From contig JAFNXL010000015.1 of the NCBI GenBank assembly GCA_017379075.1, positions 103,214-167,213 on the forward strand: a stretch of DNA of 64,000 nucleotides. The letters are read 5' to 3'. A program made the translations under genes and the position numbers. Positions 1 to 64,000 of the stretch are shown in pieces. Origin of the DNA: Bacteroidaceae bacterium. Its GTDB lineage: Bacteria > Bacteroidota > Bacteroidia > Bacteroidales > Bacteroidaceae. Below the pieces are notes generated by a model that was not told the origin of the DNA, searched no databases, and was given only the letters and a program-made list of their open reading frames with translations. The stretch's first letter is position 1; every line of letters begins with the position of its first letter.

Positions 1-447
1 GTGTACCGACAACTTTTCCATACGGGTCTTGTCGCCCAGGATGCTGCCTTTGGTGCGCTCGCTACTGGGGTCAATGGCCAACACAGCCAGTTTGCCACCA
101 TACTCCTTCAGCACATGTACGCCAAATTCGTCAATGCTGGTACTCTTTCCCGCACCCGGCACTCCGCTGATGCCCACACGGATGCTTTTGCCCGAATAAG
201 GCAAACACTTCTCAATCACCTCCTGCGCCACCTGCTGATGGTCCGGGTGTGTGCTTTCCACAAGCGTTACGGCCTGGCCGAGCACAGTCACATCGCCACG
301 CAAGATGCCTTCCACATAATCTGTCACCGACATTTTCTTGCGGGCAAAACGTCCGCGCTTCAGATAGGGATTCACTATGGAAACCGGTGCCACTCCGCTG
401 TTTACGGTAAGGCCCTTGTATTCAGGATCGTTTTCTGGATGAAGCAT
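1..447 (-). CDS. meaB: MeaB/ArgK-type GTPase, 3' end outside window
   Basis: G3E-family P-loop GTPase that chaperones B12-dependent methylmalonyl-CoA mutase, protecting and reloading its adenosylcobalamin. Only the first 149 codons are in the window; the frame is open to base 1, so the protein continues beyond the left edge. A Walker A motif GVPGAGKS lies at residues 95-102 and AIDPSS follows at about 125-130, with SILGDKTRM further on, all typical of MeaB. The ATG at 447 lies 18 bp downstream of the DUF1573 stop on the same strand, so the two genes are probably cotranscribed. The family is about 330-370 residues, so more than half is missing. The identification is strong; the link to methylmalonyl-CoA mutase is family knowledge, as no mutase gene is visible here. 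Confidence 0.9.
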   Translation of the reverse strand, partial: MLHPENDPEYKGLTVNSGVAPVSIVNPYLKRGRFARKKMSVTDYVEGILRGDVTVLGQAVTLVESTHPDHQQVAQEVIEKCLPYSGKSIRVGISGVPGAGKSTSIDEFGVHVLKEYGGKLAVLAIDPSSERTKGSILGDKTRMEKLSVH

Positions 448-465
448 AACAAATCTCTTTATAAT

Positions 466-1533
466 TTATTCCGTAACATGCACATTGACAATCGTCTTCG
501 GGTGTTTGGGGTCGTCCGAGATAAGGAGCACACGCGGACGGGCCTTGGCCTTTTTCATGTGTTTGGCATTCACCGTCACCTTCAGTTTGGTACTCTTTCC
601 CGGTGCCAGACAACGATTGCCCAAAGACACGGACAACGAGCGGTTAAACACCTGTACCTGACGTATGTTCAATGTGGATTTTCCTGTATTCGTAATCACC
701 AGCTTGCGGGTCAGCTTTCGCTTGTCTCCCATGCTGCCAAAGTCCAGTTCCTCTTCCGATAGCGTAAGCTCCGGCGCCTGGTCTATCTGGTCTGCCGTAA
801 GGTTGGAGAAGTCTGGCAAGAGCACAGCCGATACCACAATTTCATTCTCCTCGCTCACCTTGTCTCCCATATAACGGGCCAGATAGACACTGGTCTGGTT
901 CAGCCCCAACTGGAAAAGTTTCTTGCTGTCCAGCCGCAAGCGGATAATGCCGGCCTTTCCGCCCGGAATGTTCTCGGGTTCGCAAATGGCGGTCAGATAG
1001 GGCGGAAGATGCATCAGTTCGGGCTTGTATGCCGTGCGGTCTGTGTTCATCACACGAATAATCTGCTCTGGATAATCGCCACGGTTCACATCGTCAAACT
1101 CCACATAGTTGCTGATCAGTCGCACATTACCCAAGTCAATGGGAAAGTCAGCACTGTAGTCCTTCACTTCCTTTACCACAATGCCCTGCAACGCCATGTA
1201 GACAGGCTCTTGCCCGGCATTGGTATGAATCTCAAAGTCCTTGTAGAACGTGCCAAGCATCTTGGCGTCAAAGGTCACCTTGATTTCGCCCCGTTCGTTG
1301 GGCGCTATTTCCGCCTGGCTGTATTCCGCTGTGGTACAGCCGCAAGAGGGTTGCACGTTCAGAATCTTCAGGGGTTTGTCGCCTTTGTTTATAAAGCCCA
1401 GCGTAAAAGTCTTGGGCACCTGAAACTGCAACTCCCCCACTTTTGTGATGTCGCGTTCTGCTACAAATCTCGGTTGGGCCACCATGCACACAAAAGCGCA
1501 CAAACAGCCCAGCACTGCAAATATTCTCTTCAT
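466..1533 (-). CDS. DUF1573 domain-containing exported protein
   Basis: Exported protein of 355 residues with a cleavable signal peptide (about residues 1-19, ending CMVAQ). It has two Ig-like DUF1573 (ASH/HYDIN-like) repeats. The first, about residues 35-115, carries the family signature PSCGCTT with cysteines 64 and 66 after KPLKILNV. The second lies at about 245-350 (LDFGSMGDKRKL, then ITNTGKSTLNI). DUF1573 proteins are abundant in Bacteroidetes envelopes but no biochemical role is established. The start ATG at 1533 follows a TAAATTTG promoter element about 30 bp upstream. It is the first gene of a likely two-gene unit with meaB; this pairing may be simple read-through. Confidence 0.85.
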   Translation of the reverse strand: MKRIFAVLGCLCAFVCMVAQPRFVAERDITKVGELQFQVPKTFTLGFINKGDKPLKILNVQPSCGCTTAEYSQAEIAPNERGEIKVTFDAKMLGTFYKDFEIHTNAGQEPVYMALQGIVVKEVKDYSADFPIDLGNVRLISNYVEFDDVNRGDYPEQIIRVMNTDRTAYKPELMHLPPYLTAICEPENIPGGKAGIIRLRLDSKKLFQLGLNQTSVYLARYMGDKVSEENEIVVSAVLLPDFSNLTADQIDQAPELTLSEEELDFGSMGDKRKLTRKLVITNTGKSTLNIRQVQVFNRSLSVSLGNRCLAPGKSTKLKVTVNAKHMKKAKARPRVLLISDDPKHPKTIVNVHVTE

Positions 1534-1562
1534 TATTACGATATTTCGTTCCGTTTCAACCG

Positions 1563-1570
1563 CAAATTTA
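1563..1570 (-). promoter_or_regulatory. Bacteroidetes -7 box upstream of DUF1573 gene
   Basis: Minus strand reads TAAATTTG, matching TAnnTTTG, about 30 bp before the start codon. No clear -33 TTTG at the ideal distance. Confidence 0.55.
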
Positions 1571-1649
1571 CTTCATTTTTTCCATATCCGAAAACTTATG
1601 GCACACATTTCCCCTCCCACTCATTACTTTTGCGTTTACACACAATGCA

Positions 1650-1683
1650 GAAGAGCCGGAGAACATCCGTCCCCCGACTCTTC
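1650..1683 (-). terminator. Hairpin downstream of M56 gene
   Basis: GAAGAGTCGG and CCGGCTCTTC (minus strand) form a 10-bp stem with one G-T pair and a 14-nt loop, 37 bp past the M56 stop. No T-run follows, so its use as a terminator is only probable. Confidence 0.4.
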
Positions 1684-1719
1684 TATGCCAGACTTTTTCT
1701 TCCATCAATCATCGTATAC

Positions 1720-3765
1720 TTAGTCCATCCGTGTAAATTGTTTCCGCACGTCTTCGCTACCATTGAATTTATAGCACTCGTTCATTATCCTTACCATTTC
1801 AGGATAGTCGTCCTTAAACATCTTGTTAAACCGGTTCAAATGCTTGCCATACGTTTGTACGTGATAAGGTGCTGACCAATAAAATGACCAGAATGAGGTT
1901 TGGACGTCACTGGAACGTCTGGAGAGTTGTTCCATAAAGTTTTCCATGTCCTTCTCCATAAACTTGTGGAGTACCGTTTGCAGATAATTCGGTGCGTCAG
2001 CATCCAGCACCGCTCCAGTGGCCAGGTCAATCAGACGGTTCAAATACGCATCCTTGTTAACAAGCGTCAGTTTGTTACCGAACATTTGCAACTGTTCATA
2101 TCCCAGGTCATACATAATCCTGTCTATTCCAGATTTATCAAAACTGTACAGGTTAATAAATTCTTGCCAGTTTTTGGGGAAAGCATTGAAATAGGCTTGT
2201 TGCCACACCTGTATGTTTATATTCTTCACCAAATTACGATAAGCCGTATTAAGTTTCAACGTATCCACAATAAAGGCATTAGCCGATTTGGGCGGTGCAT
2301 TCTGAATTAGGCCCGACGAATGTAACATCATCCAAAGTTTCTCATACTCCTTCCCTGTCTTTTCTGATACCACTCTTCGCTTGGATGAAGATTCTTTATG
2401 CCGGTTTGCTGATTTAGTAGAATGGAAATCTACCGTTGTACTATAGAAATAGACTGGATGAACATCCGATGCGTGTCTTGTGTAGTACAGATAAGTCTCA
2501 TTTATCAGTTTGTCCAGTTCTGCTGCCGATGCAGACACATCTGTTACAAGTATCACAAACGTTGGATTCAATTTCCTTAGATGGCCATAGACGGAAGACA
2601 AATAACCGGGTTCTATACGTTGCTTTCCGTTACGATACATGACATCTCCCCACCTGTTCATCAATACGTTTACAACTTCACTCTCCCTGATCTCTTTCGG
2701 AAACAATTTGAGGTTCTTCGCATATCGGCTACTTGCCTCTTCCATTTCCTTGATTTTGCTGATGCCAGGTTCTAGAACCGGATTCTCTTCCTTTACAGGT
2801 AGCTCCTCACTGCTTTCTGTCCGGGCAAAAGAAATGGCAGCGACAAACATTACAGCAGGCACAAAAGCGGCTTTCAGCATTCTCATTCCATTTGTTTTTT
2901 TCTTGTTCATCATAATGATTCTTTCTTTTAACGTTCCATGATTCAGCCGATGAGCAATAGTCTGCAGCCTGCTGCCTACGGTCCTGGTCACCAATAATTG
3001 TTGATATATGTTCGCATTTATTCCATTGTCAAGTACAGCCTTGTCCGCCTCGTATTCATGTACAGACCGCAAGTCTCGTCCAAGCAGACAGACCACCGGA
3101 TTGAACCATTGCAGCATGGCCAGCGCCTCCAGCAACAGGATGTCCCACGAATGTCCCATACGGATGTGTGCTTGTTCGTGCGCCATTACAAGAAAACGCA
3201 TCTGATCATAATCCTTTGTGCTGATGATGATATGACGCATGAAGCTACGTGGGGCGAAGTCCCCGGAAAAGATTACCACATCATTGCCAAATTCGTCCTC
3301 CAAGTGCATTCCGCCTTGCAGGCAACGATATAATTCCCATATCTGACGGAGGAATCTGGTCAGCATCAAGGCTACACCTGCCAAATATATAATCATCCAA
3401 ATGGGAATGGCGGTATGCCATGACACATTTTCCTTCTGTTGTGTGAATTGCGGCACGGACACAGTCGTTTCTTCTGCGATCAAAGGAACTGTCTCGTCTA
3501 CCGTACCAGCAGGCATGGCCTTTTCTACCACCATATCTTCCGTAAACTGTTTTTCTTGCAATTCGTAAATTGGCTTCAAGGGATACTGTACTATCCAGGT
3601 GTCCTTGACTGTTATCTCTACAAGAGGGAACAAAGCCGACACCAACATGATAGCAAGCAAAACCATACGATTGAAACGGTGGAAGGTCTCGCGTCTGAGC
3701 AACAAAGCATAGCAACCGTAAAGCAACACGAGCAACAGGGAAGATTTAATAAGATAGGCGAGCAT
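1720..3765 (-). CDS. BlaR1-like M56 metallopeptidase with ExbD-like periplasmic segment
   Basis: Membrane zinc peptidase of the M56/BlaR1 family, expected to sense an envelope signal and trigger inactivation of its partner repressor BlaI. Hydrophobic helices lie at about residues 1-22, 34-50, 120-138 and 208-228. The zinc site is HEQAH at 196-200 with the third ligand in EYEAD (E239). A further helix at about 295-313 leads into a long periplasmic region (about 314-681). That region is not a penicillin-binding domain. Residues about 355-420 (VNVLMNRWGDVMY to VSASAAELDKLINE) resemble an ExbD/TolR periplasmic fold by eye, which is my inference. The gene starts 32 bp after the BlaI stop, forming a classic repressor-sensor pair. 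The real ligand is unknown; beta-lactam sensing is not supported. Confidence 0.85.
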   Translation of the reverse strand: MLAYLIKSSLLLVLLYGCYALLLRRETFHRFNRMVLLAIMLVSALFPLVEITVKDTWIVQYPLKPIYELQEKQFTEDMVVEKAMPAGTVDETVPLIAEETTVSVPQFTQQKENVSWHTAIPIWMIIYLAGVALMLTRFLRQIWELYRCLQGGMHLEDEFGNDVVIFSGDFAPRSFMRHIIISTKDYDQMRFLVMAHEQAHIRMGHSWDILLLEALAMLQWFNPVVCLLGRDLRSVHEYEADKAVLDNGINANIYQQLLVTRTVGSRLQTIAHRLNHGTLKERIIMMNKKKTNGMRMLKAAFVPAVMFVAAISFARTESSEELPVKEENPVLEPGISKIKEMEEASSRYAKNLKLFPKEIRESEVVNVLMNRWGDVMYRNGKQRIEPGYLSSVYGHLRKLNPTFVILVTDVSASAAELDKLINETYLYYTRHASDVHPVYFYSTTVDFHSTKSANRHKESSSKRRVVSEKTGKEYEKLWMMLHSSGLIQNAPPKSANAFIVDTLKLNTAYRNLVKNINIQVWQQAYFNAFPKNWQEFINLYSFDKSGIDRIMYDLGYEQLQMFGNKLTLVNKDAYLNRLIDLATGAVLDADAPNYLQTVLHKFMEKDMENFMEQLSRRSSDVQTSFWSFYWSAPYHVQTYGKHLNRFNKMFKDDYPEMVRIMNECYKFNGSEDVRKQFTRMD

Positions 3766-3797
3766 GGCTTTTTGTGTTTATATTATTATTAATGTAG

Positions 3798-4175
3798 TCA
3801 GCTGGGAGTATTCCCCTTTATCATCTCCAGCAGCTCCACAATCTCATCCTCGGAAAGGTCCTCGTTCTGTACAAGGAAGGAAAACAACTTCTTAGCAGAG
3901 TTACCAAACAAGGCATCCTTCACGTCATTCACCACATCCTTGATGTATTTGTCACGGCTCATAGTGGGAGAAAAACAGAAAGTGCGAATCTCGTTTGCCC
4001 TTTTGCAGTGCGAAACATAACCCTTAGCCTCAAGTATCTTCAGGAAAGTACTTACGGTGGAATAAGCGGGTTTGGGATCAGGATATTCCGCTATAATTTC
4101 ATACACAGATAGAGCTTTTTCATGTCCCCATAAGATATTCATCACTGCAATCTCTGCTTTGGTCAGCGGTTTCAT
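3798..4175 (-). CDS. BlaI/MecI/CopY-family transcriptional repressor
   Basis: Winged-helix repressor that pairs with the downstream M56 sensor protease; cleavage of BlaI by a BlaR1-type protease relieves repression. The start chosen gives MKPLTKAEIAVMNILW, the usual N terminus of the family, about 125 residues. A longer reading frame begins at 4244, but its ATG overlaps the -7 promoter element (4223-4230), so that start would precede transcription. An alternative in-frame ATG at 4193 cannot be excluded. The recognition-helix region reads PAYSTVSTFLKILEAKG. The C-terminal part (SRDKYIKDVVNDVKDALFG and LSEDEIVELLEMI) is the dimerisation domain. Likely autoregulated through the dyad at 4209-4219. 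Confidence 0.9.
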   Translation of the reverse strand: MKPLTKAEIAVMNILWGHEKALSVYEIIAEYPDPKPAYSTVSTFLKILEAKGYVSHCKRANEIRTFCFSPTMSRDKYIKDVVNDVKDALFGNSAKKLFSFLVQNEDLSEDEIVELLEMIKGNTPS

Positions 4176-4208
4176 TTGTCTTATCTTTATCATATTTTCC
4201 GTCAAATG

Positions 4209-4219
4209 ATGTCTTACAT
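4209..4219 (-). promoter_or_regulatory. Candidate BlaI operator dyad
   Basis: The minus strand reads ATGTAAGACAT, two 4-bp half sites separated by 3 bp, extended outward as CAAATGT and ACATCATTTG. It sits just downstream of the -7 element, around the expected transcription start, where a repressor would block initiation. Known BlaI/MecI operators are TACA/TGTA-type dyads; the match here is by position and symmetry only. Confidence 0.45.
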
Positions 4220-4222
4220 TTG

Positions 4223-4255
4223 CAAAAGTATCTGGTTTGCGCATCGGTCAACAAA
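4223..4255 (-). promoter_or_regulatory. Bacteroidetes promoter of blaI-M56 operon
   Basis: -7 element TACTTTTG (4230 to 4223) with TTTG (4255 to 4252) 21 bp upstream. The position rules out the upstream ATG at 4244 as the blaI start. Confidence 0.7.
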
Positions 4256-4391
4256 AAACATTCGCAAAAAATGAAAAGACGCCTGTTTTTTAACATTTTT
4301 ATTTAGATTAACGAATTTGCTTAACATTCGTTAACGCATCGTCGCGATAAAATTGACTTTTTGGACAGCGTATGAATATACTTTCCTCAAC

Positions 4392-4457
4392 AAGCTATCT
4401 CCTCAGGCAAGATAAGCTATCTCCTCAGCCCAAGTAAGCTATCTTACTTTTTTCTGC
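4392..4457 (+). repeat. 22-bp-period repeat array, three units
   Basis: AAGCTATCT begins at 4392, 4414 and 4436, exactly 22 bp apart. The first two units share AAGCTATCTCCTCAG. The 7-bp linkers are GCAAGAT and CCCAAGT. The last unit forms a perfect hairpin, AAGTAAG-CTAT-CTTACTT (4432-4449), followed by Ts. The rest of the 4256-4509 gap shows no gene. Confidence 0.75.
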
Positions 4458-4509
4458 CATTTTTCCCAGTGTCTTTTCCTAATTTCAGTAGACGGTTTTG
4501 TTGAGGACA

Positions 4510-5634
4510 TCATAAGGATATGAATTTCCCATCACGCATTATCCATTTCTTGTCACTACTGGAAATATAGATATCTTTTCCATTCATTGAAAAAGTGATA
4601 GATTTAAGATTTTCAGTAATGGATTCGTTTAACGGAATCCAATCTATAGGGCGGCCGTCTTTATGGTAAGATATAGCATACAGACGACTATTTTGCATAG
4701 AAAACCCTTCTTCATCGCTTATATCTCCCATAGCAATAAAAGCAATGTCATTCTTTTCTAAACTTACTTTTGAACAAGCGGCAAATATCGCATCAACATT
4801 ATATAATTCACAATCTCTTGGCGCATCCGGAATATAATATAATGAGGGTATACTTTCATGATCCAAAACAACGGCCTCCCCATTATACGGATATCCATTC
4901 CCTTGCAATGTGCGTGGGAAAAACGACCAAAATTTCCTCATTTGTTCCGGGAACGTCCATGATTCTGGTACACCGGACTTCTCTGGTATTCTGATAATCG
5001 GAGAAAAATGGTAGTTGATTTCTTTCTCGATTTTTCCGTCTTTCGTGATCGTGAATTTGTTTTCAGGTAAAACGCTGTCTGATGATTCGTGTTGAACAAC
5101 AATATGATTCTCACCGGCATTATATGTCGCCTGAAAAGACAAATCATTGTCATCCTCATAACCTAACATAGCACAGTCTATGGCTTCCCCGTTTTCTTTG
5201 TATGTAATCATTGCTAAACCAGAGTATTCACATTGCCATTTGCGCGGTTCGTTATTTGTTTTAAGAAACAATGTTAAATGTTTATCTTTATGTATGTAAT
5301 ATCCAGGTGTGAAATACATATCCCAGTTGTTATCCTTGTCATACAATTCATTTGGGATAAAGACCTTGCATATTGAATCCGGAATAGAACTAGGTTTAAT
5401 ATTCTTTGGCAAGAATACTGGTTTACCATCCTGTATGGGAATCTCTTTGGTCTCTTGGAAAAGAGTCAGGAAATTCAAGAAATGTTCTTTTTCAACACAG
5501 TCATAAAGACTTCCCTTGCATACGGTGTCTGTGTCAAAAATACGTTTTGCGTTTCCTACAAAGTTGGAAAAATCTTGTCCCATAACTGATATAGGACATA
5601 AGGCAAGGACTAAAAGAATTGCGACAATATTCAT
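4510..5634 (-). CDS. Uncharacterised exported protein
   Basis: A 374-residue protein I do not recognise. It has a clear signal peptide (MNIVAILLVLALCPISVMG, cleavage near residue 20) and no later membrane helix, so it is predicted periplasmic or surface. The body is rich in aromatic and charged residues and in short beta-like stretches such as WDMYFTPGYYIHKD and VVQHESSD. The C-terminal half repeats patterns like IAFIAMGDISDEEGFSM and ITFSMNGKDIYISSS, suggesting a beta-propeller or beta-sandwich, but no motif is diagnostic. It follows 5656-6204 after 21 bp on the same strand, probably the last gene of a four-gene AT-rich run. AT-rich codon use contrasts with the neighbouring housekeeping genes and hints at acquisition by transfer. 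Confidence 0.7.
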   Translation of the reverse strand: MNIVAILLVLALCPISVMGQDFSNFVGNAKRIFDTDTVCKGSLYDCVEKEHFLNFLTLFQETKEIPIQDGKPVFLPKNIKPSSIPDSICKVFIPNELYDKDNNWDMYFTPGYYIHKDKHLTLFLKTNNEPRKWQCEYSGLAMITYKENGEAIDCAMLGYEDDNDLSFQATYNAGENHIVVQHESSDSVLPENKFTITKDGKIEKEINYHFSPIIRIPEKSGVPESWTFPEQMRKFWSFFPRTLQGNGYPYNGEAVVLDHESIPSLYYIPDAPRDCELYNVDAIFAACSKVSLEKNDIAFIAMGDISDEEGFSMQNSRLYAISYHKDGRPIDWIPLNESITENLKSITFSMNGKDIYISSSDKKWIMRDGKFISL

Positions 5635-5655
5635 AATTTCTCGAATACAGATTTT

Positions 5656-6204
5656 TCACTGCAAGCCACGTTCCATCAATTTAAAAATAATAATTGTTGA
5701 GCTTATTACCCAGATGAGCGTAATAAGATGCCATACAATGTGTTTCTTTCGTGTTTCCTTTTCAAACTTTTTGAAATATTTCTCAAATTTATTTTTTTTC
5801 TCTGTATAAAACCAATTGGCGAGCATTACACAGAACCCCAATGAGAAATATATGATTTTTGTATACGTTTTCATATCGCCTTCGGCATACCAGTTTTCAC
5901 GTCCTGTCAATATCGTAAACAGATAGAATAACACGATACTGGTCATGATCAGACTTACCATCATTACCCTATCTGAGAGCCTTCTACGATAAAAAGTCGG
6001 GTCCTTTCTTTTATTATCTTTATAGGAAAACATTTGTTTGTACTCTTCCACGGTATATCCCAGCTTCTTTAATCTTTTTACGACAAATGGCAATTTGTAA
6101 AAGCAATTGTCAAAGAGCCAATTAATGGGTTTGTCTAACGGATCCATATTCGCCCATTTAAAGATAGAATAATATAGTCTGTTATATAATTCTTCAATAA
6201 TCAT
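5656..6204 (-). CDS. Uncharacterised multi-pass membrane protein
   Basis: A 182-residue protein of unknown function. A cytoplasmic-looking N-terminal stretch of about 75 residues, rich in Lys and Arg, is followed by hydrophobic helices at about 80-100 (MVSLIMTSIVLFYLFTIL), 117-135 (IIYFSLGFCVMLANWFY) and 158-176 (ITLIWVISSTIIIF). A charged loop (KKNKFEKYFKKFEKETRKK) lies between the last two. Its ATG overlaps the stop of the upstream gene in an ATGA arrangement (6201-6204), a strong sign of translational coupling and a joint role with that membrane-anchored partner. No catalytic motif is visible. Confidence 0.7.
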   Translation of the reverse strand: MIIEELYNRLYYSIFKWANMDPLDKPINWLFDNCFYKLPFVVKRLKKLGYTVEEYKQMFSYKDNKRKDPTFYRRRLSDRVMMVSLIMTSIVLFYLFTILTGRENWYAEGDMKTYTKIIYFSLGFCVMLANWFYTEKKNKFEKYFKKFEKETRKKHIVWHLITLIWVISSTIIIFKLMERGLQ

Positions 6205-7046
6205 AATTTTATTATTTTACTTTTGCGTTTATAGCCAGAGCCTTCAGGAAAATCTTTCTCCAAGGCTAATCCAAACTCATCTTCATACTGGTCTCTCCAG
6301 GATTTTAACTCGATGGGAGTAGGAATATGAAGCATTTCAATAAACTCAAGCAAGTTTTCGTATTTTAATGGGCCATATAAGTCCGTTTTTGTGCGGCTGA
6401 CAATCCAATAGTAGGATTTTTCGCTATCAAAGATTTTCCTTTGTCCTTTAAGATCGTACCTGCATAACGGATATTCTTTAACGGGCATGCCATCAACCTT
6501 TCTCCCTGGCCTCAAATGCGAGAGTCCTAATATGTCACCTGGATTTTTAACTTCTACTATTAACCAATTTTTTTCAAAAGAATATCGTTGAACATATCCA
6601 ATATTTATCTTCTCGCTTAACGTGGTCCTTTTCCCAGATGGTTCACATGCAACGAAGCTGATTAAAGTGTCAACGTGCCCATCAGTTCTGTGTACCGGGA
6701 TTTTAACTTTTACGCAAGGCCATGATAGATATGTTTTTGCATAAACATCTTTTACTAAAGTGTCTCTGGTCTGCCACAAATTAGCGGGCGATGTTGGGAA
6801 AATAACGGAGTCGGTGCTGTTGTCAAAAAAACAACTGTCAATGTCTGATGACAAACATAGCCGCGGATTCTCCAATTCAAAAAGATTCCATCCCACACTC
6901 GGCATATCATAAGTCCCTTCTTTTGCAAACCAATCATTCAAACTGGCAATAGCCCACACGATCATAATGGCTATATACAAAAATGGAAGGGAAAAAATAA
7001 AAATAAATCCTCCTGCAATAAGCCAGTTTCTCACTTTTCTTTTCAT
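6201..7046 (-). CDS. Uncharacterised membrane-anchored protein
   Basis: A 281-residue protein with one N-terminal membrane helix (about residues 9-33, LIAGGFIFIFSLPFLYIAI) and a soluble extracytoplasmic domain. It ends in a motif reminiscent of small envelope proteins that monitor their own state: YYWIVSRTKTDLYGPLKYEN followed by LLEFIEMLHIP. The likeness to DUF3997-like lipoproteins is from memory only. It is coupled to the downstream membrane protein through an ATGA overlap, and 7089-7670 lies 42 bp upstream on the same strand. AT-rich composition matches its neighbours. Function unknown. Confidence 0.7.
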   Translation of the reverse strand: MKRKVRNWLIAGGFIFIFSLPFLYIAIMIVWAIASLNDWFAKEGTYDMPSVGWNLFELENPRLCLSSDIDSCFFDNSTDSVIFPTSPANLWQTRDTLVKDVYAKTYLSWPCVKVKIPVHRTDGHVDTLISFVACEPSGKRTTLSEKINIGYVQRYSFEKNWLIVEVKNPGDILGLSHLRPGRKVDGMPVKEYPLCRYDLKGQRKIFDSEKSYYWIVSRTKTDLYGPLKYENLLEFIEMLHIPTPIELKSWRDQYEDEFGLALEKDFPEGSGYKRKSKIIKL

Positions 7047-7088
7047 GGAAGTGCTAACCTAATGTGTAAAAAATGACATGACGCTATC

Positions 7089-7670
7089 TTAAGGGATGTT
7101 TGAATATTTTCTTTTCAATGTAGTTAGGTGAATTAGGGGCGCATCGTATGCAAATTCTTGTTTATAACAATCATTCGTTTCCGTAGTAATATACACATTG
7201 TCATATTCTTTATCTGTATCGGGAACATATAGCATCAATTTTTGGTTGGCAAAAGGTTGCCACACCCCTTTAGAAGGAGACGCAACTTCGTACCATCCAG
7301 TTACATTATTGTTGTAACGCTTTCTTTTGTTGGAATAAACTATATAGTTGACCCAATAGCAGAGCAGGTCATAGCTTGTTGATGCAGAGAAATATAATAA
7401 GAAAACATTTTCTTCTCTTTCTTCAATTTGTGGTCTTTCAACTGGGGGACTTCCACCATCTGCATTTATCTTAATAAAATCCTCTATGGCAATATCTACT
7501 TCAGATTTTTCCATATTCGTAGTCATTATAACTCGTTTGCCATTTGGCATTTCATCTTTTATCAATTGGTTCATAGTTGCATAGCGCTGTTTTCCCCTTT
7601 TATTACGCATAACAAAAGAAATCATGATTATTGCAAAAAGTATTGCTACACCTAAAAGAATGTTTTTCAT
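7089..7670 (-). CDS. Uncharacterised N-terminally anchored protein
   Basis: A 193-residue protein with a single N-terminal hydrophobic helix (MKNILLGVAILFAIIMISFV) and no lipobox, so probably anchored with its bulk outside the membrane. The soluble part contains EREENVFLLYFSASTSYDLL and WYEVASPSKGVWQPFANQK but no family motif I can name. It is the first gene of a tight run of four AT-rich genes (7670 down to 4510). The run encodes one multi-pass protein, two anchored proteins and one exported protein, which looks like a small envelope module of accessory origin. Confidence 0.65.
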   Translation of the reverse strand: MKNILLGVAILFAIIMISFVMRNKRGKQRYATMNQLIKDEMPNGKRVIMTTNMEKSEVDIAIEDFIKINADGGSPPVERPQIEEREENVFLLYFSASTSYDLLCYWVNYIVYSNKRKRYNNNVTGWYEVASPSKGVWQPFANQKLMLYVPDTDKEYDNVYITTETNDCYKQEFAYDAPLIHLTTLKRKYSNIP

Positions 7671-7914
7671 TACGTTTTATTTTTGTGAATTCAACGAATT
7701 ATAAGTGTTTATAGGGTAATTAGCGAAAATTGCAGCAACATATCGTATTCAATTACAAACAATAATCACGATGCTCACCGAGGACAAAGTTACTGAATTA
7801 TTCTGTATCGCAGATAATTTCTGCAAGTTTTTTGCTAAGATGAGGCAAAATATACGCTGAAAAGCGAAGCCTTATTCCTGTTATCTCAACTAAGTTTCAA
7901 GTCCCACTGAAGCG

Positions 7915-8607
7915 TCATTCATACCATGTTGAATATCTGTTTTGGCATTCAATTTCAGAAGGAATCGAACGGTCAATCCTTTTCAGACTGTCCAATGAGA
8001 TTTTGTGGAATGTAAAATCTACCCAAGGAAGGTTCTTGGATTTACAATTACGCTTGTCAAAAAATATCATGTCGCCTTTCATAATACCCTTGAAGGCGAT
8101 GCTGTCTTGAAATCTGTCAATATGCAACCATTGATGACCGCCCATATCCTTAGCTTCTTGCCAAGAATGTATGCTGATACATATCGGTGAACTGAAGTAT
8201 TGAGTTCCTCTTGTGTCTACACAGAAATAGATGCTGTCATTTGAAACTCTCAAGTCTTTCAACTGAGCCACAAAATAGCCTTGGTAATACCCGTCTTCTC
8301 TCATATCGTCGAAATGGTCTGTGCCACCCCACATATACCCATCTATGAGTCTCCCATCAGTATAATCCAGTTCGATGATTTCAGAGTATAACCCAATCTC
8401 GCATTCCGGCACTGGATTGGAAAGATAGAATGACTTTTTAACAGATGATGTTATTCCATTCACGCCAACAGAATCGGTTGTAAGTTTTTGAGAAGAATAT
8501 GCCAATGGCAAATTTTTCTCTATCGTACCTGAAAAAGTGGTTTTGTACACAGAAAATACAACAAACAGTAATAAGATAGTGGAAAATATTAGGATGAAAC
8601 GTTTCAT
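7915..8607 (-). CDS. Uncharacterised exported protein
   Basis: About 230 residues from the ATG at 8607 (MKRFILIFSTILLLFVVF). An open frame extends to 8661, but that ATG is overlapped by the -7 promoter box (8659-8666), so the inner start is preferred. The N-terminal hydrophobic segment would act as a signal anchor. The remainder includes YTDGRLIDGYMWGGTDHFDD and YFCVDTRGTQYFSSPICI, with no recognised domain. A 244-bp gap separates it from 7670, so it is a separate unit with its own promoter. AT-rich like the four genes beyond. Confidence 0.65.
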   Translation of the reverse strand: MKRFILIFSTILLLFVVFSVYKTTFSGTIEKNLPLAYSSQKLTTDSVGVNGITSSVKKSFYLSNPVPECEIGLYSEIIELDYTDGRLIDGYMWGGTDHFDDMREDGYYQGYFVAQLKDLRVSNDSIYFCVDTRGTQYFSSPICISIHSWQEAKDMGGHQWLHIDRFQDSIAFKGIMKGDMIFFDKRNCKSKNLPWVDFTFHKISLDSLKRIDRSIPSEIECQNRYSTWYE

Positions 8608-8658
8608 AATATAGTTATCTTTGTTCCTATTAATACTTAGACGAGTTTTTTTGTGTCG

Positions 8659-8690
8659 CAAATTTATGGATAATAATTATGCCAACCAAA
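8659..8690 (-). promoter_or_regulatory. Bacteroidetes promoter of the 7915-8607 gene
   Basis: -7 TAAATTTG (8666 to 8659) and -33 TTTG (8690 to 8687) with a 20-bp spacer, close to the full consensus. Confidence 0.75.
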
Positions 8691-8802
8691 AGAATAATAG
8701 TATTTAACACACAAAAACATGGGATTTGATGAATACATCATATACGAGTTGTGAAATGTTACATATTGGGGCTGAAAATGCGTTCAACGTTTGATGTCAT
8801 TC

Positions 8803-8871
8803 GGACGCTGCACGCAGACGTCCCTACCCTCTCATTGCTCATTGCTCACAACTTATAACTCATAACTCAAA
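8803..8871 (+). repeat. Imperfect palindrome plus GCTCA/ACTCA microrepeats
   Basis: A 26-bp sequence (8803-8828) with arms GGACGCTGC and CAGACGTCC recurs identically and in the same orientation at 52035-52060. Bases 8830-8871 are short repeats of the type CTCATTGCTCA and AACTCATAACTC. Inverted counterparts (GATGAGTGATGAG) lie at 9148-9180 on the other side of the 276-bp element. Confidence 0.6.
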
Positions 8872-9147
8872 AATCTGTCGCATCTGCGTCATCCGTGTGC
8901 CAATGAAAATTCTTTACAAAACCGTATTTTTGTATAAATCCAGCAGGAAAGTCGAAAGTGCCCAGTTGGAAAATTTTTATTTCCCTGTTGGAAAATTATT
9001 TTTTCTCAGTTGGAAAATCAAATTTTCGCAGTAGGGCAATATTAGACGACTTTTTGGTTCGCTTTTGAACTATTCCAAGCGGTTTTTGTTCATTTTGACA
9101 CCATGTGCGGTTCGGCAGTTAAAAGTAAAAATGTTTGACAGTGAGCG
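8872..9147 (+). repeat. 276-bp dispersed element, copy A
   Basis: Matches the reverse complement of 52075-52350 along its whole length, with identical total length. Conserved landmarks in order: head AATCTGTCGCATCTGCGTC, ACAAAACCGTATTTTTGTAT, the 22-bp-period array (8944-9031), CGCAGTAGGGCAATATTA, TTTTTGTTCATTTTGA and tail GTAAAAATGTTTGACAGTGA. The central-right part has diverged by substitutions without net length change. It contains no credible ORF and lies between the 7915-8607 gene and waaA. Confidence 0.85.
8944..9031 (+). repeat. 22-bp-period array inside element A, four units
   Basis: Units begin at 8944, 8966, 8988 and 9010. The last three start TTGGAAAAT; the first is a variant (CAGGAAAGT). 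Units hold imperfect hairpins such as GAAAATCAAATTTTC. Confidence 0.8.
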
Positions 9148-9240
9148 ATGAGTGATGAGTCTTGAGTTATGAGTTTTTTCGACAAAAGAACAGAAGGACA
9201 TGTTTTCTCTTTTGAATCTTATGTTCTTATGTCAAATCTC

Positions 9241-9297
9241 ATTGCTCACGGCTCACTACTCACTACTCAAAAATCTGTCGTATTTGCGTCATCGGCG
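9241..9297 (+). repeat. Second GCTCA-microrepeat and head motif
   Basis: CTCATTGCTCAC and ACTCACTACTC are followed by AAAAATCTGTCGTATTTGCG (9272 onward), the same head as in the 276-bp element. The 205-bp element beginning just downstream therefore appears to belong to a related superfamily. Confidence 0.55.
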
Positions 9298-9306
9298 TTC
9301 CATTGT

Positions 9307-9511
9307 CCACATTTGTCAAAAAACAAGAAAAGGGGATTTTGGACCGAGTGAAGAAAATCCAAAAATTACCAACCCTCTTATAGTCAAGCAAATACAAAAC
9401 CATGAAAAACTCTTCGAAAACACACAAAAAAAAGACTTAAGTGTTTCTTGAGTTTTACTTAAGTCTTTCCGAAGTAACACTTAAGTGTTTCTGCAAAAAC
9501 ACTTAAGTGTT
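9307..9511 (+). repeat. 205-bp dispersed element, copy A
   Basis: Matches the reverse complement of 32146-32350, again with identical length. The ends are well conserved (CCACATTTGTCAAAAAA... and the CTTAAG array), while the middle is diverged but alignable (GTGAAGAAA, TATAGTCA). No credible ORF. Confidence 0.8.
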
Positions 9512-9522
9512 ATTTTTGGATA
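9435..9522 (+). repeat. 22-bp-period CTTAAG array, four units
   Basis: ACTTAAGT begins at 9435, 9457, 9479 and 9501, exactly 22 bp apart. The first two units pair as AAAGACTTAAGT and ACTTAAGTCTTT; the last two are each the 14-bp palindrome AACACTTAAGTGTT. The array ends shortly before the waaA stop codon. Confidence 0.85.
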
Positions 9523-9560
9523 AATTTTATGTAAAGATTTTTCGCAGAAGCCAGACGTCA

Positions 9561-10793
9561 CTACACATCCAACTGCAAGGTGCTGAATATGGTTTCTGTG
9601 GCTCCGGCATTGGACTTAATATAGTCGCGACACAACGCTCCCTTCTTTGCACAAAGACGGGGATTGCCCGTAAGTTTGTCCACCAAGGCATTGAACAACG
9701 GCTGGCCGGTTATCTCAAAACAGCCGCCCATTCTGAGCAAATCCTGCGCCTCGCGGAACCCTTTGTTGTTGGGGCCGAACAAAACGGGGATGCCATATAC
9801 CGCCGCTTCAGGCACATTGTGAATGCCGGCACCGAATCCACCACCCACGTATGCCAGATTGCCGTAACGGTATATGCTGCTGAGCAGACCGAAACAGTTG
9901 ATGATGAGGCAATCTGCCTGCGCCACCGTAGCTTCATCGGCCTCGGTATAGCGCACAAAGGGACGTTTCAACTTGGACTCTATGTGCTTCAGATGTGCCT
10001 CATCAATGACATGCGGTGCAAGAATGAGCTTCATCTGCGGATGGTTATTGAAATAGGGGATAATCAGTTCCTCATCCTGCGGCCATGAACTACCAGCCAC
10101 AAAAATGGACTTGGCATCCTTGCCAAAGGTTTCCACCAAGGGCAGTTCGCGGCTCTTGGCCTGGATATCCAGCACGCGGTCAAAACGGGTATCGCCCACA
10201 ATGGTCACATTGTCAGTGATGTGCAACGTGGACAAAAGGCGGGCGCTCTCCTCGTCCTGCACAAAAAAGTGGTCCACAAGACGCAACACGGCAGAGTAGC
10301 CCTTTCCATACCATTTAAAAAACACCTTGTTGGCACGGAAAATGCTGCTGATGCTATATACGGGAATGTTGTAATGCTTGCAAGCCCTGAGAAAGTTCCA
10401 CCAAAACTCATACTTGATGAAAAACGCCATCTCGGGACGCACCAAACGGAAAAAGCTCATGACATTGCCAGGGGTGTCAAACGGCAGATAGCAGATGACA
10501 TCCGCCCCTTCGTAGTTCTTGCGCACCTCGTAACCAGAGGGTGAGAAAAACGTAAGAAGAATCTTATACTCGGGATGCTCCCTGCGGAAACGCTCAATCA
10601 AAGGACGGCCCTGCTCAAACTCGCCTAAACTGGCGGCATGGAACCAGACATAACGGGCATTACGATCAATTTTCTCGCGCAGAATTTTGAACGTATCTAT
10701 GTGGCCACGCACAATGGCGCCCGCCTTCTTATGGAAAGGCGAGACCACTATGACTGCCAGCATATAAAGAAAGATGGCCAGCGAATACATCAT
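9561..10793 (-). CDS. waaA: 3-deoxy-D-manno-octulosonic acid (Kdo) transferase
   Basis: GT30 glycosyltransferase (KdtA) that adds Kdo from CMP-Kdo to the lipid A precursor on the inner face of the inner membrane, essential for LPS core assembly. The 410 residues match the family size. An N-terminal membrane anchor (residues 2-19) is followed by the Rossmann-like N domain with [10 protein letters not shown], where E58 aligns with the catalytic glutamate of the family. The second domain carries [14 protein letters not shown] and the CMP-Kdo site region [20 protein letters not shown]. Its ATG overlaps the gltX stop (ATGA at 10793-10790), so the two genes are translationally coupled. Confidence 0.95.
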
Positions 10794-12352
10794 CCAAGCG
10801 TGTCTATGGCAAACTGCATTCTGCGCAGTGTTTCCTCGCGTCCGAGGAACGCACTGAGTTCATACATGTCAGGTCCCTGGCCAGCACCTACCAGACAGAT
10901 GCGCCAAGCATTCCAGGGACGCATGCCGTTCTCTTCGGTCCAGGCATCCACCACTTGCTTCTGGCCTTCCACGGAGAATTCCTCTATACCGGAAAGCACT
11001 TCCGCAAGCTGCTTCATCTCAGTGGCTGTACCCTCCTTCCAGTTCTTGCGTACAAACTTGTCCTCGCGGTCTATGCTGTCCGGTGCCACAAAGAAGAAGC
11101 GCACCAAGGGCCACAGGTCGCTGACGAAGCTGATGTTGCGCTTTTTCTTGTTGCCCTCGCCGTCAGTGTATTCGATAACCTTGAGTTTCATCATACGCAC
11201 CACCTCGGCCATTTTCTCTGGGGTGGAAACAATTCCGTTCTCCTCGAGAATCTTCTGCAGGGAAGGCCCCCAAGCCTCATCGGGCTGGTTCACCAAATAC
11301 TGGTGGTTGAACCATGCAGCCTTGACATAATCGAAACGGGCACCGTTGCGCGAACACTTGCCAAGGTCGAACAACTGTATGAGTTCTTCCATGGAAAGCA
11401 CCTCGCTATGGTCGTTACCGGGATTCCATCCGAGCAGGGCAAGGAAATTGACAACGGCCTGGGGCAGATAGCCTTTCTCACGATAGCCGCTACTTACCTC
11501 TCCACTCTTGGGATCGTGCCATTCCAAGGGGAAGACGGGGAAGCCCAGCTTGTCTCCATCGCGCTTGCTCAACTTGCCATTTCCGACAGGCTTTAGCAAC
11601 AAGGGGAGATGGGCGAAACGGGGCATGGTGTCGGTCCAGCCGAATGCCTCATAAAGCAGTACATGCAAGGGCGCGCTGGGCAGCCACTCCTCGCCACGGA
11701 TAACGTGGGTAACTTCCATGAGGTGGTCATCCACGATATTGGCCAAGTGGTAGGTGGGCAACTGATCTGCGCTCTTGTAAAGCACCTTGTCATCCAGGAT
11801 GCTTGAGTTTATAATCACCTCGCCACGGATTATGTCGTCTACCAGCACTTCCCTACCGGGCTCAATGAGAAAACGCACCACATACTGATGTCCCTCGGCA
11901 ATGAGGCGTTCCACCTCTGAAGCGGAAAGGGAAAGTGAATTGCGCATCTGCATGCGTGTGGTGGCATCGTATTGGAAATTCTCTATTTCCTTGCGCTTGG
12001 CATCCAATTCCTCGGGAGTGTCGAAAGCCACATAGGCCTTTCCGGCATCGAGCAACTGGTTTACATATTGCTTATAAATCTCACGACGCTCACTCTGGCG
12101 GTATGGACCATACTGTCCGCCAATGCCAACGCCTTCGTCGAACTGTATTCCCAACCATTTGAAAGATTCTATGATATATTCCTCGGCTCCGGGAACAAAG
12201 CGGGTAGAATCGGTATCTTCTATACGCAGGATCATATCGCCGCCGTGCTGGCGGGCAAAAAGATAGTTATACAATGCTGTACGGACACCGCCAATATGCA
12301 AGGGTCCCGTTGGACTTGGAGCGAATCGAACTCGTACTTTTCTATCAGACAT
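10790..12352 (-). CDS. gltX: Glutamate-tRNA ligase
   Basis: Class I aminoacyl-tRNA synthetase charging tRNA-Glu with glutamate in the cytoplasm, about 520 residues. HIGH-type motif PLHIGG lies near the N terminus within [14 protein letters not shown], and the KMSKS-type motif reads KLSKRDGD. The start at 12352 ([16 protein letters not shown]) is chosen because the longer frame to 12376 begins at the promoter -7 element. It is first in a two-gene unit with waaA. Whether it is discriminating for tRNA-Glu or also charges tRNA-Gln cannot be told from the sequence by eye. Confidence 0.96.
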
Positions 12353-12375
12353 AATGTTTTTTTTAATTATTCGCA

Positions 12376-12383
12376 CAAAATTA
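12376..12383 (-). promoter_or_regulatory. Bacteroidetes -7 box of gltX-waaA
   Basis: TAATTTTG on the minus strand, 24 bp before the chosen gltX start; divergent to the pgpH promoter. Confidence 0.65.
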
Positions 12384-12416
12384 CACTTTTTTTTTTACAT
12401 AACGGATATTTTTTCG

Positions 12417-12424
12417 TATTTTCG
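12417..12424 (+). promoter_or_regulatory. Probable -7 box of pgpH
   Basis: TATTTTCG, one mismatch to TAnnTTTG, 25 bp before the ATG at 12449. Confidence 0.45.
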
Positions 12425-12448
12425 CAATCAATAAAGTAAAAACGAAAT

Positions 12449-14554
12449 ATGAGCAGGAATCATCACTATCGCACGCTTCACACACGCGACTATCTATACA
12501 GGCTGGCATTCTGTGTCATCTCTGTCACCATTCTGGTTCTGGGCATGCCCACAGAACAGAAAATAGGACATGACTACAAACTGGGTGAACCTTGGGACGA
12601 CAGTCCCGTCATTGCGACAGACAGCTTCCGCATCTGGAAGTCGGACGAGACACTGGCCAGGGAGCGTGACAGCCTGCTACAGTTCTATGAGCCCTACTTT
12701 GAGATAAACCAGTCTGTCCAAGACGAGCAGATTGCCGCATTCAAGGAAGATTTCAAAATGAACCATCCCGATGTGCCCGAACATTACATGAAGCACATAC
12801 AGGAGAAACTGGCCGAAATCTACCGCAGGGGCGTAATGGAGGTATCAGATTATGACGAGATGAAGGAAGAAGAGGTTCAATATGTCAGACTTTACGCCGA
12901 AAACGAAGCCATAGGCTGTCCTCTGCAGAACCTGTTCACCCCAAAGACCGCTTACGAATTTGTCATGGATGAAAAGGACACGCTGCATTATGCACTTTTC
13001 CATCTGCAACATTTGGACCTGACCCGCTTCATCAGCAGCAACCTGCGCTTTGACATTGAAAAATCACAACAGCAACGGCAGGAGCTTAACGATTATCTGA
13101 TTCCGTACATAGGACGAGTGAAGGTGGGCGAAAAAATTGTGGACCGCGGCCAGATTGTGGACGAATATACATATAATGTACTGAACTCACTGGAAAAGCA
13201 CCAACAGGAGCGTTCCAAGACCACAGCGGAAAGGTTGTCACGATTGGGCGGGCGCATACTTTATGCCTCCATCATGTCACTGTTCCTGCTACTCTACTTC
13301 CAACAGTTCCGCAACGACTATTTGGAGCGGTTGCGCACAGTGGTGTTTGTTACATGCCTGTACCTCATATTCCCGCTGATCACCTATGCGCTTGTACAGC
13401 ACAAGTTGATGAACGTGCTGGTGATTCCCTATTGCATTCTGCCCATCTTCGTGCGCATCTTCTTGGACTCACGTACGGCCTTTGTAACGCACATCATTAC
13501 CCTCTTCACCTGCGCCATAGCACTGTCCAACCCGTTTGAATTTCTTGTGATCCAAGCCTTTGCCGGACTTACCGCCAGCTATAGCCTGAGGCAACTGACA
13601 CAACGCAGCGACCTGTTCACCACTGTGGTGCTTGTAATCATCTCCACCTATGCCACCCATTTCTGTCTGGACCTCATTGACGGCCTTTTCTTCGAGGGCA
13701 AGGCCATAGAGGTATGGGACTACATTTATCTTGGCATAGCCGGAATCCTCAGCACAATTTCCTACTTGTTGATTTTCGCCATCGAGCGCCTGTTCGGATT
13801 TACATCCAACGTAACCCTGGTGGAACTGTCCAACATCAACAACCAGATTCTGCGCCGGCTGAGCGAAGAAGCTCCCGGCACATTCCAGCACACCATGCAG
13901 GTGGCAAACCTTGCCGCAGAAGTGGCAAACCACATCGGGGCAAAAAGCCAGCTGGTGCGTACCGGAGCATTATATCATGACATAGGAAAACTGGAAAATC
14001 CCGTGTTCTTTACAGAGAACCAGACCGGGGTGAATCCGCACGAAGGTCTTTCCCTGGAAGAAAGCGCACAAATCATCATAGGCCATGTCCGTGATGGTCT
14101 GAGACTGGCAGAAAAGCACAAGCTGCCCAAAGTCATCATGGACTTCATCTGTACCCACCACGGAAAGAGCATGGCAAAATACTTCTACATCTCGTACAAG
14201 AACCAGTTCCCCGACAAGGAGATTGATGAAACGCTGTTCACCTATCCCGGCCCCAATCCGGCCACTACGGAACAAGCCATCCTTATGATGGCCGACGGTG
14301 TGGAAGCCGCGTCAAGAAGCTTGCCGTCGTACACAGAAGAAAGCATCAGCGCACTGGTGGACAAGATTATTGACGGACAGATTAGGGAGGGATACTTCAA
14401 CCAGTGCCCCATCACCTTCCTGGACATCCAAGCGGCAAAAGAGGTGTTCAAATCCAAACTGAAGACCATCTACCACACACGCATCAGCTATCCGGAACTG
14501 AAACCGGCAGCCGAAGAAGCGCCAAAGAAAAAGAAGAGAAAACTCAAGTTTTAG
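12449..14554 (+). CDS. pgpH: 7TM-HD (PgpH-family) phosphohydrolase
   Basis: Polytopic membrane protein with a cytoplasmic HD phosphohydrolase domain. The family member PgpH of Listeria hydrolyses cyclic di-AMP; the same activity here is inferred. Order: one N-terminal helix (about 20-36), a large extracytoplasmic 7TMR-HDED region (about 40-260), a bundle of seven hydrophobic helices (about 270-460), and the HD domain. Metal-binding residues include the His of QHTMQVANLA (about 480), HD in ALYHDIGKLENP (about 509-510), CTHHGKS near 570 and DGVEAASRS near 615. The tail is basic (KKKKRKLKF). The 701-residue length fits the family. It is divergent from gltX and converges on priA. Confidence 0.9.
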   Translation: MSRNHHYRTLHTRDYLYRLAFCVISVTILVLGMPTEQKIGHDYKLGEPWDDSPVIATDSFRIWKSDETLARERDSLLQFYEPYFEINQSVQDEQIAAFKEDFKMNHPDVPEHYMKHIQEKLAEIYRRGVMEVSDYDEMKEEEVQYVRLYAENEAIGCPLQNLFTPKTAYEFVMDEKDTLHYALFHLQHLDLTRFISSNLRFDIEKSQQQRQELNDYLIPYIGRVKVGEKIVDRGQIVDEYTYNVLNSLEKHQQERSKTTAERLSRLGGRILYASIMSLFLLLYFQQFRNDYLERLRTVVFVTCLYLIFPLITYALVQHKLMNVLVIPYCILPIFVRIFLDSRTAFVTHIITLFTCAIALSNPFEFLVIQAFAGLTASYSLRQLTQRSDLFTTVVLVIISTYATHFCLDLIDGLFFEGKAIEVWDYIYLGIAGILSTISYLLIFAIERLFGFTSNVTLVELSNINNQILRRLSEEAPGTFQHTMQVANLAAEVANHIGAKSQLVRTGALYHDIGKLENPVFFTENQTGVNPHEGLSLEESAQIIIGHVRDGLRLAEKHKLPKVIMDFICTHHGKSMAKYFYISYKNQFPDKEIDETLFTYPGPNPATTEQAILMMADGVEAASRSLPSYTEESISALVDKIIDGQIREGYFNQCPITFLDIQAAKEVFKSKLKTIYHTRISYPELKPAAEEAPKKKKRKLKF

Positions 14555-14555
14555 G

Positions 14556-14579
14556 GTGGTGCTAATTTAGTACCACTTC
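14556..14579 (+). terminator. Small hairpin between converging pgpH and priA
   Basis: GTGGTGC and GTACCAC form an imperfect stem directly after the pgpH stop in a 31-bp convergent gap. Only a weak T-run; a possible bidirectional terminator. Confidence 0.35.
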
Positions 14580-14585
14580 CTCTCA

Positions 14586-17057
14586 TCATTCCACATCGTA
14601 ATAGACTTGTGCGGAATGATATTGGGGTTGTGAAAGCAGGTAACGCTGGATTTGCAACAGGCGTTCCCGCGCTTCGTTCATGGGGGCGGAAAGTTCCATC
14701 TTAAGCACAACCTTACGGATATACATCAGTTGTACGCGAGAGACAAACGGTGTGTCCGGCCCCATCACACGATGGGCAAACACCTGACGCATAATAGTGG
14801 CAAGTTCATGGGAAAGTTTTTCCACCACATGTTCGTTACGATGCTTCACATATACATAAATCAGACGGCAATGAGGGGGAAAGTTAAAGAGTTCACGTTC
14901 CTGCATCTGTTCCCGGAATAAGGATTCGTAATCGTTCTCCACCACCTGTCTTACCACCGGCGATTCCACATCTCGCGTCTGCAAGATGACAAGTCCCTGT
15001 TGGTTGCGTCTGCCGGCACGCCCTGCCACCTGGGCCATCATCTGAAACGCCCGCTCATAACTACGGAAATCTGGCTGGTTAAGCATGGTATCGGCATTGA
15101 GGATACCGACCACACTTACACGGTCAAAGTCGAGTCCTTTCGTTACCATCTGCGTGCCCACCAGGATATCTGTCTCGCCCTGCTGGAAGTCATGCAGAAT
15201 CTGCTCATAGTTCAAGCGGCTACGGGTTGTATCCAAATCCATGCGAGCCACTCGCGCCTGAGGGAAGTATTCCTTTATCAAATCCTCAATACGCTCCGTA
15301 CCATAACCATGGCTCTTGATGTTAGCCTCCTCACAATTGGGACATTGTGCGGGTACAGGATAAACCGACCCGCAATAATGGCAAGCCAACTGATGGGTGT
15401 TCTTATGATAAGTGAGACTTACATCGCAGTTCTGGCATCTGGGAACCCATCCACATACATCACACTCGACCGTAGGAGCATATCCACGGCGGTTCTGGAA
15501 AAGGATGACCTGCTGGCGTTGTTCTAAGGCCGCTTGTATGGTCTCAAGAAGTTGCGGACTGAAAGGGCCTTTCATCAGACGCTTCCGCTGAAGTTCCTTC
15601 ACATCCACTACCTCTATACGGGGCAACTGTACATTCTGGAATCGTGTTTTCAGAGCGACAAATCCGTATTTTCCAGACTGTACATTATAATAACTTTCCA
15701 GACAAGGCGTGGCGGAACCCAACAGCACCTTTGCCCCACTCTGATGGGCAAGCATTATGGCAGCATTGCGGGCATGATAACGAGGGGCCGGGTCTTTCTG
15801 CTTGAAACTTTGCTCGTGCTCTTCGTCAATGATAACCAGCCCCAGGTTTTTAAACGGAAGGAAAATGCTGCTTCGGACACCCAAAAGTATATCATAAGGC
15901 TTTTCGGACAGCATTTTCTGATATACCTCCACACGTTCCGCATCGGGGTAACGGGAATGATATACACCCAAGCGGTTTCCGAATATCCGCTTCAATCTTT
16001 CGGTTAGCTGCGTTGTCAGCACAATCTCGGGAAGGAGATAAAGCACCTGTTTGCCTTGGTCCAAAGTCTGTTTGATAAGATGAGTGTAAACCTCGGTCTT
16101 ACCACTGCTGGTGACACCATGTAAAAGACAGACCGGCCGGCGGGTCCACTCTTCGCGGATGCTTTCCAAGGCCTGTGTCTGAGCATCGCTCAGCGCATGC
16201 AAAAAGATTTCCCCTTCCATGTCAGAAGAGTCCAATCTGCCGACTTGGCGGTCATAGGTTTCAAATATGCCTTTAGTACGAAGTGCATTGAATGCAGATA
16301 GCGGACTGCCGGCAACGGCTTGCATAAGCTGGGATTTGGACACTTCTTTTAACAAGACCCGATTTTGCATTTTTATAGCAAATGCCGCTTCAGAGAGTGT
16401 CAGGTATGCCTGCAACAGCTCAAATTGTTTGGGGGAACGTTTTTCCAGCGTATCATAAAGCTGAACCAGTTTTGTCTCATCAAAAAAGTCTTCGGACAAT
16501 CGGACACAATGCAGGAGCCGGGGCTTATACAGACGACGAACCTCTTCCTTGATCACGACAGCACCCATGTCCAAAAGGCGGCGGACTACCGGCAGCACAT
16601 TCTGTAAGTCAGTGCTGCGCTGTAATTCGCCAATCTTCTTCCCATTGCCCTCTGAAAGGACATCCATGACCAGTTGTTCTGACGGTTTCAACGGATGCTC
16701 GGCTTCAAAATCCATATTGGATTCCACCACACTTTCACTTTCGAGTTTCAAGCCAGAAGGTAAAGCAGCCTTGTAGACCTCGCCAATGCTACACAAATAG
16801 TAATCTGCAATCCACTGCCAAAGCTTCAATTGATCGGGCAACAATATCGGTGTCTGGTCCAGCAGTTCCAAGATGTCCTTAGTGGCATAATCTGGTTTTA
16901 CATTGTGCAAACGCATCACTATGGCTGTATACACCTTTCGGGTGCCAAAAGGCACCAAAACACGACAGCCGACCTGGACATTAAGTTCCAAGTCGGCTGG
17001 TATATTATAGGTGTACACTCCGTCTAAAGGCAGAGGCAAAACAACATCTGCATACAT
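14586..17057 (-). CDS. priA: Primosomal protein N' (PriA helicase)
   Basis: Superfamily 2 DNA helicase that restarts stalled replication forks by loading the primosome. The 823 residues show the N-terminal fork-binding domain (VVLPLPLDGVYTYNIP), the helicase Walker A in LLHGVTSSGKTEVY, DEEH box in VIIDEEHEQSF, and motif III GSATPCLES. The zinc-binding insertion is intact with paired cysteines (CDVCGW, CQNCDV, CHYCGS, CPNCEE), and motif VI-like VAGRAGR follows. It begins 21 bp after the porN stop on the same strand, so it may be read through from the T9SS operon. That association is probably positional rather than functional. Confidence 0.96.
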   Translation of the reverse strand: MYADVVLPLPLDGVYTYNIPADLELNVQVGCRVLVPFGTRKVYTAIVMRLHNVKPDYATKDILELLDQTPILLPDQLKLWQWIADYYLCSIGEVYKAALPSGLKLESESVVESNMDFEAEHPLKPSEQLVMDVLSEGNGKKIGELQRSTDLQNVLPVVRRLLDMGAVVIKEEVRRLYKPRLLHCVRLSEDFFDETKLVQLYDTLEKRSPKQFELLQAYLTLSEAAFAIKMQNRVLLKEVSKSQLMQAVAGSPLSAFNALRTKGIFETYDRQVGRLDSSDMEGEIFLHALSDAQTQALESIREEWTRRPVCLLHGVTSSGKTEVYTHLIKQTLDQGKQVLYLLPEIVLTTQLTERLKRIFGNRLGVYHSRYPDAERVEVYQKMLSEKPYDILLGVRSSIFLPFKNLGLVIIDEEHEQSFKQKDPAPRYHARNAAIMLAHQSGAKVLLGSATPCLESYYNVQSGKYGFVALKTRFQNVQLPRIEVVDVKELQRKRLMKGPFSPQLLETIQAALEQRQQVILFQNRRGYAPTVECDVCGWVPRCQNCDVSLTYHKNTHQLACHYCGSVYPVPAQCPNCEEANIKSHGYGTERIEDLIKEYFPQARVARMDLDTTRSRLNYEQILHDFQQGETDILVGTQMVTKGLDFDRVSVVGILNADTMLNQPDFRSYERAFQMMAQVAGRAGRRNQQGLVILQTRDVESPVVRQVVENDYESLFREQMQERELFNFPPHCRLIYVYVKHRNEHVVEKLSHELATIMRQVFAHRVMGPDTPFVSRVQLMYIRKVVLKMELSAPMNEARERLLQIQRYLLSQPQYHSAQVYYDVE

Positions 17058-17078
17058 ATTTGTGTGCGGTTCAAAAAA

Positions 17079-18131
17079 TTATCTGCGTTGTCTGCGCACA
17101 CTTACACGCGGTGCGCTGCTGCTCTTTTCACCACTGCTTGCCTTACTTCCCGTACGGCGACGGCTGTTATTCTCTTCAACAGTGGTCTTGTTTCTGCTCT
17201 TCACTGCCTTAGTTGGTTTGGCCACAGCCAAACTGTCAACTTTGGTTGAGTCCTGAGGTTGTTTCCAAATTCGGCCTTCAAAATCTGTCAGCTGTTTTTC
17301 AATCTTCTTTTGTTCCTTCACCATTGCACTGTCATCCTTGCAATAAGCGGCAAGAACGCGTCCTTGAAGGTTATTGGTCATGTAAATCTTGCCCTCATAA
17401 TGATTCATTGTGAAGAAATCATTTGCAGTCAAGTTGGATACATTATTCAAGTTGCTACCCATCATGGGCAGACGAGACAACCATGAAGCCACATCTTCGT
17501 AGTTAATCCAGAACAAAGGAGTGGGCGTAACTTCTCCTCCAAAATCATCTTCTGCACGCATCCAGATAGGACAGAGCGCGGTCACACGTGTGTTGTATGT
17601 TCCAGTGCGCTGGTCAAAATAGATACTCTCCTTAATATAATAACTTGTTACCTCTGCACTGGGCACATCACTATCAGCCACGACCAAACGGCCGTCTTTT
17701 TCTTCAAAGTAGATACTCTTATCTTCCAAAAAGCTCTTAACCTCCAAACGGTCTTCCTTTTCAAAAGACTCGTGTCCATCCAAGTTATATTTATAAGCGG
17801 GAACTCTTCCTGTCAAAACCAAACGGAACAGATAAGTAAACAGATTTACCTGACGTCCTTTAGGCTCTACCGGGTAATACATAGGCGCATTCTTGTCCTT
17901 TGTCAAGTCCAACTGGCGGTATATGTCGCGACGCCACACCACGTCCTCGGGCATAGGAACAGCTGTGGGGAATTGCAACGTTGCTCTATCAACCGTTGTT
18001 TTGGCCGTTGTACCTGTAGCAGCTTTCTTACGTGCTGCTGAAGCTGTGGCTGTACGGCTCTTGGCAGGCTGTGCCAAACAGGCTGTGCCAAACATTGCCG
18101 CTGTAATTATAAATAGGAATATACGCTTCAT
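17079..18131 (-). CDS. porN: Type IX secretion system protein PorN/GldN
   Basis: Periplasmic component of the T9SS. PorN binds the lipoprotein PorK to form the large ring under the outer membrane. The 350 residues have a signal peptide (ending ACLAQ) and a low-complexity Ala/Thr/Lys linker to about residue 48. The conserved core follows (EDVVWRRDIYRQLDLTKDKN, PMYYP, FTYLFRLV, VTALCPIWMRAEDD, PLFWINYED). The C terminus is an unusually basic, low-complexity tail (SRRRTGSKASSGEKSS, RVSVRRQRR). It is the last por gene of the operon, 18 bp after porM. Confidence 0.93.
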   Translation of the reverse strand: MKRIFLFIITAAMFGTACLAQPAKSRTATASAARKKAATGTTAKTTVDRATLQFPTAVPMPEDVVWRRDIYRQLDLTKDKNAPMYYPVEPKGRQVNLFTYLFRLVLTGRVPAYKYNLDGHESFEKEDRLEVKSFLEDKSIYFEEKDGRLVVADSDVPSAEVTSYYIKESIYFDQRTGTYNTRVTALCPIWMRAEDDFGGEVTPTPLFWINYEDVASWLSRLPMMGSNLNNVSNLTANDFFTMNHYEGKIYMTNNLQGRVLAAYCKDDSAMVKEQKKIEKQLTDFEGRIWKQPQDSTKVDSLAVAKPTKAVKSRNKTTVEENNSRRRTGSKASSGEKSSSAPRVSVRRQRR

Positions 18132-18149
18132 ATCTCTTGTATAGGGGGA

Positions 18150-19715
18150 TTACTTGATAATTACTTCCATGGCACCACTCAGAGTTCTTTCAACTCCATC
18201 GGGACCTACTGCTTGAATATTGGTAATATAGAAACGCTTGTTACGCGAAAGCGCTCTGATTTGGTTCTTCTGACGATCGGAGAATTTCGGTCCCTCACTG
18301 CGATAAGGTACTGCATTTCCCATTGCATCATAGAAAACTGTTTCAAAACGAACAACACTGAATTCTATGTTAAGAAGACCGTCATCGATGGCTGCGCCAA
18401 TTCCTTCACTTCCCATCAAAACCTGCTTGGACAAATTTCCTCCACGGAAATGTTCCGGATTGCCATCTGCATCATTATATGCAATATAGGCTGTGGGATC
18501 GGGCAATTTGCGAACACGGAATCCAAACTTACCCATTACTTGGGAACGGCCTTCGTTGCGGGCAGAAACGGTTATTTCCACATCGCTACCCACTGTTTCG
18601 GGACGTGCGATGAATTTGCCATTCCCTTTCGCCTCAAGGCTTCCGCCTGACATGGTAGCTGTAATCTGATTATTTGGAACACCCGGCACACTCACGCTAA
18701 TGGGGTTATCGTATCCGGCATAAAGCACATTCATAATATCCGCGCTTACCGTAGCACTGGGGGCTACAACCGTATATTTCTGTTCAAAGTCGCGACGGAC
18801 TTTCTCACCGTCACCATTGACCATCTCAATATGGCCGTTCAGGGTAAAATCACCGGTTCGTCCGCATATTGTTTCATACAGACCATTTTCTGACGGGATT
18901 TCTTTTCCGCCGACAAATATCGTTGGACGACGTGTGGTATCCACAGCGGCCATGATTATCTGTGCGCTGAACTTGCCTCCCTGCACTACTGTCTGCGAAT
19001 TAGGAATCACATACGCGTTCAATTGGTTCACACGAACGTCCTTCACATCCACATTTCCAATCAGATTGTGCAACACCTGTCCTTCCGCATAACGCACGTC
19101 ACTCTGCAATTTGGTCAGCAATGTGACAGCAGCAGCAGTTGGCATGTTCTCAAACATATACTCCTGCCAGTTTTTGCCCAATGTGCGTATCTCATGAGGC
19201 ACATCTGTGTTCAGGTTACTGATGATGATGGCACGCTTTGCGGTATCTGTGACCATTTCAGAAATTTTGTCGCGGTAATTGTTTATCGCATTATAGAGTT
19301 CTTCGCCTCTTCCTCTAACCGGCGCAAGCATGATATGAGTACTGGCTTCCAAGTCCTCACGGTTTTTGATGGCATCCACTCTACCATCTTCACCATCACT
19401 TTTCTTCACGATGGCCACTTTCAGTTCTTCTGCCAGATTAAAAAGCGAATCACTGATGCCGCGCACATACAGAGCCTTGTCATACCATGCCTTAACCTTC
19501 GTTGGGTTTGCCTTCATCTGCGCCTCAAACTGTGCATAGACACTTTGATTCGTAGAAGTGGCGTTCTCTGTGGTACGATTCAGACTTTCTTCCACCAACG
19601 AAAATCCATTCAGCACATCGCTTGATACATTCAGTGCTAACATGGCCATCATCACAACGTACATCAGATTTATCATCTTCTGACGTGGCGAAATCCTTTT
19701 CTTCTTTATTGGCAT
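18150..19715 (-). CDS. porM: Type IX secretion system protein PorM/GldM
   Basis: Inner-membrane T9SS protein whose single N-terminal helix joins the PorL motor and whose periplasmic Ig-like domains reach the PorK/PorN ring, transmitting energy. The 521 residues begin with the family signature SPRQKMINLMYVVMMAMLAL (residues 9-28), including the helix, followed by NVSSDVLNGF. The C-terminal domains include KLPDPTAYI and the conserved GAAIDDGLLNIEFSV. Ordering and 46-bp spacing to porL support cotranscription. Typical family length and no anomalies. Confidence 0.95.
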   Translation of the reverse strand: MPIKKKRISPRQKMINLMYVVMMAMLALNVSSDVLNGFSLVEESLNRTTENATSTNQSVYAQFEAQMKANPTKVKAWYDKALYVRGISDSLFNLAEELKVAIVKKSDGEDGRVDAIKNREDLEASTHIMLAPVRGRGEELYNAINNYRDKISEMVTDTAKRAIIISNLNTDVPHEIRTLGKNWQEYMFENMPTAAAVTLLTKLQSDVRYAEGQVLHNLIGNVDVKDVRVNQLNAYVIPNSQTVVQGGKFSAQIIMAAVDTTRRPTIFVGGKEIPSENGLYETICGRTGDFTLNGHIEMVNGDGEKVRRDFEQKYTVVAPSATVSADIMNVLYAGYDNPISVSVPGVPNNQITATMSGGSLEAKGNGKFIARPETVGSDVEITVSARNEGRSQVMGKFGFRVRKLPDPTAYIAYNDADGNPEHFRGGNLSKQVLMGSEGIGAAIDDGLLNIEFSVVRFETVFYDAMGNAVPYRSEGPKFSDRQKNQIRALSRNKRFYITNIQAVGPDGVERTLSGAMEVIIK

Positions 19716-19761
19716 TGGTCGTATTGTAATCGGATTGTTTTACATCTTTTAGCTAAACCCT

Positions 19762-20580
19762 TCATGAATTATTTGCAACCGGTGCTGTACCCATGTTTAC
19801 GGTAAGCGCCTGTATCATGCGGGCATAAACATTATTGAGTTCCTCAATCTGTTGTGCCATTCTGCGGGTCTGTTCGTCAATCTGCTCAATGGTACTAACC
19901 TGCTTGCTGATATTGCGCAACTGCAACTCATAAACCGTTGCGATGCCAGTAAGTGTGCGGTTCAGGTTCTCCATTTCCTCACTGTCTGTACTCATACGGT
20001 TAGCCTGTGCTTTCACGCGGCCCAACACTTCAGTCAGTTCGGTCAGTTCTTCAGCATAGTTCTTCACTGCTTCCTCAATGGTGGCAGGATCTGTTGCCTT
20101 AATCATATCGGGATCAGCTGCACTTCCACCCTTAATTCTGCTCAACACCAACTGTGCTTCTGCGGCTGCCTGACCAGCTGCTGCCAGATTTGCAGCAGCA
20201 GCGCTCAAACCAGCACCGGCAGTCAATGCGCCATGATCCACACCAGCAGCATTGCCACTGATAACAACAGGTTCTGCAGTATTGATAACAGCACCTTCGG
20301 GAAGGGGACTTCCGCCCGCGACAATTACCGAAGGTCCAGCAGAAACTGTTGCGTTCTCTGAAGGTGTTTTCTCATAAGTCTTTTCAAAACCGGAGATGAA
20401 GAACACAAACACTTCGGTACCCATACCAATGAAAAGCATCATATTGGCACCAGGAATGTGTGTGAGTTTGAACAAGGTTCCCAAAATAACAATGGCTGCA
20501 CCCCAACTGTACGCATAGTTCATGAACACTTGTCCAGATGGAGAGTCCATCCATCGCTGTATTTTTAATATCGGATTCAT
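19762..20580 (-). CDS. porL: Type IX secretion motor protein PorL/GldL
   Basis: Inner-membrane motor subunit that with PorM uses the proton gradient to power T9SS export. The 272 residues have two helices (about 26-40 and 47-63); the second contains GMGTEVFVFF, with E56 matching the essential membrane glutamate known in PorL and GldL. A cytoplasmic region follows: an Ala/Gly-rich linker (about 85-165), then a long coiled coil (about 170-260, EELTELTEVLGRVKAQ, QIDEQTRRMAQQIEELN). The Ala/Gly linker is longer than I expect for the family. It lies between porK and porM. Confidence 0.94.
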   Translation of the reverse strand: MNPILKIQRWMDSPSGQVFMNYAYSWGAAIVILGTLFKLTHIPGANMMLFIGMGTEVFVFFISGFEKTYEKTPSENATVSAGPSVIVAGGSPLPEGAVINTAEPVVISGNAAGVDHGALTAGAGLSAAAANLAAAGQAAAEAQLVLSRIKGGSAADPDMIKATDPATIEEAVKNYAEELTELTEVLGRVKAQANRMSTDSEEMENLNRTLTGIATVYELQLRNISKQVSTIEQIDEQTRRMAQQIEELNNVYARMIQALTVNMGTAPVANNS

Positions 20581-20622
20581 TTCTTTTCTGATTTATATTG
20601 ATGGTATTATTGTTTCTTCACT

Positions 20623-22074
20623 TTATTTCTTGCGGCCGCGGCTGCTTGTTCCACGGGTATCGCTAATCATTGTGCGCACACAACGGAAACCCACATAACT
20701 ACGGGGTTGGTTCTGGTATTCATAACCGCGCCATGCACTGCGTATCAGGCTCTCGGGATCTTTCCAACTTCCGCCACGCACACTTTTCCGTTTCAGACGG
20801 TAAGGATCTTCCTTGGCTGCATTGTATTTGAGATCCGGGTTCATGTCACTCATGCTTTCCACGCCCGACTCCACATATACTGTGCTGGTCCATTCTGCCA
20901 CATTACCGGCCATATCATACAAGCCATTGCTGTTTGCACTGAAAATACCGCATTTACTGGTTATCAGACTACCGTCCATTGTATAGTTTCCTCTGTCCGG
21001 TTTGAAATTGGCATAGAAACATCCCTTATCGCTCTTTACTTCTCCTGACTCCCAAGGGAAAGGATTTCCACTTTTTCCACGGGCAGCGTATTCCCATTCA
21101 ATTTCTGTGGGCAGACGGAAACGCTGGATTTGACGCGCATATCCGCCCATTCCTTTCATCAGATAATCGGTACGCCATGCACAGAAAGCATTTGCCTGCT
21201 CCCAGGTTACGCCCACAACGGGATAGTCATCGTATACAGGATTGCTGAAATACAGTTTCATGTAGCGTTCATTATCTGCATTCTGGAAGTCATTCACCCA
21301 GCAAGTGGTATCCGGATATATATTCACGATGTAAGTATTCAGAAAATCCCAAGGCCCGCTAAGTGGTCGGGTAATGGTCTGACGGACTATGCGACCTTCA
21401 TCATCAACCCATGCAGTATCCTTACTAATCATAACCTGTTCTGTGCTAACAGTATTGTCCGTATTCAAATCTCTTTCTTCTGGATTCATACGGTGTTTGC
21501 GCAAAGCGGCTGCCGCATAGTCATAAACTTCATAACGATAGTTCATCTGACTGGCATCCAACATTACAGTACCGTCAATGGGATGAGTTACATACACACT
21601 CTCAATGGCACGCAACTCGTCCTCAGTGGCCTTGCGCCATGGTATGGGTTTGCTCCAGTTCAGATAGGGAGTTATGGGATTTCCTTCTTTGTCTTCCTCT
21701 ATCTTATAAGTCTCATCACCGCCATAAGCCGGATCAGCCAGACGCTCACGAATAATGCTATCACGCACCCAGTATACAAACTGTCTGTATTTTGCGTTAC
21801 TAACCTCGTGTTCGTCCATCCAGAAACCGTCCACACTGATTTCGCGGGCAGGAAATCCGGCGCCCCAAAGTGTGTCGTTTTCGGCAAGGCCCACTTTCAG
21901 GGAGCCTTTGTTTACCGCCACCATACCGTAAGGTGTGGGTTCTGATATGGTTGTGCCACGCACACCTATCAGTTCACCCCCAACCGCATTGGCTGTTGTG
22001 CTGCTTCCCATACAACCTGTCAGACATGCCATCAGACCAATCAGGGCCAATATTCTTATAGGTTTTCTTTTCAT
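20623..22074 (-). CDS. porK: Type IX secretion lipoprotein PorK/GldK
   Basis: Outer-membrane-associated lipoprotein forming the T9SS ring with PorN. The signal peptide ends in the lipobox LTGC (Cys21). The body is a formylglycine-generating-enzyme-like (SUMF1) fold used structurally: GFWMDEHEVSNAKYRQF, VGVTWEQANAFCAWR, RLPTEIEWEYAARGKSGNP, YDMAGNVAEWTS, VRGGSWKDPESLIRS and the final GFRCVR. The 483 residues are normal for PorK. The end is SSRGRKK. Positioned between porP and porL as in other Bacteroidetes. Confidence 0.95.
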   Translation of the reverse strand: MKRKPIRILALIGLMACLTGCMGSSTTANAVGGELIGVRGTTISEPTPYGMVAVNKGSLKVGLAENDTLWGAGFPAREISVDGFWMDEHEVSNAKYRQFVYWVRDSIIRERLADPAYGGDETYKIEEDKEGNPITPYLNWSKPIPWRKATEDELRAIESVYVTHPIDGTVMLDASQMNYRYEVYDYAAAALRKHRMNPEERDLNTDNTVSTEQVMISKDTAWVDDEGRIVRQTITRPLSGPWDFLNTYIVNIYPDTTCWVNDFQNADNERYMKLYFSNPVYDDYPVVGVTWEQANAFCAWRTDYLMKGMGGYARQIQRFRLPTEIEWEYAARGKSGNPFPWESGEVKSDKGCFYANFKPDRGNYTMDGSLITSKCGIFSANSNGLYDMAGNVAEWTSTVYVESGVESMSDMNPDLKYNAAKEDPYRLKRKSVRGGSWKDPESLIRSAWRGYEYQNQPRSYVGFRCVRTMISDTRGTSSRGRKK

Positions 22075-22083
22075 ATTCTATTA

Positions 22084-23025
22084 TTATAATAGTCTCACAC
22101 TCTTGTGTTTGTTCTTTCCTTTCTTAAAAAGGTTCAAATCCGTTTGGTATCCCAACACCAACTCATGCGTGCCGTGAAGGGCGCCAATTCCTCCTGTATA
22201 TATCTCGTAGGCATAGCCCACATTTATTCCGTGGAAGTCAATACCCAACAATACTGTCGCACTTCTCGTCGGGCTGTAGGACAAACCTCCATACATCTTG
22301 TGCTTGCTACCCGAATAGGCAAGTCTTGCGGTCACGTCGGCTCTCCAATCCATCAAATCCGTTCTGAATGCGGCATCCGTGTACAATGCATACTGCTTGT
22401 TGCGGAAGGGAAGACGATAGCCGCCATTGACATAAAACGTGGGGTCCACACTTATTTCGTATGCCTTTTCATCTCCCAACGTAATGGTTGGTCCCATACA
22501 ATGCATCACGCTCACGCCCGCATACCATATCTTCTTATAGCTGTAACGCAAGCCTACATCCAAATCAAAAGCCGTACCTTTTACCTCATTCGAGGCGAAA
22601 GCGGGATCACTACTGTCTTCCATATCCAGGTCTCCGCCATTCACGCCTTGGCTCAGCATGGCAGGCCTCACGCCCACACTGGCTCGCCCGCCCCAAAGTT
22701 TCTGGTGATAGGCATACTGGAATGACAGTTTCTTTGTGCTGAACACTCCGGCGGCATCGTTCAAGAACGCCACTCCCATACCATGGCTTGGGCTCAGGAA
22801 AAACACGGGCAAATCTGCTCCCACAAACATTGTGGCCGGGGCATCTTCAAAGCCCACCATTTGCATACTGTAGGCTCCCTGTACATTGAGCATGCCATCC
22901 AACCCTGTGGCTGCAGGATTGTAAAAAGACTGCAGCGCCCAATAGTTGGAGAACGCCACATCGTACTGTGCCCTACACACTAAAGCACTCAGCACGAACA
23001 GTCCTATCCAGCACAGTCGTTTCAT
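22084..23025 (-). CDS. porP: PorP/SprF-family type IX secretion membrane protein
   Basis: Outer-membrane beta-barrel of the PorP/SprF family that anchors or docks the T9SS machinery. With the start at 23025 (MKRLCWIGLFVLSALVCRAQ) it has a standard signal peptide and about 313 residues. An upstream in-frame ATG at 23055 would add MARLAVIAYR and lies about 13 bp after an AAGGAG, so it cannot be excluded. Signature features are QYDVAFSNYWALQSFYNPAATG near the mature N terminus and repeated aromatic-ended beta strands (FQYAYHQKLWG, LDVGLRYSYKKIWYAGVSV). First gene of the porPKLMN operon. Confidence 0.92.
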   Translation of the reverse strand: MKRLCWIGLFVLSALVCRAQYDVAFSNYWALQSFYNPAATGLDGMLNVQGAYSMQMVGFEDAPATMFVGADLPVFFLSPSHGMGVAFLNDAAGVFSTKKLSFQYAYHQKLWGGRASVGVRPAMLSQGVNGGDLDMEDSSDPAFASNEVKGTAFDLDVGLRYSYKKIWYAGVSVMHCMGPTITLGDEKAYEISVDPTFYVNGGYRLPFRNKQYALYTDAAFRTDLMDWRADVTARLAYSGSKHKMYGGLSYSPTRSATVLLGIDFHGINVGYAYEIYTGGIGALHGTHELVLGYQTDLNLFKKGKNKHKSVRLL

Positions 23026-23157
23026 CCTATATGCTATAACGGCCAAGCGTGCCATAATATTGTACTGCTCCTTGAAAAAATCGACAAGACCCCATTCCTT
23101 TTACACAGTTTCTATCTTTCCAATAACGTTTCCTTGCTTTATCAGATTCTTCAAGAC

Positions 23158-24132
23158 TCATCGTTTTAACGGCATCACCGTCACTTCATAATACGCTCCC
23201 GAATGATTTGCAGCTACGGTATAGTGAGGACGTCCCTTGATTATATCCGTGCCATAGACATGAACATGTCCGGCAAAAGTGGCCAACAGGTTCGGGGCCT
23301 CCACCAATGTCTCATAAAAATCATAATCAACCTTCTGATGTCCCTCGGGCCAGCGGTTACGGCGTTCTGTCTGATATCCCCCATCGGCAGCCGCACCCCA
23401 TTTTGGATGTCCTATGCCGTACGCCACCGAACGGGACGGGGCGTATAAAGGAATATGCTGGAACAAGATAAAAGGCACACCGGACTTTGCTTCCTTACGG
23501 ATAAAGTCCAACTGACGGGATTCAATCTCGTAATTAGATGTATCAAAGAACAACAGGCGCACGCCTTTGTGTTCCACACCATACGCCACAGGATCATATT
23601 TACCAAACAACTGGGACAGGCGTTCTTCACGCCACTTCTTACGCAGTTCATGACTGGTTCCTTCCATTCCTTCGTAATGCCAGTCATGGTTGCCACAAGT
23701 ATAATAATATGGTATACCCGATTCGCGCATCACTTCTTGCACAAACTCAACAGCCCGTTCCGAGGGATAACTAACGATATCGCCTAACAACGCTATCACG
23801 TCGGCATTCTTAACCTTTGCCAGCGCCACCGTCTGCCGGAAGGCCTTTTCGGGATTCGTTTTCTCTCCGGTCTTGAAATGTGTGGTTTCGTTATATGCCG
23901 CTGCCATACGCTTGCTGTACTGGCGGAAAGGAGCCTCGCGCTCGTCACTTAGCCACAAGTGCGTGTCCGCTATCACAAAGATTCGAAGTGTGTCCGTCAC
24001 TGCCGACGAGTATATTCTCACTTGTTCTCCCGTACAAGAATGAATCACTTCCTGTTTGAACTTCTTGGCTTGGGAAACCATCGGGCAGAACAGCAGAAGC
24101 AGTATGACAATGCGTTTCAATAGATTATTCAT
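23158..24132 (-). CDS. Exported calcineurin-like metallophosphoesterase
   Basis: Predicted periplasmic phosphoesterase of 324 residues with a signal peptide (ending MVSQAKKF). The binuclear-metal motifs of the calcineurin superfamily are all present: VIADTHLW, GDIVSYPSE, CGNHDWH and FAGHVHVYG, plus FQHIPLY supplying another His. The substrate is unknown; relatives include acid phosphatases and nucleotide or phospholipid phosphodiesterases. Transcribed in the direction of porP but separated by over 100 bp, so probably an independent unit. It has its own -7 element upstream. Confidence 0.88.
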   Translation of the reverse strand: MNNLLKRIVILLLLFCPMVSQAKKFKQEVIHSCTGEQVRIYSSAVTDTLRIFVIADTHLWLSDEREAPFRQYSKRMAAAYNETTHFKTGEKTNPEKAFRQTVALAKVKNADVIALLGDIVSYPSERAVEFVQEVMRESGIPYYYTCGNHDWHYEGMEGTSHELRKKWREERLSQLFGKYDPVAYGVEHKGVRLLFFDTSNYEIESRQLDFIRKEAKSGVPFILFQHIPLYAPSRSVAYGIGHPKWGAAADGGYQTERRNRWPEGHQKVDYDFYETLVEAPNLLATFAGHVHVYGTDIIKGRPHYTVAANHSGAYYEVTVMPLKR

Positions 24133-24227
24133 GACAATACTTTAATGTTTCGGACATTATTCAACATTTACCTTTTCAATATGGTTCATAGCGTTCATTT
24201 TGAAGTGTCCTAATTTGTTTTACCCCA

Positions 24228-24235
24228 CAAAATTA
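24228..24235 (-). promoter_or_regulatory. -7 box upstream of metallophosphoesterase
   Basis: TAATTTTG on the minus strand, about 96 bp before the start codon. No good -33 partner. Confidence 0.4.
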
Positions 24236-24273
24236 CAAAAAACATCCGAAATATGAATCATGGCATTACGAAA

Positions 24274-24314
24274 AAAACGGAAAAGCGATTTAAGGCACAC
24301 CGCTTTCCCGTTTT
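24274..24314 (-). terminator. Intrinsic terminator after GH97
   Basis: AAAACGGGAAAGCG and CGCTTTTCCGTTTT (minus strand) form a long stem flanked by T/A runs, 22 bp past the GH97 stop. Confidence 0.8.
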
Positions 24315-24335
24315 ATTATAACCTCTGTTACTATA

Positions 24336-26282
24336 TTATTGGGCAATCACAGCCGCAAAACCACCGTTGCGGGCCATCTTGATATGGAGTTTTGTTTTCT
24401 TGTTTACAGAAGTCTTCTCCAGACGGTAATCCATTGCCATGCGGTTGGCATTCACTCCATCTACAAAAGAGGTCATCTGCAAGCTCTTTCCTTCGGGAAG
24501 AATATTGAGCGTTACGTCCAGCTCGCGCTGCTTGTCATTGGTGATGCCACCGATGAACCACTTGTCACCCTTACGCTTGGCCATGACAATATACTGGCCA
24601 GCCTCTGCAGCCAACACACGGGTCTCGTCCCAGTTTACAGGAACACTGGTAAGGAAGTCGCGGCAGTCGGGCCATTCATCATATCGGCAGGGGTTGTCCA
24701 TCAACATCTGCAAGTTGCTCTCAAAGAGGACAAATACAGCCATATTGTAAACCTTTGTTCCCACACCGGCACAGAAAGGACGGTTTCCGTGGTGGTATTC
24801 GGGCTGATAACAAATCATGGAGCCGGGAGTATAGTCCATAGGACCTACTGCGCCACGAATGAAAGGCAGCCAGATGCTGTTGGCTGGCTTACAACTTCCA
24901 TTGAACTCCATTCCGCGCACACCTTCATAAGTCAGCACATTGGGGTAGCGGTAGTCCAAACCACTGGGGTGGAAGGCGCCGTGGAAGTCAATCATGATAT
25001 GATGCTCGGCCGCTTCCTTGGCCACACGGTCATAGTAGTCAATCATCCACTGGTCCTGACGATCCATAAAGTCAATCTTGACACCTGCTATACCCCACTT
25101 CTCAAACGTTTCGAAAAGATCCATGTGATGTTCTACGGTAAGCCAGGGCAACCACACCCAAATGCCCACATTCTTTTCCTTTCCGTAACGGATCAGTTCA
25201 GGCAGGTTCACTTTGGGATTGGTTTTGAAAGGATCACGGGTATTCAGTGCCCAACCCTCGTCCATAATGATATATGGCACGCCATTGCGTGAGGCAAAAT
25301 CCACAAAATATTTATAAGTCTCCAGGTTTATGCCACCCTCAAAGGTCACATCGGGTCCGTAGGGAATACCGTTAAGCCAGTCCCAGCAAGTCTGACCGGG
25401 CTTGATCCAGCTTGTATCCTCAATCTCACACTTCGGAGCCAAACGTGTAGGCATGGTGTTTTCTGCCAATCTGCCGTCTTCGCGCGTAATCAGCATATAA
25501 CGCCAGGGGAAGGTGCGTGTACCGTTTGTCTTGGCAATGTAATCCGCCTCCTTAAGGATGCGGTGGCTACGGTCGCCATGATCCTCATATTCAAGAGGAT
25601 TCTTGGGTTGAATTGCCGAAAGGCTGTTGTCGGCATTGCCCTTCAGGAAAAGGCCGGGATAGCTTACAAGGTCAAACTCGCTCAGCAGGATCTTCTGTGT
25701 CTTTCCCATAATCAGCACGGGCAGTTCAGTCATTCTGTCGCCGGCCTTCCATTCGTTGCTTTTTACAATGGAGTAATTCTCCTCGCAACTTGTCTTGAAG
25801 CCTCCGGGCTGCTGCAACACCAAGTCGCAGTTGTCTGCCAACTGGAACAAGGTCTTCTCCTCCATCACTTCAATCTCACCGGGGAGCGATGTCTTCATGC
25901 GCCATGCCACTCCATCATTGTAAAGACGGAACTCCACAGCATAACCACCCTTCATGTCAAGTGTGAGCAGGGTGTAATTGTTCTCCACCTCACTATACTT
26001 CAAGGGGAAGAGTGGCTTGATTGTTTCCTTTACAGTACGCACGCTCTTCTTCTTCAAAGCGGGTTTGGCACCCAAAGTCTTGTCACGCAGCTGCATGCCA
26101 ATCACGCTTTGCTTCAACAGCGTCTCATTGTGGCTTACCACATCATAATAGATACGGTCAGAGAGCGTTACGTTCACACTTGTCTGTCCGTCGGGACTCT
26201 TGGCGGTCACCACCTTCTGGGCATAAGCAGAGAGGCAGGCCACAGCCATCAGAATAAGGGAAAAGATTCTTGTTGTTCTCAT
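24336..26282 (-). CDS. Glycoside hydrolase family 97, retaining type
   Basis: Exported exo-acting alpha-glycosidase, 648 residues, signal peptide ending SAYAQ. An N-terminal beta-sandwich (about 25-280) precedes the TIM barrel (about 290-560) and a C-terminal beta domain. The barrel includes DEGWALN and the segment GVKIDFMDR, in which D404 occupies the position of the nucleophile in retaining GH97 enzymes; inverting SusB-type alpha-glucosidases lack this Asp. Glutamates in LTYEGVRGMEFNG (E453, E459) are candidates for acid/base and calcium ligation. An alpha-galactosidase-like activity is therefore more likely than alpha-glucosidase, by family knowledge. No susC/susD partner lies nearby. Confidence 0.92.
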   Translation of the reverse strand: MRTTRIFSLILMAVACLSAYAQKVVTAKSPDGQTSVNVTLSDRIYYDVVSHNETLLKQSVIGMQLRDKTLGAKPALKKKSVRTVKETIKPLFPLKYSEVENNYTLLTLDMKGGYAVEFRLYNDGVAWRMKTSLPGEIEVMEEKTLFQLADNCDLVLQQPGGFKTSCEENYSIVKSNEWKAGDRMTELPVLIMGKTQKILLSEFDLVSYPGLFLKGNADNSLSAIQPKNPLEYEDHGDRSHRILKEADYIAKTNGTRTFPWRYMLITREDGRLAENTMPTRLAPKCEIEDTSWIKPGQTCWDWLNGIPYGPDVTFEGGINLETYKYFVDFASRNGVPYIIMDEGWALNTRDPFKTNPKVNLPELIRYGKEKNVGIWVWLPWLTVEHHMDLFETFEKWGIAGVKIDFMDRQDQWMIDYYDRVAKEAAEHHIMIDFHGAFHPSGLDYRYPNVLTYEGVRGMEFNGSCKPANSIWLPFIRGAVGPMDYTPGSMICYQPEYHHGNRPFCAGVGTKVYNMAVFVLFESNLQMLMDNPCRYDEWPDCRDFLTSVPVNWDETRVLAAEAGQYIVMAKRKGDKWFIGGITNDKQRELDVTLNILPEGKSLQMTSFVDGVNANRMAMDYRLEKTSVNKKTKLHIKMARNGGFAAVIAQ

Positions 26283-26347
26283 TTCGTGTATTTATATTTG
26301 GTTGTAATTCCTGTTGGTCTCAAAATATGTTGAAGCCCCCATTTACA

Positions 26348-26380
26348 AAAAAGTATGCAAACGGGGCTTGCATACTTTTT
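26348..26380 (-). terminator. Intrinsic terminator after DUF2795 gene
   Basis: AAAAAGTATGCAA and TTGCATACTTTTT form a 13-bp stem with a 7-nt loop, 15 bp past the stop. Confidence 0.85.
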
Positions 26381-26394
26381 CTGACTGCCGGGCA

Positions 26395-26616
26395 TTAATA
26401 CTCATCCTCGTTGAAGAGAAAATCTTCTTTGGTTGGATAATCGGGCCAAAGTTCTTCGATGTTCTCATACACATCACCTTCATCCTCAATTTCCTCCAGA
26501 TTCTCTATTACTTCCATCGGCGCACCGCTTCGGGTGGCATAGTCAATCAGTTCTTCCTTGGTTGCGGGCCATGGCGCATCCTCCAGCTTTGAGGCCAATT
26601 CCAGTGTCCAATACAT
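26395..26616 (-). CDS. Small acidic DUF2795 protein
   Basis: A 73-residue acidic cytoplasmic protein of the DUF2795 family, widespread in Bacteroidetes. The core reads MYWTLELASKLEDAPWPATK, then LIDYATRSGAPMEVIENL, a compact helical fold, followed by a Glu/Asp-rich tail ending WPDYPTKEDFLFNEDEY. Function is not known. It has its own -7 box and a strong terminator, so it is probably a monocistronic, well expressed gene. Confidence 0.85.
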   Translation of the reverse strand: MYWTLELASKLEDAPWPATKEELIDYATRSGAPMEVIENLEEIEDEGDVYENIEELWPDYPTKEDFLFNEDEY

Positions 26617-26661
26617 AATATTATAACCGTTTAAAATTAATTATTCACTTTTCTTGGGGCG

Positions 26662-26669
26662 CAAAGATA
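26662..26669 (-). promoter_or_regulatory. -7 box of DUF2795 gene
   Basis: TATCTTTG on the minus strand, 45 bp before the ATG. Confidence 0.6.
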
Positions 26670-26685
26670 CAATTTCTTTTTTATT

Positions 26686-27234
26686 TCACATCATTTTTTT
26701 CCAAAGATTTTCTTCCACACCCGATAAATGGTTGATTCTGCAGGCCAGCACATACAGGTAATCACTCAAACGGTTCACATAAACAGCCAGTTGTGAGTCT
26801 ACAGGCTCTTCCTGTGACAACGCGCAAATGACACGTTCGGCACGCCGGCAAACAGTGCGACAAACGTGCGCAACAGCTGCGGCACGAGAACCACCGGGCA
26901 GCGTAAAACCGCGCCAGCCAGGCAATCCTTCGCTTGCCTGGTCAATGGCACGCTCAATCGCCTCCACCTCAGACTGCGGAAAGCCCTGCGTACAGCACTC
27001 CGGTTCTGTGGCGAGCATGCCACCTATGGTGAACAGATTACATTGGCAACGCAACAGTTGTTCACGGTCGCCCTCTTCTGTCACATAAGTGAGCAACAGC
27101 CCCAATTGGCTGTTCAGCTCGTCCACCGTTCCGTAGGACTCCAGTTTCAAACTGGCCTTGCTCACTCTTCTGCCTCCCACCAGTGCGGTTGTACCGTCAT
27201 CACCGGTGCGTGTATATACGTTACATTTTTTCAT
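26686..27234 (-). CDS. PduO-type cob(I)alamin adenosyltransferase
   Basis: Transfers the adenosyl group of ATP to cob(I)alamin to make coenzyme B12. About 182 residues, the normal size. The ATP-binding N terminus reads YTRTGDDGTTALVGG followed by SKASLKLESYGTVDELNSQLG. The helix-4 signature GGSRAAAVAHVCRTVCRRAER is complete apart from expected substitutions. The ATG at 27234 is preferred; a TTG at 27243 would overlap the upstream stop. It lies 5 bp after the methyltransferase-like gene. MeaB at the left edge serves the same methylmalonyl-CoA mutase pathway but is 26 kb away. Confidence 0.92.
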   Translation of the reverse strand: MKKCNVYTRTGDDGTTALVGGRRVSKASLKLESYGTVDELNSQLGLLLTYVTEEGDREQLLRCQCNLFTIGGMLATEPECCTQGFPQSEVEAIERAIDQASEGLPGWRGFTLPGGSRAAAVAHVCRTVCRRAERVICALSQEEPVDSQLAVYVNRLSDYLYVLACRINHLSGVEENLWKKMM

Positions 27235-27239
27235 CGCGC

Positions 27240-27770
27240 TCAAAAGTTTACAATATAGTAATGTTTATGGTATTGTGTGTCAAAAAAAGCAATGCCCAGG
27301 TCGTACAGGTCAAAACTGACCACGGCCGGCAATCGTTTAAACCATTCCCTGTGCTGGTGAATATTGTCCACAATCAGCATCGTATCAGCGTGCAGAAAAG
27401 GAATTACGTCATCATAGGGTTTGTGGAGGAAAATGATGCTTCTCTCCTGCCTTGACGCATAGGTGTCTGTCAGAGCCGCTTTTGCGCAACCAGCCTTGAA
27501 ATATGCCCGCTCCATCGGGCAATCCCCCATTATAGAAATGGTCTTTGGTTGGAACCAGTTGGCCAGGCGGAACAACAACCTATAGCCCTTTCGCCGGCGG
27601 AAACGGAAGGCAAAGGGAAGGTGCGAATCCAGTTTGGCGTATGCGTCAAAAGGAGTGTCCTCATATACCACCTCGGTTATCAGCCTAAAGGCAAAAGGCG
27701 AATGGACACCATATCCGCAACGCTTGCGAATACGCATCAGCCAAACAAAAGGATTACCTGCAAACCTCAT
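27240..27770 (-). CDS. Degenerate class I methyltransferase-like protein
   Basis: A 176-residue protein resembling the N-terminal part of a Bacteroidetes family of SAM-dependent methyltransferases (GYGVHSPFAFRLI, YRLLFRLANWFQPKTI). In working members that beta-strand leads into a Gly-rich SAM loop; here it reads ISIMGDCPMERAYFKAG, without the glycine signature. The protein is also about 70 residues shorter than I expect. A later Rossmann-like strand survives as ADTMLIVDNIH. It is probably catalytically inactive, although the frame is intact and it is tightly linked to the adenosyltransferase gene. The family assignment is by eye. Confidence 0.6.
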   Translation of the reverse strand: MRFAGNPFVWLMRIRKRCGYGVHSPFAFRLITEVVYEDTPFDAYAKLDSHLPFAFRFRRRKGYRLLFRLANWFQPKTISIMGDCPMERAYFKAGCAKAALTDTYASRQERSIIFLHKPYDDVIPFLHADTMLIVDNIHQHREWFKRLPAVVSFDLYDLGIAFFDTQYHKHYYIVNF

Positions 27771-27800
27771 TCTTCAGGGTATTATTGTGTTTATATATTG

Positions 27801-27808
27801 CGAAGATA
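27801..27808 (-). promoter_or_regulatory. Probable -7 box of the 27240-27770 gene
   Basis: TATCTTCG, one mismatch to TAnnTTTG, 30 bp before the ATG. Confidence 0.4.
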
Positions 27809-27881
27809 CAATTTTTCCTTCATATTTGTGGCATTTATTCAAAATTCTTTACATCTTGGCACAAAAAAAAATGCCATGTAA

Positions 27882-27991
27882 GAAAATCTCAAATTCCTCG
27901 GGAGGAAAATATTTTTTTGTCGCGAGGAAAAATTATTTTTTCTTCTTGAAAATTCCCTGTTCCCAGTTGGATTGTTTTTATCCTTCATAAT
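27882..27991 (+). repeat. 22-bp-period GGAAAA-type array, five degenerate units
   Basis: The G of GAAAA words falls at 27882, 27905, 27927 and 27948, with TTGGATTG aligned at 27970, a mean spacing of 22. The words GAGGAAAAT and TTGGATTGTTTTTATCC resemble the TTGGAAAAT array of the 276-bp element. The remainder of the 27771-28319 gap holds no gene that I can support; TTGGCACAAAAA occurs twice (near 27857 and 28008). Confidence 0.6.
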
Positions 27992-28255
27992 GAGAGAGTT
28001 ACAAAAATTGGCACAAAAAGTAAAATATCTTTACAGTTTTATACTGCCATGCTGTTCAGAAACGAGGACAAAAAATTTCTGTAAAAGGGGAAACTGCATC
28101 CTCGCGCGCACGTATAATAATATATAATGTGCTACGATTGTCGGGCTAAGTTTTTCCCTACCTGGTTTACAAATGGGTTAATTGCTATTCTGTTAATTAT
28201 TGTTAAATTCTCAGAAATAACAAGTCATAATCCGTAAAAATTATGCTAAAAAATG

Positions 28256-28263
28256 TAAATTTG
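28256..28263 (+). promoter_or_regulatory. -7 box of first discoidin gene
   Basis: TAAATTTG, 56 bp before the ATG at 28320. The frame extends 5' to 28263, overlapping the promoter, so the inner ATG is used. Confidence 0.55.
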
Positions 28264-28319
28264 TGCGCAATTATTCAAAAAAACGACAAATTATTAACCA
28301 TCAAAAAACAAAAACATTC

Positions 28320-31300
28320 ATGAAGAAAATTACATCTCTTCTTTTTGCGTTGATGTGCCTGTGCAGTACTGCACTCTGGGCACAGCCAATGGATTTCGGC
28401 GATCCGCTGATTACCAGTGCAGACCAGCTGAGCAGTCCGTTTAGCGATTCCTCAGAAGGCCAGAACATTGGGGCTCTGTGTGACATGGATTTCAATACCC
28501 ATTGGCATTCAGATTATCACAACACAAAAGCCGGTGACTTACACTGGTTGCAGATTCAGTTACCCGAAGTTATGGAAGGCAACATGGTTCTTTGGATCAA
28601 GCGTCGCGGCAACAACTGCGCCAACGACCACCCCAGCAAGGCCGTCCTCACCGGTTCTCTGACTCCAGACTTCGCCATTGAAATTCCCATTGACACACTT
28701 ATACTGGACAATGCCGCAGCTGGTTTGGAATTCACAACCGGCACATGGACTATCCCCGAACCCGTGAAGTACATCCGCTTCACTCCTATTGATTGCCAAG
28801 GCACCGGTGCCGGATTCCGCATATACTGGCATGCTGCCGAAATCAACCTGTACCAGCCTGGCGAATACGAGCTGTGCCAGAAGATGATGGAAGACCTGCT
28901 TGCCAGCTACGATGAATGGTTGTGGGGAGAAGACCCCAATATCGGTTCCGAACCCGGCCAATACTCTGACCAGGAGGCTTTTGATGCTTTCCTTGCCAAT
29001 CTGCAGTACATCAACCAGATTCTTTACGAAGAGGTTGAGCGCCCCAGCAACGAGGAAATTACCGCTTTGATTGAACAGACCAAGGAATACTTCGCCAAGT
29101 ACAGGGCTTCAAAGAACGAATACAAGCTTCCCGCCGACGGTTACTACCGCATCATCGCCAACCTTGATTTCTACAAGGACATTGACACCGGCGAAAAGGA
29201 CGAGTTTGACGAGCCCATCATGGAAAGAACATACATGAAGAAGTCTATGTATGCCCTGATGGACAACACTGCAGGATGGCATACCCTTGACCTGGAAGAC
29301 TGCCGCGATGTATGGTACATCTCTCGTAACGAGGACAATACTGTCAACATGTACAATGCCGCCACAGAAATGGGCTTCAAGTCATCAGGTTACCCCGTAG
29401 GTATGATCGCTGCTGACAGCGCTCTTGTCATGAAGTTTGACTGGGCCGGCAAGGAAGAAGTTACCTACAATGAGGAAACCAAGGTACGCGACATTCTCTA
29501 CCTGCGTGCCAACGAATGGGCTACCAGCGGTACTTACATGCACATGATGAGCCACAGCCGCGGAGCCGGTGAAGGCGACAAGCTTACCACATGGGCTGCC
29601 ACTTTCGAAAAGGGAGCTCCCTACGAAAGCGACAAGGGAACATCAGAATGGTGGCTGGAACCCGTGAGCGACGAAGAGGCACAGGCGCTGATCGAAGCTT
29701 ACGCACCCATCAAGAACCACGACGTGCTGGTTCTCCAGTACAAGGAACTGTTGGCCAAGGCCCAAACTGCCATGGTTGTGGCCCAGGATTTCTACAAGGA
29801 AGGCCTCATCACCCGTAACGACCAGTTCAGCAGTCCATTGACTCACGCCACAGACGGTAACATCAACAACCTGCTGGACGGCGACTCCAACACCCACTGG
29901 CACACCAAGTATGGAATTGTGGATGTTAGCGGAGTACACTTCCTGGACATCAGTTTCGACGAACCTATTGAAGGCGAAATGTATGCATGGATTCAGCGCC
30001 GTGGAACTGGAGGCAGCAACGACAACCCCACCATGGTAAGCATCTACGGTTCTAACGACGAATCTGCAAAGGAGAACTATGTAGACTTTGACAACGTAGG
30101 CGAAATAACCACTCCCGAGGACACCATGGCATTGCGTGCTATTACTACTGAGGGTTGGGAACTGATTGCCGACTCTCTGTCTACTCCCTGGACCAACGGT
30201 ATAGTAGAAGTTACCACCGACCGCTTCACTCTGAACACCCCCTACAAGTACATCCGTCTGGTTTGCGAGGCAAGCCAAGGTCCAAACTACGGAACCCGCG
30301 GATTCTTCCACATGGGTGGATTCCAGCTGTTCAAGCCCGTCGGCACACCTCAGATTGAGACCATGGGCGAAATTGGCACCAACATGCAGGCTGAACTCGA
30401 AAAGGCAGCCAACACAGCAGACGAAGACCTCACCATTGATGACCTGAACAGTCTGACCGCTGCATACGAGGCATTCATTGCCATTTTGAACGACCCCACC
30501 GAAATGCGTAACACCGTAGCCCAGTACAAGGGTTACCCTGAAATGCTGGTTGTTGGCGACAACGTAGGTTACTGGGCAAGCGATGCCGAAGCAAATGCCT
30601 TGATTGAAGCCATCAATGCCGCAAACACATACGACAAGTCTGGTTCTTATAACCAAGAAAAGCTGAATGAGCATACAGCCAATATCATTGCTGCTGCCGA
30701 GACCTTCATGGGCGCAGCCAAGAACATTAGCACAGACAAGTGGTACCGCATCCAGTTCCCCACCGAGGAAACCTACGACAAGTACGGATGGAGCAAGGGT
30801 AACACCCTGAATGTAACTTACGACGGAGGTGAATATTTGTTCGGTGCCCTGCACGGACAATATGCAGCCGTAGCCAAGTATACCGACAATGAGGAATACA
30901 GAGGCCTCATTGAAGTAATGGAAAACGAGGAAATGCGCGAAGGCGACTACATGTACTTCACCGAGTTGGACAACATCACTAATGCAGATGCCGCCCTGTT
31001 CCGCTTCATCGCCATCGGCGACAGTGCTTACATCATTCAGAACAAGGCCAGCGGTCTGTACATCAACATCCAGGGAACCAACAGCACCGAAATCACCATG
31101 AGCCTTGACCCCACCACCTTCCAGGTAAACCCCATCGGTTACGGTTCTATGCTGATGGCCGGTAAGTCTCTGGCCGGTGCAGCCAAGACCAACCTGCATG
31201 GTAAGAAGGCCAACCACCGTCTGGTTTCTTGGAGTTCTGCAGAACCCAGCAGCAACTCTGGTCTGTGGTTGGAGGAAGCTGGCGACGTAAACGAAAACGA

Positions 31301-31994
31301 CGCCACCAAGACTGTAACCCGCGACCTGATTGCCGGACAGATTTATCCTGTCTGCCAGCCCGCAGCCATTAAGGCTGTAGAAGGTAGCGAAGTTTCTATC
31401 TACACCGTAGCCGGAACCTATACTGAAGGCGAAGAAAGCTACGTGGCTCTGAACGTAATCAGCGAGACACAGCCTGGTGTGCCCTACATCACTATTGTTG
31501 GCGCCCCCGAGGATTATATTGAAGGCGAAGAGGTTGCAGCAGAGCCTTATCAGTTCGAGCAGGCCTTTACTGGATTTGCAGCCCAGGCTGACAGCATCAA
31601 CGGTCTGATTGGTACTTATGCCGCCACCACCGCCGAGTCTGGAGCCGTAATCTTCAACAAGAACACAGCCGAAACCGCAGAACAAAAGATTGTTGAGGAT
31701 GAAGAAGGCAATTTCAGCACCTTCGACAACCGCAGCGTGAAGGCTTACAGCGCTTACCTGAAGTTCGGTTACAACCAGATTGACCCCGCTGGCGAGTACG
31801 ACTTGGTTATCCAGATCAACGGTACTCCCACCATCATGGACGGAATCGAAAGCACACTGGAAAGCGTTGCCAAGAGCGGTACCGTATATGATATGAGCGG
31901 ACGTCAGGTGAAGAAGAACGCCACCCTGAACGACCTGAAGGGTCTGGGTCGCGGAATCTACATCCTGAACGGAGTGAAGGTTATGGTAAAATAA
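28320..31994 (+). CDS. Secreted two-discoidin-domain protein with T9SS-type tail
   Basis: A 1224-residue secreted protein, signal peptide ending ALWAQ. Two F5/8 type C (discoidin, CBM32-like) domains are seen, about 27-177 (DFNTHWHSDYHN, YIRFTPIDC, YWHAAEINLY) and 494-674 (LLDGDSNTHWHTKYG, YIRLVCEASQG). Between them is an uncharacterised beta region. After them come a helical FIVAR-like segment (about 680-807) and a beta region rich in FRFIAIGDSAYIIQNKASG, possibly lectin-like. The last 45 residues (SGTVYDMSGRQVKK, then GRGIYILNGVKVMVK) look like the final strands of a T9SS C-terminal sorting domain. No enzyme motif is visible; glycan or glycoprotein binding is inferred. Codons are strongly biased (Lys AAG, Asn AAC), suggesting high expression. 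Confidence 0.85.
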   Translation: MKKITSLLFALMCLCSTALWAQPMDFGDPLITSADQLSSPFSDSSEGQNIGALCDMDFNTHWHSDYHNTKAGDLHWLQIQLPEVMEGNMVLWIKRRGNNCANDHPSKAVLTGSLTPDFAIEIPIDTLILDNAAAGLEFTTGTWTIPEPVKYIRFTPIDCQGTGAGFRIYWHAAEINLYQPGEYELCQKMMEDLLASYDEWLWGEDPNIGSEPGQYSDQEAFDAFLANLQYINQILYEEVERPSNEEITALIEQTKEYFAKYRASKNEYKLPADGYYRIIANLDFYKDIDTGEKDEFDEPIMERTYMKKSMYALMDNTAGWHTLDLEDCRDVWYISRNEDNTVNMYNAATEMGFKSSGYPVGMIAADSALVMKFDWAGKEEVTYNEETKVRDILYLRANEWATSGTYMHMMSHSRGAGEGDKLTTWAATFEKGAPYESDKGTSEWWLEPVSDEEAQALIEAYAPIKNHDVLVLQYKELLAKAQTAMVVAQDFYKEGLITRNDQFSSPLTHATDGNINNLLDGDSNTHWHTKYGIVDVSGVHFLDISFDEPIEGEMYAWIQRRGTGGSNDNPTMVSIYGSNDESAKENYVDFDNVGEITTPEDTMALRAITTEGWELIADSLSTPWTNGIVEVTTDRFTLNTPYKYIRLVCEASQGPNYGTRGFFHMGGFQLFKPVGTPQIETMGEIGTNMQAELEKAANTADEDLTIDDLNSLTAAYEAFIAILNDPTEMRNTVAQYKGYPEMLVVGDNVGYWASDAEANALIEAINAANTYDKSGSYNQEKLNEHTANIIAAAETFMGAAKNISTDKWYRIQFPTEETYDKYGWSKGNTLNVTYDGGEYLFGALHGQYAAVAKYTDNEEYRGLIEVMENEEMREGDYMYFTELDNITNADAALFRFIAIGDSAYIIQNKASGLYINIQGTNSTEITMSLDPTTFQVNPIGYGSMLMAGKSLAGAAKTNLHGKKANHRLVSWSSAEPSSNSGLWLEEAGDVNENDATKTVTRDLIAGQIYPVCQPAAIKAVEGSEVSIYTVAGTYTEGEESYVALNVISETQPGVPYITIVGAPEDYIEGEEVAAEPYQFEQAFTGFAAQADSINGLIGTYAATTAESGAVIFNKNTAETAEQKIVEDEEGNFSTFDNRSVKAYSAYLKFGYNQIDPAGEYDLVIQINGTPTIMDGIESTLESVAKSGTVYDMSGRQVKKNATLNDLKGLGRGIYILNGVKVMVK

Positions 31995-32057
31995 CCAAAT
32001 AGCTGAAAAGTCATAGAACTCTCTCTTAAGGGTTAGTAAATAGTTTAAATTCTCTTG

Positions 32058-32096
32058 AAAGGGAAGGTTCTCCGTGAGGAGGGCCTTCTCTCTTTT
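32058..32096 (+). terminator. Terminator after first discoidin gene
   Basis: AGGGAAGG, CTCC, loop, GGAG, CCTTCTCT followed by TTTT, about 65 bp past the stop. Confidence 0.75.
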
Positions 32097-32145
32097 ATGG
32101 GGAAACCCTACAAGAAAAAACTTTACAGAAAAAATGACGTAAAAC

Positions 32146-32350
32146 AACACTTAAGTGTTTCCGCGAAATCAGTTAAGTGTTACTTCAAAAAGACTTAAGT
32201 AAAACTCAAGAAACACTTAAGTCTTTTTTCCGCAAGTTTTCAAAAGGAACTTCAGTACTTCATATACACCTGATTATAAACACATTAAACATACACTTAT
32301 TTCTTCATTACTCTCCAAAATCCTCTTTTCTTATTTTTTGACAAATGTGG
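32146..32350 (-). repeat. 205-bp dispersed element, copy B
   Basis: Reverse-complement partner of 9307-9511 with the same length to the base. The CTTAAG array words begin at 32149, 32171, 32193 and 32215, and each aligns exactly with a word in copy A. It lies between the two discoidin genes, after the terminator. Bases 32351-32520 are AT-rich leader without a gene. Confidence 0.8.
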
Positions 32351-32526
32351 AAACGTACCGTATTCCACCTTATAAGTCACAATTTGAATTTTAATTGCTT
32401 TCCGTATCCGACTCACGTTTTCCATACGGTATCAACATTAATCGTACGCATTTTAAAAACATAAATATGAAATCGTTTCAAAATTTCTTAAAAAAACTAA
32501 AAACACGAGGTTGACACTTAAACCTT

Positions 32527-32558
32527 TTTGTACGTTTCAATTCTATTTCATATCTTTG
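32527..32558 (+). promoter_or_regulatory. Bacteroidetes promoter of second discoidin gene
   Basis: -33 TTTG (32527-32530), 20-bp spacer, -7 TATCTTTG (32551-32558), then 48 bp to the ATG. Full consensus. Confidence 0.8.
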
Positions 32559-32606
32559 CACGCAATTTAAAAGTAACATCATTTATTAACCAAACATTAC
32601 ACATTC

Positions 32607-35600
32607 ATGAGAAAAATTACATCTCTTTTCCTTATGCTACTGGCAATCCTGTCAGTGCAGCGAGTGAATGCCCAGTATCTGGAAGATTACGGCATGGTGC
32701 CGCTGATTTCAGATTCACTACAGTTTAGCAGCCCTTATTCGGAATCTACCGCAAATGAAGGTCCCACCTGTGTGCTGGCATCACTTATTGACCAAGATCC
32801 AGCCACCTATTGGCACACGAAATGGACCGGCACCGCCAGCGCCAACGATCCTCACTGGCTGCAGATTGAATTTACCGAAGCCATCAGTGGAAACATGGTT
32901 CTGTTCATGCAGCGCCGTAATGCCGCCAATGACCACCCCACAAAGTTTGCCATTACCGGAAGTACCGATGGCGAAACATGGAGTCTGGTAGACACATTGG
33001 AAATCGGATACAGCGGAGCAGCAACTTCTGAGGTATCCAGAGCATGGAAGGTTTCAGAACCCGTTAACTACCTGCGCTTTACCGTTGTGGACTGCCGCCC
33101 CACCTACCGCGTATATTGGCACGCTGCAGAGTTCCAACTCTATCGTGCTGAAGGTGAAGGTCTGGTTGCCTATATGTTCAACAACATCCTGACCCAGTAT
33201 GACGGTTACCTGCCTGGAAACGGAAGCGAGTTTGACCTGGGAACAAACCCTGGACAGTACAGCAACGTGGAAGCATGGGAAGCTTTCCAAAAAGATTTGG
33301 TTTATGTGAACGACTACCTGAACGGTGAAGTGGTGGATTTGCTGACCGTTGAACAGGCAGAAGAAATCATTGCCCGCATCCAGGCCAACTATCAGGCCAT
33401 TTTGGATTCTAAGGTGGGTCTGACTCCTTATGCCAACGGATACTATTTCTTCGCCACCGGCTTGCAGTACACCAACAGTACCAGCACCCCCGTTGTGGAC
33501 GAGAACGGCGAGCCCGTACTTGACCCCGAAACCGGTGAGCAGATGGTAGAGACCACTACCACATATCCCACCAAGGCCATGTACACAGACGGCAACAAAC
33601 TGATGTGGAAGACTCTGGACGAGACAGACATCAACTTCCTGTTCCGCATTGACTACAATGAGGAAACCGGCAATTATAAAATGTACAGCTGCGCCACAGA
33701 CGGACGCGTGGACACTGTTGCCCAGAGTACACAGGTTACCGTAGACGAGACACTGGATCCCGTTGAAAGCGAAATTGCCTTCAACTACAGCAGCAAGAGC
33801 GAAGAGCATGGCTACATCATTACAATGGCTCGTGCCGACCAGAACAGCGGCTACACCCTGCTGCACCAGGGCGGACACGGAGGCGGAGTGAACAACAGCG
33901 GCAACATCGTTGGTTGGGAAGCAGCAGCCGATGCCAGCACATGGTATCTCATCCCCGTAGAGGAGGCTGTGGCTGAAAAAATGATTGAAGACTACGCTCC
34001 CATCCGCGACCGCGACGCCATGCTGGCAAGCGTTGCAGAAATGGCCACATCGGGCAGCAACATGCTGGATATTGCCCGCGACCTGCAGACCGTTGAGGTG
34101 AACATGGAAATGCCACTTATCAGTGAACCCACCCAGTTCAGCAGTCCCATGACCACTACCGACACACAATGTCCGACCATTGAAGAGGTGTATCCCTATC
34201 TGTTGGACGGCAACACCACTACATATTGGCACAGCCGCTGGGAAGACGGAGACCGCCCCAACGGTACCCACTATCTGCAAGTGGAACTGACCGAACCCGA
34301 AGCCGTAACTGGTGCCGCCATCCAGTTTACCCGCCGTGCCGTAGCCAATGACCACGTTATTGAATGGGGTGTATATGGTACTAACGACCCAGAGGCGGAA
34401 AAGGGAGCTTGCGAGAAGTTGGGCGTACTTTCCACTCCTTTCACCAGCAACACCGAGACCATCCTGACCGGCGGTTTTGAGACCAAGGGTTACAAGTACA
34501 TCCGCTTCTACATCAACAATACAACAACAGGACGCGGTTATGGTCACGTCTCTGAATTCCAGATGTACGCAGCAACTGTTGCCGCCAACCCCACCAGCCA
34601 GATGGTAATGCTGGGCGAGCTGTCCACCAACCTGCAGGCTGCCATTGCCGCCATCCCTGCAGAACAGGAAAACATCACCACAGAGCATTATACCGCACTG
34701 AAAGCGGCTTACGAAGCTTTCATCGCCAAGTTTGTAGACCCCACAGCCTTGCGTGCAGCCATTGCCAGCGCCGAAAACGCAGCCAAGAACGTAGTCATCG
34801 GTAACCAGCCCGGTTTCTGGAGCGAAGGTGCGACAGATGAGTTTGATGCAGTTATGGCCGAAGTGAAGGCATACGACAAGGGTGGTGTTTACGAATCTGC
34901 CAAGAGCGAAGAATGGATTGCCGGCCTGGATGCAGCCGTGAAGGCCATGTATGGCAAGGCAAACCAGATTTCTACTGACAAGTGGTACTATCTGCACTAT
35001 GCAACCGAAGAGATGTTCGACGAGTACAATTGGAGCAAGTCTGGAGCCACTGACGAAACAAGCGGAATGGGTAATTTGTTCGGCCAATACGTTACCGCCG
35101 GCCGCCGCGAAGCTCCCGAAGGCGACAACAACGATTACATTGAAGCCATGAACGGCGAAGATGTACGCGAAGGCACTCCCATGTACTACACAGAATTTAC
35201 AGGCGAAGCAGGAAGCATGTTCCGTTTCATTGCTGTGGGCGACACTGCATACGTTATTCAGAACAAGGCTACAGGCCTGTACATCAACTGCGCTGCCAGA
35301 AACAACAACAACGTAACCTTGTCATTGGTTCCCACAACCTTCAAGGTAAGTGCAATTGGTATGGGACAGAACTTGATTGCCGGTATGTCTTTGAGCGGAA
35401 CAGACGTAACCAATCTGCATGCACAACGTGTAGACCACCGTCTGGTTACCTGGGAGGCAAATACTCCAGGCAGCAACTCTGGCATGATGATTGTGGAAGC
35501 AGAGGATGTTGACGGACTCAACAACACCATTGTCCGCGATATTCGTCCTGGCAAGATCTACGCACAGTGCTACCCCGTGGCTGTAGGCACAGAGGAAGGA

Positions 35601-36176
35601 ATGTACACAGTTGCCGGAACATTTACCGAAAACGAGAAGAACTACCTGGCGCTGAACGCCATAGAAAAGGCGGAAGCTGGTGAGCCCTACATCTATATTT
35701 ACGGTGAAACCACCGACTACGCTGAGCCTGCAGAAGGAGAAGAGGCAGTTACCGAAGAGGTTGAGTTCACATTTGGCAATGAAGTCGTTTCTGAGGCCAA
35801 GACTGTAAATGGCCTGGTAGGAACCTTCGCTTACCAATGGGTGGACAAGGGTACTCCCGTATTCGTTAACAACGGTGTTGAAGGTGCAACTGGTGAGGAA
35901 AACACTGACTGCACACGCGATGTCAGCGCAAACACCGCATACGTTCTCTTTGGCCAGACTACAGTAGACGCAGCTGGCACATACAGCCTGGTTCTGGAAA
36001 TCAGCGGAGACGTTACCACTGTTTCAATCCAGGAAACACTGGACAACGTAGCCAAGAGCGGTGCCGTATATGACTTGAACGGACGTCTGGTCAAGAAGAA
36101 CGCCACTCTGAACGACGTGAAGGGTCTGGGACGTGGAATCTACATTCTGAACGGTGTAAAAGTAATGGTAAAGTAA
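32607..36176 (+). CDS. Secreted two-discoidin-domain paralogue with T9SS-type tail
   Basis: A tandem paralogue (1189 residues) of the preceding gene with the same domain order: signal peptide (ending RVNAQ), discoidin domains at about 28-181 (QDPATYWHTKW, YWHAAEFQLY) and 505-655 (DGNTTTYWHSRW, YIRFYINNTTTGRGYGH). Helical and beta regions follow, and the tail (SGAVYDLNGRLVKKNATLND, then GRGIYILNGVKVMVK) is nearly identical to that of the paralogue although the bodies have diverged widely. Predicted surface-attached glycan or glycoprotein binder exported by the T9SS in this window. It has its own consensus promoter, so the two genes are separately transcribed. Same highly biased codon use. Confidence 0.85.
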   Translation: MRKITSLFLMLLAILSVQRVNAQYLEDYGMVPLISDSLQFSSPYSESTANEGPTCVLASLIDQDPATYWHTKWTGTASANDPHWLQIEFTEAISGNMVLFMQRRNAANDHPTKFAITGSTDGETWSLVDTLEIGYSGAATSEVSRAWKVSEPVNYLRFTVVDCRPTYRVYWHAAEFQLYRAEGEGLVAYMFNNILTQYDGYLPGNGSEFDLGTNPGQYSNVEAWEAFQKDLVYVNDYLNGEVVDLLTVEQAEEIIARIQANYQAILDSKVGLTPYANGYYFFATGLQYTNSTSTPVVDENGEPVLDPETGEQMVETTTTYPTKAMYTDGNKLMWKTLDETDINFLFRIDYNEETGNYKMYSCATDGRVDTVAQSTQVTVDETLDPVESEIAFNYSSKSEEHGYIITMARADQNSGYTLLHQGGHGGGVNNSGNIVGWEAAADASTWYLIPVEEAVAEKMIEDYAPIRDRDAMLASVAEMATSGSNMLDIARDLQTVEVNMEMPLISEPTQFSSPMTTTDTQCPTIEEVYPYLLDGNTTTYWHSRWEDGDRPNGTHYLQVELTEPEAVTGAAIQFTRRAVANDHVIEWGVYGTNDPEAEKGACEKLGVLSTPFTSNTETILTGGFETKGYKYIRFYINNTTTGRGYGHVSEFQMYAATVAANPTSQMVMLGELSTNLQAAIAAIPAEQENITTEHYTALKAAYEAFIAKFVDPTALRAAIASAENAAKNVVIGNQPGFWSEGATDEFDAVMAEVKAYDKGGVYESAKSEEWIAGLDAAVKAMYGKANQISTDKWYYLHYATEEMFDEYNWSKSGATDETSGMGNLFGQYVTAGRREAPEGDNNDYIEAMNGEDVREGTPMYYTEFTGEAGSMFRFIAVGDTAYVIQNKATGLYINCAARNNNNVTLSLVPTTFKVSAIGMGQNLIAGMSLSGTDVTNLHAQRVDHRLVTWEANTPGSNSGMMIVEAEDVDGLNNTIVRDIRPGKIYAQCYPVAVGTEEGMYTVAGTFTENEKNYLALNAIEKAEAGEPYIYIYGETTDYAEPAEGEEAVTEEVEFTFGNEVVSEAKTVNGLVGTFAYQWVDKGTPVFVNNGVEGATGEENTDCTRDVSANTAYVLFGQTTVDAAGTYSLVLEISGDVTTVSIQETLDNVAKSGAVYDLNGRLVKKNATLNDVKGLGRGIYILNGVKVMVK

Positions 36177-36200
36177 ACACCATTCCCCTCTAAATCATCT

Positions 36201-36236
36201 AAAAACAGCCACCCCATTGCGGGATGGCTGTTTTTT
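36201..36236 (+). terminator. Terminator after second discoidin gene
   Basis: AAAAACAGCCA, CCC, loop, GGG, TGGCTGTTTTTT, 25 bp past the stop. Confidence 0.9.
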
Positions 36237-36282
36237 CACTTTTTTTATGATTTAAAATCATTACAATTCAAAAGAATTGCCG

Positions 36283-36290
36283 TATCTTTG
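36283..36290 (+). promoter_or_regulatory. -7 box of M60-like gene
   Basis: TATCTTTG, 31 bp before the ATG. Confidence 0.65.
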
Positions 36291-36321
36291 CCATGCAACT
36301 AACATTTAAAACCATATTTAT

Positions 36322-39300
36322 ATGATTAAAAAACTTACTTTCTTGTTTGCAGCAATGCTGTTTACACTGACTGGTCTGAGTCCGACATGGGCACAAACCA
36401 ATGAGTTTACAGGTAAAATCATTTCGGTGGGCGAAAATGCCACCACCCTGGAAGAGGGGAAATGGTATGTCCTCTTCAATGCGTACACATCCAGTTACGC
36501 CAAAGAAGGAGATAACAACACGCTTGCCAGCACCAACATCAATCCTAACAATTCAAACGCATCCACCAATGCCGGATATCTGATTAAGTTGGAACAGCAA
36601 GAAGACGGCCGCTACCTGATTAAGAGCGGTTTGGGAAATTATTTCCTCCAAATGGGAAACAACCGCAACAACGGAACGGCAGCGGAACCCACTGAGATTG
36701 CTCCCTATACCATCTCTCCCATCAACGGAGCCGAGGGACACTTCACCCTTATGAGCACCATGAAGAACGGCCTCAAATATTATATGCAGGCCAACAACGG
36801 CGCACTGACCGGACACAGCACATCCGGTGGAGCGAACAGCACCAGAGACTGGGTGTTCAAACAGGCAAGTGTGACTACCGCAGACGCACTTACCGGCAAG
36901 GACTATGTGAATTACATGCTGAACAAGGGTGGTCTGGTTCGTCTGACCAACCGCAGAAGCAGCAAATACAGTCTTTCTGATAACGGAACCAACACCATCG
37001 GCCAGATTACAGACAAGAACAATCTGCAACAGGTGTGGATTTTAGAAAAGGCGGGAACCGGATACACTTTGCGCAACGGAAAGACCGGACGCTTCCTGAA
37101 CGATGACGACAATTTCCGTTCACCAAGTTCGTCCGCAACCACCATCTATATCCAATTCAGTCCTAACAACACGGGGACAAGCAGTTGGATAAACCTTTCA
37201 GAGGACGACAGCTTCAGTGGGAACGTCTGCCTGAACGAGAACGGAGACAACCCCACCAACCTGTTCAAATGGACAGCAAACGGCGATGCGGGTTCAGACT
37301 GGACAATCAGCGAAGTGACAAATTTCACCGAGGAAGAAATCATGGAGGGACTTTTGGCCAATTCAAAGTATAAGCCCGTTGAGAGCGGAAAGATATACAA
37401 CATTGTCAATATGGGCTATGGCTCCGTCATCTATGAGAACACCAACGGGAACCAGGTACGTTGCCAAAACGCAGACAAGAGCAAGTTCTCACAATACTGG
37501 CGACTCATCAACGAAAACGGCAAGTATTACATACAGAATGTGCTGAGCGAGCGATACATCAAGAAGCAGAACGGAGCCTTCAGCCAAATCTATTCCACCA
37601 GTGCCACAAAGTCTGTATCAGCAAACGGTTTCACCCTGAGCAAGACAGACAACGATACAGAACACACCTATGCCATTGTGGACCAGAATCCCGCGGGTCT
37701 GCACTGCGACGCGTCAAGCAATGTCGTTGGATGGTATTATACAGACAATAACAACAGCATCTGGGGATTCCAGCCAGTGGAAGTGACAGAAGAAGAAATT
37801 GCAGAAGCACGCAAGAGCTATGTTGAGTTTGAAGAACTGAGCAAGAACCTTTCCGCCTACAACACCCACATGCAAGCCCTTTTCTCTGACCTTGCATTCA
37901 CCACGTTGAAGGAAGAGATTGCCGCACTGACTGACGAAGAATTGGCGGCAAACGCCGACTTCGCAGCCTTGAGTACTGTTTTACAAGGAATTGTTCTTAA
38001 GGTAAAGCACAACGACTGGAAACAATTTACTGACGAGACTACCGGCTATACCGCAGACTATGAACGCTTCTTCCGCATTGCTGACTATAAGGTTTATAGC
38101 CACCACCAAAAGATGTCATGGGAAGACCAAACAGACATGAGCAATAGCTTTGGCCGTCTGTCCAATCCGACCGGAATCACCGGTTATGCCGGAGACATCG
38201 TGTACATCTTTGTTGACGGTGCGGTAAGCAGTGACTGTATTTTGGCCGCAGAAACCGTTACAGGAACAAGCAATACCGGTTCACAGACCATACTGAAGCC
38301 GGGTCTGAATGCCATCATGCTGGGCGACCAAAGCAACTTGTACATATTCTACGAACTGCAAGACCCCAATAAGTATCTTGCCAACTACCCAGACGTAAAG
38401 ATTCACATCCAGGGCGGACGTCTGAACGGTTATTGGGACGCCACACGCGGCATGACCAATGCAGACTGGAAACTGTTGCAAAAAGATCTGTTGAAGGAAA
38501 GCCCCGTACTGAACCTGAAGACAGAGAATCTGGTATTCTGCATGGACGCCGTAGAGGTGAAGAAGGCAGAGCCGAATGAGATGGAAGGTCTAATGCACGT
38601 ATGGAACACTATCCTCACCAATGAGGAGCGCTACATGGGACTGGAAGAGTTCGAAGGAAGATTCCGCAACATTTGGAACTGTTTCAGCGTAGACCACAAC
38701 TATATGTATGCCAGCACATACGGAACTTACTACCACTGGAACACTCTGGGTGCTGTAATGAACTATCATAACATGACCCACCAAGGCGAAGGCAACGAAG
38801 GCGGCGGCATGTGGGGACCGAGCCACGAGATTGGGCACAACCACCAAAAAACCATTTGTGTCGTAGGAACCATGGAAGCCAGCAACAATATGTTCTCAAA
38901 CATCAACCAGTTTGAGCAAGGCATTAGCACCACACGCTACAGTTCACCCATCGCCAATTTTGAAGAGTTCAACAACGGAAAGCCTTGGTCAACCCGAGAC
39001 ATTTCCATCTCCACCCGTATGTACTTCCAGTTGTACCTATACTTCCACGAAATGAAGAATGACACCACCTTCCTGCCCCGTCTGTTCAAGGAACTGCGCA
39101 AGAGACCCATCAACAAACATGGCAAAGGCTGGAATGGCTCGCTGGTATCCGGTGAGAATGTGGGAGGCTACGCCACCCAGGGAAGCCAAGACTATCTGCA
39201 CTTTGCCAAGGTGGTATGCGATGTGGCCCAAGCTGACCTGAGCGAATTCTTCGAATCATACGGAATGTTCATTCCCGTAGAGAACCATTTCGTAGGAGAC

Positions 39301-40476
39301 TATGCCAACTATTTTGTCACCACCACCCAGGCAGACATCGATGCAGCCCGTGCCTATATGCAAAAGTATCCCAAGAAGTTGAACAACATCATGTTCATTG
39401 ACGACCACATTGCCACAAACCAAAAGGCGAACCCGAATAACATCTTCAATGCTGTACCCGCAGCTAACGGTCTGAAAGTGAACTGCTGTACCTACAACGG
39501 TTCCAAGATGGGAACTGCTGGAGACCTGGGAATGTACACAGACTTCAAGGGCACATACGAGAACGACGGATATTACTATAACTGGAACAACTATTCACGC
39601 CAAGTAAAAGTTGTCGGAACCGGAGCTGTTGGCTTCAAGGTCTACAACAACGAAGGCAGACTGGTTTACCTCTCTAACAAAAAGACCTTCACGCTGCCCA
39701 AGGATGTGGCCGAGAACGGTTTTATCATCAAGGCTGCTGAAGGAAACGGTGCAGACGTCCTTGTTCCCAGAGGTTCCAAGAATGTAATGATTGACGTATA
39801 TTATCCCGGACAGGCAGAAAGCCGCCTGTTATATGCTGATGAAAACTTTGAAGCACTGCCCACCAATGCAATAGGATTTGTACGCGCAGAACAGGAACAG
39901 GCCACGCCCGAAGAGCTGAAGGCCCTCGCCAATATTGTGGACGAAACCGGCCACGCCAGCATCATCCGCATAGACGGTAACCAGGCTTGGAACAACCCGG
40001 CCAACATCCAGGCAGACCAAGTTGTCTTTACTAAAGACATTGAAGGCTATGCAGCACTAAACCTGCCCTTCATTGTAAGCAAGGCAGAAGTTCCCGGTCT
40101 GAAAACAGCCACCTATATCGATGGAACGTTGGCAATTGAAGACGCTGAGTCTGTAGATGCCGGACAGCCTGTCATCCTGCAAGGAAATGCAGACATCACC
40201 GTGGCACAAACAGCGGTAGTCAGCGGAAACTATAAGGCGCAAGAAAACATCACCATCCTTGCCGCTGACGGACAAAGTGTTGAAACGGCTGCACTGGCAA
40301 GCCCCTTCACCTATAACATGCAGAATGCCACAGGAATCTTCGGCATCAACGAAAAGAACGAAGAGGCTTTAGGAAAGGCAGGTGCCATATACGATCTGCA
40401 AGGAAGACGTCTGAAACAACTTCCTGTCCAAAAAGGCATTTATCTGATTAACGGTAAGAAAGTCGTTGTAAAATAG
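36322..40476 (+). CDS. Secreted M60-like (enhancin-type) metallopeptidase with T9SS-type tail
   Basis: A 1384-residue secreted zinc peptidase; the M60-like family cleaves mucins and other O-glycoproteins. The signal peptide ends PTWAQ. The N-terminal half (about 30-500) consists of beta-rich repeats resembling ricin-type or other carbohydrate-binding folds (GKWYVLFNAYTSSYAKEG, GRYLIKSGLGNYFLQM, GYTLRNGKTGRFLND). The peptidase region spans about 580-1010, with the catalytic site HEIGH at 835-839 and the downstream zinc-ligand glutamate in GTMEASN (E852), fitting HEXXH-X(8,28)-E. The C terminus AGAIYDLQGRRLKQ ... GIYLINGKKVVVK is a T9SS-type tail. Mucin as substrate is inference. Confidence 0.9.
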   Translation: MIKKLTFLFAAMLFTLTGLSPTWAQTNEFTGKIISVGENATTLEEGKWYVLFNAYTSSYAKEGDNNTLASTNINPNNSNASTNAGYLIKLEQQEDGRYLIKSGLGNYFLQMGNNRNNGTAAEPTEIAPYTISPINGAEGHFTLMSTMKNGLKYYMQANNGALTGHSTSGGANSTRDWVFKQASVTTADALTGKDYVNYMLNKGGLVRLTNRRSSKYSLSDNGTNTIGQITDKNNLQQVWILEKAGTGYTLRNGKTGRFLNDDDNFRSPSSSATTIYIQFSPNNTGTSSWINLSEDDSFSGNVCLNENGDNPTNLFKWTANGDAGSDWTISEVTNFTEEEIMEGLLANSKYKPVESGKIYNIVNMGYGSVIYENTNGNQVRCQNADKSKFSQYWRLINENGKYYIQNVLSERYIKKQNGAFSQIYSTSATKSVSANGFTLSKTDNDTEHTYAIVDQNPAGLHCDASSNVVGWYYTDNNNSIWGFQPVEVTEEEIAEARKSYVEFEELSKNLSAYNTHMQALFSDLAFTTLKEEIAALTDEELAANADFAALSTVLQGIVLKVKHNDWKQFTDETTGYTADYERFFRIADYKVYSHHQKMSWEDQTDMSNSFGRLSNPTGITGYAGDIVYIFVDGAVSSDCILAAETVTGTSNTGSQTILKPGLNAIMLGDQSNLYIFYELQDPNKYLANYPDVKIHIQGGRLNGYWDATRGMTNADWKLLQKDLLKESPVLNLKTENLVFCMDAVEVKKAEPNEMEGLMHVWNTILTNEERYMGLEEFEGRFRNIWNCFSVDHNYMYASTYGTYYHWNTLGAVMNYHNMTHQGEGNEGGGMWGPSHEIGHNHQKTICVVGTMEASNNMFSNINQFEQGISTTRYSSPIANFEEFNNGKPWSTRDISISTRMYFQLYLYFHEMKNDTTFLPRLFKELRKRPINKHGKGWNGSLVSGENVGGYATQGSQDYLHFAKVVCDVAQADLSEFFESYGMFIPVENHFVGDYANYFVTTTQADIDAARAYMQKYPKKLNNIMFIDDHIATNQKANPNNIFNAVPAANGLKVNCCTYNGSKMGTAGDLGMYTDFKGTYENDGYYYNWNNYSRQVKVVGTGAVGFKVYNNEGRLVYLSNKKTFTLPKDVAENGFIIKAAEGNGADVLVPRGSKNVMIDVYYPGQAESRLLYADENFEALPTNAIGFVRAEQEQATPEELKALANIVDETGHASIIRIDGNQAWNNPANIQADQVVFTKDIEGYAALNLPFIVSKAEVPGLKTATYIDGTLAIEDAESVDAGQPVILQGNADITVAQTAVVSGNYKAQENITILAADGQSVETAALASPFTYNMQNATGIFGINEKNEEALGKAGAIYDLQGRRLKQLPVQKGIYLINGKKVVVK

Positions 40477-40507
40477 CAAAGACATACCACCCAAAAGGGC
40501 TCATTAC

Positions 40508-40548
40508 ACAAACAGGTTCCGCACACCGCCGGAACCTGTTTGTTTTTT
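40508..40548 (+). terminator. Terminator after M60-like gene
   Basis: ACAAACAGGTTCCG and CGGAACCTGTTTGT pair over 14 bp, followed by TTTTT. It also sits downstream of the converging 40572 gene. Confidence 0.9.
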
Positions 40549-40571
40549 ACTTCTAAAAAGAATTGGCATTA

Positions 40572-41618
40572 CTATTCTTTCTGGGCATGCCGATAAGTTT
40601 GTAAGCCGCGGCAATAATCATGGACACAAGTCGTATCCTTGAATGTTTCCACATAATAAGGATCAATCCATGCCGCATACACGGTAATTCGTCTGATTCC
40701 ATACGAAGCATAGGTTTTCAGGTCGTCAAGATACACGTCATTGTGCCAATCGAGTTGTTTCTGTGGCTTTTTCCAACCACTTGCCAACGACACATCTAAC
40801 CAATATTCCAACACTTGCGCGGTTTCTGCCGGGAACACCTTCAAGTTATCTTCAAGCATTCTTATGTAATCAGCATGCGACCATTTCTGACCGTCACGAA
40901 TGGCGGTTGTGTCAGACAAAGGCTTGTCCCATCTGCGATAAAAAGGCGCCCACTCAAGGAACACACCTTCTGCAGGTTTTATACACGAAGGAGCAGGAGT
41001 TGTGTTGTCATAAGCCAAATGTGCCAATTGGGCCTCCGGGTCAAATTCGCGCAAAGCCTTTATGATATGATTTTCAAATATAAGTCCCTGATCAGAAGCG
41101 TTATAGTCTTTACATTTCTCACAATGGCAAATATCTCCTCCATCATATAGCCATGTGTAATATCTGTGATTGGTTGGTTTATGGCTGTCTGCAAATGCCT
41201 TTACATTACCCATAATCACCTTTAACCCCTCTTCACTTGACGGGCAACCATTGCCATCAGCCACTCTTACCCCTTCCTCGTTCATGCGAAAATACTCCGG
41301 ATGGGTTTCAAACAAAGATTTATCCATCAGCCATGACATCGCATGTTCCTCATACTCGAAGTCTATTCCGGAATCCACACATTTTTGTCTCAAAGCCTTG
41401 TACTCTTCACTCTGGTAATCCTTTCCGAAAACACTGATGGTATTGATATCATACCTTTTCATTATATCGAACCAATCAATCACTTCCGGATTTGACAAAT
41501 CATCCCAAGCCAACACCAGTCCCCTCATTTTAAAGAAGGGTTCATTAGTCGTTTCCTTTTTTGCTGTTTCACAAGAAAAGAACAGCACACACGCCAGTAA
41601 CAATGTTATTTTTTTCAT
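40572..41618 (-). CDS. DUF4838-like lipoprotein, putative glycoside hydrolase
   Basis: A 348-residue lipoprotein (lipobox FFSC, Cys16). The body resembles DUF4838 proteins, which adopt a GH-like TIM barrel: THPEYFRMNEEG, a CHCEKCKDYNASDQG segment whose cysteines probably bind a metal or form disulfides, LAHLAYDNTTPAP and LEWAPFYRRWDKP. Acidic residues suitable for catalysis occur but I cannot assign them. Placed convergently to the M60-like gene. Acting on glycans at the cell surface is inferred from family and neighbourhood. Confidence 0.7.
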   Translation of the reverse strand: MKKITLLLACVLFFSCETAKKETTNEPFFKMRGLVLAWDDLSNPEVIDWFDIMKRYDINTISVFGKDYQSEEYKALRQKCVDSGIDFEYEEHAMSWLMDKSLFETHPEYFRMNEEGVRVADGNGCPSSEEGLKVIMGNVKAFADSHKPTNHRYYTWLYDGGDICHCEKCKDYNASDQGLIFENHIIKALREFDPEAQLAHLAYDNTTPAPSCIKPAEGVFLEWAPFYRRWDKPLSDTTAIRDGQKWSHADYIRMLEDNLKVFPAETAQVLEYWLDVSLASGWKKPQKQLDWHNDVYLDDLKTYASYGIRRITVYAAWIDPYYVETFKDTTCVHDYCRGLQTYRHAQKE

Positions 41619-41863
41619 CTTTAATCCTTAGATTTTATTGAACATTTTTTCTTCAACGCTTGTTTGTCTCTTTATGTATTTGTATTTCCAAAGATGTCCA
41701 TAATGAGTACAAAAGTAATGCAATATTTTTTCTTTCCCAAAAATATCGGATTAAAAGGTTCGTTTGTCCGTATTGCGTGAGTCAGCACACTACCAAATAG
41801 GTGTCGCCAGAAACTTCTTTGTCGCACTTTTTGGAGACTTTCTAAAAGTATCTTTGCCGCATT

Positions 41864-41895
41864 TTTGGTCATGTCAATAAGTTGTTGTATTTTTG
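41864..41895 (+). promoter_or_regulatory. Bacteroidetes promoter of DUF6057/TolB-like pair
   Basis: -33 TTTG (41864-41867), 20-bp spacer, -7 TATTTTTG (41888-41895), 20 bp before the ATG. The rest of 41619-41863 shows no gene. Confidence 0.8.
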
Positions 41896-41915
41896 TACAA
41901 TAAATCACAAAAAAC

Positions 41916-43526
41916 ATGAGCAAGAATCCTCATAATAAACCAGCGGCCAAAAGGACGCCTGTCCATAAAGCCGCCCCAGCAAAAGAACAAAAACAGCGAA
42001 AGCCTTTGATATTGCCCATATTACCCCTGTTTTTCCTGTTGACATGGGCATGGGCTGCAATATATTATGGTGACGTATTCCGCATAGCTCGAGAGAACAG
42101 TTTCTGGGTTGCCAGTCCAGAACAGATGAAATTCATTTTGGACCAAAGCTATGGCGGTCTGTGGTACATCGGACGCCTGGCATTGCAGTTGTTCCGTTAC
42201 CCCATCATCGGTGGAATGTTCTTCGCTGGCATTTTGGCAGCAAGCAGCTGGCTGCTGGGCTACAGTATGCGACTAACTCCACGTTGGAGATGGATACAGT
42301 ACATTCCTGCCCTATTCTACATCGGATACACCACTTCTGTTGGCCTGAACCTATTCTTTGAAGCAGAAACGGGTCGCATTTTGGGCATTCCCTTATTGGC
42401 GTTTGCGATTCTGCTCATCTGGGGAGTAATCATCAAAAGTTTCAGCAAGAAAGCCACCCCTTCTTTCGTACGTATTCCGAAAGACGAGACTCCCCGACAG
42501 AACTATTTGCAGTTGGGCGTTTGCATCCTGGGCTTGGCAGGGAGCATTTCCTTTACCCAAATCTATCGTCCATACGTCCCCGTCATTTCCAAGATGATGG
42601 TAGGCCAGATCAACCAAGACTGGGACGGCATGCAGAAAACCGCACGGGCAAACGCCGACCTCTCCTACCGCGCCATTGCCGCATACTATGCCATGGCACT
42701 GGTACAGACCGACCAAGTGGGCGAACGTGTATATGACATCAGATTGGACTATGACACCCTGCACGTCGTGGGATGGGACAATTGTTACAACAACGGCAAC
42801 AGCATCTATTTCCCGGAAGGCAACTATTATGCCGGACTGGTGGAGACCAGTTATCACTATGCTTTTGAAAAACTGGTGATGAACGGTCCCTGCGCCCACG
42901 GATTGCGTATGATGATAAAATGTGCGCTGATGCGCAACGAATGGCCTTTGGCGGAAAAATACCTCCGCATTCTGAAACAGGTTCCGTTTGAGGGAGACTT
43001 CTGCGAAAAATACGGTGCCATGGTTCGCAATCCCAAACTGGTGAACGCAGACCCCGAGATGGCAAATATTCGCCAACTGGAACCCGTGGACGATTCTTTT
43101 GAGAACTTGTACCAGCAACCCACTTTCATGGGTTATAACCTGCGTCTGTTCAAAGCCCGAAGTATCAATGCTTGGAAGAACAGCCTTGCCGTATGCCTCT
43201 ATACAAAACTGATGCCAGACTTCCTGCAACGCTTGCAGCCCTTGAGTGGATCCATACCTCCCGAAAATTTTGCCGATGGCATTCTGCTGATGACCAACAA
43301 GTACCCCGAACTGGAAAAGATGTTCAACGGACTGGACTTCAGAGCCACACGCCTCGGCGGATTCATGCAGGAGATACAGCCCTACCTGAAGGACCGTCCC
43401 GGATTTGCCAAAGAACTGTTCCCCAAATATAAGGGATACTACCCCTACTACTATTTCTTCGGCAACCTGAAAGCCACCAAAAAGAGAGAACCGCAACAAC
43501 AAACCTCAAATTCCGGTGTAAACTAA
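41916..43526 (+). CDS. DUF6057-like multi-pass membrane protein
   Basis: A 536-residue inner-membrane protein that I place, from memory, in the Bacteroidales DUF6057 family. A basic N-terminal tail precedes hydrophobic helices at about 31-51, 85-122, 128-150, 152-172 and 195-213. The long C-terminal part is soluble and repeat-like (YRAIAAYYAMALVQTDQVG, GLRMMIKCALMRNEWPLAEK, ILKQVPF), suggesting TPR-like helices. The next gene begins 2 bp after the stop, so the two are translationally linked and probably act together. Function unknown. Confidence 0.75.
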   Translation: MSKNPHNKPAAKRTPVHKAAPAKEQKQRKPLILPILPLFFLLTWAWAAIYYGDVFRIARENSFWVASPEQMKFILDQSYGGLWYIGRLALQLFRYPIIGGMFFAGILAASSWLLGYSMRLTPRWRWIQYIPALFYIGYTTSVGLNLFFEAETGRILGIPLLAFAILLIWGVIIKSFSKKATPSFVRIPKDETPRQNYLQLGVCILGLAGSISFTQIYRPYVPVISKMMVGQINQDWDGMQKTARANADLSYRAIAAYYAMALVQTDQVGERVYDIRLDYDTLHVVGWDNCYNNGNSIYFPEGNYYAGLVETSYHYAFEKLVMNGPCAHGLRMMIKCALMRNEWPLAEKYLRILKQVPFEGDFCEKYGAMVRNPKLVNADPEMANIRQLEPVDDSFENLYQQPTFMGYNLRLFKARSINAWKNSLAVCLYTKLMPDFLQRLQPLSGSIPPENFADGILLMTNKYPELEKMFNGLDFRATRLGGFMQEIQPYLKDRPGFAKELFPKYKGYYPYYYFFGNLKATKKREPQQQTSNSGVN

Positions 43527-43528
43527 CG

Positions 43529-45088
43529 ATGAAATCATTCATACATTCCTTTAGAAAAACTGTTCCGGCATTCGGAATACTCCTTTTTACCCTCTTCGCA
43601 TCATGCCAAAAAGAGGCCAGACTGCCCGAGAACTTTACAGAGATTACGGCAAAAGCCGTCCTGTTCCCCGACTACCAGGACGTAACCATCCCTGCCAACA
43701 TTGCACCGCTGAACTTCATGATAACAGACAGTTCGGCCACCGAGTATGTGGTACATTTCCAGAGCAAGGCTCCATCGTCCGACCAATTACTGGCAGGCGG
43801 AGGAGAAGACGGCAAAATCATGATAGACTCCACTCAATGGCGCAACCTGCTTACCGCCAGCAAGGGACAGAAGATTGCGGTTAGCGTCTATGGCAACCGT
43901 CCATCGGGATGGGTAAAGTTCAAGGATTACAACCTCCATGTGGCGGAAGAGCCTATTGACCCCTACCTGAGCTATCGTCTGATTGAACCCGGATACGAGT
44001 TGTACCGCCAGTTGGGCCTCTACCAGCGCAACCTCACAAACTGGGATGTTCACACCATCTATGAGAACAACCGTACCTACGAAGAGAAGAACAACCACTG
44101 TATCAACTGCCACAACTACAAGAGCTACAGCACACAGGACATGCTCTTCCATGTCCGTGCCAACCACGGTGGCACCATTGTGATACAAAACGGCAAGGCC
44201 AAGAAAGTGCAGATAAAGGACAGCACCATCATCACCGCCGGTGTGTATCCCTCATGGCATCCCACAAAGGATTTGGTGGCATTCAGCACCAACAAGACCG
44301 GGCAAACCTTCCACCTGTACCACCCCGAAAAGATTGAGGTGATGGACGAGGCCAGCGACCTTTTGCTGTATAACCCCGGGAAGAACGAAGTAAAGCACAT
44401 CCTACGCACCCGCAACGACATGGAGACATTCCCCAACTGGTCACCAGACGGAAAGACGCTCTATTACTGCAATTGCGAACTGAACAAGGTGCTGGATTTG
44501 GAAACCATGCCCGACAGTATGATTGCACGCGAAATCGCATTACGATACAATTTGATAAAATATAGTCTGAAGAAAGTGGACTTCGACCCACAGACACAGA
44601 CCTTTGGCGAACCGCAGATGGTAGTGGACGCACCCGCAAAAGGCAAGAGCATCACACTGCCGAGGGTAAGCCCCGACGGCCGTTATGTGCTGTACACTGA
44701 AGGCGATTACGGACAATTCCATATCTGGCACAAGAGCAGCGACCTGTGGGTTAAGGACTTGCAGGCAGACACCTGCTATGCACTGAAGCCGGCCAATAGC
44801 AAGGATGTGGACAGCTATCACACATGGAGCAGCAACGGACGCTGGATTGTGTTCAGCAGCCGACGCGATGACGGAAACTACACCCGTCCCTATATTGCCT
44901 ACTTTGACAAGAACGGCAAGGCACGCAAAGCATTCATGCTTCCGCACGAGGACCCCGAATACACCCTGTTGTTGTTGAGAAGTTACAACGTGCCCGAACT
45001 GACCACCGATGCCGTCACCATCCCTGCAAGCGAACTGCGCGAGTGCATCTACGACGGCGATGGAGAGAAGGCCAAATATACAAAGTAA
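43529..45088 (+). CDS. TolB-like beta-propeller lipoprotein with CXXCH motif
   Basis: A 519-residue lipoprotein (lipobox LFASC, Cys near 26). The N-terminal third is a beta domain. A single c-type heme-binding motif, CINCH in NHCINCHNYKSYS, lies near residue 192. The C-terminal part carries WD40-like/PD40 propeller repeats (AGVYPSWHPTKDLVAFSTNK, FPNWSPDGKTLYYC, ITLPRVSPDGRYVLYTEGDY, YHTWSSNGRWIVFSSRRDDG). Heme attachment is possible but unproven; a single motif could also bind metal. Starts 2 bp after the DUF6057-like gene, so it is likely its periplasmic partner. Confidence 0.75.
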   Translation: MKSFIHSFRKTVPAFGILLFTLFASCQKEARLPENFTEITAKAVLFPDYQDVTIPANIAPLNFMITDSSATEYVVHFQSKAPSSDQLLAGGGEDGKIMIDSTQWRNLLTASKGQKIAVSVYGNRPSGWVKFKDYNLHVAEEPIDPYLSYRLIEPGYELYRQLGLYQRNLTNWDVHTIYENNRTYEEKNNHCINCHNYKSYSTQDMLFHVRANHGGTIVIQNGKAKKVQIKDSTIITAGVYPSWHPTKDLVAFSTNKTGQTFHLYHPEKIEVMDEASDLLLYNPGKNEVKHILRTRNDMETFPNWSPDGKTLYYCNCELNKVLDLETMPDSMIAREIALRYNLIKYSLKKVDFDPQTQTFGEPQMVVDAPAKGKSITLPRVSPDGRYVLYTEGDYGQFHIWHKSSDLWVKDLQADTCYALKPANSKDVDSYHTWSSNGRWIVFSSRRDDGNYTRPYIAYFDKNGKARKAFMLPHEDPEYTLLLLRSYNVPELTTDAVTIPASELRECIYDGDGEKAKYTK

Positions 45089-45134
45089 ACGAACACATCA
45101 TATAATACATTATATAATATAAATATATAACACT

Positions 45135-45926
45135 ATGAGAGTCATTATCCAGCAAGACTACGCCCAGTTGTCAAAATGGGCAGCAGAGTATGTGGCAGCA
45201 AAGATCAACGCCGCCGAACCCACCCCCGAGAAGCCCTTCAAGTTGGGTTGCCCCACCGGAAGTTCTCCCCTCGGCCTGTACCGCAACCTCATTGAACTGT
45301 ACAAGGAAGGAAAGGTAAGCTTCGAGAACGTCATTACCTTCAACATGGACGAGTATGTGGGTCTGCCCGAAGAGCACCCCGAAAGCTATCACAGCTTCAT
45401 GTGGACCAACTTCTTCTCTCACATCGACATTAAGAAGGAGAACGTACACATCCTCAACGGAAACGCTGAAGATTTGGAAGCAGAATGTGCAGCCTACGAA
45501 CAGGCCATCGCAGATGCCGGCGGCATCGACCTGTTCATGGGAGGTATCGGCCCCGACGGACACATTGCCTTTAACGAGCCTTTCAGCTCACTGACCAGCC
45601 GCACCCGCATCAAGAGCCTTACCACAGACACCATCATTGCAAACAGCCGTTTCTTTGACAATGACGTGAACAAGGTTCCCAAGACTGCCCTCACCGTTGG
45701 TGTAGGTACCGTTATGGACGCCAAGGAAGTGCTCATCGTATGCAACGGCCACGGAAAGGCACGCGCACTGCAGCACGCCATCGAAGGCGCAGTGAGCCAG
45801 GAATGGACCATCAGCGCTCTGCAGCTCCATCCCCACGCCATCATCGTATGTGACGAGGCTGCCACCGACGAACTGAAGCACGGTACATACAAGTACTTCA
45901 AAGACATTGAAAAGGACAATCTGTAA
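45135..45926 (+). CDS. nagB: Glucosamine-6-phosphate deaminase
   Basis: Converts glucosamine-6-phosphate to fructose-6-phosphate and ammonia, feeding amino sugars into glycolysis. The 263 residues keep the catalytic set at the same numbers as the E. coli enzyme: D72 (FNMDEYVGL), D141, H143 and E148 ([11 protein letters not shown]), with the phosphate loop [10 protein letters not shown]. The codon bias (AAG, AAC, CGC) points to high expression. The 46-bp leader is nearly pure AT (ATATAATA-like runs). Proximity to an M60-like peptidase and glycosidases fits use of host amino sugars, as inference. Confidence 0.97.
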
Positions 45927-45952
45927 TTACCAACATCCGGCATAAGGATGCA

Positions 45953-45985
45953 CAAGGGAGAGGGGACACACCTTCTCCCTTTTAT
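45953..45985 (+). terminator. Terminator after nagB
   Basis: AAGGGAGA and TCTCCCTT stem with a GC-rich loop, followed by TTATTTTA. Confidence 0.85.
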
Positions 45986-46110
45986 TTTACTTGGTATGCA
46001 AACCACGCATGACTCCCTTTTTCTTTTCATCCAATCTCGTTTATTATGCCGATGAAATGGGGAGAAATAAAATCCTGTCAGTTTTTGTCAGTTTAAAGAC
46101 ACTATTAAAT

Positions 46111-46141
46111 TTTGCGAGTATTCCATTTTTTAATAGTTTTG
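46111..46141 (+). promoter_or_regulatory. Bacteroidetes promoter of TPR regulator
   Basis: -33 TTTG (46111-46114), 19-bp spacer, -7 TAGTTTTG (46134-46141), 25 bp before the ATG. Perfect consensus. Confidence 0.85.
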
Positions 46142-46166
46142 CAGCAAGTTAAGCAAAATCAAACTC

Positions 46167-47936
46167 ATGAACAAGACAAATATCATACGTCTGATTCTAA
46201 TTTCCATGCTGACGGCCTGCACCAGCCACAATGCATTTGAAAAGAGCCTGTCCACAGCCGACAGTCTGATGCGGGAACAACCCGACTCGGCCTACCGCCT
46301 GCTCTGCACCATGGAGCCAGAAGCGGTATCTATGCCCCAATCCCTGCAAATGCGCCGTCTGCTCCTGCTCTCCAATGCGCAGAACAAGGTCTACAAGCCT
46401 TTCACATCGGACAGCATCGGAATCCTTCTCACTGAATATTACGGCCGCAACGGAAACGCCAACGAGCGCATGCTGGCACATTATATAAAAGGTTGCGCCT
46501 ATCGCGATTTGGGCGACCAGCCCGCTGCCCTCAATTGCTACAACCTGGCCATCGGCGCTGCGGACACCTCATTGGCCGATTGCGATTTCCGCCAGCTCTG
46601 CATCATCCATGCACAGATTGCAGGCATATTCAGAAAACGCGGACTGCCGGACGAGGCCTTGCTGGCCTATGAAAAAGCGGAACAATACGCACTGAAGAAC
46701 AAGGACACACTAAGTCTGCTGAACATTGCAGCCAACAAGTCGAACGTCATGCTCAACAAAGGACTGATTGACGAAACGCTGACCATAAAAGAGAAGATTG
46801 CCGCCCTGTACCTTGAAAAAGGCTATCCACAAAAAGCGGCACAGAGCAAAGTACAGCTTATCAAATGGTATGCCAGAAGGGGCAACTTTCCCAAAGCCAA
46901 AGCCGCCATGGATGATTACGAGGCGCATTCTGGGCTCTTTACAGCAGATGGTCATGCCAAAACCGGAAAAGAAGACTATTACCATATCAAAGGCACCTTC
47001 TATCTGGAAAAGGGAGACACGGATTCGGCCGCACATTGTTTCCGCATGCTCCAGCACAGGGGCAAAACCCTGAACGACCAATACCTGGCTTCGTGGGGGC
47101 TTACCCGGGTCTATCGCAAGTTACAGGACAACGACTCACTGGCAAAGTATGCCCTCAGCACCTTCTTGCTCAGCGATTCGCTGTTCAACCAACAGGCCGC
47201 ACAGAATCTGCAGAACGCCCAAGCCATGTACAACTATGCCCGCCATCAAGAGGCAGCCTACCAAAAAGAGCAAGAAGCCCGGACAGTAAGGCTGCACCTG
47301 ACCTATGGCACAACCACCGGCGCGCTTTGCGCCATCGTTCTGCTGATGCTGATATTAAGCCTGCGCAAACGGGCAAAGCAGAAAGAGCACGAGGCAAACT
47401 TGCTTAAGGTGGAACTGCGCGGCACCATCTGCGCCCTGCAAAACGCAAAAGAGGAGCTGAGCAGACTGGCCTTGGAAAAGTGGGAGACAGAGGAAGCAGA
47501 GTCTGAACCAACGATTGAGCAAAACAGTCTCTCCATAAAAGAGATGCAGGAGACCATATCCCGACTGGAGGCCAAATTCAACGCCCAATATAAAGGAATG
47601 GAACTGGACAACGCCCCCATCATAAAACGAATGAAAAAGGCCCGCACCAACCCCATCATGTATCCTATAGAGAAAACCGACTGGGAAGAATTGCGCACAG
47701 CCATAGAGGAACGCTACCCAGCTTTCTACATGCACACACACAACGGGAAAAGGATAAACGAAACAGAATATCAGGTATGCCTGCTTGTAAAAGCCGGATT
47801 CACGCCCTCGGACATTGACATTCTGCTTGGACGCAACGAATATGCCGCCACCACCCGCAAACGTCTGTTGAAAAAGATATTCAACCAGGAAGGCAGCGGA
47901 AAAGATTTTGACAAAATGATACAGGAACTTGCCTGA
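46167..47936 (+). CDS. TPR membrane protein with cytoplasmic HTH-like domain
   Basis: A 589-residue protein typical of Bacteroidales membrane-spanning regulators. The N terminus is lipoprotein-like (LISMLTAC). Periplasmic TPR repeats follow (about 20-370, for example PAALNCYNLAIGAADTS, DEALLAYEKAEQYALKN, PQKAAQSKVQLIKWYARRG). One membrane helix lies at about 378-399, then a cytoplasmic coiled coil (about 400-480). A C-terminal region resembles a winged HTH (INETEYQVCLLVKAGFTPSD, YAATTRKRLLKKIF). It would sense an envelope signal and act on transcription in the cytoplasm. The serpin gene starts 47 bp downstream and may be its target or cotranscribed. Confidence 0.75.
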   Translation: MNKTNIIRLILISMLTACTSHNAFEKSLSTADSLMREQPDSAYRLLCTMEPEAVSMPQSLQMRRLLLLSNAQNKVYKPFTSDSIGILLTEYYGRNGNANERMLAHYIKGCAYRDLGDQPAALNCYNLAIGAADTSLADCDFRQLCIIHAQIAGIFRKRGLPDEALLAYEKAEQYALKNKDTLSLLNIAANKSNVMLNKGLIDETLTIKEKIAALYLEKGYPQKAAQSKVQLIKWYARRGNFPKAKAAMDDYEAHSGLFTADGHAKTGKEDYYHIKGTFYLEKGDTDSAAHCFRMLQHRGKTLNDQYLASWGLTRVYRKLQDNDSLAKYALSTFLLSDSLFNQQAAQNLQNAQAMYNYARHQEAAYQKEQEARTVRLHLTYGTTTGALCAIVLLMLILSLRKRAKQKEHEANLLKVELRGTICALQNAKEELSRLALEKWETEEAESEPTIEQNSLSIKEMQETISRLEAKFNAQYKGMELDNAPIIKRMKKARTNPIMYPIEKTDWEELRTAIEERYPAFYMHTHNGKRINETEYQVCLLVKAGFTPSDIDILLGRNEYAATTRKRLLKKIFNQEGSGKDFDKMIQELA

Positions 47937-47983
47937 AATGACCGGACACATAAAAAAACATAATATCAAACACAGTACACATT

Positions 47984-49291
47984 ATGAAAAAGAGTAATTA
48001 TCTTATGGGCATCATTGCCGCAAGCGCTCTGTTTGCCTGTAGCGAAGTGGAACTGACAGACATTCGCGAGAAAACAGAAGAAAACGTAAAGGAGATTGAA
48101 ATCGTAGAGGATGACATCAGAGTAAGGGAAGAGAACATCTTCAATGCAGAGTATACAACGAGAAAAGACATCGTACTGGACACACAAAATAATACAATCC
48201 ACAACCGGTTCAACGATTTCTCATGGAACACCTTCTCTGAAATATTCAGCAAGAAAAAAGATGCGAACCTATTGGTTTCGCCCCTAAGTCTTAATCAGAA
48301 CATCATGATGTTGAGCAACGGACTAAAGGGTGAGACAAGAGAAGAAATTCTAAAGGCATTCGGCATCTCCGATTTCAGTTTGGAAGAAATCAATTCCTAT
48401 ATTCTCCAACTCAATGAAGGACTGAATGGTGCAGACTCCCGAACAAAGTACCGCACAAACAATGCCATCTGGCATGCCAATTCCATGAGCGTGCAGCAGG
48501 AGTTCAAAGAGAACATTTCTGGAGTTTATAATACAGAAATATTCCCAGCCATGATGAATACCCAGACACTGGACTCCATCAACGCATGGGCAAGCGAGAA
48601 GACTTTTGGGCGCATAAAGAATATGGTTGACTATCTAAATCCAGCGACAAAAGCGGTTATGATGAACACCGTATATTTCAGAGGACTATGGACAGAAGAG
48701 TTGCCGGACAAGCAAATCAATGACGGAGAGTTTATCAACGAAAACGGAGAAACGGAACAAGCCAGAATGGTTTCATACCCTAAAGAATCCCTGTACGCGG
48801 AAGGAGAAACATACCAGACCACCGTTCGCTATTTCGGCAACGAAGCCTTTGCCATGGATTTCATTCTTCCTAAAGAAGGCGTAAATGCCTTTGATGCCTT
48901 GACTGAATTCATTTCAACAAAGGGATACGGAGCCAAGCACAAACGAGTAAACTTGAAGTTTCCGATTTTCGAATCCGCAACGGAAATGAATCTGAATGAG
49001 CTGCTTGTTAGTTTGGGTATTAACAGGATTTTCGGCAACGCATCCCCAGATGAAATATGTTTGTTCGACACCCCGGTATTCGTTTCGTCCGTCATCCAGA
49101 AAACAAGCATCTCTGTAGATGAAAAAGGAACCGAGGCAGCAGCCGGCACGTACGAAATTATGTATGGCAGCACAGGTGAAGAGATTAAAGAAACAGAAAT
49201 GACACTAAACCGCCCCTTCTTCTACACCATCCGAGAGACAAGCACCAACACACCCCTGTTCATCGGTTATCAGGGAAGTGTGAAGAAGTAA
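47984..49291 (+). CDS. Serpin-family protease inhibitor lipoprotein
   Basis: A 435-residue serpin, a suicide-type inhibitor of serine or cysteine proteases, tethered through a lipobox (LFAC, Cys19) after a long Glu/Asp-rich linker (about 20-75). The fold is complete: LLVSPLSLNQNIMMLSNG, TNNAIWHANSMSVQQEF, VMMNTVYFRGLW, MDFILPKEG and NRPFFYTIRE. The reactive loop has a functional hinge, EKGTEAAAGT (380-389). With standard spacing the P4-P1 residues are Met-Tyr-Gly-Ser (393-396) and P1' is Thr397. The target is therefore unlikely to be trypsin; elastase- or chymotrypsin-like or cysteine proteases are more plausible, which is inference. Confidence 0.93.
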   Translation: MKKSNYLMGIIAASALFACSEVELTDIREKTEENVKEIEIVEDDIRVREENIFNAEYTTRKDIVLDTQNNTIHNRFNDFSWNTFSEIFSKKKDANLLVSPLSLNQNIMMLSNGLKGETREEILKAFGISDFSLEEINSYILQLNEGLNGADSRTKYRTNNAIWHANSMSVQQEFKENISGVYNTEIFPAMMNTQTLDSINAWASEKTFGRIKNMVDYLNPATKAVMMNTVYFRGLWTEELPDKQINDGEFINENGETEQARMVSYPKESLYAEGETYQTTVRYFGNEAFAMDFILPKEGVNAFDALTEFISTKGYGAKHKRVNLKFPIFESATEMNLNELLVSLGINRIFGNASPDEICLFDTPVFVSSVIQKTSISVDEKGTEAAAGTYEIMYGSTGEEIKETEMTLNRPFFYTIRETSTNTPLFIGYQGSVKK

Positions 49292-49314
49292 AAAGGTAAA
49301 AAAACATCTGACAC

Positions 49315-49497
49315 ATGAAAATCATTCAGACTTTTTGGACGGCAGGGCAGGATCCACTGAAACATGGTTTCGGGTGGACACATCCCGAATACAATTTGAT
49401 GTCGTGGGCGCTGAGCTGTCTCAGTCTGAGGGAACATTATGATGAGGTGGAGCTGTACACCGACTCGGCAGGAGACCCCGAACATTATCGTTCATAA
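49315..49497 (+). pseudogene. Truncated DUF6734-like gene, 5' remnant
   Basis: Sixty codons matching, from memory, only the N terminus of DUF6734 proteins (MKIIQTFWTAGQDP, HGFGWTHPEYNLMSWALSCL, HYDEVELYTDSAG), which are normally about 300 residues and glycosyltransferase-like. The frame stops at codon 61 directly before a strong terminator, so the rest of the gene is deleted. It begins 23 bp after the serpin stop. No function is expected. Confidence 0.65.
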
Positions 49498-49500
49498 TCA

Positions 49501-49543
49501 AACCAAGAGGGAGGGTTTACCCAGACCTTCCCTTTTGGTTTTT
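49501..49543 (+). terminator. Terminator after the DUF6734 remnant
   Basis: AACCAAGAGGGA and TCCCTTTTGGTT with internal pairing, followed by TTT. Confidence 0.8.
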
Positions 49544-49576
49544 GTAATCTTGAATACCTAATTCGCAGATACAATG

Positions 49577-49608
49577 TTTGTTTAAATAAGTAAAAAGTAC
49601 TACATTTG
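49577..49608 (+). promoter_or_regulatory. Bacteroidetes promoter of 49639 gene
   Basis: -33 TTTG (49577-49580), 20-bp spacer, -7 TACATTTG (49601-49608). It shows that the open frame beginning at 49606 must use the inner ATG at 49639. Confidence 0.85.
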
Positions 49609-49638
49609 CATCTACAAACCATTATAAAGCACAAAAAC

Positions 49639-49869
49639 ATGAAAAAGAAATCTATACCAATTATTGCACTACTGACAATAGGTTTAGTCGCAGTTTTCGC
49701 CTCTTGCACGACCTCAATTATTGAAGATGGGCAATTAGAATTAGATAAAGCAACAACTGCAGACAGTAATGAAGAACATAATGTGAGATACACAGACATT
49801 CTTACGCTCTGCCAAGTTAAGGATGCCAACACACGTTCTTCCACACAAACATCCTCAACAAGTAATTAA
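49639..49869 (+). CDS. Small lipoprotein of unknown function
   Basis: A 76-residue lipoprotein (MKKKSIPIIALLTIGLVAVF, lipobox FASC) with a short, Thr/Ser-rich mature part ending STQTSSTSN and a central segment VRYTDILTLCQVKDANTR. No family recognised. It is followed 23 bp later by another lipoprotein gene, and they are probably cotranscribed from the consensus promoter at 49577-49608. AT-rich composition suggests accessory DNA. Confidence 0.6.
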   Translation: MKKKSIPIIALLTIGLVAVFASCTTSIIEDGQLELDKATTADSNEEHNVRYTDILTLCQVKDANTRSSTQTSSTSN

Positions 49870-49892
49870 CAATTAATTCAAAATTTAGTCTT

Positions 49893-50723
49893 ATGAGTAT
49901 TATCAGAATTCCCTTACTTTGTCTATTTGCAGGAATATGCCTGCTGTCATGTCAAAATGACGAGTTAGAAACCAACAATGGCAATACCAGTGAAATTGTT
50001 CTTCCCGGAGAAGGACTGCTTTTAGACGGAGGACGTATCTCAGACATAAGTCTGTATTGCCTAGAATTGGACAAACCGCACATTGGCGAGCAGTGGTGGG
50101 AGTATTATCCCAGAACAAAAACAGTAAAGGGGTACGATGCCTTCAAATTGTTGCTGTTTCCCCATACCAACGCCCCCAAATATAATTCCGATGACAGGGA
50201 AGAAATGGATGCGATAAAGAAAATAGAAGAAGACTATGTCAAGGAAAAGTCCAAATTCATTCTTGAGGCGTATAATGAATACAACAAAACCGGCATAACG
50301 GGTTGGCCAGACGTGTTTACAGCCTATGCAACCGAAGATATCACCATCACCTGTGACAAAGTACTCTTTGGCGAACAACCCGGAACAAACCTGACTTCGC
50401 ATTTCGCCCTCAGGTCAGATGTTTTCTGTGTTCCAGTTGGAGTGGAAGAGCCAAAGTTGTTGTATGGTTTTGGCGAAACCCCGACAAGGATGTCCGATCT
50501 TCTTGTTAAAGGCGCCTGGCTTCAGAATGAATATTACATGGAGTTTGCGGAACAGCCAGCAGAAAAATACGACGAGTTGACATTGTCCTTGTCTTGCCCA
50601 ATGCTTCTCGAACATACAAGAGACCTTGCTGCGGCAAAGTACAAAGGAACCGAACTTGCATCCAAGTATTCAGAAAAAGTTTTTACCTCGAAATGTCTGA
50701 TAAAATTCAATTGGGATAAATAA
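49893..50723 (+). CDS. Uncharacterised lipoprotein
   Basis: A 276-residue predicted lipoprotein (MSIIRIPLLCLFAGICLLSC, Cys20). The mature protein begins QNDELETNNGN and includes YYPRTKTVKGYDAFKLLLFP, a charged helical stretch (EEMDAIKKIEEDYVKEKSKF) and a C-terminal beta-like region (YDELTLSLSCPMLLEH). It has no recognised domain. It could be a surface protein of the type found beside conjugative or PUL-like accessory genes in Bacteroidales, but that is only context. AT-rich. Confidence 0.7.
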   Translation: MSIIRIPLLCLFAGICLLSCQNDELETNNGNTSEIVLPGEGLLLDGGRISDISLYCLELDKPHIGEQWWEYYPRTKTVKGYDAFKLLLFPHTNAPKYNSDDREEMDAIKKIEEDYVKEKSKFILEAYNEYNKTGITGWPDVFTAYATEDITITCDKVLFGEQPGTNLTSHFALRSDVFCVPVGVEEPKLLYGFGETPTRMSDLLVKGAWLQNEYYMEFAEQPAEKYDELTLSLSCPMLLEHTRDLAAAKYKGTELASKYSEKVFTSKCLIKFNWDK

Positions 50724-50762
50724 GTCAGCACTGCAACGGATGTACATTCAGATTGGTACAGA

Positions 50763-51011
50763 GTGGCAATGGAGATTGGGACTTCGTATTACAGACGAAT
50801 GATGGATGCGTTCTTGAAGCATCAAAACATCTCTATATCAGATTTCCTTAGAAAAAGATGGGAAGAACAATCCATTTCCTCTTATAGTATGGGGGTCTTC
50901 GGAGGTGAGGATTTAGACTTCATCCGTCGGTATTGTCTTGAAAAAAACTCTAATTTAATCATAAATGTTTCATCTTTCAATGTTAATATAGGAGAATATG
51001 AATATGAATAA
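50763..51011 (+). CDS. Small hypothetical protein, doubtful
   Basis: Up to 82 residues (MAMEIGTSYYRRMMDAFLKH, ending NVNIGEYEYE), or 80 if the ATG at 50769 is used. It has no recognised motif. The last 14 bp overlap the start of the next gene. The region could also be a decayed 3' extension of the preceding gene, since the reading frame runs open upstream of this ATG (TDVHSDWYRVAME). Kept because the frame is open and AT-rich codons resemble the neighbours. Confidence 0.35.
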   Translation: MAMEIGTSYYRRMMDAFLKHQNISISDFLRKRWEEQSISSYSMGVFGGEDLDFIRRYCLEKNSNLIINVSSFNVNIGEYEYE

Positions 51012-51591
51012 TTGGGTAAGGCTTGTATTTACATTTTCGGCTATTTTATACTTTACATCGCTTCCCATTTTTGCACATAACGATGCAGGGGGCACAGAAG
51101 GAGGAAATTTTTTTCTTTTCGGGCCTAACCAGATGTCGTTTGGCGAGGAAAAGATATTTTCATACAAGCATAATGGGAAAAACATATACTGCGGTTGGGA
51201 TTTTATTCCTTGGCCGTTAAAAAAAATATACAAATCTTCTTCCACTAAACCATATGTCCATTTGGAAAATGCAACCCCCAAAAAGATTAAGGAAGCATAT
51301 GAGAAGTACCCCAATGTCTTCAAGGAGATACCTGATTCTGTCCTTATTTTTTGCCGATTACAGATTGATGATTCTGATACTTCGACTTATTCTGCATTCG
51401 GTGTACCCAGATTTTTGCATTTAAAAGATGGGAAAGGACGTGTTAAATTCAAAACCGTTGTAATATCCGAACAATTTCCCATTGAACCAGGCAAAGAACT
51501 ATATATGACTGGGTCAATAAATATAGACTGGAGACATCCGGAAAAATCAAAAGTAAAAGCACAAATGCAAGTAAGAAAAAGAAAGGATTAG
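50998..51591 (+). CDS. Uncharacterised exported protein
   Basis: A 197-residue protein with a signal peptide (VRLVFTFSAILYFTSLPIFA, cleavage before HNDAGG). The start ATG at 50998 follows TATAGGAGAAT, a good ribosome site; a second ATG two codons later is possible. The body contains FFLFGPNQMSFGEEKIFSY and a TonB-like stretch (KEIPDSVLIFCRLQIDDSD, ISEQFPIEPGKELYMTG), so a carboxypeptidase-like or envelope role is conceivable but not shown. It is ended by a strong terminator. AT-rich. Confidence 0.65.
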   Translation: MNMNNWVRLVFTFSAILYFTSLPIFAHNDAGGTEGGNFFLFGPNQMSFGEEKIFSYKHNGKNIYCGWDFIPWPLKKIYKSSSTKPYVHLENATPKKIKEAYEKYPNVFKEIPDSVLIFCRLQIDDSDTSTYSAFGVPRFLHLKDGKGRVKFKTVVISEQFPIEPGKELYMTGSINIDWRHPEKSKVKAQMQVRKRKD

Positions 51592-51615
51592 GAGAAGTTT
51601 AATAAATCATGTCCA

Positions 51616-51650
51616 AATCCCAGAATCGTTAAAAGTCCGATTCTGGGATT
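51616..51650 (+). terminator. Terminator after 50998-51591 gene
   Basis: AATCCCAGAATCG and CGATTCTGGGATT, perfect 13-bp stem with a 9-nt loop, 24 bp past the stop. Confidence 0.9.
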
Positions 51651-51720
51651 ATTGTTTCTACAATTCAAAGGATACATTCGATTATATCGAGAGACGATAT
51701 TTAAAGCGCCTTCAAAGACG

Positions 51721-51808
51721 CAATGCGGTGCGTGAGCAAAGTCAATGCGGTGCGATGACAAAGACAATGCGGTGCGTGAGCGAATGCAATGCAGTGACTT
51801 TATCGGGG
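51721..51808 (+). repeat. 22-bp-period array CAATGCGGTG, four units
   Basis: CAATGC words begin at 51721, 51743, 51765 and 51787. Units are a 15-bp word (CAATGCGGTGCGTGA in units 1 and 3) plus a 7-bp linker (GCAAAGT, ACAAAGA, GCGAATG). The last unit switches to TGACTTT. An inverted copy of the word (CACCGCATTGCC) follows at 51810-51820. The same word recurs at 59579. Confidence 0.85.
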
Positions 51809-51832
51809 CACCGCATTGCCTTATGGCGAGAA

Positions 51833-51922
51833 GATATACTGCATGGGCCGATGCAGATATACTGCAACGGCTGTAGAAGATATCTTTAACGGGCAACGCA
51901 GTACTACTGCTATGGGAATTGA
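51833..51922 (+). repeat. Second array, GATATACTGCA, period 22-23
   Basis: Words begin at 51833, 51856, 51879 and 51901. Units 2 and 4 carry GCAG-loop-CTGC hairpins and unit 3 carries the palindrome AAGATATCTT at the equivalent place. Confidence 0.65.
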
Positions 51923-52034
51923 GATTTGTTTTACTCACGCAAATCGCGCCAATCCCGCCAAAAGAATTAGACAGAAGAACATTTTGAGCGAGATTCGCGA
52001 GATTGGCGTGAGATTATAAATCTATGTGTTCCCC

Positions 52035-52060
52035 GGACGCTGCACGCAGACGTCCCTACC
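52035..52060 (+). repeat. 26-bp imperfect palindrome, second copy
   Basis: Identical to 8803-8828 in the same orientation, although the neighbouring 276-bp element is inverted between the two sites. GCTCA microrepeats follow (52061-52080). Confidence 0.7.
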
Positions 52061-52074
52061 TCTTCACCGCTCAC

Positions 52075-52350
52075 CGCTCACTGTCAAACATTTTTACTTT
52101 TGTCCACAAACCAGACATTGGTTTCAAAATGAACAAAAACCACCAAAAATAGTTCAAAAACAAACCTAAAAACTCACTTAATATTGCCCTACTGCGAAAT
52201 TTTGATTTTCCAACTGAGAAAAAATAATTTTCCAGTTGAGAAATAAAAATTTTCCAACTGGGCACTTTCGACTTTCCAGCTGGATTTATACAAAAATACG
52301 GTTTTGTAAATAATTTTAATGGCACACGGATGACGCAGATGCGACAGATT
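52075..52350 (-). repeat. 276-bp dispersed element, copy B
   Basis: Inverted partner of 8872-9147 with the same length. It includes a four-unit 22-bp array: ATTTTCC words at 52205, 52227 and 52249, and ACTTTCC at 52271. Its head runs into GACGCAGATGCGACAGATTA, a GCAGAT-type repeat. It lies upstream of the giant gene, and no ORF within it is credible. Confidence 0.85.
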
Positions 52351-52542
52351 ACCGCAGATTTGTGAGCTGTAAGCAATGAGTAACGAGCACACATATGTCA
52401 TCCAGGCCATACCATATTTTATAATAATGTGAGCTCTACAAACTAAAATGCTTATAGTGTTCAGGCAAAAAGTCTTTGAAACAATTATCGCTATACTCAT
52501 CACATTTTCTTCCATAATTTTCCTCAATTCATTAATTTTTAA

Positions 52543-52550
52543 TAAATTTG
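52543..52550 (+). promoter_or_regulatory. -7 box of giant beta-helix gene
   Basis: TAAATTTG, 125 bp before the ATG; leaves an untranslated leader of about 120 nt. Confidence 0.5.
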
Positions 52551-52675
52551 CAATAACCAAGCCCGTTTATCGTTACTGAGCGGGTCAAAAAAGCATATCG
52601 GAAGACGGGAATGCAGGATTGTTCAAGATAATAACATTTAAATACCTTTTTAAACAATTATAATTCTAACAACAA

Positions 52676-55600
52676 ATGAGAGTAAAACTACACAAAGTTT
52701 TCTTGTCAGGACTTTTGTGCCTGATGAGCACCTCTGTTTGGGCGCTTGATCAAGTTGACGGCGTCTATCAGATTGGCTCTGCCGAAGACCTACGGGAATT
52801 CGCAGAAATCGTTGCAGGAGGCGACAATGCGGTGGATGCCGTTTTGACCGCCGACATTGTGTGTGCTGCCGACCAGCCTATGATCGGTGTGAATGAATCG
52901 CGTTATGCAGGAACATTCGACGGTGCCGGACATACCATTACGCTGAATGCCTATGCCGAAGCGGACGGACAGGCTCTGTTCCGCAATGTAACCTGGACAG
53001 GTGAAATCAAAAACCTCATCGTAGACGGAACCATCACTACCAACTACAAGTACGCAGCAGGTTTCGTAGCATGGAACGAGGGAGGTCGCATTCTGAACTG
53101 CGTTAGTAAAGTAACTATCAAGTCCGGTATTGCCGGTGACGGAACCCATGCAGGTTTCGTAGCCATCAACAATCTGGGTTCTGTGGTTTCCAACTGTTTG
53201 TCAATGGCATCTATCCACAGTAACGCAACGACAAGCGTAGGCGGTATCCATGGCTGGACTGACAATCGCTGCATTGTAACCAACAACTTGGTGATTGCTG
53301 ACATCCAGTTAGCCGATCCAGGCGATTCACACAGTATTTGCCGTAACCCGGGAAAGACTGCAGAAGGACTCCTGGCCAACAACTTCTATCTGACAAAGCT
53401 GTCTGCCACAACTGATACAGAAGGTACCCAGATCACAGAAGAACAGCTGAAGAGCGGTGCTGTCTGCTTCATGCTGAACCACGACCAGAGCAACATCCAA
53501 TGGACTCAGAACATCGGAGAGGATGATTACCCCGTGCCCTTCAAGACCCGCAAGCAGGTGTATGCCGACACTCCGGCCCTCTGCTCTGGTCAGTTCCCCG
53601 ATGGAGCTACTCCCACCTTCAGCAACACCGACACTGGTGTACAGCACGAGTCTCACCTCACTTGCGAGGATGGCAACTGCGACGCTTGTAAATATTGGAA
53701 TCCCACTCAAGTTGAGCGCGACGAGAACCGTGCCTATATGTTGAAGACTGTTGAGGACATGGACTGGTTTGCAAAATACTTTACCTATGGTGGTGAACAT
53801 CAAAATGCAGCTCTTTATGCCGACATCCATCACGGTGAAGGCCGTAAGGAATTCCTGAACCACAGCAACTGGTACTACGGAACCTTCGACGGCCGTGGTC
53901 ACACCATTGACATTGAATGGGCAGAGGTGACTACAGAATATAATGGTCTGGTTCCCGTATTGGGCGGCGGCGGTGTAATCCGTAATCTTAACATGACCGG
54001 TTCTATCTCATCTCAGAACCACTTTAACGCCAGTTTCATTGGCCAGACCAAGGGTGCTTCATTGCTTGAGAACTGTGTAAGTTCAGTGAACATTACCAGC
54101 ACTTTCTCTGGAGACAACACAAACGGTGGTCTTTGTGCGGTGAACAACGGTACTTTTGCCGTATATCGTAACTGTATTTATTCGGGTTCCATATATTCAG
54201 AACAAGGTTCCAACTGTGGCGGTCTCATCGGTTGGAGCAGTGGAACATCCGTGATGGAAAACGTGGCCATGATTGGTTCCATAAATGTGATGGATGGCGA
54301 CAACAACATCATCTCTCGTAACCCTGGTATGGTAGACTATACCGGTGGTGTATATTGTGTAGACGATCCTTACGGCAATGTAGCTCCTGGCGTAACAGTG
54401 CTGGGTCCCGATGCTGCAGCTTCCGGTGAATTGTGCTACGCCCTGAATGGTGCAGAAGGCACTGCTTTCAAACAGACACTTGGCACCGACGACCATCCAT
54501 GGCCTTTCGGCGACCACGCAATGGTCTATGCAGTACCTTCCGATGGTTTCCGTTGCGACGGTACGCCACAGGGTGATGTACAGTATAGCAATGATGCTGC
54601 TGGCGTGGAAATTCCCGAGCACACCTACGTAGACGGTTTCTGCGAAGTCTGCGGCAATATTGATCCCGAATATCTGCAACCCAACGAAGAGGGTTTCTAT
54701 GAGATTTCAACTGACATGCAATTGGCTTGGTTCTCACAGAAGATTGCTCAAGCTGAAGACCGTTCTTTGAACGTGAAGCTGATGAACGATATTGATATGG
54801 AAGCCGCTGCCAATGAACGTTTCATCGCCATCGGTACAGAGTCTTCTCCTTATACCGGAACATTCGACGGTGACTTCCACACCATCGATTATCTTGAAGT
54901 GAACCAGCCCTCTACCCGTGGTGTCGGTCTGATTGGTGCCGTTGCAGGTCCCGCTGTAATTGAGAACCTTACCTTGGGTGCTAACTGTAGACTCATCGGT
55001 ATGGGCTATGTGGGTCTTATCGGTTTCTCAACACCTGCTGGTGGAACCGTAACTTTCACCAACTTGGGTAACCTGGGTTATGTTGAATGTACCACTGGCG
55101 CCAATGCTGGCGGTTTGGTAGGTTGCTGTATGTCAAGTGCATGTACCTTCATCATCACCAATTGCTACTCTATGGCTACCATCGTAGGTACCAAAGAAAA
55201 TGGTGCTTTCTCTGGTTGGTTGGGCAGCAATGCTGTGCTCACCAACTGCTGGGCAGGAACTGAAGTGGCAGGTACTGAAAGTGGCAAGGAATTCTGCCGT
55301 TTCAACACCAACGCCACCTTTACTAACTGCTGGACCGTACAGGGAACTCAGGTGAACAACTTCACTGTCGATCAGATTGAGACTGGCCAGTTGGCATGGC
55401 GCATGAACGGTGAAAAGTTCACTTCTCCCATTTGGTACCAGAACCTCAACGAGGGCGATACACACCCTGTTGCCGACTCAACACGTGGTGTGGTATATTA
55501 TGTATATGAAACCTATGGTTCTGTAGCAAATTCAGAAGACTACGCAGCTCTTGTTGAACTCATGCAGCGCGAGGCAGAGGAGTACACTGAAGACCTCATT

Positions 55601-58600
55601 GCACAGCAGGCAATCATTGATGAATATTTGGGACAGGCAGAAGCGCTTCCCGCTTGGGAGTACGAAAGTGTTCAGCAGAACCTCGATTCACTGTCCAAGT
55701 ACTATGGTCTGCTCAAAGAGACAAAGGCCAAGGTAAAGGCAAGTGCCGATGCTTATAAAAAGTATGTGGCAAAGGCTGAAGAACTGATTGCATACCTCGA
55801 AAGCCATGATGACTTTGAAGGTCCCGACCGTGATGACTTGGATGCATACTTACAGAGTGACGAAGAACCCAGCGAACTGAATCCTTGCGGTGGATACTTC
55901 TATATTGTCGACAATATGTTGCTCTCTATAGAGGAAATCGAAGCTGAAATTGCACGTCTGGAGGCATGGTTGCAGACAGCCATCAACAATGGTTACATGC
56001 CCGGCAGTGAGGTTACCGCTTTGCTGGCCAATGGAAAGTTTGCCGACGGATTCAACGGATGGCAGGGTGTAACCGGTTCTGGAGCCAAGGCTTATGCCGC
56101 TCAGAACAACATGGTTGGAGCAGAAGCTTGGAACAAAACATTTGACATGTACCAGAAGGTTGCTGTGAGCAAGCCCGGTTACTATATGCTCACCATGAAC
56201 GCCGGCTACCGTCCAAGCAACGACCAATATAGTGTGAACCACATCGCACAGCTCTATGCTGGCGAAAACAACACTTATATTCCCACTGTTTTCGAAACCA
56301 AGATCTCTAAGGACGAGGCCATTGACCAGGTGAACGCCAACATCACTGGTGAGGTTAGCGACCTGGTTATTTCCAGCGATCCTATGGCTGAAGTAGCAGA
56401 TACTGCCTACTACGCTATGCAAGGTCAGCTTTCTGTTGCCATTGCAGCCAACAGCAACCGCGCACTCACACACATTATTACATATGTGGAAGAAGGCGAT
56501 TCACTGCTCGTAGGTATCCGCAACCAGGGTAGCGGTTACGGCTCAGACTGGACCGGTTTCGCTAACACCAAGCTTACCTATTTAGGTGAAGCAGAAGACG
56601 AAGGTACAGAACCCGCTATGGACGAGGTTATTGCCGGCCAGGTGGCTCGCGCCAATACCATCCTCGCAGATTATGTGGCTGACGCTTCTGACCTTTACAT
56701 GAAGAATCCTAACTTCAGCCAGGCGTTGAGAGGCGAGTTGGAAGCTCTTATAATGGAAGCGACAACCGTTTCTGGCACAGAGGCCAAGTACACTCTCATA
56801 AAGAAGTTCTCTGATGTCTTCAACGAAATTATTGTTTGTAAGCGTGCATACGTTGAGTTCTTCTCTGCATCTCTTGCAATGGAAGATGCCACCTACTCTC
56901 TGATTGATGTACCCGAAGTTGACATTGATGCGCTTGCCACTATGGTTGAAGATATGGTAATAGCTTACACAGAAGGTTCTTATAGTACAGAAGAAGCTTT
57001 GGCAAAGGTAGCTGAAATAAGTACATTGCCCGTCATGCCCGCCATGGTTGATGGCATCTACCAGATTGAGACCAAACTGCACATGGCTACTTACTCTGCT
57101 ATCGTAAACGGTATTAACAACGCTGCTAATGCTGTGATGACAAACGATATTGACATGACAGGTGTCAGCCTCATTCCTATCGGTAAGGATGCTGCCGGTC
57201 ACCGTTTCATTGGTACATTTGACGGACAGGGTCACAAGTTCAGCAACCTCAACATCGAAGTCAGTGGCAACTATTTCGGTGTGTTCGGTTGTGTGGGTGC
57301 TGGTGCAACCATCAAGAACTTCATCCTCGACAACACCTGCCGTATCTACGGTGCAGGAAGCTACGGTGGTATCATCGGAGGTGCTAACGAAGCAGGAACC
57401 ATCACCGTCCAGCAGTTGGGTAACGAGGGTACAGTTGAAGCAGGAACAAACGAGGCCGCCGGTATCATCGGTACCAACATGGGTTCTGCTGCTACATACA
57501 ACATTGAAAACTGTTACGTAACCGGTACAATCACTGGTCCTGGCAACATGGCCGCCATCTGTTCATGGACCGGCGGTAAGGGATATGTGAAGAACTGCTG
57601 GAGCATTGCTCAGGTTGCCAACTACGACGGCACCAACTACTTCTATCGCAACACCGATATCACTGCTACCAACTGCTACGACATCATGGGCGCTTCTGAC
57701 GAGGTTGTCGCTTTGGATACTGCACTTCTGAAGACCGGTGAACTCACCTATAAGCTGAACGGCAGCAGCAGTAAGAACGCTGTATGGTTGCAGACTATCG
57801 GCACCGACACAATTCCCCGTCTGTTCCAGGGTGACACGGTTTACTACTACAACAAGGAATTCATCAACGAAAAGCCCGTTATCGAGCTGAACGCTTATGC
57901 TTATGACCTGGTTACAACATCAACAGAGAACGATGTAACCATCACTTACTCTCTGAACGCTCCTGCCAAGGCAGCAGAAATCCGTTTCTTCAACGGTGAG
58001 GCTCTCGCTTACACCGCAGTCCTCTCCGGAGAACAGCTCCTGCCCGGCAGACACTCTGTAATGGTTGAGAACAGCTTGCTGCCCGCCAAGGGTACTGCCC
58101 TCACTTACGAGGTTGCCGTTACCGCTATCGGTGTGCTCGAACCCACCAAGGTTGGTGAAAGTGTACCTGTTACCACTCCTTATGGTATGGCCATCAACAC
58201 AATGCCCGAAAGCAGCGCATTCGGTACCATGTATCTGACACAGGGCGAACGCACAGACGCCACAGCCGCTGGTCTGTATGCTTACACTCCCACATTGCAG
58301 TGTGTAAATGCAACCGCTTACACCGGTGGTCTTGACATGCTCGCTACTGACAGCGCCACCATGCTTGCCAACGATACACTGGCAATCCGCATCAACGACT
58401 CTTATGCTCCTCTTGCTCCCAAGACTGTTCGTCTGAGCGAAGACGGCCGTCTGTTCTTAGGTATGGCCAACGGATTGGGCAGCCCCATCTACGAGGCTAA
58501 TCCCGAGAACCTGACCGAGGCATGGACTCCCGTGTTCACTGGCGGTACTTTGGATAAATACGGCGTAACATGGGTTGGCGATGACAAGCAGGCTGGTATC

Positions 58601-59383
58601 GTAGTAAGCTTCGCAACTGCCGGAACTGGCAAGGATCTGAAGCTCTATACATTGGCTGGCGAACGCACAGACAGCGCTTCAACCGCTAAGGATTACTATG
58701 CATACTACTACAACCTTGGCGATGCCAAGTCTTGGACAACTGCTCCCAGCGGTCAGATTGACTCTTTGATGAACCAGTACACCAGCACGCCTCACAACGT
58801 GAACATCGAAACCGACGGACAGGGTGGTTTGTGGTACATCCAGCAGGCTCCTTCTGCAAGCAAGGCGACTCCCACCTTGAAGCACTACGACGCTAATGGT
58901 AAGGAAGACTTCTCCAACACTGCAAATGTTTATCCTGGTGCCGCTATGGCTAAGTACAACGGTGGCGAAATCATCGCTCATCCCATCAACAACAGCACCA
59001 TCGGTATCTACGCTGTGAACTATGATCCCAACGATGCAGGCAAGATCTTCCCCGAAGGAATCTATACTGTTCCCGTTAGCGAGTCTGTAATCACCGCATT
59101 GGCATTTGACTATGCAGGTAACCTGTACGTGGCTTCTAAGGACTCTAAGAAGATGAGCTGCTACGCTATTCCTAACCTCACCGGCGACAAGACCGCCACA
59201 CAGGAATTCGTCACTCCTTCTTCTAAACGTACCAACTTCACAGTAGGTGAATTGCTGACTGGCATTGAAGATGTGAACACCACTAACACCAAGAATGAGA
59301 TCTACACCATCGGTGGTGTACGCGTTCAAAAGGCTCAGAACGGTGTGAATATCATCAACGGAAAGAAGGTTATGGTGAAGTAA
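52676..59383 (+). CDS. Giant secreted beta-helix protein with T9SS-type tail
   Basis: A 2235-residue secreted protein, signal peptide ending SVWA. Four related beta-helix modules with GLUG-like signatures lie at about 28-285, 351-615, 671-928 and 1457-1718. Each opens with a helix of the YQIGSAEDLREFAEI type and carries a GTFDG-G-H-T turn (YAGTFDGAGHTI, YYGTFDGRGHTI, YTGTFDGDFHTI, FIGTFDGQGHKF). Short CxxC units separate modules 1 to 3 (GNCDACKYW, HTYVDGFCEVCGNID). Helical segments (about 945-1118, 1315-1455) flank a possible carbohydrate-binding domain (1118-1308). The last third looks beta-rich. The tail ends VNIINGKKVMVK. No catalytic motif is visible; adhesion or glycan binding is inferred. 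Confidence 0.85.
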   Translation: MRVKLHKVFLSGLLCLMSTSVWALDQVDGVYQIGSAEDLREFAEIVAGGDNAVDAVLTADIVCAADQPMIGVNESRYAGTFDGAGHTITLNAYAEADGQALFRNVTWTGEIKNLIVDGTITTNYKYAAGFVAWNEGGRILNCVSKVTIKSGIAGDGTHAGFVAINNLGSVVSNCLSMASIHSNATTSVGGIHGWTDNRCIVTNNLVIADIQLADPGDSHSICRNPGKTAEGLLANNFYLTKLSATTDTEGTQITEEQLKSGAVCFMLNHDQSNIQWTQNIGEDDYPVPFKTRKQVYADTPALCSGQFPDGATPTFSNTDTGVQHESHLTCEDGNCDACKYWNPTQVERDENRAYMLKTVEDMDWFAKYFTYGGEHQNAALYADIHHGEGRKEFLNHSNWYYGTFDGRGHTIDIEWAEVTTEYNGLVPVLGGGGVIRNLNMTGSISSQNHFNASFIGQTKGASLLENCVSSVNITSTFSGDNTNGGLCAVNNGTFAVYRNCIYSGSIYSEQGSNCGGLIGWSSGTSVMENVAMIGSINVMDGDNNIISRNPGMVDYTGGVYCVDDPYGNVAPGVTVLGPDAAASGELCYALNGAEGTAFKQTLGTDDHPWPFGDHAMVYAVPSDGFRCDGTPQGDVQYSNDAAGVEIPEHTYVDGFCEVCGNIDPEYLQPNEEGFYEISTDMQLAWFSQKIAQAEDRSLNVKLMNDIDMEAAANERFIAIGTESSPYTGTFDGDFHTIDYLEVNQPSTRGVGLIGAVAGPAVIENLTLGANCRLIGMGYVGLIGFSTPAGGTVTFTNLGNLGYVECTTGANAGGLVGCCMSSACTFIITNCYSMATIVGTKENGAFSGWLGSNAVLTNCWAGTEVAGTESGKEFCRFNTNATFTNCWTVQGTQVNNFTVDQIETGQLAWRMNGEKFTSPIWYQNLNEGDTHPVADSTRGVVYYVYETYGSVANSEDYAALVELMQREAEEYTEDLIAQQAIIDEYLGQAEALPAWEYESVQQNLDSLSKYYGLLKETKAKVKASADAYKKYVAKAEELIAYLESHDDFEGPDRDDLDAYLQSDEEPSELNPCGGYFYIVDNMLLSIEEIEAEIARLEAWLQTAINNGYMPGSEVTALLANGKFADGFNGWQGVTGSGAKAYAAQNNMVGAEAWNKTFDMYQKVAVSKPGYYMLTMNAGYRPSNDQYSVNHIAQLYAGENNTYIPTVFETKISKDEAIDQVNANITGEVSDLVISSDPMAEVADTAYYAMQGQLSVAIAANSNRALTHIITYVEEGDSLLVGIRNQGSGYGSDWTGFANTKLTYLGEAEDEGTEPAMDEVIAGQVARANTILADYVADASDLYMKNPNFSQALRGELEALIMEATTVSGTEAKYTLIKKFSDVFNEIIVCKRAYVEFFSASLAMEDATYSLIDVPEVDIDALATMVEDMVIAYTEGSYSTEEALAKVAEISTLPVMPAMVDGIYQIETKLHMATYSAIVNGINNAANAVMTNDIDMTGVSLIPIGKDAAGHRFIGTFDGQGHKFSNLNIEVSGNYFGVFGCVGAGATIKNFILDNTCRIYGAGSYGGIIGGANEAGTITVQQLGNEGTVEAGTNEAAGIIGTNMGSAATYNIENCYVTGTITGPGNMAAICSWTGGKGYVKNCWSIAQVANYDGTNYFYRNTDITATNCYDIMGASDEVVALDTALLKTGELTYKLNGSSSKNAVWLQTIGTDTIPRLFQGDTVYYYNKEFINEKPVIELNAYAYDLVTTSTENDVTITYSLNAPAKAAEIRFFNGEALAYTAVLSGEQLLPGRHSVMVENSLLPAKGTALTYEVAVTAIGVLEPTKVGESVPVTTPYGMAINTMPESSAFGTMYLTQGERTDATAAGLYAYTPTLQCVNATAYTGGLDMLATDSATMLANDTLAIRINDSYAPLAPKTVRLSEDGRLFLGMANGLGSPIYEANPENLTEAWTPVFTGGTLDKYGVTWVGDDKQAGIVVSFATAGTGKDLKLYTLAGERTDSASTAKDYYAYYYNLGDAKSWTTAPSGQIDSLMNQYTSTPHNVNIETDGQGGLWYIQQAPSASKATPTLKHYDANGKEDFSNTANVYPGAAMAKYNGGEIIAHPINNSTIGIYAVNYDPNDAGKIFPEGIYTVPVSESVITALAFDYAGNLYVASKDSKKMSCYAIPNLTGDKTATQEFVTPSSKRTNFTVGELLTGIEDVNTTNTKNEIYTIGGVRVQKAQNGVNIINGKKVMVK

Positions 59384-59412
59384 TTTGAGATACTTCATAA
59401 TCTGATAATTGG

Positions 59413-59444
59413 GGATGCGTCCGATAACGGTCGCATCCTTTTTT
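59413..59444 (+). terminator. Terminator after the giant gene
   Basis: GGATGCG and CGCATCC (with CCGATAACGG in the loop able to extend pairing) followed by TTTTTT. Confidence 0.88.
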
Positions 59445-59556
59445 ACACATGGGCATCACGACAGATTGTCTACATGAAAATAATATTCTGCAGATTCTGC
59501 AGTAAACCGTCATTTTGGTGTACCATTAAAAGACGAGCGTTGAGCCCAAAAACATG

Positions 59557-59644
59557 CAATGTATTGCATTGGCAAAGACAATGCGGTGCGTGAACTAAGA
59601 CAAAGCATTGATCAGGCCAAGTCAATGCTTTGACTTTTTGGATG
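59557..59644 (+). repeat. 22-bp-period array CAATG, four units
   Basis: Units begin at 59557, 59579, 59601 and 59623. Linkers are GCAAAGA, ACTAAGA and GCCAAGT. The last unit forms the hairpin AAGTCAA-TGCT-TTGACTT (59619-59636) plus Ts, in the same phase and geometry as the hairpin of the array at 4392. Confidence 0.82.
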
Positions 59645-59691
59645 AAAAACTGGCTTTTCAAAGCAGACATACTGCGCGCCATTAAAAAACG

Positions 59692-59779
59692 AAAGGCAGT
59701 TTCTCCGCAAAGTAGAGGCGATTCATTGCGGGATGAAAGGCCTTTCGTCGGCAAAGTAAAGGCGATGCTCTGAAACACG
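59692..59779 (+). repeat. 22-bp-period array AAAGGC, four units
   Basis: AAAGGC or AGAGGC begins at 59692, 59714, 59736 and 59758. Units 1 and 3 end in linker GCAAAGT. Unit 3 is the hairpin GATGAAA-GGCC-TTTCGTC. The rest of 59445-59932 holds no gene that I can support. Confidence 0.75.
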
Positions 59780-59932
59780 AATCAAAAACATCAATGTTGA
59801 GACTAAGGACTCATGCAAAACGACAACAGTTTTTGGGGCACTGAGTTATGAGCTATTATAATGGTTTGGTTTGAATGTGCTTATAGGAGTATTTTTTCAA
59901 AAAACAGATAAATTCTCATTTTAGCGTTCAAT

Positions 59933-60931
59933 TTATGTTTCATGAAAATGCGTTGGCAAACGCTTCTCTCCCGAAGATCTCATTTTCTTTAACCACAAAT
60001 AGTAACCAGTCAAAGGAAGGCTTGCACCGAACAATGCGGCCAAGAAGGTTAGCAAACGTGTTAACAAGCCTCCCCAACTACCGACATGTATCGAATATAT
60101 CCAACCACGGATTTTATCGGAATTGGGAGCATCTTTATATAAAGAGGGACAGGTAATTTCTCCACTGTGCGGCACAAAGGTGTATTTGTCAGAAGCACGT
60201 TGGTTACCCCAATGTCCAAAAGAGACATTTGCAGTTCCATTTGATATGGATATCTGTTCAAAGTCTGGATTCTGAGACGCCAGCACATCATAGACCTTTT
60301 GCCAATGTAAGTAAGTCGTTTCTTGATTTTTGTCCGGTTTGCTCCCTTTTCTGGTTTGGGTATTCAACGACTGGTTATGCCTCCTCTCTTGTTGAGGAGG
60401 CTCAACTCCAAATGCAGTATAAAACATATCCCGATACCACTGAAAAGACCAAGTAAGTCCTGTTAATGCCATCGCCAACAGAAACACCAATACATACATA
60501 CCACCAGCCACATGCAAATCGTACAAGAATCTTCTCCAACCCTTCTTGACATTGACGGATAGTCTGTTTTTCCATGCGGACTTGTTTCGAGGCCACCATA
60601 CGACCACACCAGATATCAGCACAACCACAAATACCACTGTACTGATGCCAACGATTAGTTTTCCCCAGCCTATACTTCCGTCTGGGGCGCGTGCACTTCC
60701 TAACATCCACCGATGCATCTTGAACATGGCGGCAAAGAATGGAATACGTTCGTATTGTCCGGTAATCTCACCAGAGTAAGCATCAACGTACATGGAAGCA
60801 TGGCGTGGTTTTGACAAGTTTACCCTACAAGTACGTTCTGGATTTGAAAAGACTGTTATACCCGTTACTTGTACACTATCGGGCAATGTGGCACTCACCC
60901 TCTACCAGTTCCTTAATTGGCAACTTTTTAC
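59933..60931 (-). pseudogene. PepSY-TM iron-uptake-type protein, 5'-truncated and frameshifted
   Basis: Remnant of an inner-membrane PepSY-TM protein, a family linked to siderophore or heme reduction and uptake. The frame from a GTG at 60898 encodes 321 residues with three membrane helices (VGISTVVFVVVLISGVVVWW, MYVLVFLLAMALTGLTW, LLTFLAALFGASLPLTGYY) and family histidines (MHRWML, YDLHVAGG, YSIHVGSWGG). Immediately upstream, another frame reads KKLPIKELVE, the natural continuation before SATLPDSVQVTG, so there is a frameshift near 60893-60905. A stop then closes that frame, and the usual first membrane helix (about 50-80 residues) is absent. Very likely inactive. Confidence 0.75.
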
Positions 60932-61009
60932 ATGGTATTTAAATGCCTTACAATACTCTAATTTTGGTATTTATAAGGAACCAACATTCATTTTTTACAA
61001 AGTTTTGGT

Positions 61010-61041
61010 ATTGTGTATAAATTAAAATATGTGTATTTTTG
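61010..61041 (+). promoter_or_regulatory. Bacteroidetes promoter of hemerythrin-LuxR gene
   Basis: -7 TATTTTTG (61034-61041) with ATTG (61010-61013) 20 bp upstream. It places the start codon at 61055 or 61073, not at the upstream ATG at 61013. Confidence 0.65.
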
Positions 61042-61054
61042 CAAGCAGAAAATC

Positions 61055-62026
61055 ATGTTGAGAAAAATAAGGATGAATAGTTCTAATCGTTATAAGCCAA
61101 CCGACAAAATGAGAAATTTGGTTAAGGCTAACAGCTCGTTAATTCTTGTAATGGGGCGATTCGGCATATCGTTAGGATTCGGCGACAAATCAGTAAGGGA
61201 GATATGCAGATTGCACAATGTTAACGAAGACACTTTCCTGGAAGTTGTAAATTTTGTGTCAGGTAAAACCTACAATTTTGAATCCATTTCTCTGCCGTCG
61301 CTTATTGGTTATTTGAAAAAAGCCCATGAATATTACCTGGATTTCAATCTACCCAATCTTCGACGTAAACTTATCGAAGCGATTGATTGCTCCGGCAAAG
61401 ATGAACTGGCAATGCTCATTTTGAGATACTACGATGAATATGTAGCCGAAGTTCAAAAGCACATGGAATACGAGAACGACATAGTATTCTCATATGTAGA
61501 AAATCTGTCGGAAGGTTTCTTGAACCGCGGATTCAGCATTTCCGCATTCGCAGGAAAACATACGCCCATAGGTTACAAGCTCAAAGAATTGAAAGATATT
61601 ATCATTAGCTATTATCCCGAAAAGAATAACTACTTGCTTAATCATGTGCTATTAGAAATCATTTTGTGCGAACAAGACCTGACTTCTCATTGTTTCATTG
61701 AAGACAAATTATTTGTACCTGCAGTCAGATTAGTGGAGCAACGACTGAAAAATGGCGGCAAGGTTGTGTATACAGACGAATTGGATAATGAATTTATCGA
61801 AAAAGAAAGGTCAGAAATACTTACAGAACGGGAGAAAGACATCATTGTTTGCATCACTAAGGGTATGAGCAACAAGGAAATAGCTGATTATCTATTCCTT
61901 TCTGTACATACCGTAACCACCCATCGCCGCAATATTTCCAATAAATTAGAAATTCATACAACTGCTGGTTTGATCATCTATGCCATAACCAACAAACTGG
62001 TAAACATTGAGGATATACAAAAATAA
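61055..62026 (+). CDS. Hemerythrin-like (RIC/ScdA-type) LuxR-family regulator
   Basis: A fusion of about 323 residues. An N-terminal DUF542-like segment (KSVREICRLHNVNEDTFLEV) leads into a hemerythrin-like bundle with the di-iron ligand pattern of RIC/YtfE repair proteins: HEYYLDFNLPNL, HMEYEND, HTPIGYKLKELKDII and LTSHCFIEDKLFVPAV. The C terminus is a LuxR/GerE HTH (LTEREKDIIVCITKGMSNKE, LFLSVHTVTTHRRNISNKL). It is predicted to be a cytoplasmic transcription factor whose DNA binding responds to oxygen, NO or iron through the di-iron site. The ATG at 61073 is an alternative start. It is divergent from the PepSY relic. I know of no characterised member with this layout. Confidence 0.85.
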   Translation: MLRKIRMNSSNRYKPTDKMRNLVKANSSLILVMGRFGISLGFGDKSVREICRLHNVNEDTFLEVVNFVSGKTYNFESISLPSLIGYLKKAHEYYLDFNLPNLRRKLIEAIDCSGKDELAMLILRYYDEYVAEVQKHMEYENDIVFSYVENLSEGFLNRGFSISAFAGKHTPIGYKLKELKDIIISYYPEKNNYLLNHVLLEIILCEQDLTSHCFIEDKLFVPAVRLVEQRLKNGGKVVYTDELDNEFIEKERSEILTEREKDIIVCITKGMSNKEIADYLFLSVHTVTTHRRNISNKLEIHTTAGLIIYAITNKLVNIEDIQK

Positions 62027-62098
62027 GGTGTATAAGCCAAATAGCTTATGTTGGCTGGCCATTAGACGAAAAACCGAAAGTCGAATCATTGGATAAAT

Positions 62099-62141
62099 AA
62101 AACGGTCCCTATTGCGACACATTGCAACAGGGACGTTTTAT
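62099..62141 (-). terminator. Bidirectional terminator between hemerythrin-LuxR and GH97 genes
   Basis: AAAACGGTCCCTATTGC and GCAACAGGGACGTTTT pair over most of their length, with A/T runs on both sides, serving the converging genes. Confidence 0.85.
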
Positions 62142-62161
62142 TGGGGTAAAGAAGTTTCCTT

Positions 62162-64000
62162 TTACTTGGTGAACTTCAGCGCGAAACCGCCACCGGGAGC
62201 CATGTGAATCTTCATGGCAGAACCTGCCTTTACACTCTGGCCAGCCTTGAAGGCATAGTCGTCAGCACGGCGATGGGCATTCATACCATCAAGGAAGGAT
62301 TCCATCTTCCAGTTGCCTTCGCCCAGGAAGTCTGTGGGAACTGTAACGTCACGAGAAGTCCAGTTGGTGATGCCACCCACATACCAGGTGTTGCCCTTGC
62401 GGCGAGCAGAAACCACATACTCGCCCATTTCGCCCAACAAGAAACGGGTTTCGTCCCATACAGTGGGCACCTGTGCAATAAAGTCGGTACAGGGACCGCC
62501 CAGGTTCAGATAGTTGCTGGGGTTGTCACAAAGCATGCTCAGGGGAGATTCCAGAATCATGTAAAGACCGAGCTGGTGGCAACGGGTACCCTGGCTCATG
62601 GGTTCATAATAGTTAGCCACAAAGCGTCCCTTGCAGGAATTGAGCATGGCACCCTGGGTATAGTCCATGGGACCGGCAGCCTGACGGATGAAGGGAATTT
62701 GCGTGTCATACATCACCTGGTCACAGTCCTTATCGGCCCACTTCATCTGCTCCAGACCGGCAACGCCCTCAAAGTTGATGGCATTGGGGTATGTACGGTT
62801 CAGACCAGCGGGTTTGAACGCTCCGTGGAAGTCGATGAGCATCTTGTACTTGGCACACATCGCTGCTGCACGATAATAGAAATCGGTCATGGGCTGGTCA
62901 TCGCGGTCCATAAAGTCGACCTTGAATCCCTTGATACCCATTTCGCTGTAGTGGCGGCACACATTCTCCATGTCACGGTCGAACGCCCAGTAGCCAGCCC
63001 ACAGAATCAGGCCTACGTTCTTCTGCTTGGCATATTCCACCAGTCCCTTCAGGTCAATTTGGGGAATCACCTGCATGAGGTCTGCCTTCTTGTTTACGGC
63101 CCAACCTTCGTCCAGAATCACATATTCGATACCCTTCTTAGAAGCGAAATCGATGTAATACTTATAAGTCTCGTTGTTGATACCAGCCTTGAAGTCCACA
63201 CCAGAGATGTTCCAATAGTTCCACCAGTCCCAAGCCACCTTACCGGGGCGGATCCAAGAAATGTCCTCCACACGGCTGGGCGCACCCAGGATATAGCTCA
63301 GGTTGTTCTCGGCCATATCAATGTCCTTGCGGCTTACCATGGCGATGCGCCAGGGGAAGGTGCGGGGAGCCTCAACCTTTGCAATATAGTCGAAGCGAGT
63401 CTGCACCAACATCTGCAAGTTGTTATGTCCGCCCTGCTTAATTTCGTTGGGATAGGAAGCATTGATGCCACGGAAACGGCTTCCGTCAGCAATCAAATAA
63501 AGGCCGGGATAGTTCTCCAGATGAGTCTCTGTGATACAGAGTTTCACACCTTTAGCCGCATTCACCACCAAAGGAAGGAAGCTGTAACGCTTGCCGTCGA
63601 GCTTGCTCAGGTTGGCTGTCTCGTAATAGTTCTCAAAAGAGTTCTTGAACTGAGCCTCGGGCGCGTTGTTGGCATTGAAGTGGGGCACATAGGGAACCAC
63701 ACAAGTGGGATCGCCTGCAAACTTGTATTCAACGCCTTCGCTCAACACCTCAAAAGGTTTCTTCTCCTTGCTGGCGAAACGGTAGCAGATACCGTTGTCA
63801 TAAGCACGAAACTCAACAGAATAGTTACCGGCAAACTCCAGAGTCAGCACGTTGCAGTGGTCCTGCATGGTGGTCTGACGTGTGAAGGGCGAAGCAATCT
63901 CGGCATTGATCTCGCTGCGGCGTGCCTTCTTCACCTTGGCAGCCTCTCCCCAGGTTTTTCCTGTGCTGAGCTTCATACTGATTGCCGAAGGAGCCATTAC
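62162..64000 (-). CDS. Glycoside hydrolase family 97, retaining type, 5' end outside window
   Basis: A second GH97 enzyme, open to the right edge of the window, so the signal peptide and first residues are missing; about 613 residues are visible. The beta-sandwich N domain (VLTLEFAGNYSVEFRAYDNG) and the TIM barrel are present. DEGWAVNKK and GFKVDFMDRDDQ carry the Asp that serves as nucleophile in retaining GH97 enzymes, followed by NFEGVAGLE with candidate Glu residues. It differs widely in sequence from the copy at 24336-26282 and is not a recent duplicate. Alpha-galactosidase-like activity is likely by family; the substrate is unproven. Convergent with the hemerythrin-LuxR gene. Confidence 0.9.
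   Translation of the reverse strand, partial: VMAPSAISMKLSTGKTWGEAAKVKKARRSEINAEIASPFTRQTTMQDHCNVLTLEFAGNYSVEFRAYDNGICYRFASKEKKPFEVLSEGVEYKFAGDPTCVVPYVPHFNANNAPEAQFKNSFENYYETANLSKLDGKRYSFLPLVVNAAKGVKLCITETHLENYPGLYLIADGSRFRGINASYPNEIKQGGHNNLQMLVQTRFDYIAKVEAPRTFPWRIAMVSRKDIDMAENNLSYILGAPSRVEDISWIRPGKVAWDWWNYWNISGVDFKAGINNETYKYYIDFASKKGIEYVILDEGWAVNKKADLMQVIPQIDLKGLVEYAKQKNVGLILWAGYWAFDRDMENVCRHYSEMGIKGFKVDFMDRDDQPMTDFYYRAAAMCAKYKMLIDFHGAFKPAGLNRTYPNAINFEGVAGLEQMKWADKDCDQVMYDTQIPFIRQAAGPMDYTQGAMLNSCKGRFVANYYEPMSQGTRCHQLGLYMILESPLSMLCDNPSNYLNLGGPCTDFIAQVPTVWDETRFLLGEMGEYVVSARRKGNTWYVGGITNWTSRDVTVPTDFLGEGNWKMESFLDGMNAHRRADDYAFKAGQSVKAGSAMKIHMAPGGGFALKFTK

Follow-up and report, generated by a model that had tools for sequence, protein, structure and literature searches.

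Intergenic DNA of Bacteroidaceae carries short tandem arrays whose period is fixed at 22 bp while the repeated word changes from site to site. In a sample of 2.62 Mb taken from 140 loci of the source genome and its relatives (parts of genomes rather than whole ones), we counted 63 intergenic arrays of this period, comprising 38 unrelated words, compared to 28 arrays for all other periods between 12 and 40 bp combined, of which 5 lie at 21 bp and 7 at 23 bp. For these arrays of the Bacteroides-Prevotella group, a lattice of protein or a repeat that spreads is a better explanation than chance. Our leading explanation, which we hold tentatively and which is drawn from sequence comparison, is that they may represent stacked dimer-binding sites placed two helical turns apart.

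The window, i.e. the whole stretch of 64,000 nucleotides that was analysed, originates from a 3.0 Mb ruminant-gut-type Bacteroidaceae genome (G000). It holds the following arrays and module copies (strand is given where one was assigned):

4392-4444: array of word AAGCTATCT, 2.4 units, period 22
8906-9140, minus strand: module E1, copy 1, about 235 bp, array central; ends AAAATTCTTTACA and TTTGACA
8961-9035, minus strand: array of word CCAGTTGG with AT-rich linkers, period 22, within module E1 copy 1
9273-9543, minus strand: module E2, copy 1, about 270 bp, dispersed, with the ACTTAAGT array inside; span taken from alignments
9435-9511: array of the palindromic word AACACTTAAGTGTT, 3.5 units, period 22
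27882-27991: degenerate array, words CTCGGGAGG/TCGCGAGG
32114-32351, plus strand: module E2, copy 2, carrying the 32148-32222 array
32148-32222: array of word ACTTAAGT, period 22; second copy of that word in the window
51721-51796: array of word CAATGCGGTG, linker ending GCAAAG, 3.5 units, period 22
51829-51883: array of word GCAGATATACTGC, period 23
52082-52317, plus strand: module E1, copy 2, carrying the 52188-52285 array
52188-52285, plus strand: array of word CCAACTGG/CCAGTTGG, period 22, within module E1 copy 2
59557-59637: array of word CAATGC..TTG, 4 diverged units, period 22
59692-59772: array of word AAAGGC, 4 diverged units, period 22

The original prediction had placed an exact 22-bp period at eight sites and a period near 22 bp at two more. 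A significant tandem structure is present at all ten, with the peak at lag 22 in nine of them, barely so at 27882. The coordinates of the eight exact sites proved right, and lag 22 is the best of lags 12 to 33 at each, with identities of 0.87 (4392), 0.72 (8944), 0.75 (9435), 0.64 (32149), 0.72 (51721), 0.71 (52205), 0.58 (59557) and 0.49 (59692) and a shuffle p of 0.0005 throughout (best of lags 21 to 23; the minimum possible with 2000 shuffles). Of the remaining pair, 27882-27991 is indeed close to 22 bp, albeit degenerate (identity 0.44 at lag 22 and 0.43 at both 21 and 24; p = 0.002), whereas 51833-51922 has a period of 23 bp (identity 0.55 at lag 23 vs 0.31 at lag 22; p = 0.0005). Window segments scoring at least 13 number six at lag 22 and one at lag 23, with none at lags 15-21 and 24-43, and five 50-bp block shuffles of the window yield about zero such segments; the 59557 and 59692 arrays lie under this threshold. 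The suggested grammar of a 15-bp word plus a 7-bp linker near GCAAAGT holds, by eye, for the CAATGC and AAAGGC arrays (51721, 59557 and 59692) and not elsewhere. At 4392, the unit reads by eye as the near-palindrome AGATAAGCTATCT followed by a 9-bp linker (palindrome test p 0.77, not significant), and a penicillinase-repressor-type gene (3798-4244, minus strand) is found at a distance of 148 bp.

As had been claimed, the arrays are neither CRISPR, since their units follow head to tail at 22 bp with no spacers between them, nor coding, since 22 is not a multiple of three. Coding repeats or an assembly artefact are next to inconceivable as an explanation: apart from several contigs that end inside or near modules, as repeats cause, nothing of weight speaks for it, while the counted arrays are intergenic by the ORF calls and the same arrays recur in separately assembled relatives.

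The fixed period with locus-specific words extends beyond the window, and the excess of lag 22 over neighbouring lags present in G000 persists in the samples from relatives. Arrays comprise about 2 to 6 units, and several unrelated words occur per genome. One 40-bp-block shuffle of 2.59 Mb gave no array at 22 bp and a single one at 21 bp; the period-21 excess consists mostly of heptamer repeats (7/14/21), which were filtered out. Gene calls are longest-ORF approximations and "intergenic" rests on the ORF mask, which was set to 150 aa for the counts of 63 and 28 and to 110 aa for arm/linker identity, gene orientation, dyad-centre spacing and the L249 word-switch tract described below. The G000 stretches were partly picked on contigs known to match window modules, which inflates the E1, E2 and CAATGC counts; those of other genomes were taken at preset positions, with G040 revisited because it is array-rich, and the PriA loci were selected by PriA. 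A further batch of stretches from other genomes, picked for matches, stands outside the counts of 63 and 28. The 63 include L092, which comes from G031 and is orthologous to the 9435 array, and the copies of E1, like those of E2, are not independent of each other. In a set distant by PriA (L132-L171; some records are titled Prevotella or Prevotellaceae), one period-22 array was counted in 1.0 Mb with runs of N left out, and by elimination it lies in L137 (PriA 61%). Two arrays were also seen in Phocaeicola intestinalis, at locus L113.

Small inverted repeats, which many units had been said to hold, are common without being present everywhere: dyad symmetry reaches p ≤ 0.05 in 48 of 88 arrays, 30 of which stand at the minimum p, and 25 of 62 pass a second palindrome statistic. 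It speaks against the dimer-site explanation that in about half of the arrays the dyad is not significant, for instance in L045 and in the window arrays 4392 and 51721. The 88-array test is passed by 8961 alongside 9435 and 32148; of the six window arrays evaluated with the second statistic only the latter two pass, with 8961 at p = 0.06 and 4392, 51721 and 52188 far from significance. In dyad-symmetric arrays the palindrome arms are kept between units, while the linkers drift at constant length. Close to the dyad, up to 6 bp away, unit-to-unit identity is mostly 0.79-0.95, with 0.71 at the very centre, and in the linker, 8-11 bp away, it is 0.51-0.58. These values come from 25 of the 32 arrays that have three or more units and 80% pairing, ACTTAAGT arrays left out, and the contrast is inflated because picking the palindrome register favours conserved columns. 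In a G040 tract (L249, 410-658) the word, as read from the sequence, switches and then switches back, with dyads staying about 22 bp apart. Centres of dissimilar palindromes lie 11 and 33 bp apart in G040 (15 and 9 cases, respectively) and in G000 (8 and 4), whereas a larger sample of the distant group has no peak at these distances (4 at 10 bp, 4 at 11, 7 at 12 and none at 33). Such a spacing is that of alternating half-sites placed once per helical turn.

In its clearest form, the 22-bp unit would thus combine a dyad site of about 10-18 bp, made of two inverted half-sites, with a linker of free sequence and fixed length, by which successive dimers would be placed on one DNA face and be able to touch. 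The 22 bp would hereby be set by the bound, presumably cooperating protein rather than by DNA copying. Words would be replaced by the two half-sites changing in concert, as would follow if related binders of different specificities, or one tolerant protein, used the same lattice. Array length would change by whole units, and some arrays would spread inside dispersed leader-array-tail modules. Two ideas had initially been put forward, a protein array on one face and a ladder of RNA hairpins, of which the former appears better supported, given dyads in about half of the arrays, constant-length linkers and a second dyad every 11 bp. A bolder version, namely a protein lattice common to the family Bacteroidaceae, in which a dimeric binder or fast-diverging paralogues would read dyads nearly regardless of sequence and so create, in each genome, dozens of sites that resemble centromeres or insulators and have species-specific words, we regard as clearly unlikely.

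A transcribed ladder, each unit of which would fold into a small stem-loop serving as a binding or processing site or as a bidirectional terminator, is weakened by the data and in our view doubtful. Many units can form stems of 5-8 bp with short loops, the E1 consensus folds into a single long hairpin, with a G-U pair left by most one-sided changes (the program favours such folds), and long stem-loops are predicted for the BrickBuilt element of Porphyromonas gingivalis (PMC4596501). However, arm mismatches among 972 pairs are mostly non-wobble (18 GT, 12 AC, 89 other), and the RNAalifold covariation term in E1 is only -0.33 kcal/mol, with a two-sided change in 4 of 45 pairs. None of 4227 Rfam families matched the window at gathering score, and the 37 matches from a permissive scan of 8700-9700, including a chance-level FopS, all lie under it. 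Some arrays fill short convergent gaps (in L115, 7 bp from each ORF), and overall convergent, divergent and tandem gaps hold 17, 11 and 32 arrays compared to 11.7, 13.2 and 35.1 expected; this is near the intergenic-length expectation (chi-square of roughly 3, 2 df, calculated by hand), the convergent excess being within chance. Among 62 arrays whose neighbours were listed, L115 included, 9 lie inside predicted ORFs and 4 are without a neighbour on one side. Gene positions so close to expectation indicate no regulatory role, and a promoter-or-terminator context rule was rejected, as no clear preference was found. For stacked dimer sites, the lack of a clear promoter or gene-end preference suggests DNA architecture or an element's own maintenance rather than regulation of one neighbour.

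Several of the sites are copies of one element, i.e. 8944 and 52205 of E1 and 9435 and 32149 of E2. Many arrays belong to dispersed modules of this kind, and a leader and a tail surround the tandem repeats in E1 (alignment of 19 sequences) and in a 540-bp module of G040. The E1 ends, read from the sequence and a multi-copy alignment, resemble direct, not inverted, repeats; an empty site with both flanks was looked for and none was found.

Between relatives, the 9435 array has exactly one 22-bp unit fewer in G032, and the 4392 array one extra unit in G031, where its word makes another array as well (L186, 9513-9586). In G031, 76 of 77 bases of the 9435 array are identical. Since identity there stays high into the adjoining gene (90, 96, 93 and 88% in 200-bp bins) and differs regionally (81% across one 14.9-kb block vs 94% across window positions 2-4464), local transfer, not constraint, may explain this likeness. 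Positions 32058-32247 are identical in G032 at 190 of 190 bases. At 27882, a CTCGGGAGG-type word in G000 corresponds to a CCAACTGG-type word in G032 between conserved flanks; in G031 this site could not be aligned. E2 stands beside the same gene in G000 and G032 and is absent from about 320 bases of the G031 contig there. Neither the 59557 nor the 59692 array could be found next to the orthologous gene in G031 or in 1.1 kb of G032 sequence; in the G031 gap after the orthologue of the 52676-59383 gene, a AAGCTATCT array takes their place. An apparent 198-bp (9 x 22) growth of an ACTTAAGT array in G032 was rejected, since the extra DNA, when read, proved to be a MITE of about 198 bp, unrelated to the array, that had gone into it.

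The differences in E2 and in the gap after the 52676-59383 gene speak for a BrickBuilt-like selfish minisatellite, in which arrays would ride non-autonomous mobile elements. One ancestral 22-bp array would have spread through the family, and template switching at palindromes together with concerted evolution would have rewritten its word repeatedly, the period being inherited, not selected. This we consider possible, if somewhat unlikely. It accords with the central position of the array in E1, E2 and the G040 module, with 105 matches of window 51600-52400 inside G000, with the finding of the E1 middle unit in either orientation (AGTT/AACT, TGTT/AACA), the outcome expected of palindrome-arm inversion, and with the leader, 23-nt repeats, tail and whole-unit loss or gain described for BrickBuilt (PMC4596501). 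Neutral copying, however, fails to explain linker identity of about 50% at exact length, or 38 unrelated words held at 22 bp without drift to other lengths, and many arrays of relatives have, by eye, no recognisable shared ends. Mobilisation of the palindromes by a Y1 (IS200-like) transposase, as for REP/BIME elements and RAYT, is very improbable. REP elements, whose tetranucleotide is GTAG, are likewise dispersed intergenic palindromes, but the arrays described here have their spacing fixed at 22 bp. A search of ten genomes for PF01797 gave matches in G000 (two), G032 (three), G003 and G042 and none in the other six, including array-rich G040 (99% complete) and the same-genus array carriers G012, G016 and G001 (85-92%); this refutes the explanation for G040 unless the gene lies in the missing part.

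Stacked binding sites have precedents in the 22-bp iterons of R6K and the iterons of the phage lambda origin, tandem protein sites spaced by about two helical turns that frequently adjoin AT-rich DNA and on which initiators stack on one face. Iterons are found at origins with a linked initiator gene, whereas the present arrays occur in many chromosomal copies; no replication initiator was recognised by Pfam among 14 window proteins, most of them near arrays (7 matched no family). At ParR partition sites and omega-repressor heptads, polymerising dimers bind to short half-sites in tandem or inverted order; unlike the arrays, these systems are plasmid-borne, with one word per system and adjacent partner genes. 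A link to defence was considered and rejected: among seven neighbouring genes, PADLOC gave one marginal CARF match (E 0.00075), to the penicillinase-repressor-like protein.

That the arrays resemble no known family was too strong a claim, as the P. gingivalis minisatellite/MITE BrickBuilt, with its 23-nt repeat, is a close analogue and the closest system known; it is reported from P. gingivalis and P. gulae (PMC4596501). Both lie between genes, consist of imperfect tandem repeats close to two helical turns long, occur in several copies per genome, have no Rfam match and gain or lose whole units between relatives (here 9435 and 4392), and BrickBuilt shares a non-repetitive leader and tail with the modules. 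In contrast, BrickBuilt has one repeat consensus for the species, with up to 22.8 units, and inverted ends of IS5 type, not found in the present case. Membership by sequence was rejected: the 23-nt repeat AGAYCATARTATCCTCTCRTRTG has no window match at up to 3 mismatches, and the ends GAGACCTTTGCA only a 1-mismatch match at 60222, not at an array and at chance level (33 of 100 shuffles). The report on BrickBuilt also mentions 22-, 23- and 41-nt tandem repeats of P. gingivalis W83, a member of the same order (PMC4596501). The 22- and 23-nt lengths match the arrays, the 22-nt repeats being mentioned there without positions or sequences, so that their likeness is one of length alone; the 41-nt repeats do not fit and, lying outside a 22-23 rule, count against a lattice. 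In the open-access literature we came across no description of an array family with a fixed 22-bp period and variable words, BrickBuilt and the W83 22/23-nt mention being nearest. If a protein enforces the spacing, the arrays would reveal a widespread DNA-binding system that has been missed in dominant gut bacteria, their changing words being a natural record of site-reader co-evolution. If they are selfish, a tandem repeat can hold its length while its sequence is fully rewritten, and BrickBuilt would join a much wider class. By our own reading, the BrickBuilt consensus as printed (PMC4596501), placed head to tail, contains the palindrome CTCATATGAG.

Tandem structure is present at all ten intergenic sites of the window for which it had been predicted, as judged by lag identity and shuffles. 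The proposed 22-bp period holds at eight of them, where identity peaks at lag 22 (0.49-0.87; p = 0.0005, the smallest value that 2000 shuffles can give), whereas site 51833 has a period of 23 and site 27882 is degenerate, with an identity of 0.44 at lag 22 and 0.43 at lags 21 and 24 (p = 0.002). Window segments scoring at least 13 number six at lag 22, one at lag 23 and zero at lags 15-21 and 24-43. The source genome (G000; 3.0 Mb, 106 contigs; window at C12:103214-167213) has its best PriA matches among Bacteroidaceae MAGs of water-buffalo and water-deer origin; its PriA is 97% identical to that of RGIG7333 over residues 1-529 and 87% to that of RGIG9105 over the whole protein. The T9SS genes GldK and GldM are present, and window 61013-62026 encodes a hemerythrin domain fused to a LuxR-type HTH.

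The intergenic period-22 regularity is real, extends across a bacterial family and lies clearly above chance. As anticipated by the original prediction, lag 22 exceeds its neighbouring lags in sampled DNA of both the source genome and its relatives. We scanned 453 kb of G000 (window included), 709 kb from 18 genomes of the same genus and 755 kb of PriA neighbourhoods from the 40 genomes that match best in PriA (L092-L131), retaining intergenic arrays and discarding simple and heptamer repeats. Period-22 arrays number 22, 18 and 10 in these samples, as against 1, 1 and 2 at period 21, 1, 2 and 4 at period 23, and 0, 5 and 3 at the remaining periods within 12-40 taken together. Among further family genomes, G037 has two period-22 arrays in 140 kb, G040 seven in 100 kb, and G041 none in 140 kb, with one array at 31 and one at 37. 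A rescan of G040 (six added stretches, lower score, stricter ORF mask) yields ten arrays at period 22, two at period 12 and none at the rest of 12-40. Twenty further family genomes (327 kb) carry four arrays at period 22 and seven at other periods. In more distant groups (L132-L171 and L072-L091), 1.0 Mb holds one period-22 array, assigned by elimination to L137 (PriA 61% identical); since some records in the distant group are titled Prevotella, a sharp clade edge is absent. One block shuffle of 2.59 Mb returned no period-22 array and one period-21 array. When pooled (140 loci, 2.62 Mb), 63 period-22 arrays fall into 38 word clusters at a cut-off of 16 of 22 identical positions, the maximum among 1000 shuffled consensus words being 15. 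Thus, the period is common to the species and the word is not.

A site-by-site comparison draws on two close relatives: G032, which has two blocks of 92-94% DNA identity, and G031, whose identity is 81% over 14.9 kb but 94% over window 2-4464. Array 9435 is shorter by exactly one 22-bp unit in G032, the remaining 55 array bases being identical, and matches G031 at 76 of 77 bases, with high identity running on into the adjacent gene. Array 4392 has one additional unit in G031 and an equal number in G032, where the first unit is altered. At 27882, a stretch with no alignment in G031, the flanks are kept in G032 and the words differ (CTCGGGAGG/TCGCGAGG versus several units of CCAACTGG type). The array at 32149 lies within a 190-base stretch that G032 shares without a mismatch between differing flanks; G031 has other sequence at this site, a period-21 array among it. 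No alignment to these relatives was obtained for array 51721. A search of G032 next to the orthologous gene end did not recover arrays 59557 and 59692; the matching gap in G031 holds a AAGCTATCT array, built on the same word as site 4392. Arrays and words in a given gap thus turn over between species at constant period.

Some arrays are carried by dispersed modules. E1 (about 235 bp, ends AAAATTCTTTACA and TTTGACA; alignment of 19 sequences) has copies at 8944 and 52205, the latter retained in G031 (79%) and G032 (84%), and E2 has copies at 9435 and 32149; both are multi-copy in G031 and G032. Of 121 sampled family genomes, just two, G000 and G127, showed E1; matching contig coordinates make it likely that G127 and G031 are one assembly. 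In G040 a different module is seen, 540 bp long and composed of leader, array and tail; hence modules differ by species around arrays of one period. For many arrays elsewhere no obvious shared ends were seen. Window 28263-40476 encodes three consecutive large proteins: F5/8 type C domains occur in two, and the other is an M60 peptidase carrying a ricin-type lectin domain. The first of the three has a homologue close to an E1 copy in G031 and to an E2 copy in G032.

The closest known relative of these arrays is BrickBuilt of Porphyromonas gingivalis, an intergenic minisatellite/MITE of 23-nt repeats with leader and tail, whole-unit change among strains and 19 copies in ATCC 33277; the same text mentions 22-, 23- and 41-nt repeats in W83 (PMC4596501). 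Neither the BrickBuilt repeat nor its IS5-type ends turned up in the window, and the open-access literature searched yielded no description of a fixed-period, variable-word array class. A selfish minisatellite of this kind, its period simply inherited, is the main rival to a protein-binding array.

Inverted repeats, predicted for many units, are borne out in part: dyad symmetry reaches p ≤ 0.05 in 48 of 88 arrays, and in 30 the p value is the smallest that 60 shuffles allow (examples AACACTTAAGTGTT, AAGACGCGCGTCTT, AACCAGTGACTGGTT, AAGTATTATACTT, AAACAATATTGTTT); about half lack significant symmetry. A consensus-based test finds 25 of 62 arrays symmetric, 9435 and 32148 being the sole window arrays among them. 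Three or more units and 80% pairing are found in 32 arrays; in the 25 of these that are not ACTTAAGT arrays, identity between successive units is mostly 0.79-0.95 up to 6 bp from the dyad, with 0.71 at its centre, and 0.51-0.58 in the linker, 8-11 bp away. Dissimilar palindromes are spaced 11 and 33 bp apart in G040 and G000, which is a second dyad located mid-linker, so that half-sites alternate, one per helical turn; the distant group has no spacing peak at 11 or 33 bp. In one G040 tract (L249, 410-658) an AAAC...GTTT type of word gives way to an AAGTAT...ATACTT type and then returns, and the dyads keep their spacing of about 22 bp. Only 30 of 119 mismatches are of wobble type, a proportion more in keeping with symmetry at the DNA level than with RNA stems. 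Sixty arrays lie in convergent (17), divergent (11) and tandem (32) gene contexts, with no clear bias to promoters or gene ends.

Three observations, namely a linker of fixed length and free sequence, dyads whose phasing survives a word switch, and the lack of a clear promoter or gene-end bias, are best explained by dimers that would stack along one DNA face, a plausible but unproven mechanism in which binder, cooperativity and purpose are all putative. Dimer stacking and a selfish minisatellite are compatible: a mobile module would then use the array as its own binding site.

Several neighbouring elements were observed. Heptamer arrays (CTCATTG / TGAGNNA, period 7/14/21) flank modules at window 8831-8869, 9142-9174 and 9252-9269 as well as E1 and E2 copies elsewhere, and relatives have heptamer-period segments with other words; such arrays resemble the STRR of cyanobacteria and the heptads of the omega repressor. 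Two short modules, GGACGCTGCACGCAGACGTCCCTAC and AATCTGTCGCATCTGCGTCATCCGTGTGCCA (window 8801-8905 and 51929-52080), are likewise dispersed and recur beside E1 and E2, forming intergenic mosaics. A MITE of about 198 bp (ends GGYGGTTCTAAAAATT...AATTTTTAGAACCGCC, apparent CTTAAG duplication) sits inside an ACTTAAGT array of an E2 copy (L253/L259; G032:C81, about 71660-71850) and has a relative in L184. Period-21 palindromic arrays, such as TTCCAAACTTTGGAA plus ATGTAC, occur at L022 7920-8004, L093 913-1007, L061 9533-9602 and L184 5381-5460, and are perhaps a sister class.
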